From Paramacrobiotus metropolitanus (lineage: Eukaryota; Tardigrada; Eutardigrada; Parachela; Macrobiotidae): a DNA stretch of 64,000 nucleotides. Numbering within the stretch: position 1 is the first letter of the stretch; each line of letters starts with the position of its first letter. The stretch lies in the NCBI RefSeq assembly GCF_019649055.1, contig NW_026570373.1, positions 209,665-273,664 of the forward strand. Direction: 5' to 3'. The notes under the pieces are model-generated. The model worked only from the letters and a program-made list of their open reading frames with translations, ran no database searches and was not told the origin of the DNA. Below, one piece after another: positions 1-64,000 of the stretch. Made by a program: the position numbers and the translations under genes.

Positions 1-483
1 GCCTTTATAAAGGCTTAAACGGTATACTAACACTATAGTGTTCGGCATATGTGCACGTAAACTTCGCTGTTTAATATTTAAAAAAAACGGCCTCAGGTAT
101 ACAAGCATTTTCGCATTAACTGGGTAGCCCCATAAACAACCTTCGCACAATATTCGCATACATTATAATTGTGAGTTAGCTAGGAAATTTTAGGGTGGTA
201 ATAATAATTTTAGTCGCACGCTGCATAACACTAACCGATACGCTATAGCCTATAATTAACAACAACCCGCTGCTTATAATTATTATTGTTAGGAATACCA
301 TTGTGTTGAAAGCATTCATACTGGTAGCTGAAGCACAGTATGAGTTTCAGATAACATATACAGATACTTTCTAACGTGAGAACACAGGGAAAACGTTTAA
401 ATGTGTGAGACTATGAAGGATATAACACCATAACAAAAATAATGGCATTAGCGTTCTGGCATTAGCAGCGAGAGGTGGAATGC
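1..483. other. AT-rich non-coding DNA, no feature recognised
   Basis: I see no supported gene, RNA or clear repeat boundary in this stretch. It precedes the TTAA-flanked fold-back element. Confidence 0.5.
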
Positions 484-487
484 TTAA

Positions 488-1332
488 GGGATTTGGCCCG
501 GTACATAGCACCAAATTTGTATACATCCACGGCAACTTTCGCTGTCGCGCTCTCCCGAACACTTTTTTGCATTGCTTTATGATATTTTGTAGCCAAAGAA
601 TTCGTATACATAGGCGAAAAAAGCGTTTGTGCGCGCAACGTCCGGTTCGAGAGTTATTAGTGAAATAAAATTCCAAAAGTTTAAACGCGCGGAGGTGTAC
701 CAAAAGTCTCGTTATGAACCGATGCTCTTCAAATTTTGCACGAAAACGCACATTACTATGAAGATCGTTTTGGTACCGAACCAGCTTTCTACCATTTTTT
801 TCAAATTTTAAATTAATTTTTAAAATTTTTGAAATTCATTTTAAAATTTGAAAAAAATGGTAGAAAGCTGGTTCGGTACCAAAACGATCGTCATAGTAAT
901 GTGCATTTTCGTGCAAAATTTTAAGAGCATCGGTTCATAATGAGACTTTTGGTACACCTCCGCGCGTTTAAACTTTTGGAATTTTATTTCACTAATAACT
1001 CTCGAACCGGATGTTGCGCGCGCAAACGGATTTCACGCCTACGTATATAGTCCTTTGGCTACAAAATGTTATAAAGCAATGCAAAAATGTGTTTAGGAGT
1101 GCGCGACAGCGAAAGTTGCCGTGCATGTATCCGAATTTGGTACTACAATGTAGGACCAAATGGTCGCATGGCCCCATACCCAGCATTCTGTACGCATGCG
1201 GTGCAGTGCACTTGTACGCAACGGATATTTTGAACTCAGTCGTACAGTGCACTGCGCTGCATTCGTACTGAATGTGGAGATGTTGGGTATGCGACCGTTT
1301 TGTCCTAAGCTGTATGTACCGGGCCAAATCCC
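488..1332. mobile_element. TTAA-flanked fold-back (MITE-like) element
   Basis: The two halves are long imperfect inverted repeats meeting near 815-845. The left end reads GGGATTTGGCCCGGTAC and the right end is its complement, GTACCGGGCCAAATCCC. Both ends are flanked by TTAA (484-487 and 1333-1336), the target duplication of piggyBac-type elements; a TA duplication with one more base in each terminus is equally consistent. No transposase is encoded, so it is non-autonomous. The right arm is longer because a second small element (1146-1312) is inserted in it. A related fold-back lies at 42810-43056 and a decayed relative at 6540-6915. Open reading frames inside are by-products of the palindrome. 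Confidence 0.8.
1146..1312. mobile_element. Nested 167-bp TA-flanked MITE
   Basis: This palindromic insert interrupts the right arm of the surrounding fold-back; the left arm shows the uninterrupted sequence. Termini are CAATGTAGGAC and the complement of GTCCTAAGCTG, and the inverted similarity continues through TGGTCGCAT for about 60 bp. TA lies on both sides (1144-1145 and 1313-1314), the Tc1/mariner-type target duplication. Confidence 0.8.
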
Positions 1333-1626
1333 TTAATCGTATGTATACTCGCAGACTGAGAGTAAAAATAAATACCAAACACGGAACACACTCTTGCGAC
1401 CGAATAACAAACAGCATTAACAAACATTTTGATAGCATTTTATAATCCGCCAGTGACACGATGCGATGCGAACTACAAAGTTGAAAAAACAACTTGATTT
1501 TTGCTACTATAGTAGTGCTACATTTGCCGCTGTGACTATACGGTGTGGTAGAGCCAAGTTGATACTGCTCCCTTCTTGAATTTTATTAATTTTAGCCACT
1601 GAGCTTGGCCACTTTCTGGACGTTCT

Positions 1627-1731
1627 TTAGAATGCATACTGTAGGCCTGCTCTGCGGAGGCAGTCTGCGGGCTTCAGGGGACTTCCAGCCAGTAAATCCT
1701 GGTGTTTTTTATAGATACATATCATACGTTT
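1627..1731 (-). pseudogene. Transposase remnant, downstream part
   Basis: Minus-strand frame beginning KRMICIYKKHQ and ending at a TAA at 1627-1629. It begins at the copy of the 21-bp direct repeat that also occurs in the 3642-3860 fragment, and would be the continuation of that fragment before the insertion. Too short and decayed to assign beyond a Tc1/mariner-like helix-turn-helix region, an assignment resting mainly on the surrounding TIRs and TA duplication. Confidence 0.4.
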
Positions 1732-1732
1732 A

Positions 1733-3699
1733 CTTTACATATTACGTAGAGGCGAAATCGCACTTCGGCCAACTCGGTGGTAGTGAAAACAGGCAGTGTC
1801 TAACCATAGTTTGCAAGCGAAAGTTTACTGACCGTGAGTTTTCCTATACAATGAAAAACTCACGGACCAGACCGGCATATGAGAACGGAACCCAACGGAA
1901 CCCAACGGAACCCTTGCCCAATACCCACTGTTCGATGCTAACAAAGTTCTTGAGGTGTCGAATGAACAGCTGAAACCGCACAAAGGTTACACTATCCACT
2001 AACCAGACCTACTGAGTTACAGGAAACATACTAACCGTCGATCAGGCCTGCAGAGTGAACGGAAGCTGAAGTTTCAGGGAACGGATATTATCTTAGCGTT
2101 ACTGGCTTAGACCAGATAAGAGCAGAACCGTTATCATTGTCCAGCAGAACGCTAATGCTCCAGCTGTCAAACGAACAGAACTGTGCAGAAGCTGGCATGT
2201 CTATCCGCCGACCAATCCTACTAAATAAAAGGAATGGTCGCCATGGTCCGAGATCCTCAATTTACCACCGGCCTTACCAACCCTTACCACAAACAATGTG
2301 ACCGCGAGGGCTGGTTTTTGTTTTGTTGGTGGCTATTGCCAATAAACAAAAAATTTTAACTATCTAGTACCGGGTAGAACGACATCCCGTGTAAATGCAA
2401 ACGCCATGAGATGCTTAAAATCTCTGTCAAAAACTTTTTTGGAAACAGTTATCCGGAAACAATCGAAATTCAGAAAGAGCCAACCCACAGGTCATACCAG
2501 TGTTTAGGGACTACTAATCAGGGCTACTGCGTAAACGGAAATTACAGGACCCGCCATTGCTGTTACTAATGTTCGGTGATTAGGACAACGTGATCTCTGT
2601 TGCTCGTTATTATTACACACTCCTTGCTGCAAATGGAATTATCCTAAAATTCACACTACTGTGTATCTACCGATCAAGCCTACTGGTTACTGAACAAAGG
2701 TTCTCGATCAAAATTGGTTTCCTCGTGCCAGTTATTAAGAAGTAGCGAAGCAGGATTATAAACCTACGGGGCCGCTCAACTCGTGAGCGGAGTACCGGCA
2801 GGTTCCGGCCAAATCCTTAAATATAAAATTAATACAGTCCAGGTGTTTTAATGTTTAATAAGCTAAATTGCTTAAAACAATTTTCCATGCACTTGGTAAC
2901 CGATCTGAAGTGATTCTGCACACAGCGCAACAAGATGTGACGATCTTAGTCCCGAGTAAAAATAGGACAGATTTAAAGTTTTAACTGTGTGCACAACGCA
3001 AGCAACCACTCTTTCTCTTTGATCGCCCCTGGCAAGGCTATATACATTCTACTCTGTCTCTGGCCAATTAGACTTGTCAAACACTGATTCTCGAACCTTC
3101 CCGTTTTTCAACAATTTTCTAGAGTTAAGAGTTTTTCTAACGTCTTACAATCAGTACAATCGATGCACATTTTTCCTACATGTCATGGTGTCACTCGTCA
3201 CGCATCGTTACTCGACCAGAACACAACACGTCACACATCGCTGTTAGACCCGACCGCGGCCTTCAACCTGCCGGACCATTCCACCGGACCGTAGAGTCTA
3301 CGGGCGCCAAAAATGTCCTTTTGTTTACACACGGATTTCGAAGACCAAAAACTGAAACTACCGTTTCTTATATGCTACGACTGATATCTGTCGTATACCG
3401 CATATAAGAACCGGTCACGGTTTGCTGAACCTGCCGTAAAACTTAGCACCGCTGACCGCTCTCCGATTATTAGTCGTGCTACTAACCATTTTGCTTCACA
3501 TAAAATGAACCGATCAGCTACAGATATATAACGATGTTTCCTGATTAGATCAAGCTAACTGAAGCAATGAGCAGCGCCTAATCATACAATGTAAAATCAT
3601 ACACACAAACCAGGCTTCAAAAATAAATGAACAAGTATTTTTCAAGGAATTGACTGTAGACCACAAGAGCATCTGAGGCGAAGCCGAAGATGACTCTTG
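1733..3699. mobile_element. Putative insert bracketed by 21-bp direct repeats, type unknown
   Basis: The 21-mer beginning TAGATACATATCATACG is present exactly at 1712-1732 and 3700-3720. The transposase frame reads coherently if everything between is removed together with one repeat copy. A long target duplication would fit a target-primed (LINE or SINE-like) insertion, but no poly(A) tail, TIR or reverse transcriptase is visible. Contains a short run of three GGAACCCAAC-type decamers near 1886-1914. Confidence 0.4.
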
Positions 3700-3860
3700 T
3701 AGATACATATCATACGTTTAACGGTGATCAAACTGATAGATCTTTCAAGCTCCAACAATTTTTCCACAATTTTAGGAAAAGAAAGTCCACTGGCACGTAG
3801 AGAAACCACTAGTGACTTAGTTTTAGAATCAATTTCTTTGGGCATTTTTAGAGATGTCAA
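3642..3860 (-). pseudogene. Transposase N-terminal helix-turn-helix remnant
   Basis: The reading frame opens MTSLKMPKEIDSK and continues with a pattern like the first helix-turn-helix of Tc1/mariner transposases (LVVSLRASGLSFPKIVEKL, then SLITVKRMICIYK). It lies near the right TIR of the 1521-4016 element in the orientation expected for a transposase gene. The frame runs into unrelated sequence after KRMICIYK, where the inserted DNA starts. Family assignment is by pattern only. Confidence 0.5.
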
Positions 3861-4287
3861 AACGAAAACAATTTTATTTTATGCAGAATAAAATTCTGCA
3901 CATAGAGGCGCCCACCGCATAAAGCGGAGAGTACAGGGAAATTGCGTGTCGAATTTAAATTAGCGTAGTATCAACTTGGCTTTACCACACTGTAGCTGTA
4001 GTCACAGCGGCAAATGTAAACATCGTGCATTTAAACTTGTAATGACCTGTAGAAATGGTTTTTAAGTTTATTTCTACGAAGTGTCTCGGGGCAACGGTTT
4101 TTATTGGAACTGCAGTACTTTCTACTGGTATTGTTGCCTGGAAATGGAATTCCAGCAATAAAAACACAATATAGCGGAAATCGAAAAATTAAATATCTTT
4201 TTTTACCTTTCCTGAAATATGAATGGCCCCTTGGGGGCCGGGGGTATCTTCAAAGCTTTACTTAGTTTGTTCCGCAGAACATTTTAT

Positions 4288-4445
4288 AATTCAAACTGCA
4301 TTGCTATTCTGGGTCCCAGTTTTGCTCTACTAGCACTAGTAGTACAAAATTTGCCATGAGGAGGTACAATTCAGACTGCATTGCTATTCTGGGTCCCAGT
4401 TTTGCTCTACTACCCTAGTACTAGTACGGTAGTACAAAATTTGCC
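4288..4445. repeat. Tandem duplication of ~75-80 bp
   Basis: Two copies (about 4288-4355 and 4368-4445) share TGCATTGCTATTCTGGGTCC and CAGTTTTGCTCTACTA and end AGTACAAAATTTGCC. The second copy has a small insertion in the CTAGTACTAG part. Confidence 0.85.
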
Positions 4446-5249
4446 AACATTCTTCGGCGTAATGCACGTTTGCAGACTTCCAGTGACTTATTTACCTGCA
4501 ACTTGCAGGTACTTGATTTGAAGAAAAAAACCATAATAAGAACGATAACAATTAGATTAATGACCGTCACCTGCTTTCCTTTTAACTGTATTTTATGCTT
4601 TTATTGTAATTTTCGAGAAATTCTCATAAAAACTATAGCGTTTGCAACTCATAAAAACGTCTAATAAAACTATAGCGTTTCCTTTTTGGTGTGGTCCTGT
4701 TAATGGTAGGACAGGCTCGTATTCTTAAATTTAAATACATGTGGCTTTAGTTTAAAACTTTTTTAGATGGGCATCTTTTACGGCGGTTCAGTATCTGTAA
4801 TTGTAAATTGAAATCAGTAACAGCACTTCTGTACAGTAAGTATTTAAATCGCAAGTTATTTTAAAGTGTATTTATTACTTACTGTAATGAATAGTAAGAA
4901 CAATAGTAATGTAGTCGTGCTGATTTATTTCAGCTGCACGTTTAGTTTCCATGACAATGGCCGTCACACACATCAAAATTAATTAATTAATTTATTAATT
5001 ACTTAATTAAATGTGAACACAAGTAAGTACAGTACTCAGTACTGTACCTGTACATGTACTGAGTATTGCACTGTAATTCATATACCGCCATACAGTGCGG
5101 CACGAAAAGGTGTACAGGTTCAGGAACAGCGCAGGGCATACATTTTAAATCCTTAAAATTCGAGAGAACGAATTTCAAGGAGTTTCGGTGCGGAAGTGAA
5201 TAATTTTATTGAACTTATTTTTAAGGAATTTAGTTTATTTTAAGGAAAT
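4446..5249. other. Non-coding DNA with short palindromes
   Basis: No gene supported. It holds AT-rich AATTAATTAATTTATTAATT-type sequence near 4976-5010 and a cluster of overlapping GTACAGTACTC/GAGTACTGTAC palindromes near 5025-5070. Confidence 0.4.
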
Positions 5250-5987
5250 CACTATAGGCACCCCCTTACACCCTCGTTTATTATAGGCACCCCTTCTCGC
5301 ACCCCGTAATTTATAGACACCCTTTTCTGTTTACTAAATAGAAACACCCTGTCAGTGTATTTTATAGGCACCCTTTAATAGCATTTTTCGGGTACAGAAT
5401 TCGAAAATGATTTCATGTATGTACTGTAGGTGCGTCAGTCTCATACAGATACTCGCATACAGACAGAATCAGGCTCTCCATCCGATTATCGGGCGGTGAG
5501 GCTGATTTGCTAACTTAGATCTAATGAGGATGGAATCGTCGGCGGTAATTTTGATGTTTCGTTTCGCAATTGTAATTTCGGATGCCGGTTTTCTGTCGGT
5601 TCTTTACGGACACCGGGTGGCCTTCTTGGGTTGTTTTCGGACACCAAAGTTTTTCCTTACCCCCCAGTCTTTGTGGCAGTTTTTAAAGGCGGTGAAAAAC
5701 GCGTCGATATAGTGGTTCCTTTATATGACACATAAAACAAAGTGCAACTGGTCGACCTTTCCCGTGGGGATCTTGTACAACAACAGCATACAAGCAGTAG
5801 TTTTCTACATTACCGTATCTAGGTTCTAACACTACAATTACAGTATAATATGCTAAAGTTTCATAGGGGTGCCTATAAAAACAGGGTGCCCGAAAGAATC
5901 AGTTAATAAGATAAGGGTGCCTTTAATTAACGGGGTGCGGAAAAGGGGTGCCTATATAGTAAACAGGGTTTTGGGGTGCCTATAGTG
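5250..5987. mobile_element. 738-bp element with repeat-rich TIRs (CACTA-like ends)
   Basis: The ends are CACTATAGGCACCCC and its complement GGGGTGCCTATAGTG. About 120 bp at each end are inverted copies built from repeated TATAGGCACCC motifs alternating with CGCACCCCG(T)TAATT. CACTA termini with many subterminal repeats recall the CACTA/EnSpm group, but the expected 3-bp target duplication is not evident (AAT left, TCA right), so the class is uncertain. No transposase is visible in the ~500 bp core. Confidence 0.65.
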
Positions 5988-6539
5988 TCACCCTTATTTT
6001 AAAGACTAAATATTAAGAACTTCCGGTGGACCGCCCGCTGTGACACCATGATTTGGTTCACATTGAGAAATCTTTCGAAATCTCCTGATTTTTATTTTCG
6101 TCAAAGCAGTGGCTACATGTACATCTTTGGTTAAACAATAAAAAAACAATCGAATAATTAAATAATTACGGTAATCGTAGCCCTTTTAAGTTGTAAATGT
6201 ACTGTCTCGAACCAGATTTGTGCTAGTTCCAATACAAAGGAGCATTCTGCCTGTGCGACGCACAGTAAAAATTTTGAGTTGAGTGAGAAATAGCGCGGAA
6301 ACAGTAGTGGACAGAAAGATCATTAATTAAAAAAACCTTTCCGACTGGTCAATGAAAATCGCACTGTTTTGCCGAAATGCCGGTCTCCAGATGGCTTAAT
6401 CATTCTAAAGATATATTTTTGAGGCTCTTAAAATTCATATAAGTCTTTTCATATCGGCTGTCTGTGTCATGGACTGCTTTTTTAATGGAAGTGTGCCGAA
6501 TCACCAAAACATGGCAACAGAATTTTTGAAATCTGCACT
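5988..6539. other. Non-coding DNA, nothing recognised
   Basis: No coding frame, RNA or clear repeat unit is supported here. Confidence 0.4.
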
Positions 6540-6915
6540 TTTACGAAACCTTTTGCTTTCGCGCACTCCCAGCACTCCCTTGCAATGTTTTATGGCATTT
6601 AGGTAATAGCCTAATTTTTGTATACAGTTTGTTTGTTATTTGTACGCGAAACATTCTGTTGAGAATGTCCTTTATGCGCGGAACATATTCGGTTGGGAAT
6701 ATTGGGGAACTAAATTTCTAAAAGGCTAAACACGCACAAAGGTGTTGAAGTCTCATTATTGACCGATACTCTTCAAATTTTGCATGAAAACACATGTTAC
6801 CATGCAGATCGTTTTTACACCGAATCGGTTTCCAGTTTCCACTATGTTTTCCAAATTTTAAAATAAATGTCAAACATTTAAAAATTATTTTAAAATTAAA
6901 ATGTGGTAGAAAGCT
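6540..6915. mobile_element. Decayed relative of the 488-1332 fold-back
   Basis: The stretch 6720-6915 aligns with the core of the 488-1332 element: the block containing CTCTTCAAATTTTGCA, a GAAAACACATGTTACCATG block, and a TGGTAGAAAGCTG end in the inverted arm. Both arms are diverged and TTAA ends are not preserved. Confidence 0.5.
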
Positions 6916-7913
6916 GACTCGTTGTTCATGAAAAAGGTCCACTGGGTGGGTCTTGACTGTTTGGTCACTGTTTTCTTCAAAAGGCGAAGCGTTCATTCTC
7001 CAGCTTTTACTACCTTCGGTTTATTTTATTAATAAAAACTAAGTGTCGAACCTTATCAGACCACTTCTATAACACGCTACGAGTAGGGTTGCCATCACGT
7101 CGTCACACACTTTCACAATCACGCCGTCTTCCTGCTCACAATTTTATCACACCGAACAATTGTGGCGTGATAAAATGTGATGAGAGATGGGACGGTGAAG
7201 GGATGGGATAAATTCGTATTAGAAATCAAAGGTCAAACGCCGGGCACGTGAACCATAATGCATTGCGCACAGTCAGTGCACGCGTTTCTAATAAATTTCG
7301 TGGTAGAGCAGTTCCAGAATAATCGAAAAAATGTAAGTTGCAGTCATTAGCAAATATACTTTGAACATTGAAGGACTTGGTTCACCTGATTTGGTTGCAA
7401 AATGTTTGAAAAGGCTCGTAGCGATTTAATCTCGACACTGTAATTTGGCGCTCTTTGACCTTGTAAAATTTTCTGTCAAAATAGACGGGAGACTGGAATG
7501 CTGAAGTGGCCAATGTGGCAGATTATGATAAGATACTGTACAGTACTAGTACTTGACGTAATCCGTTTTGACTTTGACCATTTACTTCTTGAAACTACTG
7601 CAAATTTCGAAACTGTGAAAACCATCAGATTTTGTTGCGGACAGTTTATGGATTTTAGCTGCAGTTTACTTGTTATACAGATATTTTACAAGTTGCGTCG
7701 GTTACTTAATTATCTTACTGCTTACAGGTTTTTCGAAAAAACGTTTCTGATGCATATATAGTTGCAAAGAAATCGCACAACAGAACGTTTTTTTGTCATA
7801 TGGCTTGCCCTGCTCGATCAGAAGGTCACGAAATTCAATATAAATACTGTATCTCGAGATGCAAAATAATACAGAGTACGGGTATCACTGAAATCGCATC
7901 ACACGAACGTTTT
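6916..7913. other. Non-coding DNA, one short hairpin
   Basis: No gene supported. Near 7137-7182 an imperfect hairpin pairs CACAATTTTATCAC with GTGATAAAATGTG. Confidence 0.4.
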
Positions 7914-7960
7914 TATAGATATAAAATTAAAAGGGTGCACCATTTAATTTTATATCTATA
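7914..7960. repeat. Perfect 18-bp inverted repeat (hairpin)
   Basis: TATAGATATAAAATTAAA at 7914-7931 is complemented exactly at 7943-7960, with an 11-bp spacer containing GGGTGC. It sits at the left boundary of the repeat-rich element that follows. Confidence 0.85.
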
Positions 7961-8345
7961 AACCCTAACACCCCGGTTTCTATAGCCACTCCCTTTTCGC
8001 ACCCCGTTAATTATAGACACCCTTTTTTAATTGATTTATTTGTTTTAAGACACCCTGGGCCTTTATAAGCACTTTCTTTTGCAGTTATGTAAGTGATTTT
8101 TGCGCAGCTCGTGAAAAGAATTAAGTACTTATTATTATGCATTATGGTGCAAGGTTAACAACAAAGTATTGTACTTTTCTCGTATACTGTACTGTACTGA
8201 CTGAAAGGTATATAGGTATTAGGTACAGAGTACTGAACTAAAAGTACAGCACTAAACAAACTTTAATATAATAATACTGATTTAGTTAGGTATCAGGTAC
8301 AGGATGAGTATGACGTATAATTTGTTGTAGAATGCTGCAATAATA

Positions 8346-8965
8346 CAGCCTGGTCACAAGTTCGGACACTTTTCCCAAAAATTACCACAAGTCACCCGTC
8401 TAGAATTAAAACCGTATTTTATTTTAGTATAATCAGGCGTATGTGTCCAGCAACTTTTCCATGCAAAGTTTGTACGCTGAAAGCATGCCCAGAATTAGAG
8501 TGAGACTGAAACTGGATCGGAACAGCATCGAAAGGCGACTCGACCCATCTGTTCTGGGATGCAGCTCCCATTTCACAATTCGTTTAAAAATTCCACAACT
8601 TTCCTTGTCTAGCCTAATTAAATTCATGGTATTGGCCAACCAATTCTCGGACGTGACCTTTGCAGCCTTCCTGCGGGCACCTCGAAAATGTAGGATGACT
8701 TTTTTCGGGCGCTCGCCGTACAGCTGTGAGCGGTCGTGAGCGCGTCTGATCGTGATCAAATCTTATTATATACAGAAGATGACTATGCGTCTACCCTTTG
8801 TTTTCCATTCCCACAAAATCCCGATCCGTTTCGTACTAACGAATTCCGATTACGGTTTGGGTATCGCTAGATCCGCAATAAAAATTTACACTAGAAAAAA
8901 TGTTTAAAAAGAAACATAATTACGAACGAAAGTATTTATGCACCTGTCCGAACGAAGGTAGGCTG
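8346..8965 (-). mobile_element. Internally deleted Tc1-like element
   Basis: Ends are CAGCCTGGTCACAAGTTCGG and, inverted at the right, CAGCCTACCTTCGTTCGG. The left flank is TA; the right flank has lost it. It encloses a minus-strand transposase remnant similar in sequence to the one in the 14950-16074 element. Confidence 0.6.
8433..8759 (-). pseudogene. Tc1-like transposase fragment
   Basis: This 108-codon frame contains LYGERPKKVILHFRG followed by AAKVTSENWL. The frame at 15270-15395 has the matching LLLYGEHAEEVTLLFSG and TAKVTHTWL. The second block resembles the segment after the second catalytic Asp of Tc1 transposases (QDGAPxHTAKVTxxWL in family consensus), although the Asp itself is lost. 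A fragment of a dead gene; the second copy supports the call. Confidence 0.5.
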
Positions 8966-9425
8966 AATCTGCGATTGCCCACCTGTAGTAGCTCAAAGCG
9001 GCACAATATTATAGACTTTCTTTATATGATACTCGTATCTCCTCTAATCCATCCTGCAGTAAAACCTGCTGACAAGTGAGTTGACTGACGAAAACGCTAC
9101 GTTTACCGGTTTCTAACACCCTTCCAAAAGATATAAGGAAAAGATTTTTCAGACATATTATTATGTTATCTAAGTCGTTAGAAATATTGTAGAAGGTCTC
9201 TTATGTATTACTTCTTCGAACTTCTGATCGTGAAGTACGAGTACAAAAAGTTGGTACATGAATGCGTACCTATCAGAAAAGTAAAATGGGTCCCTATAAA
9301 AACGAACAATAATGTGTATTTACTCAGTTATTAATACTCGTATATAAGGTGCCACTAAAAAACAGTGTGTTAAAAGGGTGGCTGTAAAAAACGAAGGTGA
9401 AAAAGGGTGGCTGTAACGGTTTCCA

Positions 9426-9875
9426 AATTAAAATGGGTCAGACTGCAAAATATTTAGTAAATATTTAGCAATTAATTAGCAATTTATTAATTAGTTTATT
9501 TTGTTTTTTGGTGATGAAAGAAGCAGTACTCGACTACTGATATCGAAGGACCTGAATTTCTGAGTAAATCTAGCAGGAGAGCCATCATACGTTAAATGTC
9601 ATCGATGAATGTTCGGTAAATCGCGTGACAAACGCACGTGGCAAAACAAAGATTTTGTGACTTTTTGTTGGCAACAATGAAGACTGCTGATTGCTGTTGA
9701 AGGTTTTACGAATAATTCATGCAAAAATTAAAATTAATATTGTAAAAATGTCCTTTTATTTTGCAAAAATAATTAATAACCTTTTCATTATAGTACCCGG
9801 ACCTTTTTATAATTAATTGGGTTGTTCTTATTACTATTACTAATATTACAGAGTATCTTGATAATAGTTTGATAG
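9426..9875. other. AT-rich non-coding DNA
   Basis: Nothing recognised apart from AATTAATTAGC-type simple sequence near 9470-9500. Confidence 0.4.
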
Positions 9876-10237
9876 TGACGTAACATGAATAGGCGGGGCT
9901 GTCACACCGTCACCGAAATTCTACCACAAGAGGAAAATATTAGTTTAAAAAATAAAATCTAAAAATAAATATTTTGTGACGTAACATGAATAGGCGGGGC
10001 TGTCACACCGTCACCGAAATTCTACCACAAGAGGAAAATATTAATTTAAAAAATAAAATCTAAAAATAAATATTTTTTGACGTAACATGAATAGGCGGGG
10101 CTGTCACACTGTCACCGAAATTCTACCACAAGAGGAAAATATTAATTTAAAAATAAAATCTAAAAAAAAATATTTTATGACGTAACATGAATAGGCGAGG
10201 CTGTCACACTGTCACCAAATTCTACCACAAAGTGCGC
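9876..10237. repeat. Tandem repeat, ~100-bp unit, 3.6 copies
   Basis: Units start TGACGTAACATGAATAGGCG at 9876, 9977, 10078 and 10178, a period of 101, 101 and 100 bp. Each has a GC-rich half (ending ACCACAAGAGG) and an AT-rich half. The last unit is cut short and more diverged. No coding capacity. Confidence 0.92.
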
Positions 10238-11853
10238 AATATAAAAACTTAGAAATAAATTGAAATATGATCATATTTCAAATCAATATTAATAACCATA
10301 TTAAATGAATATGAAAATTATATTCAAATTATTATTTTTAAAAAATAAGGAAAATAAAATGTTTTTAGAAACATCCAATTCCATTAAGCAAAACTCCATT
10401 AAAAACGAAAACTGCTGCCCCGAGCCTTGAGCTTATTTCTACAGTGTTGAACGCAGGGATTGATTACAGCCTGCGTAAGTGGCGTGTTTGCCGCATCGCT
10501 ATCGTGCTAGTGCTGTACTTACGATTAATACCGTACCGCATTCATTAACGGAATAAAGCACCAAGTTAAAATGCTTCGGTTCCAGCGTTATTATAGCAGG
10601 CATGCTTCTATATTCCAGTGTTGTGCCTTCAGGACGTGCCGCGATTATAGTTTTAATGCGGCTTTTCGCTCTTTTTTTACGGTACGTTGCGCGAACAGCT
10701 ATGATGCAAAGTTGACCTTTTCAGATTTCACATACCGTTGCACACTTACGCACTTTGTACATGGCCAGTGCTTAACACTTTTCAAAAAACATTGACTACG
10801 ATGGCAAGAGTTTCGAAGATAAACATTTGACCAACACTGAGGCTACACTCCGAACCCGCATATACGTTGTCCCATTTTATGCGGCATCTTGCCAGGTTTT
10901 ATCGGGTGCCAGTTGCCAGAACCTTCAGGTTTTATCGCGTGCCATGCCATTGGCAGTGCCACTGGCGGGTGCCACTGCCACGTTTTACCCCCTGTCGTAT
11001 CTCACTGATCACATAACCCTTGACATTACGGTGATCGTTTGTATTAAAGCGGCTGTTTTCAGTCCAGTTTGGGTCATGAAAGACCCCGTTTCACGCAACA
11101 GCCGCCGCGAATAATGACGCAGCGCTCCCTGCGGCCTAAGTCATGGAAATTGCGGGTGGGGTTGCGCCATTGCGGCATTCAGAAGCCAGGAAGGCCGCCT
11201 GGATCACCCGACAACGGTATACGATACGAAACGTTACCGTATCCGCTGCAGTTACGAAACGAAAATCGAATCCCCTGCAATTATCCTTTACCAGCGTAGG
11301 AAAACTGACTGCTCTAAGGATTGGGTCAGCCAAGTAATAAGAGCTACAAGTCGAAGACAGTACATGCTGTAGTCTGTAGCTGTTGTGTCACGATATAAAA
11401 GACAATGTGAGGATGACAGGATGACAGCTGGTTTTTGTGGGAATGTGGGATATTTCAAACATTTTCTTGATATACCTTTTATACGAGGACATAATGTAAC
11501 ACAACAGAAATTCAAATACGACCGTATGAACCTGTCTGTCTGATACTGCAGAAAACGGATGCTAAGTGCTAAAAACAGATGAAAACGTAAAAGAGCACAC
11601 ACTTGAACTCGTTATACATAGCAACCTCTAGGACAAAGGAATTATCCATGCACGGACGGAGCAAACGTCCGGTAATTTGCACCTTTTAATTGAGGGCCGA
11701 AAACTTTCGTCATGCACGCGAGGAAGGAATGCGAATGACTGCAATCCAGTAGGCTTTTTCTCCGTAAAATGCACAAATGTAGTTCAGTCGCAATAAACAA
11801 AGAACATATTGCACCGTAAAAACTGGTGTAATCATACAAGAAAGGTGTAATTG
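10238..11853. other. No supported gene
   Basis: Several short open frames occur (for instance 10571-10795 and 10827-11114), but none shows a recognisable domain, splice structure or relative in the window. Confidence 0.4.
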
Positions 11854-11890
11854 TATACGATTACACCAGAAGCTCTGGTGTAATCGTATA
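11854..11890. repeat. Perfect 17-bp hairpin, 3-base loop
   Basis: TATACGATTACACCAGA is followed by AGC and its exact complement. Two further GGTGTAAT copies lie just upstream (about 11824 and 11844), suggesting the end of a small palindromic element. Confidence 0.88.
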
Positions 11891-14070
11891 AGGCATTGAA
11901 ACGTAGGTTAAGTATCGTTGGGGTTGGATTCGATGGAAATTATCGCACGGTAAAACAGGGTTTCGCTCGAGCTGATTTACCTTTTCACGTACCAGCACCC
12001 ACCATTAAACTGCAGATGTACTGCGATGGCCTGATTTATCGTCGTCTTCCTGCTGGCGATGTTCGTAACTGCCATCGCAGAAATGGATGACCCCACAGAA
12101 GGCCTCCAGGATGCGCCCATTTGGGACTGCAAATTGCAACATAGTCGTCAAATTGTAAACTGTAAATTGAGTTATGAGTCATGGAATTGCGCGCTGACAA
12201 GTTAAACTGCTCAGCACCTGACTTCGCACAAGATCGCTCGGTTATCTTTGCGCAGTAAATCCGAATGCCGGCAAGAACCACCATATTGGTGTTAATTTCG
12301 CATTTAATTATAGCCTTAATTGAAAGGTATCTAGTGACCTAATCTGAAAGAAACTGCGCGCCACACGGTCGTAGATCAAGGCAAGATTGCGCCATGATCC
12401 GAAATCCATCTTGCAATGCAGTCCAAACTGTACGGCCATGCAAACTACAGCGCAGTTTAGCTTTCGCCCTTTGCACACAAGTACCGTGCTCTACATACGT
12501 GGCCAGCTGTAAACGCCTGAATAATTAATCACAGTACACTGTGAAACCAAGAAGACGCTCCAGCACTTGTATATTAAGGAAACCTCTGGGCAACCAGCTT
12601 ACATTTCTTACTTGGATTTGGCGGGGACGGCTGTCGTGGACCTGGTTGTTTTTGTTAACTTTGTCGTATTGAAAGTCGCCCCAACTGTCGTTGAAGGATG
12701 CGACACTGCTGCGGCCTGCGTATTGTAATCCCTTGATGATCTTCTAACTGGGCAGTCTATATAAATTAACGTAATATCTCATGTCGCTGCCTGTGAATAA
12801 GCTCTCTGATGTACTGTTTAAAACTTTAAACCCAACACCGTGCAATATCTCGGCAGGCGTGGAAGAACGACACCTTACCGCTGGCGACCCAGTACCGGCA
12901 GTACGGTAACTTTTCCCGCCTTTTTTGCAGACCTAATATACCTAATGATTTTATTCAAATCAGCTCATTTGAAATAACATCATTATGCAGCAGTACTTGA
13001 AACAGCAAAATTAGATAGCTTTAGATTAGAACACGGCCTGAAAATTGGTGCTCTTTAACAAAATGACCTTCAACCTTAACTTCGGTTACTATTCTGTATT
13101 AATAAAAAACCTCAAAATAGTATAACTAGTTATACGAGTGCTGTAGATATCTTACCGTAAACTTTAGAGGGAAATTTGTCGTAGACCAGCCAAGTGCACA
13201 ACTCATGAATGTTGGATGTTTTTGCGCAACGTTTCATTTAAGCAGTCAATAACTTTGTAACGCTAACTGAGTCACAGGAATCTTGCTAACAATTTATGCA
13301 GAATTCTGGATGACTGGATAATTTCTCGTTCCAGGTGTTTGTAAGTCATTTTATCGTCTGTAGTGACTCTGCACAATTTTTCAAGGCAAATTAACTTTAA
13401 TCGAGGTTTTTCTTAGGCATTTCCGTTTCCACAAAAATACGACACTGATCGCAGCGTGTTAGGAAATAACGGTCCTCTACGCCGTAATTATAAGTAAGCA
13501 ACATGGCTTTGTTGGCTTATGACTACAACAAGTGCGTCCGCGACGAACGAAAGTGTGAACGGGCGCGTTATCGAAGGAGGCGCACCCGGCGATCTCGTCA
13601 TTGTGCACTTGCTGCAAAGAAGGCGACAGACAGAATTTTCGCAACAGTTGTTCTTAATTGCAGCGCCGCGCTCATGTTTCCTTTCATGTCAAGACGGTCA
13701 GGGCATCCGCTAAAACAAACTCAAATATCTAGCCACTAAAACAAGCTCAAATATCTAGTATATCTACATTGACAAGCCGCCATGTGCAAGCGTTTCCGGT
13801 TTACGAGGGCTTAGGTATTCACCATGTAGATCTTTCTCGTTGCTGGTAACTTTTCTGAGCTGGATTTTTGGTTACCTTTTTAGCTGACCTTTCTAATTTA
13901 TCAATGCTTAAGAGGGTATACTTAGCAATAAACATTAATCAAATTCTTCAATATAATCCATGAATATCATGCTTGTTTGAAATTGTCAAGCTGAAAGGTA
14001 GAGTGATTCTTTCAGCTCAGAGTGACTTTTTGGGGCAATCAATAAACTGCTGCCAAATGATAGATATCGT
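11891..14070. other. No supported gene
   Basis: About 2.2 kb of unique-looking sequence. Short frames at 12036-12284 (minus) and 13503-13739 (plus) have no recognisable features. Confidence 0.4.
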
Positions 14071-14119
14071 TTTTTAGCACACACTAACCATTTTTAGCAT
14101 GATTAGTGTGTGCTAAAAA
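14071..14119. repeat. 17-bp inverted repeat and flanking TTTTATTAGT repeats
   Basis: TTTTTAGCACACACTAA pairs exactly with 14103-14119. Downstream to about 14190, the words AAAAGGATT and AATCCTTTTATTAGT recur in both orientations, so the locus is a cluster of small palindromes. Confidence 0.8.
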
Positions 14120-14949
14120 TCCTTTTTTTAGTGCTTAAAAGGATTAAAACTAATAAAAATCCTTTTATTAGTCTCAATCCTTTTATTAGTGCGACCCCGA
14201 AGGCTTTTTTTGTTATGTTGGTGGCTTTTGCAACAGCCTCGTTAACAACAGTTTTAGCGGGGGCTCGCAAACTTTGATCTCTAACTTAGTGTGCAAGATG
14301 CTGGGGTCATCGTATAATTTTCCCGTTCCAAAATCCCCACGCACCTGATTTCGCAGGTAGAGCTGTAAAGCATGACGCAAGCTCTATGGAAGATTAATAA
14401 ATATTTATGGCTTTCAGCACGCGCGGAGATTTAACCGACACGCAGAAGCAGCATGAGCGCAGCCAGATTTCTTTAAATTCCTTGCGCCCTTACTGATGAT
14501 TATAAGAGTTATCCTAACCGAGACAGCCATTGTCTAAAGTTGGAAATACACTGTCGTAACCCGCGCTACGTGACCGGTGACAGGGAAGAAAGAAAACATT
14601 GTCCAGAGGTCATGCGCTCATACCGTTCAGCGCAATCAAGAATTTCCGTTTGGAAAGCAATAAAATTTAACTAATCGTAACCACAGCGGTTTCGTGACTT
14701 TACATCCTTTTCCAACCTGAACAGTCGATTGCTCCCTGGAAGCGCTGTATAAGCAACTCCAGTTGAGATGCTTTAAGAGCATCGTTTTAGTATTGACCGT
14801 TTTTATTAGCTTTAGCAAAAGAATAACTTGATGTATTTGCTATTTAGATAAGTCTTTGCTTACGCAACAGTTTATTGCATGCTTCTCACGATGTGTCATC
14901 CGTGTCGGTCAACGCGAAGAATAATTCTCAAAAGCTAGATAAGTACATA
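14120..14949. other. No supported gene
   Basis: Nothing recognised beyond the short repeats at its left edge. Confidence 0.4.
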
Positions 14950-16074
14950 CAGCCCTGCCGGGCCAAGTTGGGACAGTTTCTCTCAAAAATTTCCATGAAT
15001 CGTCCGACACCAAATTAAAACTGATTAAATGTTCAAATGATCCCTACGGGTGTCCAACATCTTTTAGATTTGAGGTTTTTATTCCGGAAGCTTGTTTCGA
15101 ATTATAGTAAGATAGAAACTAGAGCAGACTAGTTGGAAAATGTGGTTCGACCCATTGATTTTATTAGGTGCTGTCCCATTTAGAATTTGTTTAAAAATTC
15201 TTCTGGTGTCATAGTCTCAAACTGGTAACTCTACAAACTGTTCGCGATGCAGTACTCTCGCAAACTGTTCTATATACCAGTCGATTTCAGCCAGGTGTGA
15301 GTGACCTTTGCAGTCTGACTGCTGGTACCGGAAAACAGGAGGGTGACCTCCTCTGCATGCTCGCCGTACAGTAGCAGGGAGCCGTATGTAAATTGTTTTG
15401 GTAAAATCTCGTTCAGGAAGTTTACAGTGTCGATTTAAGTATCGCTATCCTCACAATAAGCCCGGGGTATTAAGTCCCAGAGAGTTCAAACAGCACCTAT
15501 AACTTTTTTTATCTGTAGCTTCGTTGGTTTTTTGTTCCACTTATTCAACACAACCATCTCCCGCTCTATGCAACAGATGTCAGTCAAAACATCAAATTCG
15601 AATGACGTGATCCATTTGTCATCCCTGGAAAGAATTAGTTCGAGGTTACCACACTATGTGTGCTAGGCAGCCCTGTTCTCCCGAAGATTAGTTATAACAT
15701 AGTAGTCTATGGGAGCGTTCCCTAATTTCGCACCGACCGCGAGAACCGGTTGTGCACAATTCTTTTGCCAACTTGTGATGGACACCTTTTGGGTCTCTCA
15801 ATAGATTTACAAAAAGTCCACGAGAAAATATTGATCGGTGAATTTTCTAAAGGGGCAGTTATAAGAACTCTAAAACAGACCATCGGTCCATCGCCCCGCC
15901 CCCTAAACCACCGCTTGGCTCGCTACTGGCAGACCCGAACTTATCGGTTTTGACATTTCTGAATTCGCAATAAAAAGTTACACCAATAATGTTAAATGAA
16001 AAAAGTAAAAAGATGAATACAAATATTTTATAATTTATTTTATGCAACTGTCCCAACTTGGCCCGGCAGGGCTG
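14950..16074 (-). mobile_element. Tc1-like DNA transposon, 1125 bp, degenerate
   Basis: Terminal inverted repeats of about 29 bp (beginning CAGCCCTGCCGGGCCAAGTT) are nearly perfect and flanked by TA at 14948-14949 and 16075-16076, as expected for Tc1/mariner elements. Length suits a once-autonomous single-gene element. The transposase reads on the minus strand but is full of stops; only the 15270-15395 segment is recognisable. Confidence 0.85.
15270..15395 (-). pseudogene. Tc1-like transposase remnant
   Basis: Minus-strand frame with LLLYGEHAEEVTLLFSG, then QTAKVTHTWLKSTGI, ending at a TAG (15270-15272). The second block matches the HTAKVTQxWL segment of Tc1 transposases, and the whole fragment is alignable with 8433-8759. 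Stops in the surrounding frame show that it is dead. Confidence 0.5.
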
Positions 16075-16076
16075 TA

Positions 16077-17785
16077 GGTAGGTACTTGAGAAAGTTTGGT
16101 GCAGAAGTCAGAACAAATTTCAAAAAAGTTGAATAAATTTATGTTTAAAAATTAAAAAGCAACTGCGGAATTTCATCATTGGCCGTAAATCAGCAGCTGC
16201 GCGCTAATGCGACTGCTCCCGAAGCGAAAATTATACTCATATGTTTCTTACTAGATAAAGTCATATTATAGCGTAAGCGTTTTTAATGCGGAAATCGTTG
16301 AAGTCCCTTTTTTTGCATTCGGCAGTACAAACAGCCGCAATTTAATCATCAGGAGTTTTGAATGATTGCTGCCTTTTATTGCAGCCCCAATCCATCAGAT
16401 ACACAATGTGATAATTAGTGTAGGTTAGTAGCGTACTAACAATAACAGAGGCTATTAGCAACTGGCAAAGTACCGGTAAATTGTTTGCCCATTTTATCAT
16501 TTCGAAACCAAATACAAGCCGGATCTAGATTTAACGGTAGTGACATGCTCTGCAATACTTGTACTCACAATATTGCATACACGACCAACCTGACTCACGT
16601 CAGCAGAGTAGAATCTGGACTGACTTGTGGAAGATACACAGAAATATTAATAAGCTCTTATTAATATTACCAACAACACGATCGCGACCAAACACGCAAC
16701 ACCACACACACGAACACACAGGGATCCCGATCAGCCGATGGTCTGGCTGATCCACACGACTTCCGCTAAAGAACTATCTCTAGCTCCCTAACGAAGGTCA
16801 CACTGACATCCAGATACTCAGAACTAGATTCAAGATGGAATATGCGCGCAGAATCTAGAACCAAGCTAGAATCAAGACTCGTCAAGACTGATTCTGTAGA
16901 CCAGAATCACCGCTGCATTTGCCCATTCACTCAATGGACGTGTGCCAGCTACACCGTAGCTGCACCGTGCACGTACAACAAAGCCAACTAGCTGTACGAA
17001 GATGACGTAATACAGTGCAGTACTGCCCAGATCATGTCAGTAGGTTGTAGATGAAGTTGATTTTGGACCGGGCAGTCCATTCGTCCGAAATCAGTGCTGC
17101 CGATCTTGCAGTTGGCTTTCGTTACTTATTGTCCACGGCCGCTGACTGTAATGCCGGAAGCCAACTTGTACGGCCGTTGTTTAAAGTGGACAAAGTCAAA
17201 AACCAAATGATACACCGATAACTGCCGGTTATCGTAACATGATAATATCCACCACGTGAGGGTGCACATGGCGGTAACCTGCACGCTGGGTTTCAGGGAA
17301 AGGTGATGCCAAGCCTGATCTTGTCAGCATGCAGCCAATCAGCATCGCCGGATATGACAACATGCTACTCTGAATTTCTTTGTGATTTAACTGATAATTA
17401 CTGCAATGATTCATCAATGCCAAAAATTTACCACAGACAATTTGCATTTTCCTGTTGGCATTTAGACACAACTGTTTTGCTGGCTCACATTTGCATACAA
17501 TACTGTTCGTAAATCGGATAAAACCGTTTTATTGTAGAACGGAAACCGGTTTATACGTTATTTGACGGACCAAATCACAAATAATTAATTTATCGGCCCA
17601 TAAACTAACACATTACTCAATTTACTATGACCGCAGAATACAGTTGAGGAATCCATGCACAAGTTACTACATACATACAAATACGTTAGTACATACATAA
17701 AAAACTGCTCCTGTGCAATAAATTCTTTGTAAAGACAAATATCCAAAATTTAATTCGTGCGCTTCACCATAAAACATCGGTTTGC
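16077..17785. other. No supported gene
   Basis: No recognisable coding or repeat structure between the Tc1-like element and the first methyltransferase copy. Confidence 0.4.
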
Positions 17786-18540
17786 TCAGTGTTTTCGTAT
17801 TGACGGTTTGATGGCCACCACCCGGACAGTATTTTCATGGGCTTGACCCATGTCATAACTGGAGGGATGACTGGGAATCACCAGATCATACAGTCCGGCT
17901 TTCTCCACCCGAAACCCGGCATCCTACACTAAACCAGCCAACTCGTCGGCGTGAAACGCGTACCCGATGGGCGACAGTCGCTCCTTCAACACCTCCCAGT
18001 ATATCTCCCTCCCCACCCATCCCGGCCATTCCATCCCACTCTTCCTCTTTTCCTCGTACTGCCGACAGACTTCCGGCGGACACCAGGCTTTCATCGCCTG
18101 CGTTGTGACACAGATCGCTCCCCCGGGAGCCAGCCAGGTGTAGGCCCTTCCGAAGAACTCCCGGAATCCGTCGGGCGAGGTCAAGAAGTGAACCCAGCGT
18201 CGGCCATGATCCCGGCGAGACTGTCGGTGGGGAAGTCCAGTTGGGTGGCGTCCCTTGCCACCAAGGTGAGGTTGGCACGTTGCTCCTCGGGAATGCGGCG
18301 TTCCACTTCTTCTAGATGAGCGGAAGCAATGTCGTTGGCGATGACGGTGGCGCCGTCTGCCAGCAGGTGTTCGGTGACGATGCCGAAGCCGCAGCCCAGA
18401 TCGGCGACTGGTTGGCGGGCGCCGTGCATCCGTTTGAGAAAGATCCCGGTGTAGGGATCGATGAGCTCCACGCTCCACCCCATCTGGTTGCGGGTGGTCT
18501 GCATCACGCCGTCGATTTTTGTGGGGAGTGTTACCGGCAT
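17786..18540 (-). pseudogene. Class I SAM-dependent methyltransferase, broken copy 1
   Basis: The frame opens at an ATG (18538-18540) and carries the SAM-binding motif I VADLGCGFG, an acidic loop VIANDIASAHLEEVE and a motif-IV-like DATQLDFPTDS. Compared with copy 2 (20236-20954), one base is missing near 18200, so translation leaves the frame just after GIMA. The original frame then resumes (WVHFLTSP, AYTWLAPGG, MEWPGWVGREIYW), meets a TAG at 17924-17926 (probably a former GAG) and continues to a natural stop at 17786-17788. Two lesions therefore separate it from a ~250-aa intronless enzyme. The region is much more GC-rich than its surroundings. Substrate unknown. Confidence 0.8.
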
Positions 18541-20235
18541 CTTAAGGAAGGCTCTACTACAACCTGGCTTTCATTAACAGGCAGTATAAGCAGCGGCTAC
18601 AGATGCCGGTACTGAATATGACACTAATGGTGTATCACGTGCCGCTGTTTCACAATAAATAAGTCTCGATCATCAAGGCACAGGTTGCACAAACAGCGTT
18701 CCATGTATACAAGCCGGCAGTGTGCCTGGTTATATGGCTATGACGTATCCTTGTCGAAGATCGCTTCCGGTGAACTATACAGTGTACGATGCATGACAAT
18801 GAGAACTGCGAAGAACACTTTTTTATAATGTATGGTTTCTGAATGTGTCATCCTGTCAATAAAGCGTTAATGCCGCTTCGTAGAATACACAAATTGCAGA
18901 CATCCAATTGAACTATGTTTTGATTGGCAGGCCGGATTAGACGGTTGCTTACACGATAGTGGAAAAATAACTACAAAGACTGGCAGGTCGCGTGATCTCT
19001 CCGCTGTACGGTGCCATTGCCGACATACCTAAGCCAACTCGTTGTCTGAGTTTATTACCGCAATACATCGAGCCGATCCGTAGATCCACAATAACTCCAG
19101 CTTATGACACCGATGTATCCATTATTCCCCACTTGCGGTGATTATAGTATAATTATGCTTGGCAAGCTGGGAACGCTTCGATCGAACAGTAAACTATCGA
19201 TACATAATGTACAAGTACGTACGGTAGATAGTATTGTAATAAATAAGCAGTACGGTAGATAATAGTGTTATAAACAGATTGACAGTTCCCTAAAAGTATG
19301 TAGTCGTAAAGACTGCGCTACGCTCACGCTTTGTGGCGTACTCTACCAATGCCGAACATGGTTTAAATTACGAGTTCCTGAACTGATTAACTCAACGTTT
19401 AACTAATACTGGCAGTAAATGAAGCACTCATTGTGTATTCTTTAAATTAATTTGTACTACATTTCACGTGGAGATAATTTGTGCTCGTGCACCGTATCAA
19501 GCTGGAACAGCGTCGGTTTAATAAAAGTTTGTAAAACCTGAACTTATGCACCGAACCGGTGTTTTGTGGTGGCTAAACCGGTACCGCCCCGCATGCGGTT
19601 TATGGGCGCCTATCTGTAAACTGGCTCGATATTTCAAGACAAGTCACAACCACTCACTAATATGGTTTCACAGCTGCGTTTGTAAACCAGTGGCGCTTCA
19701 GCAGGTAAATACCAACAGCTACGGAAGTTCCCGGTACACGAGTTATTGTGTTTACCGTTGCGTGTCGGGTTATGCTTTATGATTGGTGATTATCCGGCAG
19801 ACAAAACGGAATCACTATAATATGTTTTGTCTGTAGCCTGTCGGTGAAATCAGGTTTCCGAAGTTATAGACGTATAGGACTGACGGTTTCCGTAAACTTG
19901 CCGGAAGCCCGTTTTAGTCTAGTTTAAGTTTGAAAATTGATTATGTACGATACACTTCATCTTAACCACTCCGATAACTGTATTTCCGGAGCTTCTATAC
20001 TGTGACGATTTATTTAAGCGCTGCTAAGCAGAATTAATAATAATCCCTATTTATCCATCGTAGCCACTCAAATGCAGCGGAAAGGAAACAATTTTTCTAA
20101 AGTTCGTTTATTAATAAGCACGACGATGTAGGATTATTCAGCATTCAGCGTTAGCATTTGTTTGTCGAACAGCTGAACTTTGCCGAATACATTACATAAA
20201 TTGAATTGTTGTGTTTGCTGCGCACACTCTTGTTC
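18541..20235. other. Spacer between the two methyltransferase copies
   Basis: Returns to AT-rich composition. No gene recognised and no repeat clearly shared by the flanks of both copies. Confidence 0.4.
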
Positions 20236-20954
20236 TCATCGAAACGGCTTAATCGCCACCACTCCTATGGTATTTTGAGATGCCAAGTAGCTGCGATAAC
20301 TGGCGGGATAACTGGGAATCATGAGATCGTACAACCCGGCTTTCTCCACCAGAAACCCGGCATCTTCCAGCCAGTTCGCGCTCTGGTATACGCGTACGGG
20401 CGGGCAAAATCCCAATATCTCTCTCTCCCCACCCATCCCGGCCACTCCATCCCACTCTCCCGGTTCTTCTCATACTCCCGACACACATCCGGGGCACACC
20501 AAGCTTTCATCGCATGCACCGTGACGCAAAGTGTTCCCCCGGAAGCCAGCCACGTGTACGCTTTCTGGAAGAACTCGCGGAAGGCGGGCGAGGTCAGGAA
20601 GTGCACCCAGCGTCCGGCCATGATCCCGACGAGACTGTCGGCGGGGAAGTCCAGTTGGGTGGCGTCCCTTGCCACCAAGGTGAGGTTGGCGCGTTGCTCA
20701 TCGGGAATGCGGCGTTTCACTTCCTCGAGGTGGGCCGGGGCGATGTCATTGGCGATGACGGTGGCGCCGTCGGCCAGCAGGTGTTCGGTGACGATGCCGA
20801 AGCCGCAGCCCAGATCGGCGACTGGTTGGCGGGCGCCGTGCATCCTTTTGAGAAAGATCCCGGTGTAGGGGTCGACGATCTCCACGCTCCAACCCATCTG
20901 GTTGAGGGTAGTCTGCATTACGCCATCCAACTGGGCAGAAGTCAACGCTGACAT
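20236..20954 (-). pseudogene. Class I SAM-dependent methyltransferase, copy 2 (frameshifted C-terminus)
   Basis: A frame of 211 codons (20319-20954) starts MSALTSAQLDGVMQ and includes motif I VADLGCGFG at residues 45-53, the acidic residue after the second strand in VIANDI (Asp70), and DATQLDFPADS. The Rossmann-fold core is therefore complete. Compared with copy 1, about 17 bases are missing near 20400, so the last ~30 residues are read in a wrong frame (ending TRARTGWKMPGFWWRKP). The true C-terminus (LEDAGFLVEKAGLYDL...VVAIKP) is intact in another frame down to 20236. It could be a recent pseudogene or a truncated but folded enzyme. Like copy 1 it is intronless and GC-rich on the same strand, about 2.4 kb away. 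Plus-strand open frames here are antisense shadows. Confidence 0.7.
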
Positions 20955-21597
20955 TATGAGATGGGCTGTGTACGTGAACTTTGCACTGAATAAGCAAACT
21001 TATGCTCGGTACCGTTCAAACAGCGGGTGTAAATGCCGAGCGAATCTGACAGTTTAGCTCGCTTTTCGTAGCTGTTATATACCGCAACGTGGACAAATTT
21101 AAATCGTGTACAGTAATACATTACTGTTAAATGGTAGCGTAGGAGCCATGGTGCACCTGTCTGTACGACTCTCTGCAATTTAATCGGTCCCTTGCGGCAA
21201 GTAAGGCACAGCGCCATGGCCGACATAGAAAACATTCTATGAAATCTAGGCTGCAATTCGTGGAATATATCCTGGCGGTATAATTATCGAATGTATCATT
21301 TTCTCAACTATTGTCTGTAAATATCTCGCAGCTATCAATGGCCAACTGTGATTGGCCTGTGGACTAACTGTCAGTTGCCATGTCGTCGTTTGATGCTTCC
21401 GTAATTATAGGACTGGCATGTCATATGTTCTGACGCTGCCGTCTGCCATCTTACTCGCCCAAAAGTACCAATAAAACTTCGACCAAAACTCGTTGAAATT
21501 TCTCCTCGTGCTTGACCTGGAAAAATGGCTGGAGGCCGTGCGTATAAGCATAAAGAAATATCCGGCTGGTTATTAAAAAGTAATGCACTGACAATAT
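20955..21597. other. No supported gene
   Basis: Upstream flank of methyltransferase copy 2 and left flank of the LTR element; nothing recognised. Confidence 0.4.
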
Positions 21598-22055
21598 TGA
21601 CATGCTATGCGGAAGTCGCACCGCGACAACCGCACTAGATGACCAAACCTACTCAATCGGTAGAGTGGGAATATGCTCTGGACTCCGTAAGTGGTACTAC
21701 TGCCTACTTCCGCTAGGTACGAGCGGATTGCTGTGCCTAACGAAAGTTACCGAAACCGAAACACTCAGGAACTTCCCAAATGTTTAATCACCAAACCGAA
21801 CGAACGAACAAACAGAACAGAACAGAACGAGATATGAACTTCCTTCTAACCTAGAGTCACACAACCTTTCAGCTAGAAACAAGCTCACAGATTTAGTTGA
21901 AGTTAGAAACTTCAGACTCCCCAGTTAGACCAGAATCGTGGATCGCATTAGCGATCAAATGCGTTAGATAAGAACAGCAAATCGTACGTAACAGAACAGA
22001 CAACACGTACGTCATCACACGTACGTAATACGCGCAATCTATGCATAGCGCGTTA
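21598..22055 (-). repeat. LTR (3' LTR in element orientation)
   Basis: Starts TGACATGCTATGCGG and ends GCGCGTTA on the plus strand; it aligns throughout with 24555-25013. Confidence 0.9.
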
Positions 22056-24539
22056 CCCCCACTGCTACAGAATTAACGTCCGCGTTAATCAAAGCAAACA
22101 AAACAAACCAAAACCAAACTCAAAGAAAACTTTAAATCCAGGAAAGTACCGTGATCCTGGGAGATCCTTTCCATCATTCGCGTGTCAAATCCGGGGTGTA
22201 ACGGGGGCTCGAATGGAGGTCCAGGTTGATGAAGTTGGTGTTCCGTCCAAGTCCTCCGAGGTTCCTGGTTCCAAGCGCGTCCGTTATCGTCATCCATCCA
22301 ATCTTTTCGTATCCAGGTAAGGTTTTCACCCATCCTCTCCCTCCGAAGAGCTCGAGGATCCGTAAACCGTCAGGCCAGACACATCAGAAATGGCAGCCAT
22401 TCTGACAAACACAGGCTACCGCCAATCAATCAACAACACAGATACAGATTAAAACGAATGAATACCGTTCGTTAATCAGCATCTTCAGTGCCCCAAAAAG
22501 TGGATATTTAATTCCACTAATTACTGGCAATTACCCCCACTGCAAGTTTGCACCTGCAGTCAAACGATCAAACACAGTCAATCACAAATAGATCGCAAGA
22601 ACCGATACGATAGCATGGTTCTTAGCAATGATCAAACAAAACGCAACTAATATCATCCAAGATTAATTTCCGGATGACCAATTTGAATCCCAACTGGATT
22701 ATCAACATCCAGTTATCAAAATCAAACAATAATCGTAATTACTGCTCCGACTGCAGAATCAAAATGATTTTAGAATCACTTTCACATAAATCAAACACTG
22801 CACCGCAGCACAGCGTTTCCATGCACGTAGCTACCACACCGGCGGCTACGGCGCACAACACAAAGTACTTCTAAATTTCAGTACCTGATTTCCCAAACAA
22901 CAAGTTATTCTGATTTGCACCTAATTTCTGATCAATCAGCAGTCAGCATCCTTTTGTTGATAATCCTGCGTTGGGTTAGATAAAATAAGTTACTGCTGTC
23001 AGTGTTCCTGACAATGAAACAGCGGACTCATAACGTAGCAGTCAGAACTTAAACGTGAGCACAACATTGCTCACAACCTGATTCCATTTTCCACAATGCA
23101 GCATTCATCCCAGGCCAATAATAGTTCCGCAAAACATTACGGACTGACCAATCATGCAGATCACCAGCATGAAACTTTCATGGCAGTCTGCAACAGTTCT
23201 GACGGCTAACTGATTTTGACTACGTTGTCACCAAAATTGCCTACCGCCCTTAACTACGGTACACAATGCCACGATAAACATGAAAATCTTTCGTTCTCTT
23301 TCATCCGACTCATCTCCTCGATTCTTGATCAGATACTTCGCGCTGCATAAGCACTACCACTGGCTTCCGACGTCAACCCACACTAGCCTGAGCACCCCAC
23401 TGCAAAGCGAATGATGCCCTGTCGGACGGCGTACCGAGCAGAACTTAACCTGAGCGGTATCACGCCCCCACTGCAAGTTTCCTTCAGTGCAGCGGAACTC
23501 TTGTGCATGTTTAACCTGCACAGTATGAATTAACCTCCGGTTTGCGCATCAAAACAATCCCAAACTATTACTTTCGATTCTTTCCCATCGACTTCTTCAT
23601 CATATAAGCTTTAATCACCTGATCCGGCGGTTCAGCTGTCATAGACTCTTACGAGGTTCCGTACTGGTGTTTCTTTCCCAATGCGCGCCATGGCATTTAA
23701 AACATATCGGTTGTCCGTCTGGAAAATACCATTTAGCGTAATTAATGGTTACCTGCTTACCATTATCAACTGCACTTCCTTCGGACTTCTTCTCATTACT
23801 AGCAGTAGCCCAACTGCGCTGCTATCTGCATCAACTCTCTTCCTGCCACTGAACTGTCTTTGATTCAGAGTAACCAGAACCGGGATTACTGTTACGCAGC
23901 CATACTGCAGTTTTCAATTCTGACAGAAATTCTTCAACGATCTGCCTCTTTTCTCTTCCGTATTTGAACCAAAGAAACGGTTCTTCTTTAATCCTTGCTT
24001 CAGATAATACGTTCCGATTCGTTCAGATCGAGCTTTTTGAACGACGTAGTGAACGATTTGAACGAAACTCATCAACATTTATCATCCCTTTTCGACGGGA
24101 CGGTTTACTTTTGCCAGTTGACGGCTCTTCTACACCGTCCTCCGGTCCAGCGGTTAATGCTGATGGTTCAATCACTGTACCATCCATTGCACCTGCTTGA
24201 CAAACAACAGACAAGTAATCCAGGTCACCGAACCCGGATGTAAGTCTGCTACACAAATAACAGGGCTTTCGCCACCACTTCTCAGTACACACCGTACCAA
24301 TTACCAGTACGAGTACAGTATACGGACTCCCGTCCAGCACCTGGCTCGCACTTAGGAACCGTGCCTCGCGCAACCCTCTAAGGTCACTGCGGTACACACT
24401 GCGGGCAAGCACCTGGTTCTCGCTTAGGAACCTTGCCTCACGGGATTCTCTGAGAATCCACGTGGTCAACCAGCACCACACAAAACGCCAAAAACTAATA
24501 CCACTTACCAGACGATCCAGATTCCCAGGGGTTGTTAAA
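22056..24539 (-). pseudogene. Interior of LTR element, gag remnant
   Basis: On the minus strand, frames in 24200-23640 read like a charged gag-type protein interrupted by stops: a PSTGKSKPSRRKGM stretch near 24100, then KEEPFLWFKYGREKRQIVEEF near 23930-23990. At 23669-23707 a zinc-knuckle-like string ICFKCHGAHWERN appears; it has the first two Cys and the His but one residue fewer than the standard CX2CX4HX4C spacing and no final Cys. A small frame beside the downstream LTR (22085-22333) is unassigned. Nothing resembling protease, reverse transcriptase or integrase was found. Confidence 0.5.
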
Positions 24540-24554
24540 ATCCGGTGGGCGCCA
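24540..24554 (-). other. Primer-binding site of the LTR element
   Basis: On the minus strand TGGCGCCCACCGGAT follows the LTR end without a gap. A TGG start complements the CCA of a tRNA 3' end. Which tRNA is not determined. Confidence 0.7.
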
Positions 24555-25013
24555 TGACATGCTATGCGGAAGTGACATGCTATGCTATCGCACCGCGACA
24601 ACCGCACTAGATAACCAAACCTACTCAATCGGTAGAGTGGGAATATGCTCTGGACTCCGTAAGTGGTACTACTGCCTACTTCCGCTAGGTACGAGCGGAT
24701 TGCTGTGCCTAACGAAAGTTACCGAAACCGAAACACTCAGGAACTTCCCAATTGTTTGAATCACCAAACCGAACGAACTACACAAACAGAACAAAACAGA
24801 ACGAATGAACTTCCTTCTAACCTGGAGTCACACGACCTGTTAGCTTGAAACAAGCTCACAGATTCAGTTGAAGTTAGAAACTTCAGACTGACTAGTTAAC
24901 CAGAATCGTGGATGGAATTAGCGATCAAAACCGTTAGATCAGAACAGCAAATCGTACGTAACAGAACAGACAACACGTACATACGTAATACGCAATCTAC
25001 GCATAGCGCGTTA
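24555..25013 (-). repeat. LTR (5' LTR in element orientation)
   Basis: Partner of 21598-22055; carries a short internal duplication of TGACATGCTATGC at its left end on the plus strand. Confidence 0.9.
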
Positions 25014-25180
25014 ATATCAATAGTCTCAATACTGCACAACAAGCGATCGACACTCAACATGTTATACAATACAAATATACATTTTAGCATGTAATTTGTG
25101 CTTGCACCTACAATTGTATACGAGTTCAACGGTGTAAAACTTCATCCGAAAAGTATCACGCGGGCGTGACGGAAGCAAAG

Positions 25181-25424
25181 TGTAAGGGCGGGACGCTCCG
25201 CCCTCCTGAGTAGCTATTCGCTGTTTCTGGGGATTTCCACCCCGCACATTTCTGCGCTGTTTTGACGGATCTGCAGCACAGTTGCACTGGCTGCAGAATT
25301 TTTCCTTGTTAGTCTGGTGTTGCTGCGCCACGGTGCGCATTAGATTCGGCAATAAAGCCTCATCCGGGTTCACCGCTGTTCGCTGTCGAGGATACGCGGG
25401 GCGCCCATACGGCCCCGCGTTATA
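25181..25424 (+). repeat. 5' LTR of the TRIM
   Basis: Contains a terminal CCCGCCCTTA-type inverted motif (GGGCGGGACGCTCCGCCC) near its start. It also contains AATAAA (about 25352), a candidate polyadenylation signal that is changed to GATAAA in the 3' copy. Confidence 0.9.
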
Positions 25425-25441
25425 TGGTCGCAGATCGTTGG
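25425..25441 (+). other. Primer-binding site of the TRIM
   Basis: TGGTCGCAGATCGTTGG begins at the first base after the LTR, as reverse-transcribing LTR elements require. Cognate tRNA not determined. Confidence 0.75.
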
Positions 25442-25450
25442 TTACGAGCC

Positions 25451-25481
25451 AGGCCGTGCGCGCGGGCAGCGCGCACGGCCT
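25451..25481 (+). other. GC-rich 13-bp stem-loop after the PBS
   Basis: AGGCCGTGCGCGC pairs perfectly with 25469-25481 around a GGGCA loop. Its place just downstream of the PBS is where retroelements keep dimerisation or packaging hairpins; that role is inference. Confidence 0.7.
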
Positions 25482-26208
25482 CGCTCCTCTGATTATCTGA
25501 GCCATTTTAACCCCTTGGTGTGGAGCTACAAAACGCCCCCCCATTCCCGCGGAACGTGTGGATTCCTCTCCCAACTGACGGAGATGGACGCCTCCCTGCG
25601 ACGGATGCCTCCCAAACTGGACGGAGATGCTGCGGAGCTGAGAAACGCCTCCTGCGATGCCGATAGCGAACGCGACCCGGACCAGCGGGAAACCAGAACG
25701 GATACACCGCCAACTGCAGCACCAACTCCGATCTCAACGGCACGGATCGACCACCAGCATCTCGCCGAAGAATACTTCCACCAAACCACTGCCCGAACTT
25801 CCTGGGACGGCGACCTCTCCCGGGACGGAGCAGTGGATTTTCACCGTGGATTTGCTTGTTTTGCTTTTCTTTGCAGGGTCACGGGCCACATAGACCCCAA
25901 ACCCCTGCCCAAATTTTCCCAGAACGTGACCTTTTCCTGCTGAAGAAACTACGGAATTCACCCGTTTCCGAGTTGGACCCTGGATCCAGTCGCGACAGAG
26001 CGCTGACCCAGACGGATGAACTCGGACCAAACCGGACCGAACTGACCCGGAACCCAACCTGAGCCGAACCAGATTCGAGCCGACCGAACCAGGACTGAGC
26101 CTACCAGACCGAACTGACCCGGAACCCGAGCCGAACTGGCGTGGGGTGCGGATCCTCCGAATCCTGGGAGATTTCGCTCCGAGGACGTAGCGATGCCTGC
26201 AAAAGGGG

Positions 26209-26452
26209 TGCAAGGGCGGGACGCTCCGCCCTCCTGAGTAGCTATTCGCTGTTTCTGGGGATTTCCACCCCGCACATTTCTGCGCTGTTTTGACGGATCT
26301 GCAGCACAGTTGCACTGGCTGCAGAATCCTTCCTTGTTAGTCTGGTGTTGCTGCGCCACGGTGCGCATTAGATTCGGCGATAAAGCCTCATCCGGGTTCA
26401 CCGCTGTTCGCTTTCGAGGATACGCTTGGCGCCCATACGGCCCCGCGTTATA
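26209..26452 (+). repeat. 3' LTR of the TRIM
   Basis: Same length as the 5' copy and preceded by the polypurine tract at about 26199-26208. Confidence 0.9.
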
Positions 26453-26806
26453 CAAAGACTAAGTTTAAAAAACTAAATAAACGCTCGCAACTGAGAAACT
26501 CAAAAAGGGTTTTTTTAAAATACTACAGTACATAACAGACTGCTCAAATTGTAGAATACTGTGTTTTAGTATATTAAGCGGCAGTAAAAGCCCTGGACCG
26601 CCCGCCCTGGGCGGCGGCTAAACTGATGTCAAAGGGACCGACAGCTAGTGCGGGCGGCACAGGAGATTGCTTCTAGTGTAACAGGTAACTGCAGTATGTA
26701 AATACCGGTAACGTGCACGAACGTACGTACGCGCCAGTGTCGTTCAAGTCCACTATGGCACAATTAATAGCAGTACATGTTAATTTTTTCCGGGCATGTA
26801 GTGTGA

Positions 26807-27260
26807 CTTGTATCCACAAAATCCCACCGCATCCCACAGCATCCTCTAAGTATCCTTCAAGCTTCCTACAAATTTTCTACTTTTCTTAATCTTTGCCGTA
26901 TCACTGCGGTATCCTTTATGCATTCCGAATGTAGTCCAGTAGGAAGATTATTCGGATACTTGAAAGATACTTGACGGATTCAGTATGGATACATTGAGAT
27001 ACTTACGTTAATGTTACCATCCTTTCTAACTAGCGCATTCCATAGTATCTCCACCGAATCCTTTGTGTATCTTCCATGTATCCCGTTAATTTTCTTAGGT
27101 TTATTTAGTGGAATGCATGTTGGATCGGTAAAGGATACTGAGATGCTGTAGGATACGGCAGTGGCGAAAAGAAAGAAGAATTATTATAAAGATACACCTG
27201 AGATGCGTAATCAGTAGAGGATAGATAGCATGTGATACGGTGCGATACTGCGGATACAAG
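26807..27260. mobile_element. Fold-back element built of GTATCC/GGATAC motifs
   Basis: The left end CTTGTATCCACA(..)CCACCGCATCCCACAGCATCC and the inverted right end match imperfectly over roughly 70 bp. The words TATCC (left) and GGATAC (right) recur many times. The element stops short of the GPCR gene. No clear target duplication. Confidence 0.6.
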
Positions 27261-27427
27261 TAAAAAAAGATGCCTCGAAAAATTTAACGTGTATGTAGAT
27301 CACTTTAATTCCACCAAGTTTAATTTCAGACAAAAACGTCCCCCAAAACAGGAAACTGAGACAAAACATTCACCAACAAGCGATTTCGTCTGCCGGCTCT
27401 AAAGATTCATTTAAAAGCATAAACAAT

Positions 27428-28447
27428 TCATTGCTGCTGTGCATGAACTCCTTTTGACAAAGCCTCGGTATTATGATGTACAGACGCAGCTGGCACAACT
27501 GCATTGTCCGGTGGCCGCAGTCCACACTTCATCGTCAGCCTACTTAAAGCGTTTTTCATCTCGGAGCTTCCCACGTTAAATATAACCGGATTCAACAGCG
27601 GTAATAAGTAGCCCATCCAGTACGCCGCCGTCAGGAAACTGGCATCGTAATAGCCGCTACTCATCGCTAAACCCTGATAAATAAAGTACGGCGCATTGCA
27701 CAGCAGGAGCGTCCCGAAGAGTAGCGATAGCAAGACATACACTTGGCGTTCCCTCTTCGCTGTGCGGCTTTCGTGATGGAGCATGCTGCGGCGCAATCGG
27801 TGGCGGATAATGTGGAATGTGGTGGCGCCGTATACACCAGCGGTCAGCGCCGCTGGAAAGAATTCTAACACTAGGATAACGAAGAACGGGGTAGCGTATC
27901 CGGGCGTCCCAACGAAATCCCAGTAGCATGCTCGAGAATCCGCATTCACCGACACATATAGGCGAAAATATAGCAGCGACGGGATGAGGATAAGCTTGGT
28001 CAGCAACCAGATCGATACTAATATAATCCACGCTTTAGCATGGGTGTTGCGCTTTTTGTAGGATACGGGAAACGTGACGGCCCACAACCGATCACACGAA
28101 ATGGCGGCGATGGTTTGGGCCGTCACGGAGAAGCCCAGCAGGTCAACGTACAGCCAGACCGTACAGAGGTGGTGACTCAACGGCCAGTAGGTGTAGTAGT
28201 TGTACACCGTGAAGGCCGGCATATCCAGGCTGGCCACCAAGAGGTCAGCGCATGCCAAGTTGAAAAGGTAGTAGTTGAAAGCGGTCCGCGCGCGCTGGTC
28301 CAGGAGGAAAGCGCCGATAACCAGGGCATTGGCTATGGCGGCGGTTATCAGCACGATGCTGAGAACGATCGCTTTCCATAACGACGGTTCGGGATCAGAA
28401 GAAAATAGCGTCCGGTTAGCGATGGAATTATTAAAACTATCCGACAT
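27428..28447 (-). CDS. Rhodopsin-family GPCR, aminergic/muscarinic-like (copy 1)
   Basis: A 339-aa intronless frame with seven hydrophobic segments. Diagnostic residues: Asn40 in TM1 (IANALVIGAF), Asp68 in TM2 (NLACADLL), Cys95 before TM3 and a Cys in the second extracellular loop (RACYW) for the conserved disulfide, and Asp102 in WLYVDLL. The last aligns with the amine-binding Asp3.32 of muscarinic and biogenic-amine receptors. The DRY motif is changed to DRL (residues 119-121), and TM7 ends NPVIF instead of NPxxY. TM6 lacks the usual CWxP (LLCNAPYF). The N-terminus has glycosylation-type sites (N11-R-T). The third intracellular loop is short and basic. It is a close relative of the gene at 30756-31778 on the same strand. 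Predicted plasma-membrane receptor; ligand unknown. Confidence 0.9.
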   Translation of the reverse strand: MSDSFNNSIANRTLFSSDPEPSLWKAIVLSIVLITAAIANALVIGAFLLDQRARTAFNYYLFNLACADLLVASLDMPAFTVYNYYTYWPLSHHLCTVWLYVDLLGFSVTAQTIAAISCDRLWAVTFPVSYKKRNTHAKAWIILVSIWLLTKLILIPSLLYFRLYVSVNADSRACYWDFVGTPGYATPFFVILVLEFFPAALTAGVYGATTFHIIRHRLRRSMLHHESRTAKRERQVYVLLSLLFGTLLLCNAPYFIYQGLAMSSGYYDASFLTAAYWMGYLLPLLNPVIFNVGSSEMKNALSRLTMKCGLRPPDNAVVPAASVHHNTEALSKGVHAQQQ

Positions 28448-30755
28448 CGTGAAAACAGCGCGTAAGTGGTCTTTATAATTATAGCATAAAGGTACAACAT
28501 TTGCGGTTGATATTACTACACGAGTAAAGCAGTGTGTGCAACTGTTCTGTTAAAAAGATGCGGAGAATTTTCTGCAGTTTCTCTTACAAATTGACGGTAT
28601 AGCCGTCACTATAGACAAATGGAAAAGTGTTCGCGCACTTCAAATAAAGCAATCCAGGGTCACTATAAAACTATAAAACCTGCATGGAGCAAGAGAACGA
28701 TACTTCTGTTGACATAGGTACTGTACAAAGGGAAACGGCACGTAGGCGGCATGTGTGTGAAATTCCCACGTGTGTGTAATATCATCATCTCCCCGTCGGC
28801 TCAAGTCAACACACTCGTACCCCGTATGTGCGCAAGGTTATAAGCTTTTAAAAGGGCGAAAGTCAAAAGTGTAGCCAGAAATTCAATAGTGTCGAAGGAA
28901 ATGTAGTTGACAACAGGAAAGCGTTGCCGTTTGGGTATTCCGTGCTGTTCGACCCACTGTAATGTGTCGTTTGTTCAGTCTGGATCCACCCTCATCATAA
29001 ACCAAAGTGCACGATCATCGCAAGCGTCTGAAAAAGGAAATATGAACGTCACACAACTGCACAAGATGAGCAATGAGCATAAACCTGAATGCACACGCTT
29101 AACCAGTCCACTCTTCTTATGTCCGAGCAAAGCGATGTAATTAGTACAGAGTACGAGTATACGCTATACTGAATCTAGCCAAAATTTGCAAAAACTGTCA
29201 TCCATAACACGCAGCAGCGTCATTAAAACATAGTTACCGCAATTATCGAATTTACACCTTCCTCCATAATAAAAGCCCCTCCATGATAAGCCCCCTCCCA
29301 TAACCTGTTGGAAGAATAAGGCCCTCATCCGGAAGGGCGTTAAAATGTAAAGAGCCACAAAACGATCGGTATGCCGGAAATTGCTTCGTAATAATTATCA
29401 TGATTTAATGGGGAAAAAATACCTGAACTTTAATAAGTATCATCATGTACCAGAGAAAACGGCATTTAGAACACAAAAACTTCCCCTATGCTATCCTGAT
29501 CGGGGAACGTATCCATTACACAAACCGCATTTCCCCGTTGTATTTGGATAGACCATGGACCATTTGAATAGACCATTTCAATGGGTAATTTGTAGACCTG
29601 AAGAAAAGTAATGTGGCTATGCTCCAGGATACCGTCCGCAACGTTTCGCAATAGGAAATACCGGTAAGTGTAATTATTGCCTTCAGTTTTCAGTAGAACA
29701 GGATGCGCAGTTGTTTGAAATATCACAGTCCCCTACGCAACCTACTGTTTGAAAAGTAACACCACTCCTGAAATAACGCCCCCTTTCTGAAATAAGCCCC
29801 TTTGCTCCAAGGCGTTTGAAAATTTGCACCATAGGAGTGCAAATTCGATAATTACGGTATTCGGATGCATTTAAAATTGAACTGACTAGCACGCGGTGTA
29901 TGAAAACGAATGCCGTCGTTATAGCAGACGACTCGAAGTCATGCAGGTCATCAGAATGGGCGTGCGGTTTGTATTAATGACAGCTTCATTTGAATGTTTG
30001 CCCAGTCCCGTTCCGCTGCACTAAACTCATATGGAAGCCCTCGCTTCCATAACCGAACGTATCGATGATAACGTTCCTTTCAACAGGAGCAGTAGCACTA
30101 CGCATGCAATAAAGGCTGGTTTTCCATGCTTTTATGTTCTACCGGTACATAATGCGACCTACACTGGTCACCTTTCCAAAGATTATAATTATGGATCATG
30201 GTGTAACAGACCGCTATAACAGACCTTGGTGTGATTCTGCACGAAAACTGTTCGAGAACTTTAACAATACAGAAACTGAATTCAAAGAAGGATTAATTAC
30301 ATTACATCATGTGTCTTTTATCTATACCAGAAGCCAGCAACGCAGCGTTGCCAACAAAAAACATGCACTGCACGGTACTATTCTACATACTTAACAGAAA
30401 CACTAACATCCTGTTGTACGAGGTAAGGACTTTGATGGTAATTTTGCATTTGCATAAAACGCTTCACAATTATTATGGTTTTGCGTAAGAAGCATTTTGC
30501 AGCATTATCAACAACTCTAGCGTACGAAACAACGACTTTCAACTTTAAATAGTTGTTAGTCAAAGCATCGTTATAGCTGTACATTGGTGTACCTCCTTCT
30601 GGAATAAATTACAACAACAATTTCAAATTATTGCTGCTCAATCAGTAGTGAAAAGTTTTTTTCCATCAATGCTTGCCGCTTGGTAAGTGTTTTGAGTGCA
30701 GTTATTTCTTCGCGACATCATATACGAACTAATGCAAACAATGCGTCCCACGTTT
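28448..30755. other. Intergenic region between the two GPCR genes
   Basis: No second gene supported. It holds two patches of repeated ATAAGCCCC-type words (29265-29335 and 29755-29820), possibly the edges of a small element. A minus-strand frame at 29466-29726 (86 codons) has no recognisable domain. Confidence 0.4.
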
Positions 30756-31778
30756 TCAACTGGATATTGTCCGGCCGACCAGTTGCCCCGCACTACGCTG
30801 CAGCGACCGTGAAGGACCGATGATATTCTTAGGCGACCGCCGCCCGTCACACCGCACCAGCCTATGTACCGCCTCCTTCATCTCCGGACTGCCCAGATAA
30901 AATAGCACCGGATTAATGGCCGACTCGCAGAATCCCAGCCAATACGTAGTGGTATTGAAACTGAAACTGTAATACCCGGAACTCATAGATAGCGCTTCGT
31001 ACACATAGTACGGGGTGTAGAAGATAAGATATCCGCCAAGCAAAAGCGAGAGTAAAGTGTACACTTGGCGCTCCTTCTTCAAACGCCGCACATCGCTCGT
31101 TGCCGCGACCGCTCCATGCACCGACCTCCGAAACAATTTCCTGCGGCGAATTAACTGCAGCGTCGTGATGGAATACACCAACACCGTCAGAATCGCCGGC
31201 GCCCAGAACAGCACCGCGTTGATATAGAACGGACTGGCGAACTGCGGCTGCAGCAACGGATCCCAATAACACTGCCCGGGGTCCTCGAAGATCCCGACAT
31301 ACAATCGATAATACGCGAGCGACGGGACGAGCATCACGTGACTAAAAATCCAGATCACCGCGATCGCTAGCCACGCTTTGCGCCGGGTGTGGTGTTGGCG
31401 GTAGGAGAGCGGAAAGGTCACGGCCCACAGTCGGTCCAGGGAGGCCACGGCGATACTCTGCAGGATAATGGCGAAGCCGAGGTTGTCGCAGTACAGCCAA
31501 AAGGTGCAGGCGGTGTAGCCCATGGGCCAGTAGCTGTAACAGGTGTAGATGGCGTAACTAGTCATGTCGGTGGTGGATAAGAGGCAGTCGGCGATGGCTT
31601 GGTTGAAGAGGTAGTAGTTGAAGGCGGTGCGCACCCGGCTTTCGCGGAGGAAGGCGATGATGACGAGCAGGTTGGCCACCGTGGCCGCGGTAATTAGGAT
31701 GCCGATGAGGAGCATCTCCCATGCCGGTGTTACGGCGGAAACAAGAGAGGTTGTTGCGTTGGCACTCGTGTTGTTCAT
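30756..31778 (-). CDS. Rhodopsin-family GPCR, aminergic/muscarinic-like (copy 2)
   Basis: A 340-aa intronless frame, paralogous to 27428-28447 throughout. Key residues: Asn36 (TM1), Asp64 (TM2, QAIADCLL), Cys91, and Asp98 (TM3, WLYCDNLG) at the amine-contact position. Also DRL at 115-117, Cys in loop 2 (GQCYWD), and NPVLF at the end of TM7. Shared signatures with copy 1 include RTAFNYYLFN, DRLWAVTFP, KERQVYTLLSLL and MSSGYY. The short N-terminus has N-x-T sites. A TATAAAT box lies 40-46 bp upstream of the ATG (31818-31824), which would give a short leader. The DRL and NPxxF changes imply altered activation or coupling in this lineage, an inference. Gene order suggests tandem duplication, with about 2.3 kb between the copies. 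Confidence 0.9.
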   Translation of the reverse strand: MNNTSANATTSLVSAVTPAWEMLLIGILITAATVANLLVIIAFLRESRVRTAFNYYLFNQAIADCLLSTTDMTSYAIYTCYSYWPMGYTACTFWLYCDNLGFAIILQSIAVASLDRLWAVTFPLSYRQHHTRRKAWLAIAVIWIFSHVMLVPSLAYYRLYVGIFEDPGQCYWDPLLQPQFASPFYINAVLFWAPAILTVLVYSITTLQLIRRRKLFRRSVHGAVAATSDVRRLKKERQVYTLLSLLLGGYLIFYTPYYVYEALSMSSGYYSFSFNTTTYWLGFCESAINPVLFYLGSPEMKEAVHRLVRCDGRRSPKNIIGPSRSLQRSAGQLVGRTISS

Positions 31779-32698
31779 TCTGCCAATAATTATTATGAAT
31801 TTTTGTTTAGCCGCTTAATTTATAAGATGCTGCGTAAGCGGTCCAGAGTATCTGGCTTAGAAAACGGTTTAAGAAACGATTTAAAAAACGATTTTGAACC
31901 ATTCTGCCAGAGTATCTATCTCCACGGTTAAAGATCTTTTAAAGAAACGGGTCAAAACGGTTTAAGAAGCAATTCACAAAAACAGTTTAAACGGTTGAGA
32001 TAGATCATCTCCACTCAAGTAGGTTTATTCAGCGCTTCGAGGGAGCTTTTAGCTGCGTAGCTGGGCAAAGGACATAAGGTCACCAAAGCAGCGAAGAATG
32101 CGTCGACCAGAATCAGGAAAACACCGGGTTATCGCCTCAGTTTGTTATCCGTTTAGATCATCCATACGCCAGAAAAAGAACCGAAGCCATAGTAGCCAAG
32201 ATCGGAAACAGCGTGATTAACTTTCGAAAAAGCTGCAGTCATGCTGCGCTCCGCTCAACACAGTAAACTGTTGATAAAACGTAAGCCCACACCACAGTGC
32301 GAGCGTTTTCGCAAAGACGCCGACAAGTACGGCTATGAACCAATACGTAATGGAAAAAACCTTTTTGCAACGATCAAGCGTATCTGTAGAAGCGTGCAAA
32401 TCCGTAAAGGTGCTTCTAACAAGACAACATGTCGCTATCAATCCCCGCCACCATTATTAGCAATGACATTAAACTCGGAATAACAGCGGAAACAAAAACC
32501 CAGCAGCATGTTGCGCAAGCCACGTTACATGTTCACCGAAAGGACAACGCTTCCATCCTGGAGCTGCGGAAGCGGATGTCTCCTCGTTTCTTAAACAGAT
32601 TTCAGCGAATATTTAATCACAGCCGCTTTAAATCTCCGATGTCAGGAAGAATAACTCAATTAGCGCCGGCTGCTGCGGTATGCAGTGAGATCGCATGA
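31779..32698. other. Upstream flank of GPCR copy 2
   Basis: Contains several AAACGGTTTAAGAAACGATT-type repeats at 31855-32010, in both orientations. Open frames in 32217-32698 have no recognisable domain. Confidence 0.4.
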
Positions 32699-33463
32699 CA
32701 TCGAGGGTCGCCGGATATACTAACAAATGTCTTGCTCCTTAACCTTTTACAAATCCAGACATCCGGTTCGAGGATTCTGTTAATGCTGTCACGGCTACCA
32801 CATTGATACCTAAGGGAACATTCCCAATTATTATTACAATTAAGGCAAGGGAACGTGTCGCTGCGATACGGTACTGACCGTCTCGTTGCGGGGAATGCCT
32901 TTACGCCAGCAATATCGATATGAGGAAAACGCGTAATAGATAATGGGAGGTTGGGTTTGAAATTGCCGGGTATTGAATTAAGCGATGGTTCCGCATAAGG
33001 TAGAGCATTGTCATTAGCACACAAAGCATGTCCGTCAGACAGCCCCAAAAAGCTTAAGAAACTCGTAGAAACGAATGTTCCCAATCAGTTGGTACGGCTT
33101 CCAATAGCGGAAACCGAAACCGTTCATGCTTGTCTTTACTTTTAATCGGTACTTGAATACCTAATCCAACCGGTGTTGCCTGCGTTGATCGACGAAACTG
33201 TGGCACTATGAGCGAAATCACGTAATTACCTGTCCAATGATTCAGTAAGACAACATGTACCAAAATTGTACACTTCCCAATCGCGGTGGCCGTATCAGAG
33301 CCACCCAGTCCCTTGCCGTAATAATACTCGTACAATTAGTTCGATATTTCCCCGGGCATCAACGCGGTAGGCCGGAACAGCATCAACAGTATAGCCGAAC
33401 CGGATGTCTGGATTGCTATTTTAACAGGAAGACGCCGTTAGTAGATAATGCGGACCCTCGATG
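32699..33463. mobile_element. 765-bp fold-back element with long diverged arms
   Basis: The ends CATCGAGGGTC and GACCCTCGATG are complementary. Inverted similarity continues for about 200 bp, including AATCCAGACATCCGGTTCG in both arms and GGCAAGGGA followed by GATACGG. No target duplication or transposase is evident. Open frames here are likely by-products. Confidence 0.6.
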
Positions 33464-34314
33464 ATCAACTGATAGAAGATGAGAGTAAGTAAACCGAGCG
33501 GCTACCTTAACCTCAAACATTCCGACCTTAACCCGTCCACCATACTGATAATTTTGACTGTCTGGGTGGCGCATACAGATAGGGTCGTTTCAAGACACAT
33601 ATTAAGTATTATCGCCTAACGCGTATGAGCGATTGCCATCCGAGTAACCTGTTTTCTCGTGGACATGACTTTCTTATCAAAAATCGTTTATTTTTCCGAA
33701 TTATGCGAACAATGAACATTATCCTGAAATTTTTTCGTTCTTAAATAAAACAAACCTCTCATGAGTCTGCAACACTTCTAATAAAAAATCAAGGAAAAAT
33801 TACAAAAAAACAATAAAACAGAAAAAGACAAAAGTAATAATAATTAATTAAATAATCAAATTAAGAAAAAAATAAATTAGTAACGAGGTTAATATTTTCA
33901 ATTGTAAATGTGCCGTTTGGAAGCAGAGGCTTAGCAGTCTGATCCGCAACCGACCGATCGGCCACCACGACACATATAAAAATGCGGCATAAATCGGAGA
34001 TTAATTCGAGTATCAATTTACTTGTAGCAAACGATTTTGATTTCAGTCGATCAGTTCTTCCGGGAGCAAAAAAACAACACTCAACACTTCACCACTATTA
34101 AACACAATCAACACCCAACACCACCTACAAAATTCCCGATAATTTAACCAGAACATGCTAAACTCTTAAAACAGACCGACACTGTATCATGGGCACTTGA
34201 TCAGAAAAGGGACACATCTCGCCACCCGAAACATTCGTCAACATTTTGGCCTCAAAACACACGCAAAGGTGTCACACAACGGGGAACCAGTCCGCGTCCA
34301 GAACGGGGGGTGTT
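33464..34314. other. 3' flank of the glycerol-3-phosphate dehydrogenase gene
   Basis: AT-rich. A possible polyadenylation signal for the minus-strand gene (AATAAA, complement of 33687-33692) lies about 0.6 kb past the stop; weak support. Confidence 0.35.
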
Positions 34315-37300
34315 TCACTTGTGGACGGGATGGTTGCGGAGGTGGTCCAGCAGCTCCTTGGCCGGGATCTCCTTGACACAGATGCGGTGGACGGTGGTGA
34401 AGAGGGGGAACTCGTTCTCGCGGCCCTTGGCCTTCAGGAAGTGGTTGACCTCCTCGGCGGTCCCGGGGCCCTGCAGCAGCTGCCCGTTCAGCATCTCGTC
34501 CTGCAGCTGCTTCACCGTCTAAGAAACAAATACATCCCAACGGGTCAATTAACGGCTGAACCCAGAAAAGTACAAATAAAAAGAGTTTATAACGCTCTAC
34601 AACATACAAGTTTACAAAAAGTAAGTATAAATTTATCAGAAAATTAAAAATAAAAGTTCTTCAAATGTACAAATTTACAAAAAGTATAAACTTATTATTT
34701 GCATGCATTAAATTACAATTTAACAAGTATTTGATCGTAACAAATGTGCACAGAATTACAAAATAACTACCCAATAACAGATATCAAAAAATGAGTTCAT
34801 CAGAAAATCATGTGTAAAAAATTCCAAATAATTATTAAAAAAAGTGCAGATTACTAGTTTGTAATTTTCTGTACACGACAATTTATGAAATTACAATCAC
34901 AAAGTAGCTGATCGGAACAAATTTGTACAAAATTACAAACACTGTTAATAATTCCAATTACAAATTTTCAGAAATGAGATTACAACTGGAAAATTATCTG
35001 TACAAAATTACAAATGTAAACAAGGCAAATCACAAATCTCTAAAAATAAAATTACAATAATTAGAACATGATCTGCACTTTACACACTCGTGCAAAATTA
35101 CAGCTGGAAAAACAACAAAAAATTATCGATGGCGCCGACAAACAACAAAATTTTCAATAAACTATAACATTCATGAAGTTAACCAAAACTAGAAGCCAAG
35201 AAGAAAATTAAAAATACCGATTTAAAAAATAATACTGTAATGGTGTAAAATTTTTTTTACAAACTGGGAGTAATTATGAAAATATTTGTTTGCATATGTG
35301 CAGGTTTAAAGGCCCACGTAATAGCCATCGTACTACAAAGTCAGCTAATTCCGCTGTATTTACTATTTACAGAACGATCACCATTGAATTCTACCATTCT
35401 GCTTCCAGCGATGACTACAGCAGAAACTACTGCAAATCTACTCCCGCCAAATAATAATCAGTAATCATAAAAAAAGCAAACATTATGACATTTTCGCGAA
35501 CAATTTAAAAGAAATAAATTAACATCTGTAAAACAACGAACTGCACAGGAATTAAAAGTAGAAAAGCCAAACAATCATTATTTCCAAAAATTACAAGATC
35601 AACGCATGCAACCAGCTCAACTTATCCAATTCTGAAACTTATTTTCTTCCTATTGTTATTAATTATTAGAAAACAAAAAGCAGAAACACTCCAGAAGATT
35701 TTAATTTAACGGCATTTCAATTCGCGATCCATGAACGGCGGAATCTACCCGTCCTATTGCCCTTAAATACAGCCAATGCACTACGATATTTTTCTACACA
35801 ACATCGTGTCAACTGCTTAATAAGGCTACTAGTTACAGCTGCCGTATAAAACAGTCTTTTAAAAATCAAAAAATAATCGAAAGTAAAAAGAAACAATCGG
35901 AATAATCCAAAAAATAATCAACCTAATAATGAAAAACAATTTATCATTAATAGATTAAAATAAATAAATAATAACTTCAAAATCATAAAAGCTTATACAG
36001 ACAAAATAATGGATTAAATATCAGATTATTAACTGAAAATAATCTTAAAAATCACGAATAAATTTAATATTTTGCCAGAACAAATTTGCCAACCTTGTCG
36101 GGCTGTTTGGCGAAGGCCTCCGCGCACTTGCGGTTGCGTCCGCCGAAGGACGACGTAATGACGTCGGCCACACCGCAGCTCTCCAGGAAGGTCTCGCGGG
36201 ATCCGCCCGGGAAGAACTTCTCGGCGAAATCGATCATCTCCATGATTCCCAGTCGGATCACCGCCGCTTTCGTGTTGCCGGCTTTTTCTCCATACAGTCC
36301 GTCAATTAATCCCGCCGCGAACGCCACAATGTTCTGTTGCAATCAGACCATCAACAATAAATGTGCGTTTAACTGACAATTTAATTCATCCATTAAATAT
36401 CCATTTAATTGATCCGAAACGCCATTTAATGCATTAACGGCAATTTGGATAATTACCTTTAATGCGCCTGACAATTCCGCATTGGCCACGTCATTCACCA
36501 CCGTCACGCGGAAGTTCTCCGTCTGAATCGCGTCGCGGAATAATCGGCCGTGTTCTACATTCTTGAAGGCTAAAAATTCCAACAATGCGTCAGTAACACA
36601 TGCAAATAAACGCAAACCTGTTTTAAAAAAATACCAATCTATTTAATTTACACACGAACAGCTAAGAAAATTCATTTCAACAAAACAATGCATGTGATTG
36701 CTTTTTATTTATAAACAACAGTTACTGTAAAATACTTAATTATAAAAATAATAAAAAAAACCTATGAAGCTGAAATTTGTGAAAATATTCCAACTTAAGG
36801 CGTAATAATTACTATTAAGTTGATAATGACGAAGCCGATCGTAAAATTTCACAGCTAGACAAGAAAACAGCCGAAAATATGCCACAGTAGGCAAAATATT
36901 GGCTACTGCAAGTACAGGTCAAACAAGAGCAAGGCGATGTAAAAAATTAGCCTGATATAAAAAGTTCAAATGTGCGGAGCGATCAGGTACGCCGAAATTT
37001 CTTTAAAAAAACTAGTAATAAATTAAATTTAAGACAAATGGGTAATCATAACGATGAGCGCTCTTGAAGCATCAGTTTTATTTTACGCCACATCCAACTA
37101 GCGAAAATAAGGGATACTGCAGCAAAGAGGTGATTTTGCAGTGTAGTGAGTAGTGGCCGAGGTCAAAAATGTTATGAAAGCAACTTGTTACAAAAGCCGT
37201 CAATAATTTGCATTAAAATTGTTGTCCTTTTTACTTGCTTTTTAGATTACAGATACGTAAACACAAAAAAATTATCTTATGAATTAACTGAAATTTAAAG

Positions 37301-39169
37301 TGAAATTTTAATGGGAAATTAATTTAATTAATTGAACTTACGTAAGAAGGGTGAAAAATAGTTTTTTTGTCAGTTTATTTAAACCATTATAAGCTGATAT
37401 TACTGGGAAATTAATTTAATTAACCGAAACTACGTAAGCAGAGTAAACAATAATTATTCTGTCAATTTATTTAAACCTTAATAAGCTGATATTAATGGGA
37501 AATTAATTTAATCAACCGAACCTACTTAAGGAGGGTGAAATAAATATTTTGTCAAATTAATTCAAATCTAAACTGCTATTTAATTACAAAACGATTGCAA
37601 CCGTACCGATGGTGGTCTCGCAGAAGGATCCGGCGGCCACCTCGTTGGCGATGTTGGCGCCCATGAGCACGCCGACCTCGACGCCCAGCTGTTCCTTGAT
37701 GATGTCGGAGATGAGCCCGATCTTGCCCGGTTCGGGATTATTCAGACCCTTGACCAGGGACAGCGCGATGGCGCCGCTCTTCACCTTCCCCACCAGCTGC
37801 TTGCAGCTGCGCGCGATGAACTGGTGCGGCAGGACGAAGACCAGCAGATCCGCGTCCTCCGCTGCTTTCAGGATGTCCGGCTCGGCGATCTACCGACAAA
37901 TGAACGGCGTACACTAGTCGCTGCACGCAGCAACAGGGATAATAACACAGGGTAAAAAATACTTTTTATTAACACTACCCGTAGTGTCTGTAAATGTAAA
38001 GACGGCTAATATTGGATATGACGCATCTGTTTTGTTAGCCGTTATACTACGATTCAACGCACTCCGACATGTTGTTGGCTACCCACAACAAAAATAGTAA
38101 TTTAATAACAGAAACACACCGCATAAAAAATTGAACAAAAATTACAAAACAAATACTAAAGTAATTAAATTCTAACGGAAGCCCACTGAAAAAAACTGCG
38201 GACTGCGGAACTGTTACATAACATGATAACGGCCAGAAATAAACAAACAAAAAGCGTTCTGTAGTCTGTACAGACCACAAACCAGCGTTAGAGAAAATTA
38301 CCACTAACGAATTAACGTAAATCACAAGAGTAATAAAACTGCAATAAATAAAAAAAACAAAACGAAATAAAAAATTTATAAAATAATATTATTAATAAAA
38401 CAGGATGAAAAACCTAAAAATAAAAAAAACAAAACGAGACAAAATCAATAAACAAATGAAAACAAAACGAGACAAAATCAAAACAAAACGAGACAAAAAA
38501 ATAGAATAGCGAGTCAAAATTAAAACAAATTCTTAATAAAATAAAATAATAAACATAAAAATGAAAAAAACCAAAATTTGATGAGTAATTTAATTCACCG
38601 ACACAGTTTTTCTCTCCTGCTTCAGCTAGCTGTGCAAACACATAAAAAAGTCCTGCGTACCCAGCTGAGAACAGAAAAAATAAGATAAAAACAGAATAAC
38701 CAAGCACAATCGAAAAATCGTGCGTATTTCCGATTTCGAACAAAATTTTCGAAAATAAATGTTTTCGTTTCGGTTTATAATTTTTTAAATTAATTACTAC
38801 GCTGACATACGACATTCTCCGGGAGCTTCTGGCCAGGGAGGTACTTGACGTTCTCATGATCCTGGTTGATAATCTCCGTCAACTTGCGCCCGTTAATCAT
38901 CTCCTCGAAAACCCACATGCGCACTTCACGGTGGAACTTGGTCTGCTCCTTCTGCAGATTCCCCCCGATCACCGCCGCAATGGCACTGCCCCTGCATCAC
39001 AAAATCACACATCTTCAACCCACTATCGCTCAGAAGCAGACGCTTGTGAAAAGCTGCACGCAAAGGCAGGGATACGAAAAAGGGATGCCAGGAGAAAGTT
39101 TCCCCAGCAGAACCAGTAAACTCACCAGTTCCCCGAGCCTATAATGGCCACACGCTTCTGCTCCGACAT
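34315..39169 (-). CDS. GPD1: Cytosolic NAD+-dependent glycerol-3-phosphate dehydrogenase, six exons
   Basis: It interconverts dihydroxyacetone phosphate and glycerol-3-phosphate with NAD(H), linking glycolysis to lipid and glycerol synthesis in the cytosol. Exons from the start: 39169-39126, 38991-38811, 37889-37607, 36569-36457, 36333-36094, 34518-34315, giving 354 codons, close to the usual ~350. All junctions keep frame and have GT and AG ends; the fifth donor (GTTGGC) is weak. Seen in the product: NAD-binding GSGNWGSA at residues 11-18, VLPHQF at 94-99, SLVKG with Lys122, [20 protein letters not shown] with Lys207, and [14 protein letters not shown] at 227-240 with the substrate-binding Asn, Thr and Arg. 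The ATG is chosen because [15 protein letters not shown] is the family's N-terminus. No peroxisomal SKL; it ends HPVHK. Sugar-alcohol metabolism of this kind matters in desiccation-tolerant animals, but nothing in the gene itself shows that. Confidence 0.95.
34519..36093 (-). other. Intron 5 of the GPD1 gene
   Basis: AT-rich. Between about 34660 and 35110 words of the form CAAAATTACAAA recur irregularly. No coding signal seen. Confidence 0.6.
37312..37575. repeat. 92-bp tandem repeat in intron 3 of GPD1
   Basis: Copies begin TGGGAAATTAATTTAAT at 37312, 37404 and 37496 (exact 92-bp period) and include ACGTAAG and AAGCTGATATTA. The third copy is diverged at its end. Confidence 0.9.
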
Positions 39170-39722
39170 GCTGCTTAGGGATAAATTGCTCGCCCGAAAT
39201 GATCCACGAACAAATATACTGGAAAACAGTAATTTAAAAGAACGATCGTGCGCAAATAAGAGGAGTGTGACGACGATGGGCGCAATATTCCACAGTATCT
39301 GGCAGCGCAATCGACGACAACTTTGGACTTTTTCCCCAGCCTTCCCAAGTTGCAGTGGCCTGGAGAGAAAAGCGTCACCACTGTAGCACACGCATGACGG
39401 GGGTGGTTGCACTGGTAGCAGAGGATAATTCAAGCTGGTCTGCGTCTGTACCTGTATGTCACACGCTGTGTGCACGGCAACTACAGGGAAACAGCAGAAA
39501 TATACTTATCCGGTGTGTTCAGCCAGCGCAGTGGCCAACCGCCCTGATGCAAGATAGCGAGTTTTTACTGTACTGCAGGCTGCAGCTAGCCGCAAGCTGC
39601 GACTCAACTTCCACTTCCTGTGCGATCCGTTACAGTGTTACTAATAATTTTTTCTTCCCGCGTAACTTTTAGAGTACTGACTGCAGCGTTTGTTTCTATC
39701 GTCTTGCAGTTGCTAAATAAGA
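39170..39722. other. Divergent spacer between GPD1 (minus) and the tandem array (plus)
   Basis: Must hold the GPD1 promoter and 5' leader, but no clear TATA box was found. The right part flanks exon 1 of unit 1. Confidence 0.4.
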
Positions 39723-40739
39723 ATGCATATTTATGGAGGAAAATATTTTGAATCTCATCCCGTATATCAGTGGAACTGCGTGGATGTACCTCTTCCAGCA
39801 TGGTGAAGTGATCAACGTGGCGGAGAACGGGCTGATCGTGGATTTCCAGTGCAGCGAACAGCGCTCACAGTTGGTCAGCCACGACAAAATCTTCAGCGCA
39901 TTCATCGCCCCGCATTCCGTTCCGTATCGCTCGTGGTATGATGAAATTGACGGGAACTCCGCGGTGACGGAGAATGTCCACGTGCAGGTGTTGTGGCGCT
40001 CGCATCCGGGGGCTCCGTGGCTGTGGTATCCTGGTCGGCTGCTCAGTCGGGCCCTGTTTTACCCGTGTGCCACCATCACATTTCTCATTGCCGAAGTTCA
40101 GCATGATGGCTGGTCAGCCGCCGAGCTGTTCCCCGTCAACCAGGTGCGTTTTCCGCCGTCCGAGGAAGATCTGGCCAAACGAGCGCTGCCGGCGAACGCC
40201 TTCGTGTTACGGCAGTCTCGTTTGCGGGAGAATTATTGGCCGACCGATACTTCCTTCAATCAACACTTTGAGGCGATCCGGTGTGTGCATATTGTATCTA
40301 CTCGCAACCACATGATAGAGTACCTGCAGCGCTGTGATGCGCAACCACTGACGGAAGAGAAATGGGTGCGATGGGTACGTAATTCACAGTACAGGTACAT
40401 ACCAGTACGTCTTCAAGTACAGTAATTATGAAGATACCTGCAAATGTAGTTTGAGAAACAGACAAAAGCCGCGGACGACTTTCCTGCTTTTTTAATAATA
40501 ATTTGCAGTGAATTTTAAAATTTTGTTAACCGTAAACTGCTAATTATTAACCCTAATTTTGCTAACCGTGTTGTTTTCGATGTCTTTTACATTTTTTAAA
40601 TTCTGGCGAAAATTAATTATGATAGACAAAATTAAGTAATAAGCCTTAACGAATCTGAAATTTAAAAAAATGTAAACTTCAAAAAATTTCAGGCAGCTCA
40701 GCTTTATAGAATAACGCTTCACATCAGCCCACATCGGCA

Positions 40740-41370
40740 ATCTTCTCGATGACGAAACTAAACACGAAAATCTCTATTGGTTTGCGTCTTGGAGCAGATA
40801 TTTGCAGGAAAACCACATAACTGCACCAAATGCCATAAAGGGTGGACAAGCTCGGACACCACGGGCTATCGTGCAGCTACTCAGCCGGTAGACATGCGCC
40901 ACGGAGGACTAAACAATATCGTGTGTCGCGTGTTTCAGCCGGAATTCCAGCTAAGCTTGAACCACGCGGCACTTCGTCAACCACAGATCAACGCCCAGAC
41001 GGTTGTACGCAATCCGCCTGGAAAAGAGGGATGTGCCTGGCCTGGGATGGGTGGTAACGTGCGTCGACACAATGGCCCTTTCCCATCGCCCGTCAACGTC
41101 GGTTACGGCAGGTGCTGCTGCTGTTCAAGCGGTGAACGAATCGCGACATTATGCATGTTACAAGGGCGCTACATCTTTTCTCCGATCGCCTTCGAGACGA
41201 TGGGACCCTGGGCCTGATGGGCTATCGCCATTGTAAAGAGTTGGGGCTTTAAAAGACTGCAGCACGGAGCGTCGATCGCATGAATTTCTGCGCCAGCGGC
41301 TTTCGCTCAAATCAGCGCGGATGCAACATCTATCCTTGGCACGATGGACGGAGTGGATAGTTTAAATGAA
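40740..41370 (+). pseudogene. Retrotransposon (non-LTR type) C-terminal fragment in intron 1 of unit 1
   Basis: The frame around 41150-41217 reads YIFSPIAFETMGPW, and 41283-41348 reads FLRQRLSL then (one base shifted) ISADATSILGTM. From memory, this order (FxPxAxETxGxW, then QRLS, then a small-residue block ending LGT) is typical of the C-terminal end of reverse-transcriptase polyproteins in invertebrate genomes. Upstream frames in 40777-41130 look like the preceding region but contain stops. Dead fragment on the same strand as the host gene. Confidence 0.55.
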
Positions 41371-42809
41371 GTTTTGCTGTTGTGAATAATATCACGTGTT
41401 TGTTTTTCTTCCACCTGATCTGGCCACGTTGATTATTAATAAAGAAAAAGGAGCTTTATAGAACAAACATAACGCAATTAAAATTCTATCAAAACAAATG
41501 GATGTCGTGGAATTCTTTGCTATGTATTTCTCGTGCACGCTGCAACTCTTTTCTGATGTTGTTTAGAGAAACGATTACGATTTGATCCGCAAATATATCG
41601 CAGAGCTCCAGGCAAAGGAAAACGCCCAACCGAATGGCTCTGGCATGCCGTCAGTGGGCGCCGGTGTGAAGCGCAAAAACCCCGGCGACGACGCACCGCC
41701 TGAAACCGGGCGGGTTATTCCCACCGAGACGCATCTGCTGCGCGAGATCTTCCAGTCACTGGACACCGTCAGCCGTCAGCAACTGCGTCGCGTGTGTCCG
41801 CTGTGGAACTCCGTCTTGACCGGCGCCGACAGCGCTCACACGGTCCGGGTCTCCTTCGACAGATGCAACGCAATGGTCCCCTCTGCGCATTCGCGCCCGG
41901 ACCCGGAGAACTTCCTGCGGGTGTACTTCGCGGTGGGTGGTATGCTCAGGGCCATTGCTCCCGCCACGCAACGGCTGATTATCGAGGAGGTGTGCAATGA
42001 GCTCCTATTCCATGTGGTGATCGTCATTCGCTGGTTGTTGCGGCATCTCCACATCCGCCAGCTCATCCTCCACCGGGTGGACCTTAACTGGGATGATCGC
42101 CTGACCGAGTTTCCCATTGCGGCGGCGTATAAGGGGGAGGGGCGGGTGTGTATCCGGCGTCTGGCGGCGGCCCTGTCAGCACTGGCGCCGTTCTGCGATG
42201 AAGTACGGCTTTGGCATTGTGCATTCAGTTGCAGTGGCCGGATGAAGGCCGTTATTCCGCAAGCCAGGATTCGGCTAGATGCAGCGGATATTGCCGGGCA
42301 GTTCTAGGATATCTATGAGGCCCATTTGTCGCGTGAGGGGTTGTGTCGGGAGGCAGTGGCCGAATGGATTCGCAGAGGGTCAAGAGGATTCCGCAAAATG
42401 GTCGCGGAGGTAAAACGTCACTAAAACCCCGTATACAAGTACGTCGCTCGATCTCCGCATGCGGTCGTACTTGCCAGTTTCTTGCTTATTATGGCATTAA
42501 ATTGTTTTGATTGTCGCTAATTATTAAGTTATTTTACGTTTCGGTAACACAAATAATCATTTTTGTCTGGAGCAAAATTAGAGGTAGCGAAAAGAGAGGT
42601 AAAGAGCCACCAAACACCATTTATGTGTAACTCGATCTGCGCTTGCGGAGGTATTTGATTTGCTGTTGCATATTTTTTGCTTTATTGTTTAATTTAATTT
42701 TTGTTAGTCACTAATTTACTACTTCACGTTTTGGTGATGAGAATTGTGAAATTCTGTCTGAGGTCAAGTTGGAATTATCTTAGGAAATTGCACTTTTTGC
42801 TTGGTTCAA

Positions 42810-43056
42810 GGGAAGTGATGCGGCACATGGTACCAAATTTGGGTACATGTATTTTTATAAAAACGTTTATTGTCCGCATTCTTTACACTTCTTTTCATAT
42901 TTTGGTTTCATTCGGTACTGGTGATTGTGGCCAAATGATTTGTATGCAGTGGTGTCAAAACGTTTGCGCGCGCAACATTGTGAATGTACGGTACATTATT
43001 GTACCGCGTCTTACGTAATGTACACGAAATTGGTACCTTATACCGGGTCACTTCCC
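42810..43056. mobile_element. 247-bp fold-back related to the 488-1332 element
   Basis: Ends GGGAAGTGATGCGGCACATGG and, inverted, GGGAAGTGACCCGGTATAAGG. Both arms then contain GGTACCAAATTT-type sequence as in the 488-1332 element. The right flank is TTAA (43057-43060) and the left TCAA. It lies in intron 2 of unit 1. Confidence 0.75.
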
Positions 43057-43106
43057 TTAAATAAAATATGGAAATTAAAATTTAAACGTGGATGTTTGTC
43101 GCCTAG

Positions 43107-43307
43107 TTTCTCCATGGTTACCAGAGTTGTGACCCGCGACTGACGACGCATTATCGTGGCAGAGAGTGGACCGAGGAGAATCTGAACGATCTGGATATCT
43201 CCAAGCTGACCACGGTTACGTTGCGAGCTTTGCTAGAAGTCCTTCCCTTAGAATGGGAAGTTTTCAGGGCCAAGTATAGTCAGTGTTACGATGAAGGTGA
43301 CGGTTAA
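43107..43307 (+). other. Exon 3 of unit 1 (C-terminal block)
   Basis: Acceptor CGCCTAG precedes TTTCTCCATGG. Sixty-six codons: GYQSCDPRLTTHYRG, EWTEENLNDLDISKL, TLRALLEVLPLEW, to TAA. Listed separately because gene finders may miss this short final exon. Confidence 0.75.
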
Positions 43308-43487
43308 AAATCCTGCCAGATGACGCTGCAAGCCTGCAACGGCCAGTTGGTACACGGCTACACGGCACGAAAACCTGCACCGCTGTGTTTTACTTTTGAC
43401 TAAGACAGATTTGTAGTTTTTTTCTGCCAGGGTGCAGATACTAAAGTGTAACGCTATACTCGTAGTTGAAGTTTTGGAGTTTTACTA

Positions 43488-43493
43488 AATAAA
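43488..43493 (+). terminator. Poly(A) signal, unit 1
   Basis: AATAAA about 180 bases past the stop of exon 3. Confidence 0.5.
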
Positions 43494-44356
43494 GAGTTTA
43501 TTTCTCATCTGTGCCCGACAGCCGGATGTGGTTGAACGAGGCTGGGTAGACCGCCATACGCGGGACAGAAGCGGCATTAATTTTCCAATAAATAGTGGGA
43601 AGACCCATTAGTGCAAGGGTTGCGAATTTTTGCTCAGTTATTCCGTTATAAACGGCTGCATATAAAACACTGTATAATTTCCCGGGATGCGTCTTGACAG
43701 CAGAAAGCAGACATAACTGGTAACTGTACTGGTGTAAGTATTCAGCCTGTGCAATGCCCAACCGCCCGCGTGCGAGGCTGTTAGTCTGTACTGTTCGCAG
43801 TGTTCTACAGAAAGCTCACTTCTGTGCATCGCATTAGAATTCAGCAGACTGCTTAACACTCGCCCTCGTCCATGTGCCTGGGAGGCACATTTAATCATTC
43901 AAAATTCATGGAACATTACACTAGCAGCTGACTTCCTCCTACCTAATCTGAATTCCTCAGAAAATTTGTTTTGCTTTTCACTTATTGAAACAGTTAGTAG
44001 AAATAAATGAACTGAAAACTTTAAAACTACGAATTCCAACCGCTTCCGGTTGGTGAACAAATGGCAGCCTCCCAGTCTGGCAGCGTGATTTGGCTGTGCT
44101 GCGAATTTTTATTGCGAAATCGGAAATCCTCAATTCTTTCAAATTCAATTTACCAATTGAAAAGTAACTCTCTCCACTTGTGTGCTTAAGAAAAAGGAAG
44201 AACAAAGCGTAGAAAACATTCTGCATGAATACCAGACCGTTCTATACCAGATTGGAACGAACCATGTGCTGCGCCTTCGCGGCACACAAGAACACTCCGT
44301 GTAATTAAACCATAGACGAGTGCGAGTGTTCACAATCAGTTTGCACTCACGCAGTT
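43494..44356. other. Intergenic segment shared by the array
   Basis: The part at 43690-43835 (around GCAATGCCCAACCGCCCGCG) is repeated with changes at 51395-51510 and in part near 62393-62415. These are duplicated flanks of the tandem units rather than genes. Confidence 0.6.
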
Positions 44357-44361
44357 TATAA
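44357..44361 (+). promoter_or_regulatory. Candidate TATA box of unit 2
   Basis: TATAA within AGTTTATAACTTTTA, 105 bases before the ATG. The same block is conserved upstream of unit 4 (51572-51576), with CAGTTTAGTT and TTGGTTCTCAA also shared. Confidence 0.4.
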
Positions 44362-44465
44362 CTTTTATTGTACGTTTTACTTTTCAGTTTAGTTAGTCTA
44401 AAATTTCCACCTAGCAGTACTTGCAGTATTGGTTCTCAAATTTTGTGTGCCGTTGTTAGTTAAAA

Positions 44466-47400
44466 ATGTACATTTATGGAGGGGAAGATGTCAGATCTCA
44501 TCCCGTGTACGCGTGGAACAGTGTTGATGTCTTGACGGAGAGCGGTCTTTTCCAGCACGGCGAAGTGATCGATGTGGCGGAAAACGGTCTGATCGTGGAT
44601 TTCCACTGCAATGAACAACGCTCGCAGTTAGTCAGCTACGACAAAATCTTCAGCGCTTCCACTGCCCCCTGCTCCGCGGGGTACCATATCTGGTACTTAG
44701 AACTGCGAAAGAACCCCGCCGTAAAGGAGAACGCCAGCGTGCAAGTTTTGTGGCGCGCACATCCAGGCGCTGCGTGGCTCTGGTATCCTGGCCGGCTGCT
44801 TAGCAAGCCTATGTTCTTCCCCTTCTATGTGGACCTGCTCATCGTCCAGATACAGCCTGGTGGCTGGCAATCTGCGGAACTCTTCCCCGGCCAGCAAGTG
44901 CGTTTTCCGCCGTCCCGGGAAGCTCTGGCCAAACGAGCGCTGCGGCCGAACGCCTTCGTGGTGCGGGAGTGTCGTTTGCCGAAGCATAACTGGTTGACCG
45001 GGACGGATGATCGCCGTCGTCGTCAGCTCAAGGCCTGGTGGAGTGTGCGTGTTGTCTCGGTGCAGAACGCAGTGGCTAGGCTCCTGCAGCCCAGTGATGC
45101 ACGGCCGCTGACGAAAAAAAATTTGGTGCGTAATGGTAAATCTGATAAATAACTGCTAGTACATTTTTATTATGTTTATCAGCTTATTTATGTTTTTATT
45201 TGCTATTGTTAGGAAAACAAAGCAGACGTTATTAGTAAAACAAAGCAGACTGCAGAGACTGATCATGAGGTCTTTCCATCAAGAATTAATAATTTTTTAA
45301 TCGTAAGGGGAGGCTATGTTTAAGCGAGTGTTAATCAATTGCTAAATTAATGTACAATATACTGTACACATACAAAATTTATTATAATAATTATATAGTA
45401 CCCATAAGGCCATAATATAGGTAATCGATAAAAGTTGGTGTATATTCGGAGAATTTAAATAGTAAAAATGAATATCAAATAAAACCAAATAGTACGTATA
45501 CCGGTATACGTATGCAGGATATATTAGTTTGTACAGTAAGTAATCCAAAATTAATAAATGAATGGAGAGCTTTATGGTGCCCGCTCGGGATGCATGGTAT
45601 TGTACAGATATGTTAAACGGCGATGCTTTGATTATGTTGTTCGTCAGGTTGGACAGAAACGCGAGAACGATTTCGCGTTGGAGAACGAGTGCCCTCGGGA
45701 GAACATTGACCACGATGATTCCGGCATGCCGTCCCGAAAGAAACGCAAAACCGACGCCGATAGCGAGCAGCCGGACATGGACGCCCGGATTCCCACGGAA
45801 ACGCATCTCCTTTGTGAGATCTTCCAGTCACTGGACACCACCAGCCGTCAGAAACTGCGCCGCGTGTGTCCGTTGTGGAACACCGTCTTGACCGGCGCCG
45901 ACAGCGTACACACGGTGCGGGTGTCCTTCGCGATGACCCCGGCGTTGATCGGCGTATACGGCGCGGTCGGTAGTATGTTCAAATGCCTGCACACTACAAC
46001 ACAGTGGTTGATCGTGGAGCATGTCGGGTGCGGGGAGGTGGGGGCGGTCCTGACGGTGATTGGCCGGATGCTGCGGACGTTTCACATCAAGGAGATCGTC
46101 TTCCATAAGGTGAACTTCGAGTGGAGTGAGAGTGTTGACTTTCCCATCGCGGATGAAGTGATTGTTCCGGAGGAGCAGAGTCAGGATGTGATGCAGAATA
46201 TCTGGCGTCTGGCGGGGGTGTTGAAGGTTTGGGCGGCGTTCTGCGAGGCATTACGGCTGTGGCGGTGTGAATTCCGTTGCATGGGCCAGATGGCCGCCGT
46301 TATTCCGCGCGCGACGATTCCGCTCGATGCAGCGGATCTTCCCGAACAGTTCTGGGATCTCTATGAGGCGCATCTGGCGCGTGATGGATTGGAGCTGGAG
46401 TATTTTGCGGAAAAGATTCGCGCCGGATCCGCAGTCTTTCGCCATGTTGTTACTGAGGTAAAAGCCAGTAGAAAAATGCAGTACAATTTATCATTTTAAA
46501 TCTTGGTCACTAGCATGAAGTGGTATCGTAGAATAATTAGCGGTAACTTCAACAAATGCAGCCGCTTATACGTTGATCGGGCTGCTTTTTCTTTAATAAA
46601 AGTAATTGACCAATTCACATAAAGGACGGACTAACATTCTATTGGTCGATTGTCTAATATCGTCCAGCAGGTGTAGATTGTACAGACTGCTGCTGCATTT
46701 GTTGTGTATTTCACTGCTTTCACTTTTTTTCTGATCTTAAAAAGTGAAATTTTTTTAATTGGCTAAGGGGCCTGATAGCTACATATTTTTTGGAAATTTC
46801 GCCAGGAATTTTCTCTTTAATACAGGCTATGTTAAGAAACACAGGCCTAATTCTTCAACAGCTGAGTTTCGCCGCGCAGTTTTTGCTTTGCATAATGGTG
46901 GATTCGTTTTCTGGCTGCAGCAGATTTCGAAACGCAGGATGCCAATTCAGCTGTGCTATCGTTATCTTTGAGATGTAAGCCCCAGGATAAATCTACAAAA
47001 TGTACGCGTAGTCGCATACGTGGACGATTTTCCATGAACAGTAGGGAAGCAATGGAGCGGAAGTCAAACACCAGCATACAGTGGATGTTTTCTGGGCCTT
47101 GCTCATCGCCACTCTGCACACACAGTGGCACACCGAGCCATACACAACGGTTTTTCTAAGAAAAAAACAAAAATGAAAGCAAGTCTTGCTTAAGCTTCTA
47201 CATTTAATTATTATAATGTTTTTGTAATTCGTGAATATATTTGCGTTCAGCTGTGATCGTACCTTCTTGTTTGACAACTGCTTAGCCAGCATGATCCGTG
47301 CTGGTAGACGCACTTGAATCTTCTCGCGAATGATCTGTTTGACTGACTCCACCACTCATATTAATTTTTTGGTCGAAACTAGCGACTGAGTAAATAAAGC

Positions 47401-47939
47401 GCAGTAAAAAAACATTTTTTATGAGATGATATCCAGATTCCTACGATTTTCACCTAGTCATTTAGTGTCGAAAGCAATGCTGTAACTGCATATTGTACAC
47501 AGCGATCTACACCTGCTGAAAATGCGAGACGGAAACCACGTGACTAGTTTACCACGTGGTTGAATATGTGAATTGGTCAATTGTCGGTTTTGCCTGCGGT
47601 AATAGTATTACTAGTCGTCGACAGAAAATTACAGTTCGATTTGATAAAAATAAAATGTGATAAGAAATAACACTTATGGTAATAAGAAAACAGATGTAAA
47701 TGTCGACGTTGATCGTTTGCAGTTGCTGGAGGGTTATCAAAGTTGTGATCCGCGATTGACGACGCATTATCGTGGCAAGACGTGGACGGAGGAGAATCTC
47801 CAGGATCTGGATGTCTCCCAGCTGACCACCATCACACTGCGGGCGTTGGGAGGTGTTGTCTGGCGCCCCCGTCGCTGAGGAAGATGTCGATGAGCAGGAT
47901 AACTGCGAAATTGGCGACTGTGAAGACGATGGCGAATAG
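44466..47939 (+). CDS. Unit 2: Tudor/Agenet-like plus F-box protein, subfamily B (best-preserved copy)
   Basis: Exon 1 44466-45125 (220 codons), exon 2 45648-46457 (270 codons), exon 3 from 47723. Donors TTG/GTGCGT and GAG/GTAAAA and acceptors GTCAG and TGCAG recur at the same places in all units. Exon 1: HGEVIDVAENGLIVDF at 31-46 and SVQVLWRAHPGAAWLWYPGR at 91-110 resemble the two Agenet/Tudor-like modules of FMRP. Exon 2: a basic RKKRK stretch, then the F-box from about residue 268 (IPTETHLLCEIFQSLD, KLRRVCPLWNTVL), then an LRR-like tail (IKEIVFHKVNF, LRLWRCEFRC). F-box proteins recruit substrates to SCF ubiquitin ligases. Exon 3 shifts frame after TLRAL and stops at 47878; the acidic tail seen in unit 4 survives in the next frame to TAG 47937-47939. 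So the product is ~541 aa without the tail. Functions are inferred from domain patterns. Confidence 0.8.
45126..45647 (+). other. Intron 1 of unit 2
   Basis: AT-rich; no embedded gene recognised. Confidence 0.55.
46847..47355 (-). CDS. Possible small gene nested in intron 2 of unit 2, opposite strand
   Basis: Two minus-strand open blocks are joined by a good intron: 47355-47263 (ESVKQIIREKIQVRLPARIM...LSNKK), donor GTACGA, acceptor TTTTTTTCTTAG, then 47155-46847 to a TAG. The joined frame gives up to 133 codons. The first block has no ATG in frame (it opens GTG just after a TGA), so an upstream exon would be needed or the model is wrong. The string NRPRMRLRVHFVDLSW faintly recalls the centromere pseudo-GTPase CENP-M; I do not trust this without a search. 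No counterpart is seen in the introns of the other units. Confidence 0.3.
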
Positions 47940-48409
47940 TTCCGCTTTAACGAGCTCTTAGCTGTCACTAATTAGTTCACGGTGTACAACTTTATCGGTG
48001 TGCTGGTAGCGAGCGAAACTGAATAGGTCGTAATTTTTTTACCGGAATGCACGTACGTACTGTAGATCAAATTTAATATTGTACTTACTTGAATTCAGTG
48101 TTTGCTGGAATGTTTATCGATGAGTTTTTATCGCCTACCGCGCTATCCGGAGCCCGACGACCGGGTGCGCTTAATGATGTTTTTTTGTTTAATGCAAGTG
48201 CGGCATTAAAGGACATACGTGTGATGCCGTATGATGAAAATACGTACAAACTTCAAAACATTAAATTAAGCAGTTGTACGTACGTATGGAACAAATACTT
48301 TTGAAATTAATGAAATCATTCAGTGCTACTGAATCTCACAGAGTTCTTTGGTGTTTATTTCACGTACATGCGACAACTTTTTTCTGGTGTTGTTCGTAAT
48401 GGTTGGCAG

Positions 48410-49941
48410 AGAATGGAATACGATGTGATCCGCAAATTTCATGCACTGTTCGGGGTGAAGGAAAATGACCAACCGAATGGCTCTGAAATGCCGTCTTTGG
48501 ACGCTGTTGGGAAGCGCAAAACCCCGAAAACGCCGCACCCCCGAATATGGGAACGGATGCGTGATTCCCATGGATACGCATCTGCTACACGAGACCTTCG
48601 ACTCACTGGACAGCGTCAGGCGTGCGAAACTGCGTCGCGTGCGTCCGCTGTGGAGTTCTGTCTTAACCGGCGCCGACAACGGTCAAATTTTGCGGGTATT
48701 TTATTGACCGATGTAGCGCAGTGAACCCCTCTTCGCGCCCGGACCCAGGGAACTTCCTGCGGGTGTACTTCGCTGTGGGGGGTATGCTTAAGGCCATCGA
48801 TCCCTCCACGCAACGCCTGATTATCGAGGAGGTGGGCGATGAGCTCCTGTACCATGCGGTACTCGTCTGTCGCTGGTTGCTGCGGCATGCCCACATCCGC
48901 CAGCTCATCCTCCACCGGGTGGACATTAACTCGGATGATCGGCTGACAGAGTTTCCCATTGCGGAGGCGTATAAGGGGGTGGGGCGCGTGTTTATCCGAC
49001 GGTTGGCGGCGGCTCTGGCAGCACTGGCGCCGTTCTGCGATGAAGTACGGCTGCGGCATTGCAATTTCAGTTGCAGCGGCCGGATGAAGGCCGTTATTCC
49101 GCAGGCGAGGATTCGGCTGGATGCAGTGGATATTGCCGGACAGTTTTGGGATGTCTGTGAGGCCCATTTGTCGCGTGAGGGGTTGAATCGAGAGGCAACG
49201 GCCGAATGGATTCGCACCGGGTCGAAAGGTTTTCGCAAGATGGTTGCCGAGGTAAAATTCTGTAAATCGCTCGAGTCTTCGCATGCGGTTATTCTTTTTT
49301 AGTTGTTAGTTGTTAATTTACTACAGCAAGTTTTAGTAATTGTTAGAATTTATATTATGAGATAATTATAGTCACGGGAACAGAAACCGGAAGCGTCGCA
49401 TACACTGGTGTTGTTCTGTTATGTTCTGTTCATTCAACGTTATACAAGCTGGTTGCTTATATAGCACACGGTACATTCACGATATTAGTAAGTTACTGCA
49501 CCTAAACATCTGATAAACAAGGGGATTGGTGACCTGGGTGCACCGTACACTCATAGATCAGCTAGTAAGACAATGGTCATAGTTCACAAGTACATGACAC
49601 ATCATTAGTGTATATTATATTGGTAATATAATTTCTAACAGTAATAAGAATTATTAATTTTTGGCCGAGGAAAGGATGTAGGAAACGAATAAGAACACAA
49701 TGAAAAAAATGCGGAAATTAAGATTTGAACTTGGATGTTCGTCGTCTAGCTTCTCCGGGGTTACCATAGCTGTGATCCGCGACTGACGACGCACTATCGT
49801 GGCAAAGAGTGGACGGAGAAGAGTCTGAACGATCTTTACACCTCCAAACTGACCACCATCACGCTGCGCGCCTTGAAAGAAGTTCTGCCCGTAGAATGGG
49901 AAGTTTTCGCGAAACAGTATACGGTATACCCAGTGTTATGA
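48410..49941 (+). pseudogene. Unit 3: F-box family copy, subfamily A, without exon 1
   Basis: Exon 2 48410-49251 and exon 3 49750-49941. No Tudor-like exon is found between unit 2 and this copy, so it is a partial duplicate. Exon 2 has two frameshifts: one between 48510 and 48570 (a net four-base gain in the KRK...PEYG linker relative to unit 5) and one near 48700 just after LRV. The F-box lies in the middle frame (DTHLLHETFDSLD, RRVRPLWSSVL). The LRR-like tail (LILHRVDINSDD, VRLRHCNFSC) and QFWDVCEAHL, which unit 1 has lost, are in the last frame. Exon 3 (LTTHYRGKEWTEKSL) ends early (YTVYPVL) owing to an insertion near the end. Confidence 0.8.
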
Positions 49942-50386
49942 TGAAGTTGCATGACGAATAATTCCTGCCAGATGACGCTGCAATGGCCAGTTGGTTCACT
50001 GCGCGATTAGCTTTCACCGGTGTGTTTTACTTTTGCCTGAGACAAATTTGTCGTATTTTTTTCTGCCATAGTGCATATACTAAAGTGTAACGCTATAGTT
50101 AAACCAGGCCTTTGCTAAACCGTTAATTATGCGTTACGCTGTTCTGTGCCGACGACCGGATGTGTTTTGAACGAGGCTGGGTAAATCGTTCGTATGCGGA
50201 CTGTGGCAGAATCGGCAACAATTGCCAATAAATTGTTGAATTGATCAGCATAAAATTAATATAATTACAAACGTTGCGAGTATTCTCTCAGGTCAGTTAT
50301 TCCGTTGTAAATTGTAAACTGCTGCATGATACAGTGGACGGGACGGGGCAAAGATAACGAAAGCCTGAAGCTGAAAGGTACTCGTA
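49942..50386. other. 3' flank of unit 3
   Basis: Matches the 3' flank of unit 1 in part (CCAGATGACGCTGCAA, TTTTTTCTGCCA, CTAAAGTGTAACGCTATA), supporting duplication of units 1 and 3 from one ancestor. Confidence 0.6.
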
Positions 50387-51227
50387 GGCCTCGTCCCCAA
50401 TCTGTAGCGTATCTCGTTACGATACAGCACCGTAGCTACTAGCTAGTTTCGCTGCAGTACAGAAATGGGACACTCTTTGGTGCTTGCCACCAAGGTACAG
50501 TACAGGCTTCGCATATCGAAACTGGGCTCGCTATCGGTTTCCTGTATTGAATCCTCAGCTTTGGCCCCATATCGCTGTATTTGCGTCCCATCGCTCCGAT
50601 CGCATATCGCACTGTTTACCAGTTTTTATGTGTGCTCTGTGTGTTTTTATGTGTGGTGAAAAATTCGAAGTTTGTTTCAGGAATTTAGATTCTTGGGTTG
50701 ATTGTTTTTATGCCATCATTCTAATTAGTTCCTAGTGTGAATTGTGAAATGTTTATTCCCTGGATTGAAAGTTTTTTCGTTTGGCATCATAGTCCACACT
50801 TCGCAGTTGGTGGTGCACTGATGAGACATCAGTTGCATTTTCAAGCCATCCGCGCAATTTATTTTGACAAGCGTACAATAATAATAATTGTAGTGGTTAA
50901 TAAGTGGTACATACGGATAACAATTCGCAAAATCAAGTCTTCTTTTCCCAGCCTCGCTTTTTCCTCCCAATCAGTATTATGTGGTATTTGGTAATGAATG
51001 GCAATTCAGTTTTATGTTAATATGTTCGAAGGATACCGCAGGATACCGTATCAGAGAGTTATGAATACGGGACGCATTAGGTTACGGAGCATACCCCCGT
51101 CCCTAATCTTTTCACGGGTAACGAGATACGCGAAGCGAGAACCGCCATACCGTATCGCGTATCTCCTATTCTGGGACGGTGGTGCCCTGTACCGTAACGA
51201 GATTCGCTACAGATTGGGGACGAGGCC
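50387..51227. mobile_element. Fold-back element, ~840 bp
   Basis: GGCCTCGTCCCCAATCTGTA followed by GCGTATCTCGTTACG at 50387-50421 is repeated in inverted form at about 51190-51227. TA lies next to both ends (50385-50386 and 51229-51230, with one base offset). Short open frames inside are not convincing. It sits between units 3 and 4. Confidence 0.65.
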
Positions 51228-51571
51228 GTAGACTCGTAGTGGATATGGAGAGTTCACCTAAAACTAAACGCGGCCGCAGTTGCAGCTACTTGCTGTATAT
51301 ACTATCAAGCCGTGGAAACGTGTAATTAAATCTACCTCAACACGAATGAAAACAATCAACCATTGCACCGTTTTCAAGGGTAGGCTACGCGCCTTGACAG
51401 CAGAAAGCAGACGTGTGTGTAAATATTCAGCCTGCGCAATGCCCTACCGCCCGCGTACGAGACTTAGAATCTGTTTCGCAGTGCATCTCACTTCTGCGCA
51501 TTACCAGGTTTCAGTAGACTTCTTCTTCATGCGTGTTGTTAGTTCACAATCAGTTTCCACTTCCCTGAGTT

Positions 51572-51576
51572 TATAA
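51572..51576 (+). promoter_or_regulatory. Candidate TATA box of unit 4
   Basis: TATAA within GAGTTTATAACTTTTACTG, 111 bases before the ATG, conserved with unit 2. Confidence 0.4.
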
Positions 51577-53850
51577 CTTTTACTGTGCGTTTTCCTTTTT
51601 CAGTTTAGTTAATCATTTGAAATAATGTCCATCTTGTGATACTTGCAGTTTTGGTTCTCAATTCGTATGTGGGTTGCTATCTAAAAATGCATATTTATGG
51701 AGGGCAAAATTCCCGATCTCATCCCGTGTACGGGTGGAACAGTGTGGATGTGCTGACGGAGACCGGACTGTTCCAGCACGGCGAAGTGATCGACGTGGCG
51801 GAGAACGGGCTCATCGTGGATTTCCAGTGCAGCGAACAGCGCTCGCAGTGCGTCAGCTATGGCAAAATCTTCAGCGCTGCCATCGCCCCCTGTTCCGCAG
51901 GGTACCTGAGCTGGCACGACGAAGTGCAGATGAGCCCCGCCGTGACGGAGAACACCAGCGTGCAAGTTTTGTGGCGCGCACATTCAGGCGCTCCGTGGCT
52001 ATGATATTCTGGTCGACTCCTCAGCCAGGCGTTCTGCTTCCCCTATTACATCGACCTGCTGATCGTCCAAGTACAGCATGATGGCGGCCAATCAGCGGAA
52101 CTCTTCCCCGTCGAACAGGTGCGTTTTCCGCCGTCGAAGAAAGCGCTGGCCAAACGAGCGCTGCGGCCGAACGCCTTCGAGGTACGCGAGTGCCGTTTGC
52201 CGGAGAATAACTGGCTGACCGGGATAGATGATCGCCGTGCCCGTCAACTGAAAGCGTGGTGGAGTGTGCGTGTTGTGTCGGTTCGCAACGCGGTGGCTAA
52301 ACTCCTGCAGCCCAGAGATGCGAGACAACCGACACAGGCCAATTTGGTGCGTCTGTGACGGTATAAGTATTCAGTAAATACACTGAACTCTGTATTGATA
52401 CTTACATGATTATTAATTATTTTAAAAATTTTACAGTTCCTTGTACGGTATGTTAAGTATAAATTTTATAATTTTGAATCAGCACTTACTGATTATATTT
52501 TAATTGCAAAATTGGAAACGATTCTGTACATTAAGTTGGAACTTGTAAGTATGCGTTTAAACATAAAAAAAAGATAAGAAGTATACTATAAAAATAATAT
52601 TTTTTCATAGGATCATCGTTAAATGGAAAGGTTAAATACTCGATAAAAACGAAATATTTATGTGACACAAAAATAATACGAGTACAAACAAGAAACTGGA
52701 AACAAAAATAAGACATTGAAAAGAAAACTATACACAGGACCGTTTTCTGGGAAACTTCCTGTTTACGGGCTTGGCTACTCAGTATTAATTAGATTCAATC
52801 AAACAGAAAGTTCTGATAGCAAATAAATAAAAATAAGAATAAATTTGATAAATATAGTATACTTTATATGACATCTGAAGTACGGCAAATACAAGAATTT
52901 ATGTTGTCCGTTCGGGATGTGAGTACGTACTTTGTGTTCGCGTACGCTTCGAACGGTATTTTTTTATAATAATTATTATTGTATTTGTCAGGTTCGGCAG
53001 GCCACTGAGCAGGATATCGTGTTGGAGAACGACTCCTCCCGGGCGGATGATCAGCAAGATGACGCCGGCATGCCGTCCCGGAAGAAACTCAAACATCACG
53101 CCGATGACGGGCAGCCGGCGACAGACGCCCGGATTCCCACGCAGCCGCATCTGCTGCGCGAGATCTTCCAGTCACTAGACAGCGTCCGCCGTCTGCAACT
53201 GCGCCGCGTGTGTCCGCTGTGGAATACCGTCTTGACCGGGGCTGACAGCTCCCACACGGTCCGGGTATCCTTCGACATGGACCCGGGTGTTATATACGTC
53301 GCTGTGGGAAGTCTGCTCAAGTGCCTGGATCATTCCACACAACGGCTGATTGTCGAGGATGTCGGTGGCGGGGATGTGGGAGTGGTCATGACGGTGATGG
53401 GCCGGATGCTGCGGACCCTCCGCATCAAGACGATCGTCTTCCACCGGGTGTCTTTCGACTGGGATGATACTGATGAATTTCCCGTTGGGGAGGAGATTGT
53501 TCCGCAGGAGAACCAGCCTGAGGACCGGTTGACTTTGCAGAGGGGTATCACGCGTCTGGCGACGGTTTTGAAGGCGTGGGCGGGGTTCTGCGAGGAATTA
53601 CGATTGTGCCGGTGTAAATTCAGCTGCGACGACCTGATGGAAGCCGTTATTCCGCATGCGACGATCAAACTGGATGCAGCGGATATGGCCGAACAAATCT
53701 GGGGTCTCTATGAGACACATCTGTCGCGTGAGAGGTTGGATATCGAATATCTGGCGGAATGGATTCGCACGGGATCCGCAGCATTGCGCCGGATGGTTAC
53801 GGAGGTGAAAACCATTATCTAAGAGCTAGAAAATAAATGAATTAATCATC

Positions 53851-54102
53851 GACCGAAGCGAAGCGAAGGTCTTCGGTGTTCAAGAAAAAGGGCCTTTTGT
53901 CGGTCACATCGGTCATGTCGGTCACGCCTTCGTATTTTAAAATTCATAAGAGGGAAATAATGTTGAAAACTATATTTAACGAACACGAAAAATAATAAAA
54001 GAACACAGAAAACAAAAAAATAATAAATGAAAATTGGAATTTTGAAAAAAGATTAACCTGATAAAGTGTTTATTTAATTTTGTTTCCCGCTTCGCTTCGG
54101 TC
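53851..54102. repeat. 252-bp interval with 15-bp perfect inverted ends
   Basis: GACCGAAGCGAAGCG at 53851-53865 is complemented exactly at 54088-54102. Within intron 2 of unit 4; possibly a small MITE. Confidence 0.65.
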
Positions 54103-54250
54103 TTTCAGTGCGGTGCACTTGCCTAGGGTAGTTAACGATCAACAGTTCTAAAAATTACCGATCGGATTCTACTTTTCTGACGTAGAGTCTCGCGAGAAAA
54201 CCGAATCTGAAGTCAAAATAATATTAACAGTAAACGGAAATATATCCGCC

Positions 54251-54493
54251 TGTGGAAATCGGGCTATGGATTCTCCTAATTACAGCTATATATTTTATTG
54301 GGGCAAAATTATTACTACGTATTGGATTTCGGACGTCGAGAAACATTGTATTTATCTTTTTAATTATATAATTTTAACAGGAAATTAAATACATCCAACT
54401 GTGGAAATCGGGCTATGGATTCTCCTAATAAAAACTATATATTTTGATCGGGGCAGAATTATTATTACGCACTGGATTTCGGACGTCGCAAAA
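54251..54493. repeat. Tandem duplication, ~149-bp period, in intron 2 of unit 4
   Basis: TGTGGAAATCGGGCTATGGA recurs at 54251 and 54400, and TTGGATTTCGGACGTCG-type sequence ends both copies. Confidence 0.85.
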
Positions 54494-54885
54494 CAACTGT
54501 TATCAATTTAATTTAAATAAAATGTGCAAAGGGCTTTAACACTGATGTTTGTCGCGTGCAGTTTCTGGAGAATTATCAGAGCGCGGATCCGCGGTTGACG
54601 GTGCATTACCGTGGGAAACAGTGGACGGCGGAGAGCCTCAAAGATCTGGATCTTACCAAGCTGACCACCATTACGCTGCGGGCTTTGGCCGAAGCTCTGC
54701 CGGCCGCGTGGGAAGACGGTGAAGAGCAGAATAGTGAGGAAGTGGATGACAGCGAAGAAGATGATGAATAATTCCGCTTAGCGACTCTCTCAGCTGCCAA
54801 TTAGTCCACTGTGCGAAAAATTTTACCGGTTGTTTTTTGAAGTCCGAATTTTACGAGATCTTCTAGTTCTTTTCCGCGGAGCACA

Positions 54886-54891
54886 AATAAA
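54886..54891 (+). terminator. Poly(A) signal, unit 4
   Basis: AATAAA about 115 bases past the stop of exon 3. Confidence 0.5.
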
Positions 54892-57161
54892 ATATAGTGG
54901 TATAAACTTGTTTCCAAAGTTTTAGTAAAGACTTTTTATGGCCTACATTGTTCTGTGCCCGACGTCAGCCGTTTGCGGTTGATGTATTTCTTACGGAAGG
55001 AACGGGATTAATTGCCCATAAATTGCTGGAGTTTGGGAAATGATTCGCATGAAGACCAGTATGAATGGGGTTAATTTTCGCTCGGGGTTGCTCCACTTTA
55101 AACTGCAGCTGCTGAGTTCTAAGTGGTTTCAATACTGTACATAGTAACAAAATAACTCCATTCCGTGTTTTCACACCAAAATTCAAAGAATCACTTGTTC
55201 GTCGACAATCAAACGGCAGTGTGTCGGCTTCTTCCAGCTGAAACACATGAAACTAAGTATGTGAATTATGTTGTGATGGCCGGAATAGCTTAAGTATCGC
55301 GAACACACTGCACTCAACGCCGATCACCTGCAGATTACCTTAATTGACAACGGCAACAAATCAGGCGTGCCGAGGGTATACGAGGCGTAGCGTGCCTAGC
55401 CATTGTTATTTCAGATGAGACAGTAGCGCGAGGCATATGGGACTGCTTTACAAGCATCTGCAAAACTCCATTCGCAATCAGATCAAATAACGTTTAATGT
55501 CGTTTTCCTTTTGATGTCGTTTACTATAACAACATCTAAATAAAGTTATAAATACTTCCATATATATAGAGTGATCTAACCATGCTTTTGCGCAGACATT
55601 GTGCAAATCTGCTTAAGAGTTCACCGTCGAAGTTATATCTGCAGTTGTGCGATGCTTGCAGATCATGAAATTGAAAAGCTCATATTTTTGAATTGTGCTT
55701 ACAGTGAGTATGTCCCAGTAAATTTTCTAAACAGTCTCTGAATTAACGACAGTTGTTTTGTTTATGGAATGCTTGTATTAAGAGTGAATGCGTGTAGAAA
55801 TGTGAACTGCACTGGTGTTTTTCCCATAGACGCATATGCTTAACCTTTCAAAGCGTCTCATCCCAAATGACACAATAGAGCCGAAATCACACCTCATTAG
55901 CGATTGTGCCGTGGTCAATTACGGTATCCTTAACGTTAGGTAATAAATAACTGCTCATTACTGAGTGTTTTCACACGGAGATTTAAAGTACTGTATCATC
56001 TAGGCTTTACATCGAGTCATCACGTTTCACATCGAGTCATCACGTTTTACGTGCCTCCGTATTATACATATGTACGTATAGAAGTATGCACATTGCACAG
56101 ACGATCAACCGACTGGCAAGGTCGTTTCCATCAAGTCGAAAGACGCCAAATTATGGGAATAATCGTGCATGCTGGCCGGAAATATCCCCGCACAGTGCAG
56201 TCAGTGCAGGTCACCTGCAATTTGCGAATCATCCCAAAAAATAAGAAGGTGACCACTTTTTTCACAGCCCTTCACAACCTTTCGCTCGGTTAATTAATGC
56301 CTTCCGCGCACTACGTACGTGGTTGTACTTGCGTACGTACCATTACTCCGCTCACTACATATATTAGTTTGTTTGGCTTTTCACGTTCTGCCATGAAAAG
56401 TGGGAGAAAATTTTGCGATTGATTTTGCGCATCATCATTCAAAAAAATTTCATAAGAATGTCGCGTACCGGTGTATGTGAACGTACTAAATGTAAAAATA
56501 TAAGATCTGGGCCCGTTAATCGAGTGAAGAGAAATTAACGGCGTTTTCTAAATGGCGGCGCGTAATAAATGGCGTTTTCTGCGCTCTTTGCAGGAAGTAC
56601 TCGTATTAGCATTATCACATGAAAAATTTATAGAACGTGAGCCGAAATAATTTCAAGTAACACGTTAAAACGAACCGTCTTGCACTTGCCGGTAAACACA
56701 TTACACAGTTAACGGAGTTAAAGGAAGTGCCGGAACCAGGTTGTGCGCGAAATGAAAATTATGAAATATAGGTTGTGAAATGTGAACCGGGTGAGAGATC
56801 TTGAAACAAGCGTTCTCACCAATACCATCAATAAATTAAAGAATTTGTTTGGTCTGCGCCTGGAAACGGTAGGTTGTGACCCTAGATACACGCTGTGGGT
56901 GTGAGCACGGCATTTACAGGGAAACAGCAAAGCCATACATAGCTATTAGCTAGTGTATGGACCGGCTGCATGCGAGTCTTCCTGATTTGCAAGCTGGAAG
57001 AGATGCCTACTCATGCAGCTGCACAAGGCGCATTCAGACACGATGTGTGTGCATTTGTATTTACTTTCGAATTTTTCAATTTTTCGCATGTTAGCCGTCT
57101 TAACCGTTCCCACTTGCGGTACTTATTTACAGTACCTAGGTTTATTTCAAAGGGTTTCAAA
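54892..57161. other. Intergenic region between units 4 and 5
   Basis: No gene supported. Fragments around CTGGCCGGAA, TATCGCGAACAC and GGTCACCTGCA (55275-55340, 56170-56225) recur near 62010-62060, so they belong to the duplicated flank. A 20-bp tandem duplication (ATCGAGTCATCACGTTT, then CAC or TAC) is at 56011-56050. Confidence 0.5.
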
Positions 57162-57589
57162 ATGAACATTTATGGAGGAACAAACTACCAATCTCATGCC
57201 GTGTACGCATGGAACAGTGTTGATGTGCTGACGGAGAGCGGACTTTTCCAGCACGGCGAAATGATCGATACAACGGAGACGGGTCTCATCTTGGATTTCC
57301 ACTGCAGCGCACAGCGCTCGCAATTCGTCAGCTACGACAAAATCTACAGCGCTTTCACCGCACCGTTCTCCGCTCCGTACGACTCCTGGGACGAGGAAAT
57401 CAAGGAGAGCCCCGCGGTAACGGAGAACGCCGTTGTGGAGGTGCTGTGGCGCGCACATAAGGGTGCGGCCTGGCTGTGGTATCCGGGTCGCTTGCGCAGT
57501 AAAAAGATGTTCTTCTCTATTGACAACAGCATCCTCCTCCTTGCCCAAGTGGAGCAGGATGGCTGGCACCCAACCGAACCGTTCCCGGC

Positions 57590-57597
57590 CGACCAGG
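57590..57597. repeat. hAT target-site duplication, left copy
   Basis: CGACCAGG, identical to 59204-59211. Confidence 0.9.
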
Positions 57598-59203
57598 CAG
57601 GGCCTAAAAACTTGTGCTCACATAGCACAAAATGTGCTCACATAAAGGTGCATGTGCTCACCTAGATCGCAACTTGTGCTTAAAAGTTGTCAATACTCCC
57701 CCCTTCTGTGTAATTAACCGGCTTCTAACTGTTTTTAATTGTTTTAAGAAAGCAAAAACTTTCACGAACAAACCAGTAAAAGCTATAAGCCAATGCGTGT
57801 CACGTTAACTTTCACTGGGAGATTTGGCAGACGGCATGTTTTATACTTACTAACCACACTTCTGATGTTGCATAACTTACATGCCCACAAGTCAATAGTG
57901 CTCTTGTTGCACGTAGTAAAATCACGCGCGCTGTTTATAGAATTTGTATAAATGTCTTTCGTGCGCAGTTAGTAGAGTGCATAGGGTCGTATAATACTGA
58001 AAATCAATCTTTAATCAGCGAACTCAGAGAAACAGCTACGTTCTCTTATTTGACCTCCAGTTGGCAGAATCAGGTGAAAAAATTAAAAATTTACACAAGG
58101 CACGTATTTGCTTGCTTTGATTGTGTGAATTTGTGTCATTTGATGTACAAGCATTGTGTGCTTCAACTTTCACGGGATTATCTGGTGGTTATTTGAGAGA
58201 ACGACCATTTCGGGTAGACATGCGGTATTTTAGTGGCTGTACCAGCAACAGTTGTCCATTTACCGATAGAGTTAATAGGGAATGTCATCTGCGTAATGGA
58301 AACAATAGTCACATTTATGACTTTCGAAATTACTGATATACCTTTTTCTCATTTCCGCTTTTGGATTTACCCTGTGAAACAGCATTATTACTAAGTTCAA
58401 CAAATGCTGCAATGCGCTGCACTGTGCATTTGAGTTATGTAGCGGCAGAAGTGTGGTTACTTAAAAACTTTCCCAGTGTCTACTGGCAAATCTCCCAGTA
58501 ATTGAAAACGTTTAAACTTGGTGGGTAGTGGCGCATATATCTCTCTACTGGTCGATATTTTTACAGCCTCTACTCGTAGAACTTGTGATTTTGGTCGACC
58601 ATTAGAATATCTTAGCGATTCAGCTCGTGGTTATCTTAGTTTACTTCATCTTTATCAAATACCAGTTCGCCCGGTCCAATACTGACACCGTTGCTGAATG
58701 TCAGCCGTAAGGTCATCAATGCAGCCCCCGCCATGCTAAGAGTTCGGGGCAAAACGAATCACAATAGTCACTACAAAACGCTTCGCTAGTTTTATGTACG
58801 AGTGTTTAACAAATTTGACAAACCCGAAATAGTTCTGAATAAATAACTTAATTTAATTGATTTTTTTGTGCTTCCTGGTCAAAAAGCAACGTCGGCTTCG
58901 CACGAGGCCTCGATTCGGACTCAAGAAATAAGCGAAAAAAGACAAAACGTTCGCTGTCGTATTTACAAAACTGCTGCACAAAAAAACTAACAACTTCAGC
59001 TATCTCACAACTCATGTTTTTTGTATTAAATGCCAATTTTACTGGATAGGCATTCCCATAAAATTTTCTGTAAATTTGCCAACGCGTGCAATCTCCTGAG
59101 TCATGACAATGTCAGCCAGTACGAAAATACAAAGCAAATAATCAATACCCCCTCTTTGCGAAATGAAGTGTGCTCACATAGATTTTGAAGATTTTAGGCT
59201 CTG
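57598..59203. mobile_element. Non-autonomous hAT-like transposon, 1606 bp
   Basis: Terminal inverted repeats CAGGGCCTAAAAACTT and CAGAGCCTAAAATCTT (right end inverted) start with the CAG(G/A)G of hAT elements. The flanking 8-bp duplication CGACCAGG is perfect. Subterminal TGTGCTCACATAG words occur at both ends, as in hAT elements where transposase binds. No transposase frame is recognisable. An inner pair of inverted repeats (57814-57830 and 58483-58499) may mark another element inside it. It lies inside exon 1 of unit 5 and must postdate that duplication. Confidence 0.9.
57814..58499. mobile_element. Possible element nested in the hAT copy
   Basis: ACTGGGAGATTTGGCAG at 57814-57830 and ACTGGGAGATTTGCCAG (inverted) at 58483-58499 form a near-perfect 17-bp terminal repeat around 686 bp. 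No target duplication confirmed and no gene inside. Confidence 0.5.
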
Positions 59204-59211
59204 CGACCAGG
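59204..59211. repeat. hAT target-site duplication, right copy
   Basis: CGACCAGG. Its AGG supplies a potential splice acceptor (AG at 59209-59210) next to the codon GTG. Confidence 0.9.
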
Positions 59212-60818
59212 TGCGCTTTCCGCTGTCAGAGGAAGACCTGGCGGAACGATCGGTGCTGCACAGCACGTACGTGTGGCGCGAGTGTCGTTTGCCGGAGAAT
59301 TACTGGGCGACCGTCATATCGACCGGGATAAATGATAACGTCCAGCGTCACATTGAGAACTTTTGGAATGTGCTTATTGGGTCGGTTCTCGGTGGAATGA
59401 TCAAGTTCCTACAGCGCAGCGATGTGAGACCGCTGACAGAAGAGACGTTGGTATGTGTAAAATAATACTTCGATACTTGAGTATTGCACTGCGTAGTTTG
59501 CACTAAAATACGCTCAATGTGCGTATTCTAGTGCAAAGACTGAGAAAATCACTTTAAATCAGACTTTCCTGCACAGGTATTTTTTAATGTATACTTCATA
59601 ATTTTGTTGAAAATTTGAAAAAAGCTTAAAGAAGTAAATTCGAATATTTTTAGTTTTATTATTTCGAATGTTTATTCTTTATCAATGCTTTTAAATTTTC
59701 TCAGGTTTTACGTTTGTCTTGGGTTTTTTATGTTTGTGAAATTAATATTCAGAATTAAGTTAATTAACAGCGTGATGAATATAATAATTTAATAAAGACA
59801 AGCGTAATTTAAAATTAGATGGTCGGTTATAGAATGAAAGTGTCCATAAAAAAAAGAAAATAAAATTCATCAATAAATATGTTGTGAGTTGTGGCGGCAA
59901 AATAGCCAATTCGATATAAAATAGATGAATCTCGTGGATAGCGCGCATGCGGGTGAACATGATTATTTTGTGATGCTTTTCGTAATGCTCGACAGAAATA
60001 CGAATACGAGAGGTTCCGACACTTTACTCATAAGTCCAAGGCGGGGGTTTGGGAGAACGACCCACCTGATGGCTGTCGCGCGGGAATGAAGCGCAAACAC
60101 CCGGAAGACGACAGGCACCCGGCAATGGAACGCGTGATTCCCACGCAGCCGCACCTCCTCCGCGAGATCTTCCACTCACTAGACAGCGTCAGCCGGATGA
60201 AACTGCGTCGTGTCTCTCCGTTGTGGAATGCCGTGCTGACCGACGCCAGCAGAAATCAAACAGTCCGCGTGTCCTTCGCGATGAATCCCTATTCGAGCTT
60301 TGCCGCGGAGAACGTCATCCGGGTGTCCAGCGCTCTGGGTGGAATGATCCGGGGCATCGACACCTCGACACGATGTCTGATTGTGGAGCATGTGGGCGAC
60401 GAGCACATGCCCACTGTGGTGCTGGCTGTTCGCTGGTTATTGCGGCAGGTCCAGATTAAACAACTCATCCTACACCGGGTGGACATTGGCTGGGATGAGG
60501 GATTGGGCGACATTCTCCCTGAGGGCGAAGATGAGCCTCTTGACCGGGTGTACATCCGCCGTCTGGCGGCGGAGTTGAAGGGATTGGCACCGTTCTGCGA
60601 GGAGCTGCGACTGTGTCGGTGCGCGTTTCGTTGCACTGCATGGACGGAAGATGGCGGCGATCCCGCCGACAACGAGGCTTAAGCTGGATGCAGCCGATCT
60701 GGAAGCGCAGTTCTGGGATCTCTACGAGGCCGATCTCTCGCGTGATGGGATTAACATGGAGGAGATGGCTGGATGGATTCGCGCAGGATCAAACGGACTG
60801 CGCCGAAAGGTTGCGGAG

Positions 60819-61358
60819 GTAAATCGAAAAGAACTGGCGGTCTCCGCATATATGCGGTCGTGCAAATGATTCTGAGATTATTCTTGGATTATTTTTAGAT
60901 TGTTCTTACTTACGATTAGTTTATTCTAACATTGCTTTTTCGCATTTTTTGATTTATTGTGTAATAATTGCTTTATTTCTGGGAGTGTTGTCTTTTGGCA
61001 TTTATTTGGAAGCATTAATTTTTTCTGTTATGTTTTTAATAATTATTTTATTACCGGTGTTAGTTCTCAGAATTAAGTTGTTTCTAACTATTGCTGTTTT
61101 ATTTTATTATTACGTATTATTGCTGTCAGTAATTTACTGTGAGCTTGGTAATAGAACAAATCTATACTTTTATGATGGAATGGCCATCAAAATGATGCGC
61201 AAACGCGGGCACAAATAGTCAGTTTGTAAAATCTGGGGTAAAATTATGGGTTGTGAATCACGTAGGCTACATGCTCTTTTTATCGGGAAAAATAGTATTT
61301 TTTGTTTGGTTGAAATGAAGTGCGAAAAGATTTTACCGTTGATGTGTGTTTCATGCAG
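60819..61358 (+). other. Intron 2 of unit 5
   Basis: AT-rich. The open frame at 60949-61218 is hydrophobic only because the sequence is T-rich; I do not regard it as a gene. Confidence 0.6.
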
Positions 61359-61550
61359 TATCTGGAGGATTATCAGAGTTGTGATCCGCGATGGACGACG
61401 CATTATCGTGGGCATGAGTGGACGGCGGAGAATCTCCAGGATCTGGATGTCGCCAAGCTGACCACCATCACTCTGCGGGCTTTAGAAGCGCTTCCCGCAG
61501 AATGGAAAAGTTTGGTCGAACGGGGTGATCCATTGTATGTGGACGAATAA

Positions 61551-62858
61551 TTCCTACCGAACGTTGGTTTACTGCGCGATATTAGCTGCGCCGGGGTGGT
61601 TGGACGTTTGATACTACACCGCGATCTCTGCTATTTTTTCCCCAGTGCAAATACCAATTATACAGTTGCACATTTCTTTTTAAACGCCACGAATGAGATT
61701 TTATCCTCACTTTGTAGCTAGCTAATTAATTTATTGACATAAACAACGGGTGTTCGTAGTTATTCTTCGCTTATGAATTTTTGTTCACTTTATTTCGCCG
61801 CACCATGTGGCGCGCAGTTTGCACGAACCGGTAGAGTTCTGAGTGGATATAATACAATGTACTCGTAGTCGTAACTCCATTGAGTCCATTCCGTGTTTTT
61901 TACACTAAAATTAGTAGAAATAATTGCTGGGAGAAATTCAAACGGCAACACCGTTTCCTTCCAGGAGAAAACACGTGAAATTATGAGAATAGCTTTGTGC
62001 TGGCCGGAAGTATCGCGAACACGGCGCAGACAATACAGTTGCAGGCGCCTGCAAATGACGGAAGTTTAGAAGTGCTGCATATTAAGCCGACGGTAGTGGA
62101 ATTGTGCCGGTAGTGATTAGCTGGAAATATTTTTATACTTCCCAAAACTGAAAATTTTAATTACGATTTACAAATACAGACTGTAGGTACAAAGGTGTTA
62201 ACATCCGTTGCAAAACATCAAAACAGAAGTCATGCGGTTAATAGAAATCATTCAGTTAAATGGCATCGAATTCAAAATTATTATTAGAACGGTTGAAGCT
62301 ATTTTGTACGCCTTAGGTCAGTAAGTCGGCCACAGCGGAAGAAGATGGCCGGCTACGGAACGATCAAACAGCGCTATCGGATGCGGCAAGCCTGCGCAAT
62401 GCACAACCGCCCTTTGCTGAAGCCTGCAGATATACCGACTGCTTGGCAAAGAAGCAAAAAAAACACAGCCGTACTTTGCGGTTGCTTTATGAGAGCAGAC
62501 ATATTATATATAATATGTCTGCTCTCGCTTTATTCGGCTAGTTGTTTACAGATTATTACACTAGTTTACCGATTGATGGTGAGTAGCAGATTGTTTGCTA
62601 GATAGCGTACTGTGCTTGGCACTGCTTGCCTACTGTCTTTATAGACACAGCTGAAACTTAAGTCCAGTACTCTCCATTATTACAGCTATGAGCTGAGTGA
62701 CGGTACTGGTAGAGTAATGGATCAAATTTCTGTGAATTATTTAACGTTGCCGACTTGCCGTCTACGTTTTCGGTTTGTAATTTGCGATGTGCATCATTCC
62801 CACACTTTCCCCTACTAAATTTGCCTGTGGCTCTTTTGTCGTTATTCGTTAGCTGAGA
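61551..62858. other. Intergenic region between units 5 and 6
   Basis: Contains duplicated array flank (62010-62060, 62393-62415) and a perfect palindrome at 62491-62526. No gene supported. Confidence 0.5.
62491..62526. repeat. Perfect 36-bp palindrome
   Basis: GAGAGCAGACATATTATA is followed immediately by its exact complement, without spacer. Confidence 0.9.
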
Positions 62859-63749
62859 ATGCAGCTTTATGGAGGAAAACACTTCCTTGGCTACGAACCC
62901 GTGTACCAGCTTAGCTCGGTGGATGTGCTGACGGAGAGCGGACTCTTCCAGCACGGTGAAGTGATCGATGTGGCAGAGAACGGTCTGATTGTGGATTTCC
63001 ACTGCAGCGAACAGCGAGCGCAGTTCGTCAGCTACGACAACATCTTCGACGCTTCCGTTGCCCATTGCACCAGTGAGTATTCCAGTTGGCGTGACGAACT
63101 GCACAGCAGTCCCGCGGTGAGGGAGAATGCCAGCGTGCAAGCGCTGTGTCGCGCGCATCCAGGTGCGCCGTGGCTGTGGTATCCTGGTCGACTGCGGAGT
63201 ACGGTCCTTAATCCCCTCCAAAGCGGGCTGATGGTGGTCGAGATCCAAATAAATGGCCGATTAGTAATGGAGGTGCTACCCCCCTGCCAGGTATCGATAC
63301 ACATGCTGTTGAGAGTGATCTTGTCGTTCTTTGGCTTTTTTCATGAAACAGTCTTCGCAGTTCTCTGACCTGGTGCTTCTGTAGCGTACGTATTACTGGT
63401 GGTTAACGAAGTCTAGTGGCTTGGTAGCCTTAGGCGATATTTTTTATGGGATACGGGTATGTCAATGTGAGAGTGCCTGTTTCTAAAACACTCACGCGCT
63501 CAGGTGCGCTTTCCGCCGAACCAGAAGGATCTGTCCCGACGCGCGCTGCATCCCAACCATTTTGTTGCCCGGGAGTGTCGTGTACCGGAGAATTATGGGT
63601 CCACCGTAACGCCCGCGATCGATGCTGGTTTCCGACACAGCTTTAGTGAGGCACAACGTGCGCATATTGTCCCTGTTCTCGATCGAAACTGCGAGAAGCT
63701 GAAATATGTGCAGCGAAGTGATGGACGGCCACTTACGGAAGACGAAGTG
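62859..63749 (+). CDS. Unit 6: Tudor/Agenet-like family gene, first exons only (runs off the window)
   Basis: Exon 1a 62859-63290 (144 codons) starts MQLYGG and has SVDVLTESGLFQHGEVIDV, NGLIVDFHCSEQR and APWLWYPGRL. Exon 1b 63504-63749 (82 codons) starts VRFPP and ends LTEDEV before a GTGCGT donor, the end of exon 1 in the other units. Between them is an extra 213-bp intron (donor CAG/GTATCG, acceptor GCTCAG) that units 1, 2 and 4 lack. No lesion is visible, so this may be a working copy, but its F-box exon lies beyond the window. The second half (PENYGSTVTPAIDAG, VQRSDGRPL) is the most divergent of the family. Confidence 0.75.
63291..63503 (+). other. Extra intron in unit 6
   Basis: 213 bp, phase 0, starting GTATCGATAC and ending CACGCGCTCAG. 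It interrupts the family sequence at the same CAG/GTG codon boundary where the hAT element sits in unit 5. No terminal inverted repeats seen in it. Confidence 0.75.
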
Positions 63750-64000
63750 GTGCGTACGAGTTATTTTTGTACTATTCTGATCCTTGTCACACATATTTGA
63801 ATTATTCTGCTATCTGAGGTGTGTTAATAATTTCAGTGAAATATAAAATATTTTTTTTGTGTTTCATTTACTTAATGTTATTAAGCGTTAAAATTATTGC
63901 AAATCTCATTTTTCGACGATAATGCGCTTCTGTGATAATGCACTTCGGTGATCTCCTAACAAAACTCTTTGATTAACTTTGCTCAACGAAATTTTGATTA
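63750..64000 (+). other. Start of the next intron of unit 6
   Basis: AT-rich sequence after the exon 1 donor; the F-box exon has not appeared by the window end. Confidence 0.5.

What the first reader, a model, noticed from the sequence alone, without database searches (positions are those of the whole stretch)
39723..63749. Tandem family joining an FMRP-like Tudor/Agenet module to an F-box
Six same-strand copies share a three-exon plan. Exon 1 has two blocks that look like paired Agenet/Tudor modules (HGEVIDVAENGLIVDF; VLWRAHPGAxWLWYPGRL). Exon 2 has an F-box with an LRR-like tail. Exon 3 has a compact block HYRGxEWTxENLxDLD...LTTxTLRAL that I cannot place. I know of no described family with this domain order. 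It suggests a reader of methylated ligands, or RNP partner, tied to SCF ubiquitin ligase, expanded by tandem duplication.
Basis: partly seen in the sequence, partly recalled or inferred. Interest (0 to 1): 0.78.

Follow-up and report, generated by a model that had tools for sequence, protein, structure and literature searches.

The report
Fragile-X-like domain fused to F-box
A genome that is very probably a tardigrade's carries a very large family of genes in which the protein-binding front end of the fragile X protein is joined to an F-box, the part that normally brings targets to a ubiquitin ligase, and no description of this combination turned up in the papers that could be searched.

Summary
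The architecture is real. Exon 1 is homologous to the FMRP N-terminal domain: Tudor 1, Tudor 2 and, by fold only, KH0. In a PDB profile search the six best hits are FXR1, FXR2 and FMRP; an AlphaFold2 model (pLDDT 87.8) matches FMRP 4ova at Z 13.1. Exon 2 has a genuine F-box and a weakly LRR-like tail. Exon 3 is a conserved block without known relatives.
Nine single ORFs elsewhere in the genome carry the module and the F-box without an intron, and two also carry the exon 3 block.
The family is far larger than six copies: three capped searches give 410 merged module loci on 92 contigs. In the window only unit 2 is shown intact.
The methyl-reader idea is not supported: Tudor 2 pocket residue Y96 is aromatic in 0 of 60 members, though other pocket residues are kept.
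Best reading: an expanded, birth-and-death family of SCF adaptors with an FMRP-derived interaction platform, like the Caenorhabditis A2 F-box family in plan but with another captured domain. Substrates are unknown.

The parts
39723..40365 (+). U1 exon 1 (FMRP-N-like module), probably broken: the conserved start ATG is in another frame from the rest; donor TGG|GTGCGA
41567..42409 (+). U1 exon 2 (F-box + tail) with in-frame TAG at 42305-42307
43107..43307 (+). U1 exon 3 block, stop included
44466..45125 (+). U2 exon 1: FMRP-N-like module (Tudor 1, Tudor 2, KH0-like), intact; donor TTG|GTGCGT, phase 0
45648..46457 (+). U2 exon 2: F-box (Pfam 24.4 bits, cut-off 20.5) and LRR-like tail; acceptor CAG|, donor GAG|GTAAAA
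47723..47878 (+). U2 exon 3: C-terminal block (family consensus YQSxDPRxTTxYRGRxWTxxxLxDLDVxxLTTLT), stop included
48459..49302 (+). U3 exon 2 remnant (F-box region and tail in two frames); no exon 1 match upstream
49750..49941 (+). U3 exon 3 block
51687..52346 (+). U4 exon 1 with in-frame TGA at 52002-52004 (labelled U3 inside the script)
52992..53804 (+). U4 exon 2 (F-box + tail)
54562..54771 (+). U4 exon 3 block
57162..57596 (+). U5 exon 1, first part
57597..59210 (+). U5 insert of 1,614 bp inside exon 1, flanked by repeated CGACCAG, begins GCAGGG (no GT), inverted repeats inside
59211..59450 (+). U5 exon 1, second part
59963..60869 (+). U5 exon 2 region (F-box + tail) in two frames that overlap near 60580-60680; exact acceptor not set
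61359..61550 (+). U5 exon 3 block
62859..63290 (+). U6 exon 1, first part
63504..63749 (+). U6 exon 1, second part, after a 213-bp intron-like insert; exons 2-3 would lie beyond the contig end

Best explanation
These genes encode substrate adaptors of SCF (Skp1-Cul1-F-box) ubiquitin ligases. SHOWN by computation: the exon 1 module is homologous to the FMRP N-terminal domain (Tudor 1 - Tudor 2, with a KH0-like fold after them); it is read in one frame with an F-box, a weakly LRR-like tail and a C-terminal block; every module is under purifying selection on average; hundreds of module loci exist, often in same-strand arrays, with broken copies among them. INFERRED: an FMRP N-terminal domain was captured as one phase-0 exon in front of an F-box gene and the fusion multiplied by duplication; the F-box docks on Skp1; the FMRP-derived platform recruits or pairs with a protein partner, so that bound clients are ubiquitylated. 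The most likely client class is FMRP-type ribonucleoprotein components, because that platform is FMRP's own protein-interaction surface. The more variable parts (linker and KH0 of exon 1, tail of exon 2) would set client specificity. Tudor 1, as constrained as the F-box, would hold a common contact.
For: Profile against PDB: 6 best of 11 hits are FXR1, FXR2 and FMRP, E 2.7e-4 to 0.042. A family profile built without FMRP scores the genome's own FMRP at 25.1 bits against at most 1.8 for 20 shuffles; hhalign probability 92.6, E 4.5e-7. AF2 model pLDDT 87.8, pTM 0.86; Foldseek ranks 1-10 are all FMRP/FXR, best 2.3e-8; VIA Z 13.1, rmsd 6.2, 186 residues aligned to 4ova, model 16-225. F-box: 45 of 45 exon 2 members hit Pfam F-box at E<=1 (members had been gathered with an exon 2 profile that includes the F-box region). 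One-ORF fusions: nine loci, two with the exon 3 block at 44.1 and 34.4 bits, shuffles at most 6.4. Order: 82 of 150 listed exon 1 matches have an F-box match downstream within 2 kb on the same strand, against 12 upstream and 7 on the other strand. ML omega: Tudor 1 0.22-0.24, F-box 0.19-0.23, Tudor 2 0.32-0.35, KH0 0.38-0.47, tail 0.38. Skp1 present, four matches.
Against: No expression, binding or ubiquitylation data were available. The KH0 part matches by fold only: Pfam KH_9 finds just the true FMRP in this genome and is not among the Pfam hits of the 60 members. Tail fold matches are weak (best VIA Z 5.6, Foldseek E 0.015, with unrelated folds at like scores). Domain-average omega is below 1 in each module (pairwise medians 0.41-0.52, single exon 3 pairs up to 1.04), so there is no direct sign of an arms race on a recognition surface. 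In the window four of six units carry lesions and a fifth is cut by the contig end. Within the window's own subfamily (14 loci) exon 1 and exon 2 identities correlate only at r 0.57, with 2 of 2000 permutations reaching it.
Confidence: 0.6

Rival explanations
1. The FMRP-like domain reads methylated lysine (or methyl-arginine) on histones or RNP proteins and delivers them to SCF.
For: Fold is that of a tandem Tudor, a fold shared with methyl readers. F32, one of two putative FMRP pocket residues tested by mutation in PMC5430443 (passages), is F in 60 of 60; W79 is W in 57 of 60; W80 is aromatic in 54 of 60. Of the FXR1 pocket residues named in PMC2970552 (Y95, W97, V66, E104; passages), the V66 position is V in 53 of 60 and the E104 position E in 48 of 60. 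W97 was not tested.
Against: Y96 (Y95 in FXR1) is aromatic in 0 of 60 (V in 47) and Y103 in 2 of 60. The genome's own FMRP has I and R there. F32 may be kept as core rather than pocket.
Confidence: 0.12
2. The FMRP-like domain is a dimerisation or scaffold arm with a constant partner, and clients are chosen by the LRR-like tail and exon 3 block.
For: Tudor 1 is as constrained as the F-box (omega 0.22-0.24 and 0.19-0.23), with the tail and KH0 looser. FXR1 and FMRP are reported to heterodimerise (stated in PMC5688124 section 7). FBXL3, FBXL2 and SKP2 are among the best fold matches of exon 2.
Against: Tail fold matches are weak, with unrelated folds at like scores; no dimer data for this family; KH0 and the exon 1 linker vary at least as much as the tail.
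Confidence: 0.3
3. Exons 1, 2 and 3 are separate neighbouring genes duplicated together.
For: No RNA evidence was available here; U3 has exons 2 and 3 without exon 1.
Against: Nine ORFs carry module and F-box unbroken and two carry all three parts. Phase-0 splice sites recur, taking the best-scoring candidate in each row: donor 1 phase 0 in 50 of 59 rows with a GT candidate, donor 2 in 38 of 45, acceptor 2 in 40 of 44.
Confidence: 0.03
4. The family is mostly decaying duplicate debris with little function.
For: Four of six window units carry lesions; in-frame stops occur in other listed matches, though exon 3 stops can be acceptor TAGs read in frame.
Against: Omega well below 1 on each module across members; long one-ORF members; only 8 of 150 listed exon 1 matches carry a stop.
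Confidence: 0.08

Closest known systems
FMRP/FXR1/FXR2 N-terminal domain (tandem Tudor/Agenet + KH0; PDB 4ova, 4qvz, 4qw2, 3kuf, 3h8z)
   Same: Same order of domains and same fold over 186 aligned residues; sequence homology by profile over the Tudor domains and the start of KH0.
   Different: Joined to an F-box instead of KH1-KH2; aromatic residues of the Tudor 2 methyl pocket lost; hundreds of loci instead of a few (gene number elsewhere is recalled).
Caenorhabditis A2 F-box family (HTH - F-box - FTH; PMC12062965, abstract start and passages seen)
   Same: A foreign domain captured as a single N-terminal exon ahead of an F-box, expansion, N-terminal domain under purifying selection.
   Different: Captured domain is a Tc1/mariner HTH there, an FMRP N-terminal domain here; C-terminal FTH there, LRR-like tail plus exon 3 block here. 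The words 'tardigrad' and 'tudor' occur 0 times in that paper's main text.
FBXL proteins (F-box + LRR; FBXL2, FBXL3, SKP2)
   Same: FBXL3, SKP2 and FBXL2 are ranks 1, 4 and 5 in the Foldseek list of the exon 2 model.
   Different: Matches weak (FBXL3 E 0.015, VIA Z 5.2) and mixed with unrelated folds; short tail; no FMRP-like domain in FBXL proteins (recalled).
SCF-Fbxo4 acting on FXR1 (PMC5688124, section 7 and passages)
   Same: Also links an F-box protein with the FXR1 N-terminal region (aa 173-192).
   Different: There FXR1 is the substrate of a separate F-box protein; here the FMRP-like domain is part of the F-box protein.

Membership tests
F-box proteins | F-box domain above a curated Pfam score | tested here: met
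   Unit 2 exon 2 scores 24.4 bits, cut-off 20.5; 45 of 45 exon 2 members hit at E<=1 (scores of single members other than the first are not shown); nine of nine one-ORF fusions exceed the cut-off of PF00646 or PF12937
F-box proteins | Binds Skp1 within an SCF ligase | not testable with these tools
   Skp1 genes exist, four matches; no binding data
FBXL (F-box/LRR) proteins | Leucine-rich repeat tail | tested here: inconclusive
   AF2 pLDDT 82.5; best VIA row an LRR protein but Z 5.6, best Foldseek E 0.015; no LRR family among the 20 Pfam families listed for the 45 members
FMRP/FXR family | Tandem Tudor (Agenet) N-terminal domain | tested here: met
   single members stay below the Pfam Tudor_FRX1 cut-off (17.8 of 25.9 bits for unit 2)
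FMRP/FXR family | KH0 domain | tested here: inconclusive
   Fold aligned to residue 225 of the model with 4ova, but Pfam KH_9 matches only the true FMRP in the genome
FMRP/FXR family | KH1-KH2 RNA-binding domains | tested here: not met
   No KH_1 hit at E<=1 in nine one-ORF members, while the genome's FMRP scores 73 bits
FMRP/FXR family | RGG box | not tested
   no call made for it
Methyl-lysine reader of the FMRP type | Aromatic residues of the Tudor 2 pocket (Y96, Y103) | tested here: not met
   Aromatic at Y96 in 0 of 60, at Y103 in 2 of 60; other pocket positions are mostly kept: V66 in 53, E104 in 48 of 60
Caenorhabditis A2 F-box family | Tc1/mariner HTH before the F-box and FTH after it | tested here: not met
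   No such family among the Pfam hits listed for the members

The most novel reading that the evidence does not exclude
A tardigrade lineage turned the protein-interaction platform of FMRP into the recognition arm of hundreds of ubiquitin-ligase adaptors, giving a diversified system that finds and destroys ribonucleoprotein components (its own, or those of viruses and mobile elements), with FMRP as the evolutionary donor.
Probability: 0.3. Interest if true: 0.87.

Novelty: new variant of a known kind. Interest (0 to 1): 0.72.

Why it matters
FMRP is a long-studied RNA-binding protein that animals usually have as one to three genes (recalled). Finding its N-terminal platform reused in a very large set of F-box genes suggests that the platform can work away from the KH RNA-binding half. 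It also gives a natural alignment of many variants in which the functional surfaces of that domain can be mapped: what stays fixed (F46, W104, W106, R146, and Tudor 1 as a whole) and what is free. It is a further animal case, beside Caenorhabditis A2, of an F-box family with a captured N-terminal domain. The clients could be sought directly by pull-down from cultured tardigrades.

Tried and rejected
Exons as separate genes: rejected by the one-ORF fusions. Chance similarity to FMRP: rejected (20 shuffles and the reversed sequence). Methyl reader through the aromatic FMRP Tudor 2 pocket: not supported on residues, with the kept positions V66, E104, F32 and W79 told as evidence for it. Positive selection on whole domains: not seen; site-level codon tests were not run. 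Exon 3 identity: no Pfam family in more than 1 of 45 members and one chance-level PDB hit (E 1.2); it stays unplaced.

Module outside this genome: the search for related loci with alignment A1 returned errors for viral contigs and genome contigs (too little conserved); a single-protein scan of viral contigs found no relative. The genome-contig scan was not repeated.

Print search: four terms (F-box, Tudor, FMRP, tardigrade), at least three needed: 6 papers, none with 'tardigrade'; tardigrade + F-box: 9 papers, listing only, titles unrelated; Agenet + F-box domain + domain architecture: 0; tardigrade, fragile X, FXR1, at least two: 615 papers, 8 listed, none of the 8 with 'tardigrade'. PMC11191345 on Paramacrobiotus metropolitanus has 'F-box' 0 times in its main text. 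Most papers of subscription journals, bioRxiv preprints and protein databases were not searchable, so earlier annotation is not excluded.

Rows dropped: A1 kept 60 modules covering at least 170 of 216 profile positions; FMRP, fragments (for example L015, L023, L066) and the window copies other than unit 2 were left out. A2 kept 45 exon 2 rows covering at least 180 of 208 positions, again without window copies other than unit 2. Loci L013-L054 were mostly picked because module and F-box matches already lay side by side, so they are biased for order. The less biased set is L001-L012, the 12 best exon 1 matches: 10 of 12 have an exon 2 match downstream in the locus; L003 lies at a contig end and L006 has none. 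L081-L086 were picked for open frames of 534 aa or more; 6 of 6 carried the F-box. Other long frames in the lists (for example 404, 388, 377 and 376 aa) were not fetched. The 410 loci come from 450 listed matches merged at 400 bp; fragments and broken copies are counted.

Codon models: searches failed on a thread setting, one search ran, looked for the value, read it from the logs.

Full report
WHERE IT IS. The window is G000:C153:209665-273664, and the contig ends at the window end. G000 has 169,799,020 bases in 533 contigs; its contig C1, the longest I saw, has 4,484,719. Paramacrobiotus sp. TYO has an assembly of 170,483,395 bases, 684 scaffolds, the longest 4,484,941 (PMC8277472, table 1 as shown in the passages). 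The genome is therefore very probably this tardigrade. The difference in contig number was not explained, and no marker gene was compared.

THE OBSERVATION. Stop-to-stop frames and direct repeats show six units on the + strand. Unit 2 is intact: exons 44466-45125, 45648-46457 and 47723-47878, all phase 0, 541 aa plus stop. U1, U2, U4 and U5 show all three exons; U3 lacks exon 1; U6 is cut by the contig end. U1, U3, U4 and U5 carry frameshifts, stops or an insert. U6 carries an intron-like insert at the codon boundary where U5 has its larger insert. In the script the unit here named U4 is labelled U3.

EXON 1 IS AN FMRP N-TERMINAL DOMAIN. A single copy reaches Pfam Tudor_FRX1 only below its cut-off (17.8 bits, cut-off 25.9), and 4 of 60 members do so at E<=1. 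Profiles do better. The 60-member alignment A1 against 177,635 PDB sequences gives FXR1, FXR2 and FMRP as hits 1-6, E 2.7e-4 to 0.042, over both Tudor domains. A family profile built without FMRP finds the genome's own FMRP (C5, 630-aa frame with KH_1, KH_9 and Tudor_FRX1 above cut-off) at 25.1 bits, E 1.1e-5 for a set of 20,000, against at most 1.8 bits in 20 shuffles and -0.6 for the reversed sequence. The iterated profile, which also hits FMRP strongly, came to hold FMRP in its training set, so it is not used as evidence. hhalign of A1 with that FMRP gives probability 92.6, E 4.5e-7, colinear from Tudor 1 into the start of KH0. The AlphaFold2 model has mean pLDDT 87.8 and pTM 0.86. Foldseek's ten best PDB chains are all FMRP or FXR (best E 2.3e-8). 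VIA-align places 186 residues of 4ova_C at Z 13.1, rmsd 6.2, model 16-225, which includes the KH0 part; the best non-FMRP/FXR row is a plant tandem Agenet at Z 9.6. The KH0 assignment rests on fold, since Pfam KH_9 finds only the true FMRP.

EXON 2 AND EXON 3. Forty-five of 45 exon 2 members hit Pfam F-box at E<=1; they had been gathered with an exon 2 profile. The exon 2 model has pLDDT 82.5 and helices alternating with strands. Its best Foldseek match is FBXL3 (E 0.015), with FBXL2 at probability 0.98 and unrelated kinase folds between; VIA gives an LRR protein first but at Z 5.6, a level the tool itself calls common. 'LRR-like' is therefore plausible, not shown. Exon 3 has two invariant residues over 45 sequences and no convincing Pfam or PDB relative.

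THE JOIN. No RNA was available, but the genome bears on it. Nine loci carry the module and the F-box in one unbroken frame: L013 (C31), L014 (C93, whose frame stops within the tail), L074 (C118), and L081-L086 (C148, C31, C35, C106, C121, C195). L084 (650 aa) and L086 (559 aa) also carry the exon 3 block in that frame, 34.4 and 44.1 bits against at most 6.4 in shuffles. They fall in at least three places of an exon 1 tree (FastTree supports 0.91-1.0). Genome-wide, 82 of 150 listed exon 1 matches have an F-box match downstream on the same strand within 2 kb, against 12 upstream and 7 on the other strand; 46 complete triples lie on 14 contigs. Among the 12 best exon 1 matches, fetched without regard to the F-box, 10 have an exon 2 match downstream. 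Exon 1 and exon 2 identities correlate over 42 loci (r 0.89, highest of 2000 permutations 0.20). Within the subfamily outside the window's own clusters (28 loci) r is 0.85, highest permutation 0.54; within the window's own subfamily (14 loci) it is weaker, r 0.57 with 2 of 2000 permutations reaching it. What the nine ORFs show is that the joined protein is encoded in this genome; for unit 2 itself the splice is inferred from phase and sites.

SIZE. Three single-protein searches from different subfamilies, each with 150 places listed, overlap in 35 places at most; merged at 400 bp they give 410 module loci on 92 contigs. This counts fragments and broken copies and is limited by the caps. Of the 150 listed Pfam F-box matches in the genome, 62 have such a module upstream within 2.5 kb and 3 downstream. 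There are also Tudor_FRX1-like frames without an exon 2 profile match at E<=0.01 in the stretches fetched (L067-L073, L075-L077).

SELECTION AND POCKET. Pairwise dN/dS medians are 0.41, 0.50 and 0.52 for exons 1, 2 and 3 (266, 183 and 334 pairs with dS<1.2). Codon-model omega is 0.24 and 0.22 for Tudor 1, 0.19 and 0.23 for the F-box, 0.32 and 0.35 for Tudor 2, 0.47 and 0.38 for KH0, 0.38 and 0.38 for the tail, in the window's subfamily and in the rest respectively. Tudor 1 is thus constrained about as strongly as the F-box. At the methyl pocket, F32 is F in 60 of 60, W79 is W in 57 of 60, the V66 position V in 53 and the E104 position E in 48, but Y96 is aromatic in 0 and Y103 in 2 of 60; this genome's FMRP has I and R at the last two. 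The pocket residues are from PMC5430443 and PMC4259889 (passages) and PMC2970552 (passages).

HOW IT PROBABLY WORKS. An F-box joins a protein to Skp1-Cul1 (established knowledge); Skp1 is present, four matches. The FMRP N-terminal domain is a protein-interaction platform: in PMC5430443 FMRP 1-200 pulled down FXR1, FXR2, FUS, LSM14A, DDX5 and others (passages). The simplest reading is an SCF adaptor whose FMRP-derived arm recruits RNP-type partners. The alternative that the arm only dimerises and the tail picks clients is close behind, because Tudor 1 is as constant as the F-box. In plan the family parallels the Caenorhabditis A2 F-box genes, where a captured single-exon N-terminal HTH under purifying selection was proposed to bind substrates (PMC12062965, abstract and passages). 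Innate immunity has been suggested for the Caenorhabditis expansions (PMC8665587, passages) and is possible here, but nothing here tests it.

VERDICT. New variant of a known kind: an F-box adaptor family with an FMRP N-terminal domain.

Noticed in passing
window 57597-59210 and 63291-63503: Two neighbouring copies are interrupted at the same codon boundary (CAG|GTGCGC): U5 by a 1.6 kb insert flanked by repeated CGACCAG and holding inverted repeats, U6 by a 213-bp insert with GT-AG ends. Possibly a mobile element or intron gain at a proto-splice site.
   Followed up: partly
L067-L073, L075-L077 (C106, C209, C114, C54, C65, C126, C44, C242, C73): Other frames with Tudor_FRX1-like N-termini and no exon 2 profile match at E<=0.01 in the fetched stretch; a wider FMRP-Tudor-like expansion may exist in this genome.
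   Followed up: partly
L014:1914-1916, L011:3012-3014, L027:1626-1628: Exon 2 frames cut by a single stop with the same frame continuing at once, as in U1 of the window; perhaps young nonsense copies.
   Followed up: no
G000:C5:3433332-3433952: The genome's own FMRP has I and R by alignment at the Tudor 2 pocket positions Y96 and Y103, so loss of those aromatics may predate the fusion.
   Followed up: no
window 54238-54303 and 54387-54452: Two copies of a 66-base direct repeat (86% alike) in U4 intron 2.
   Followed up: no
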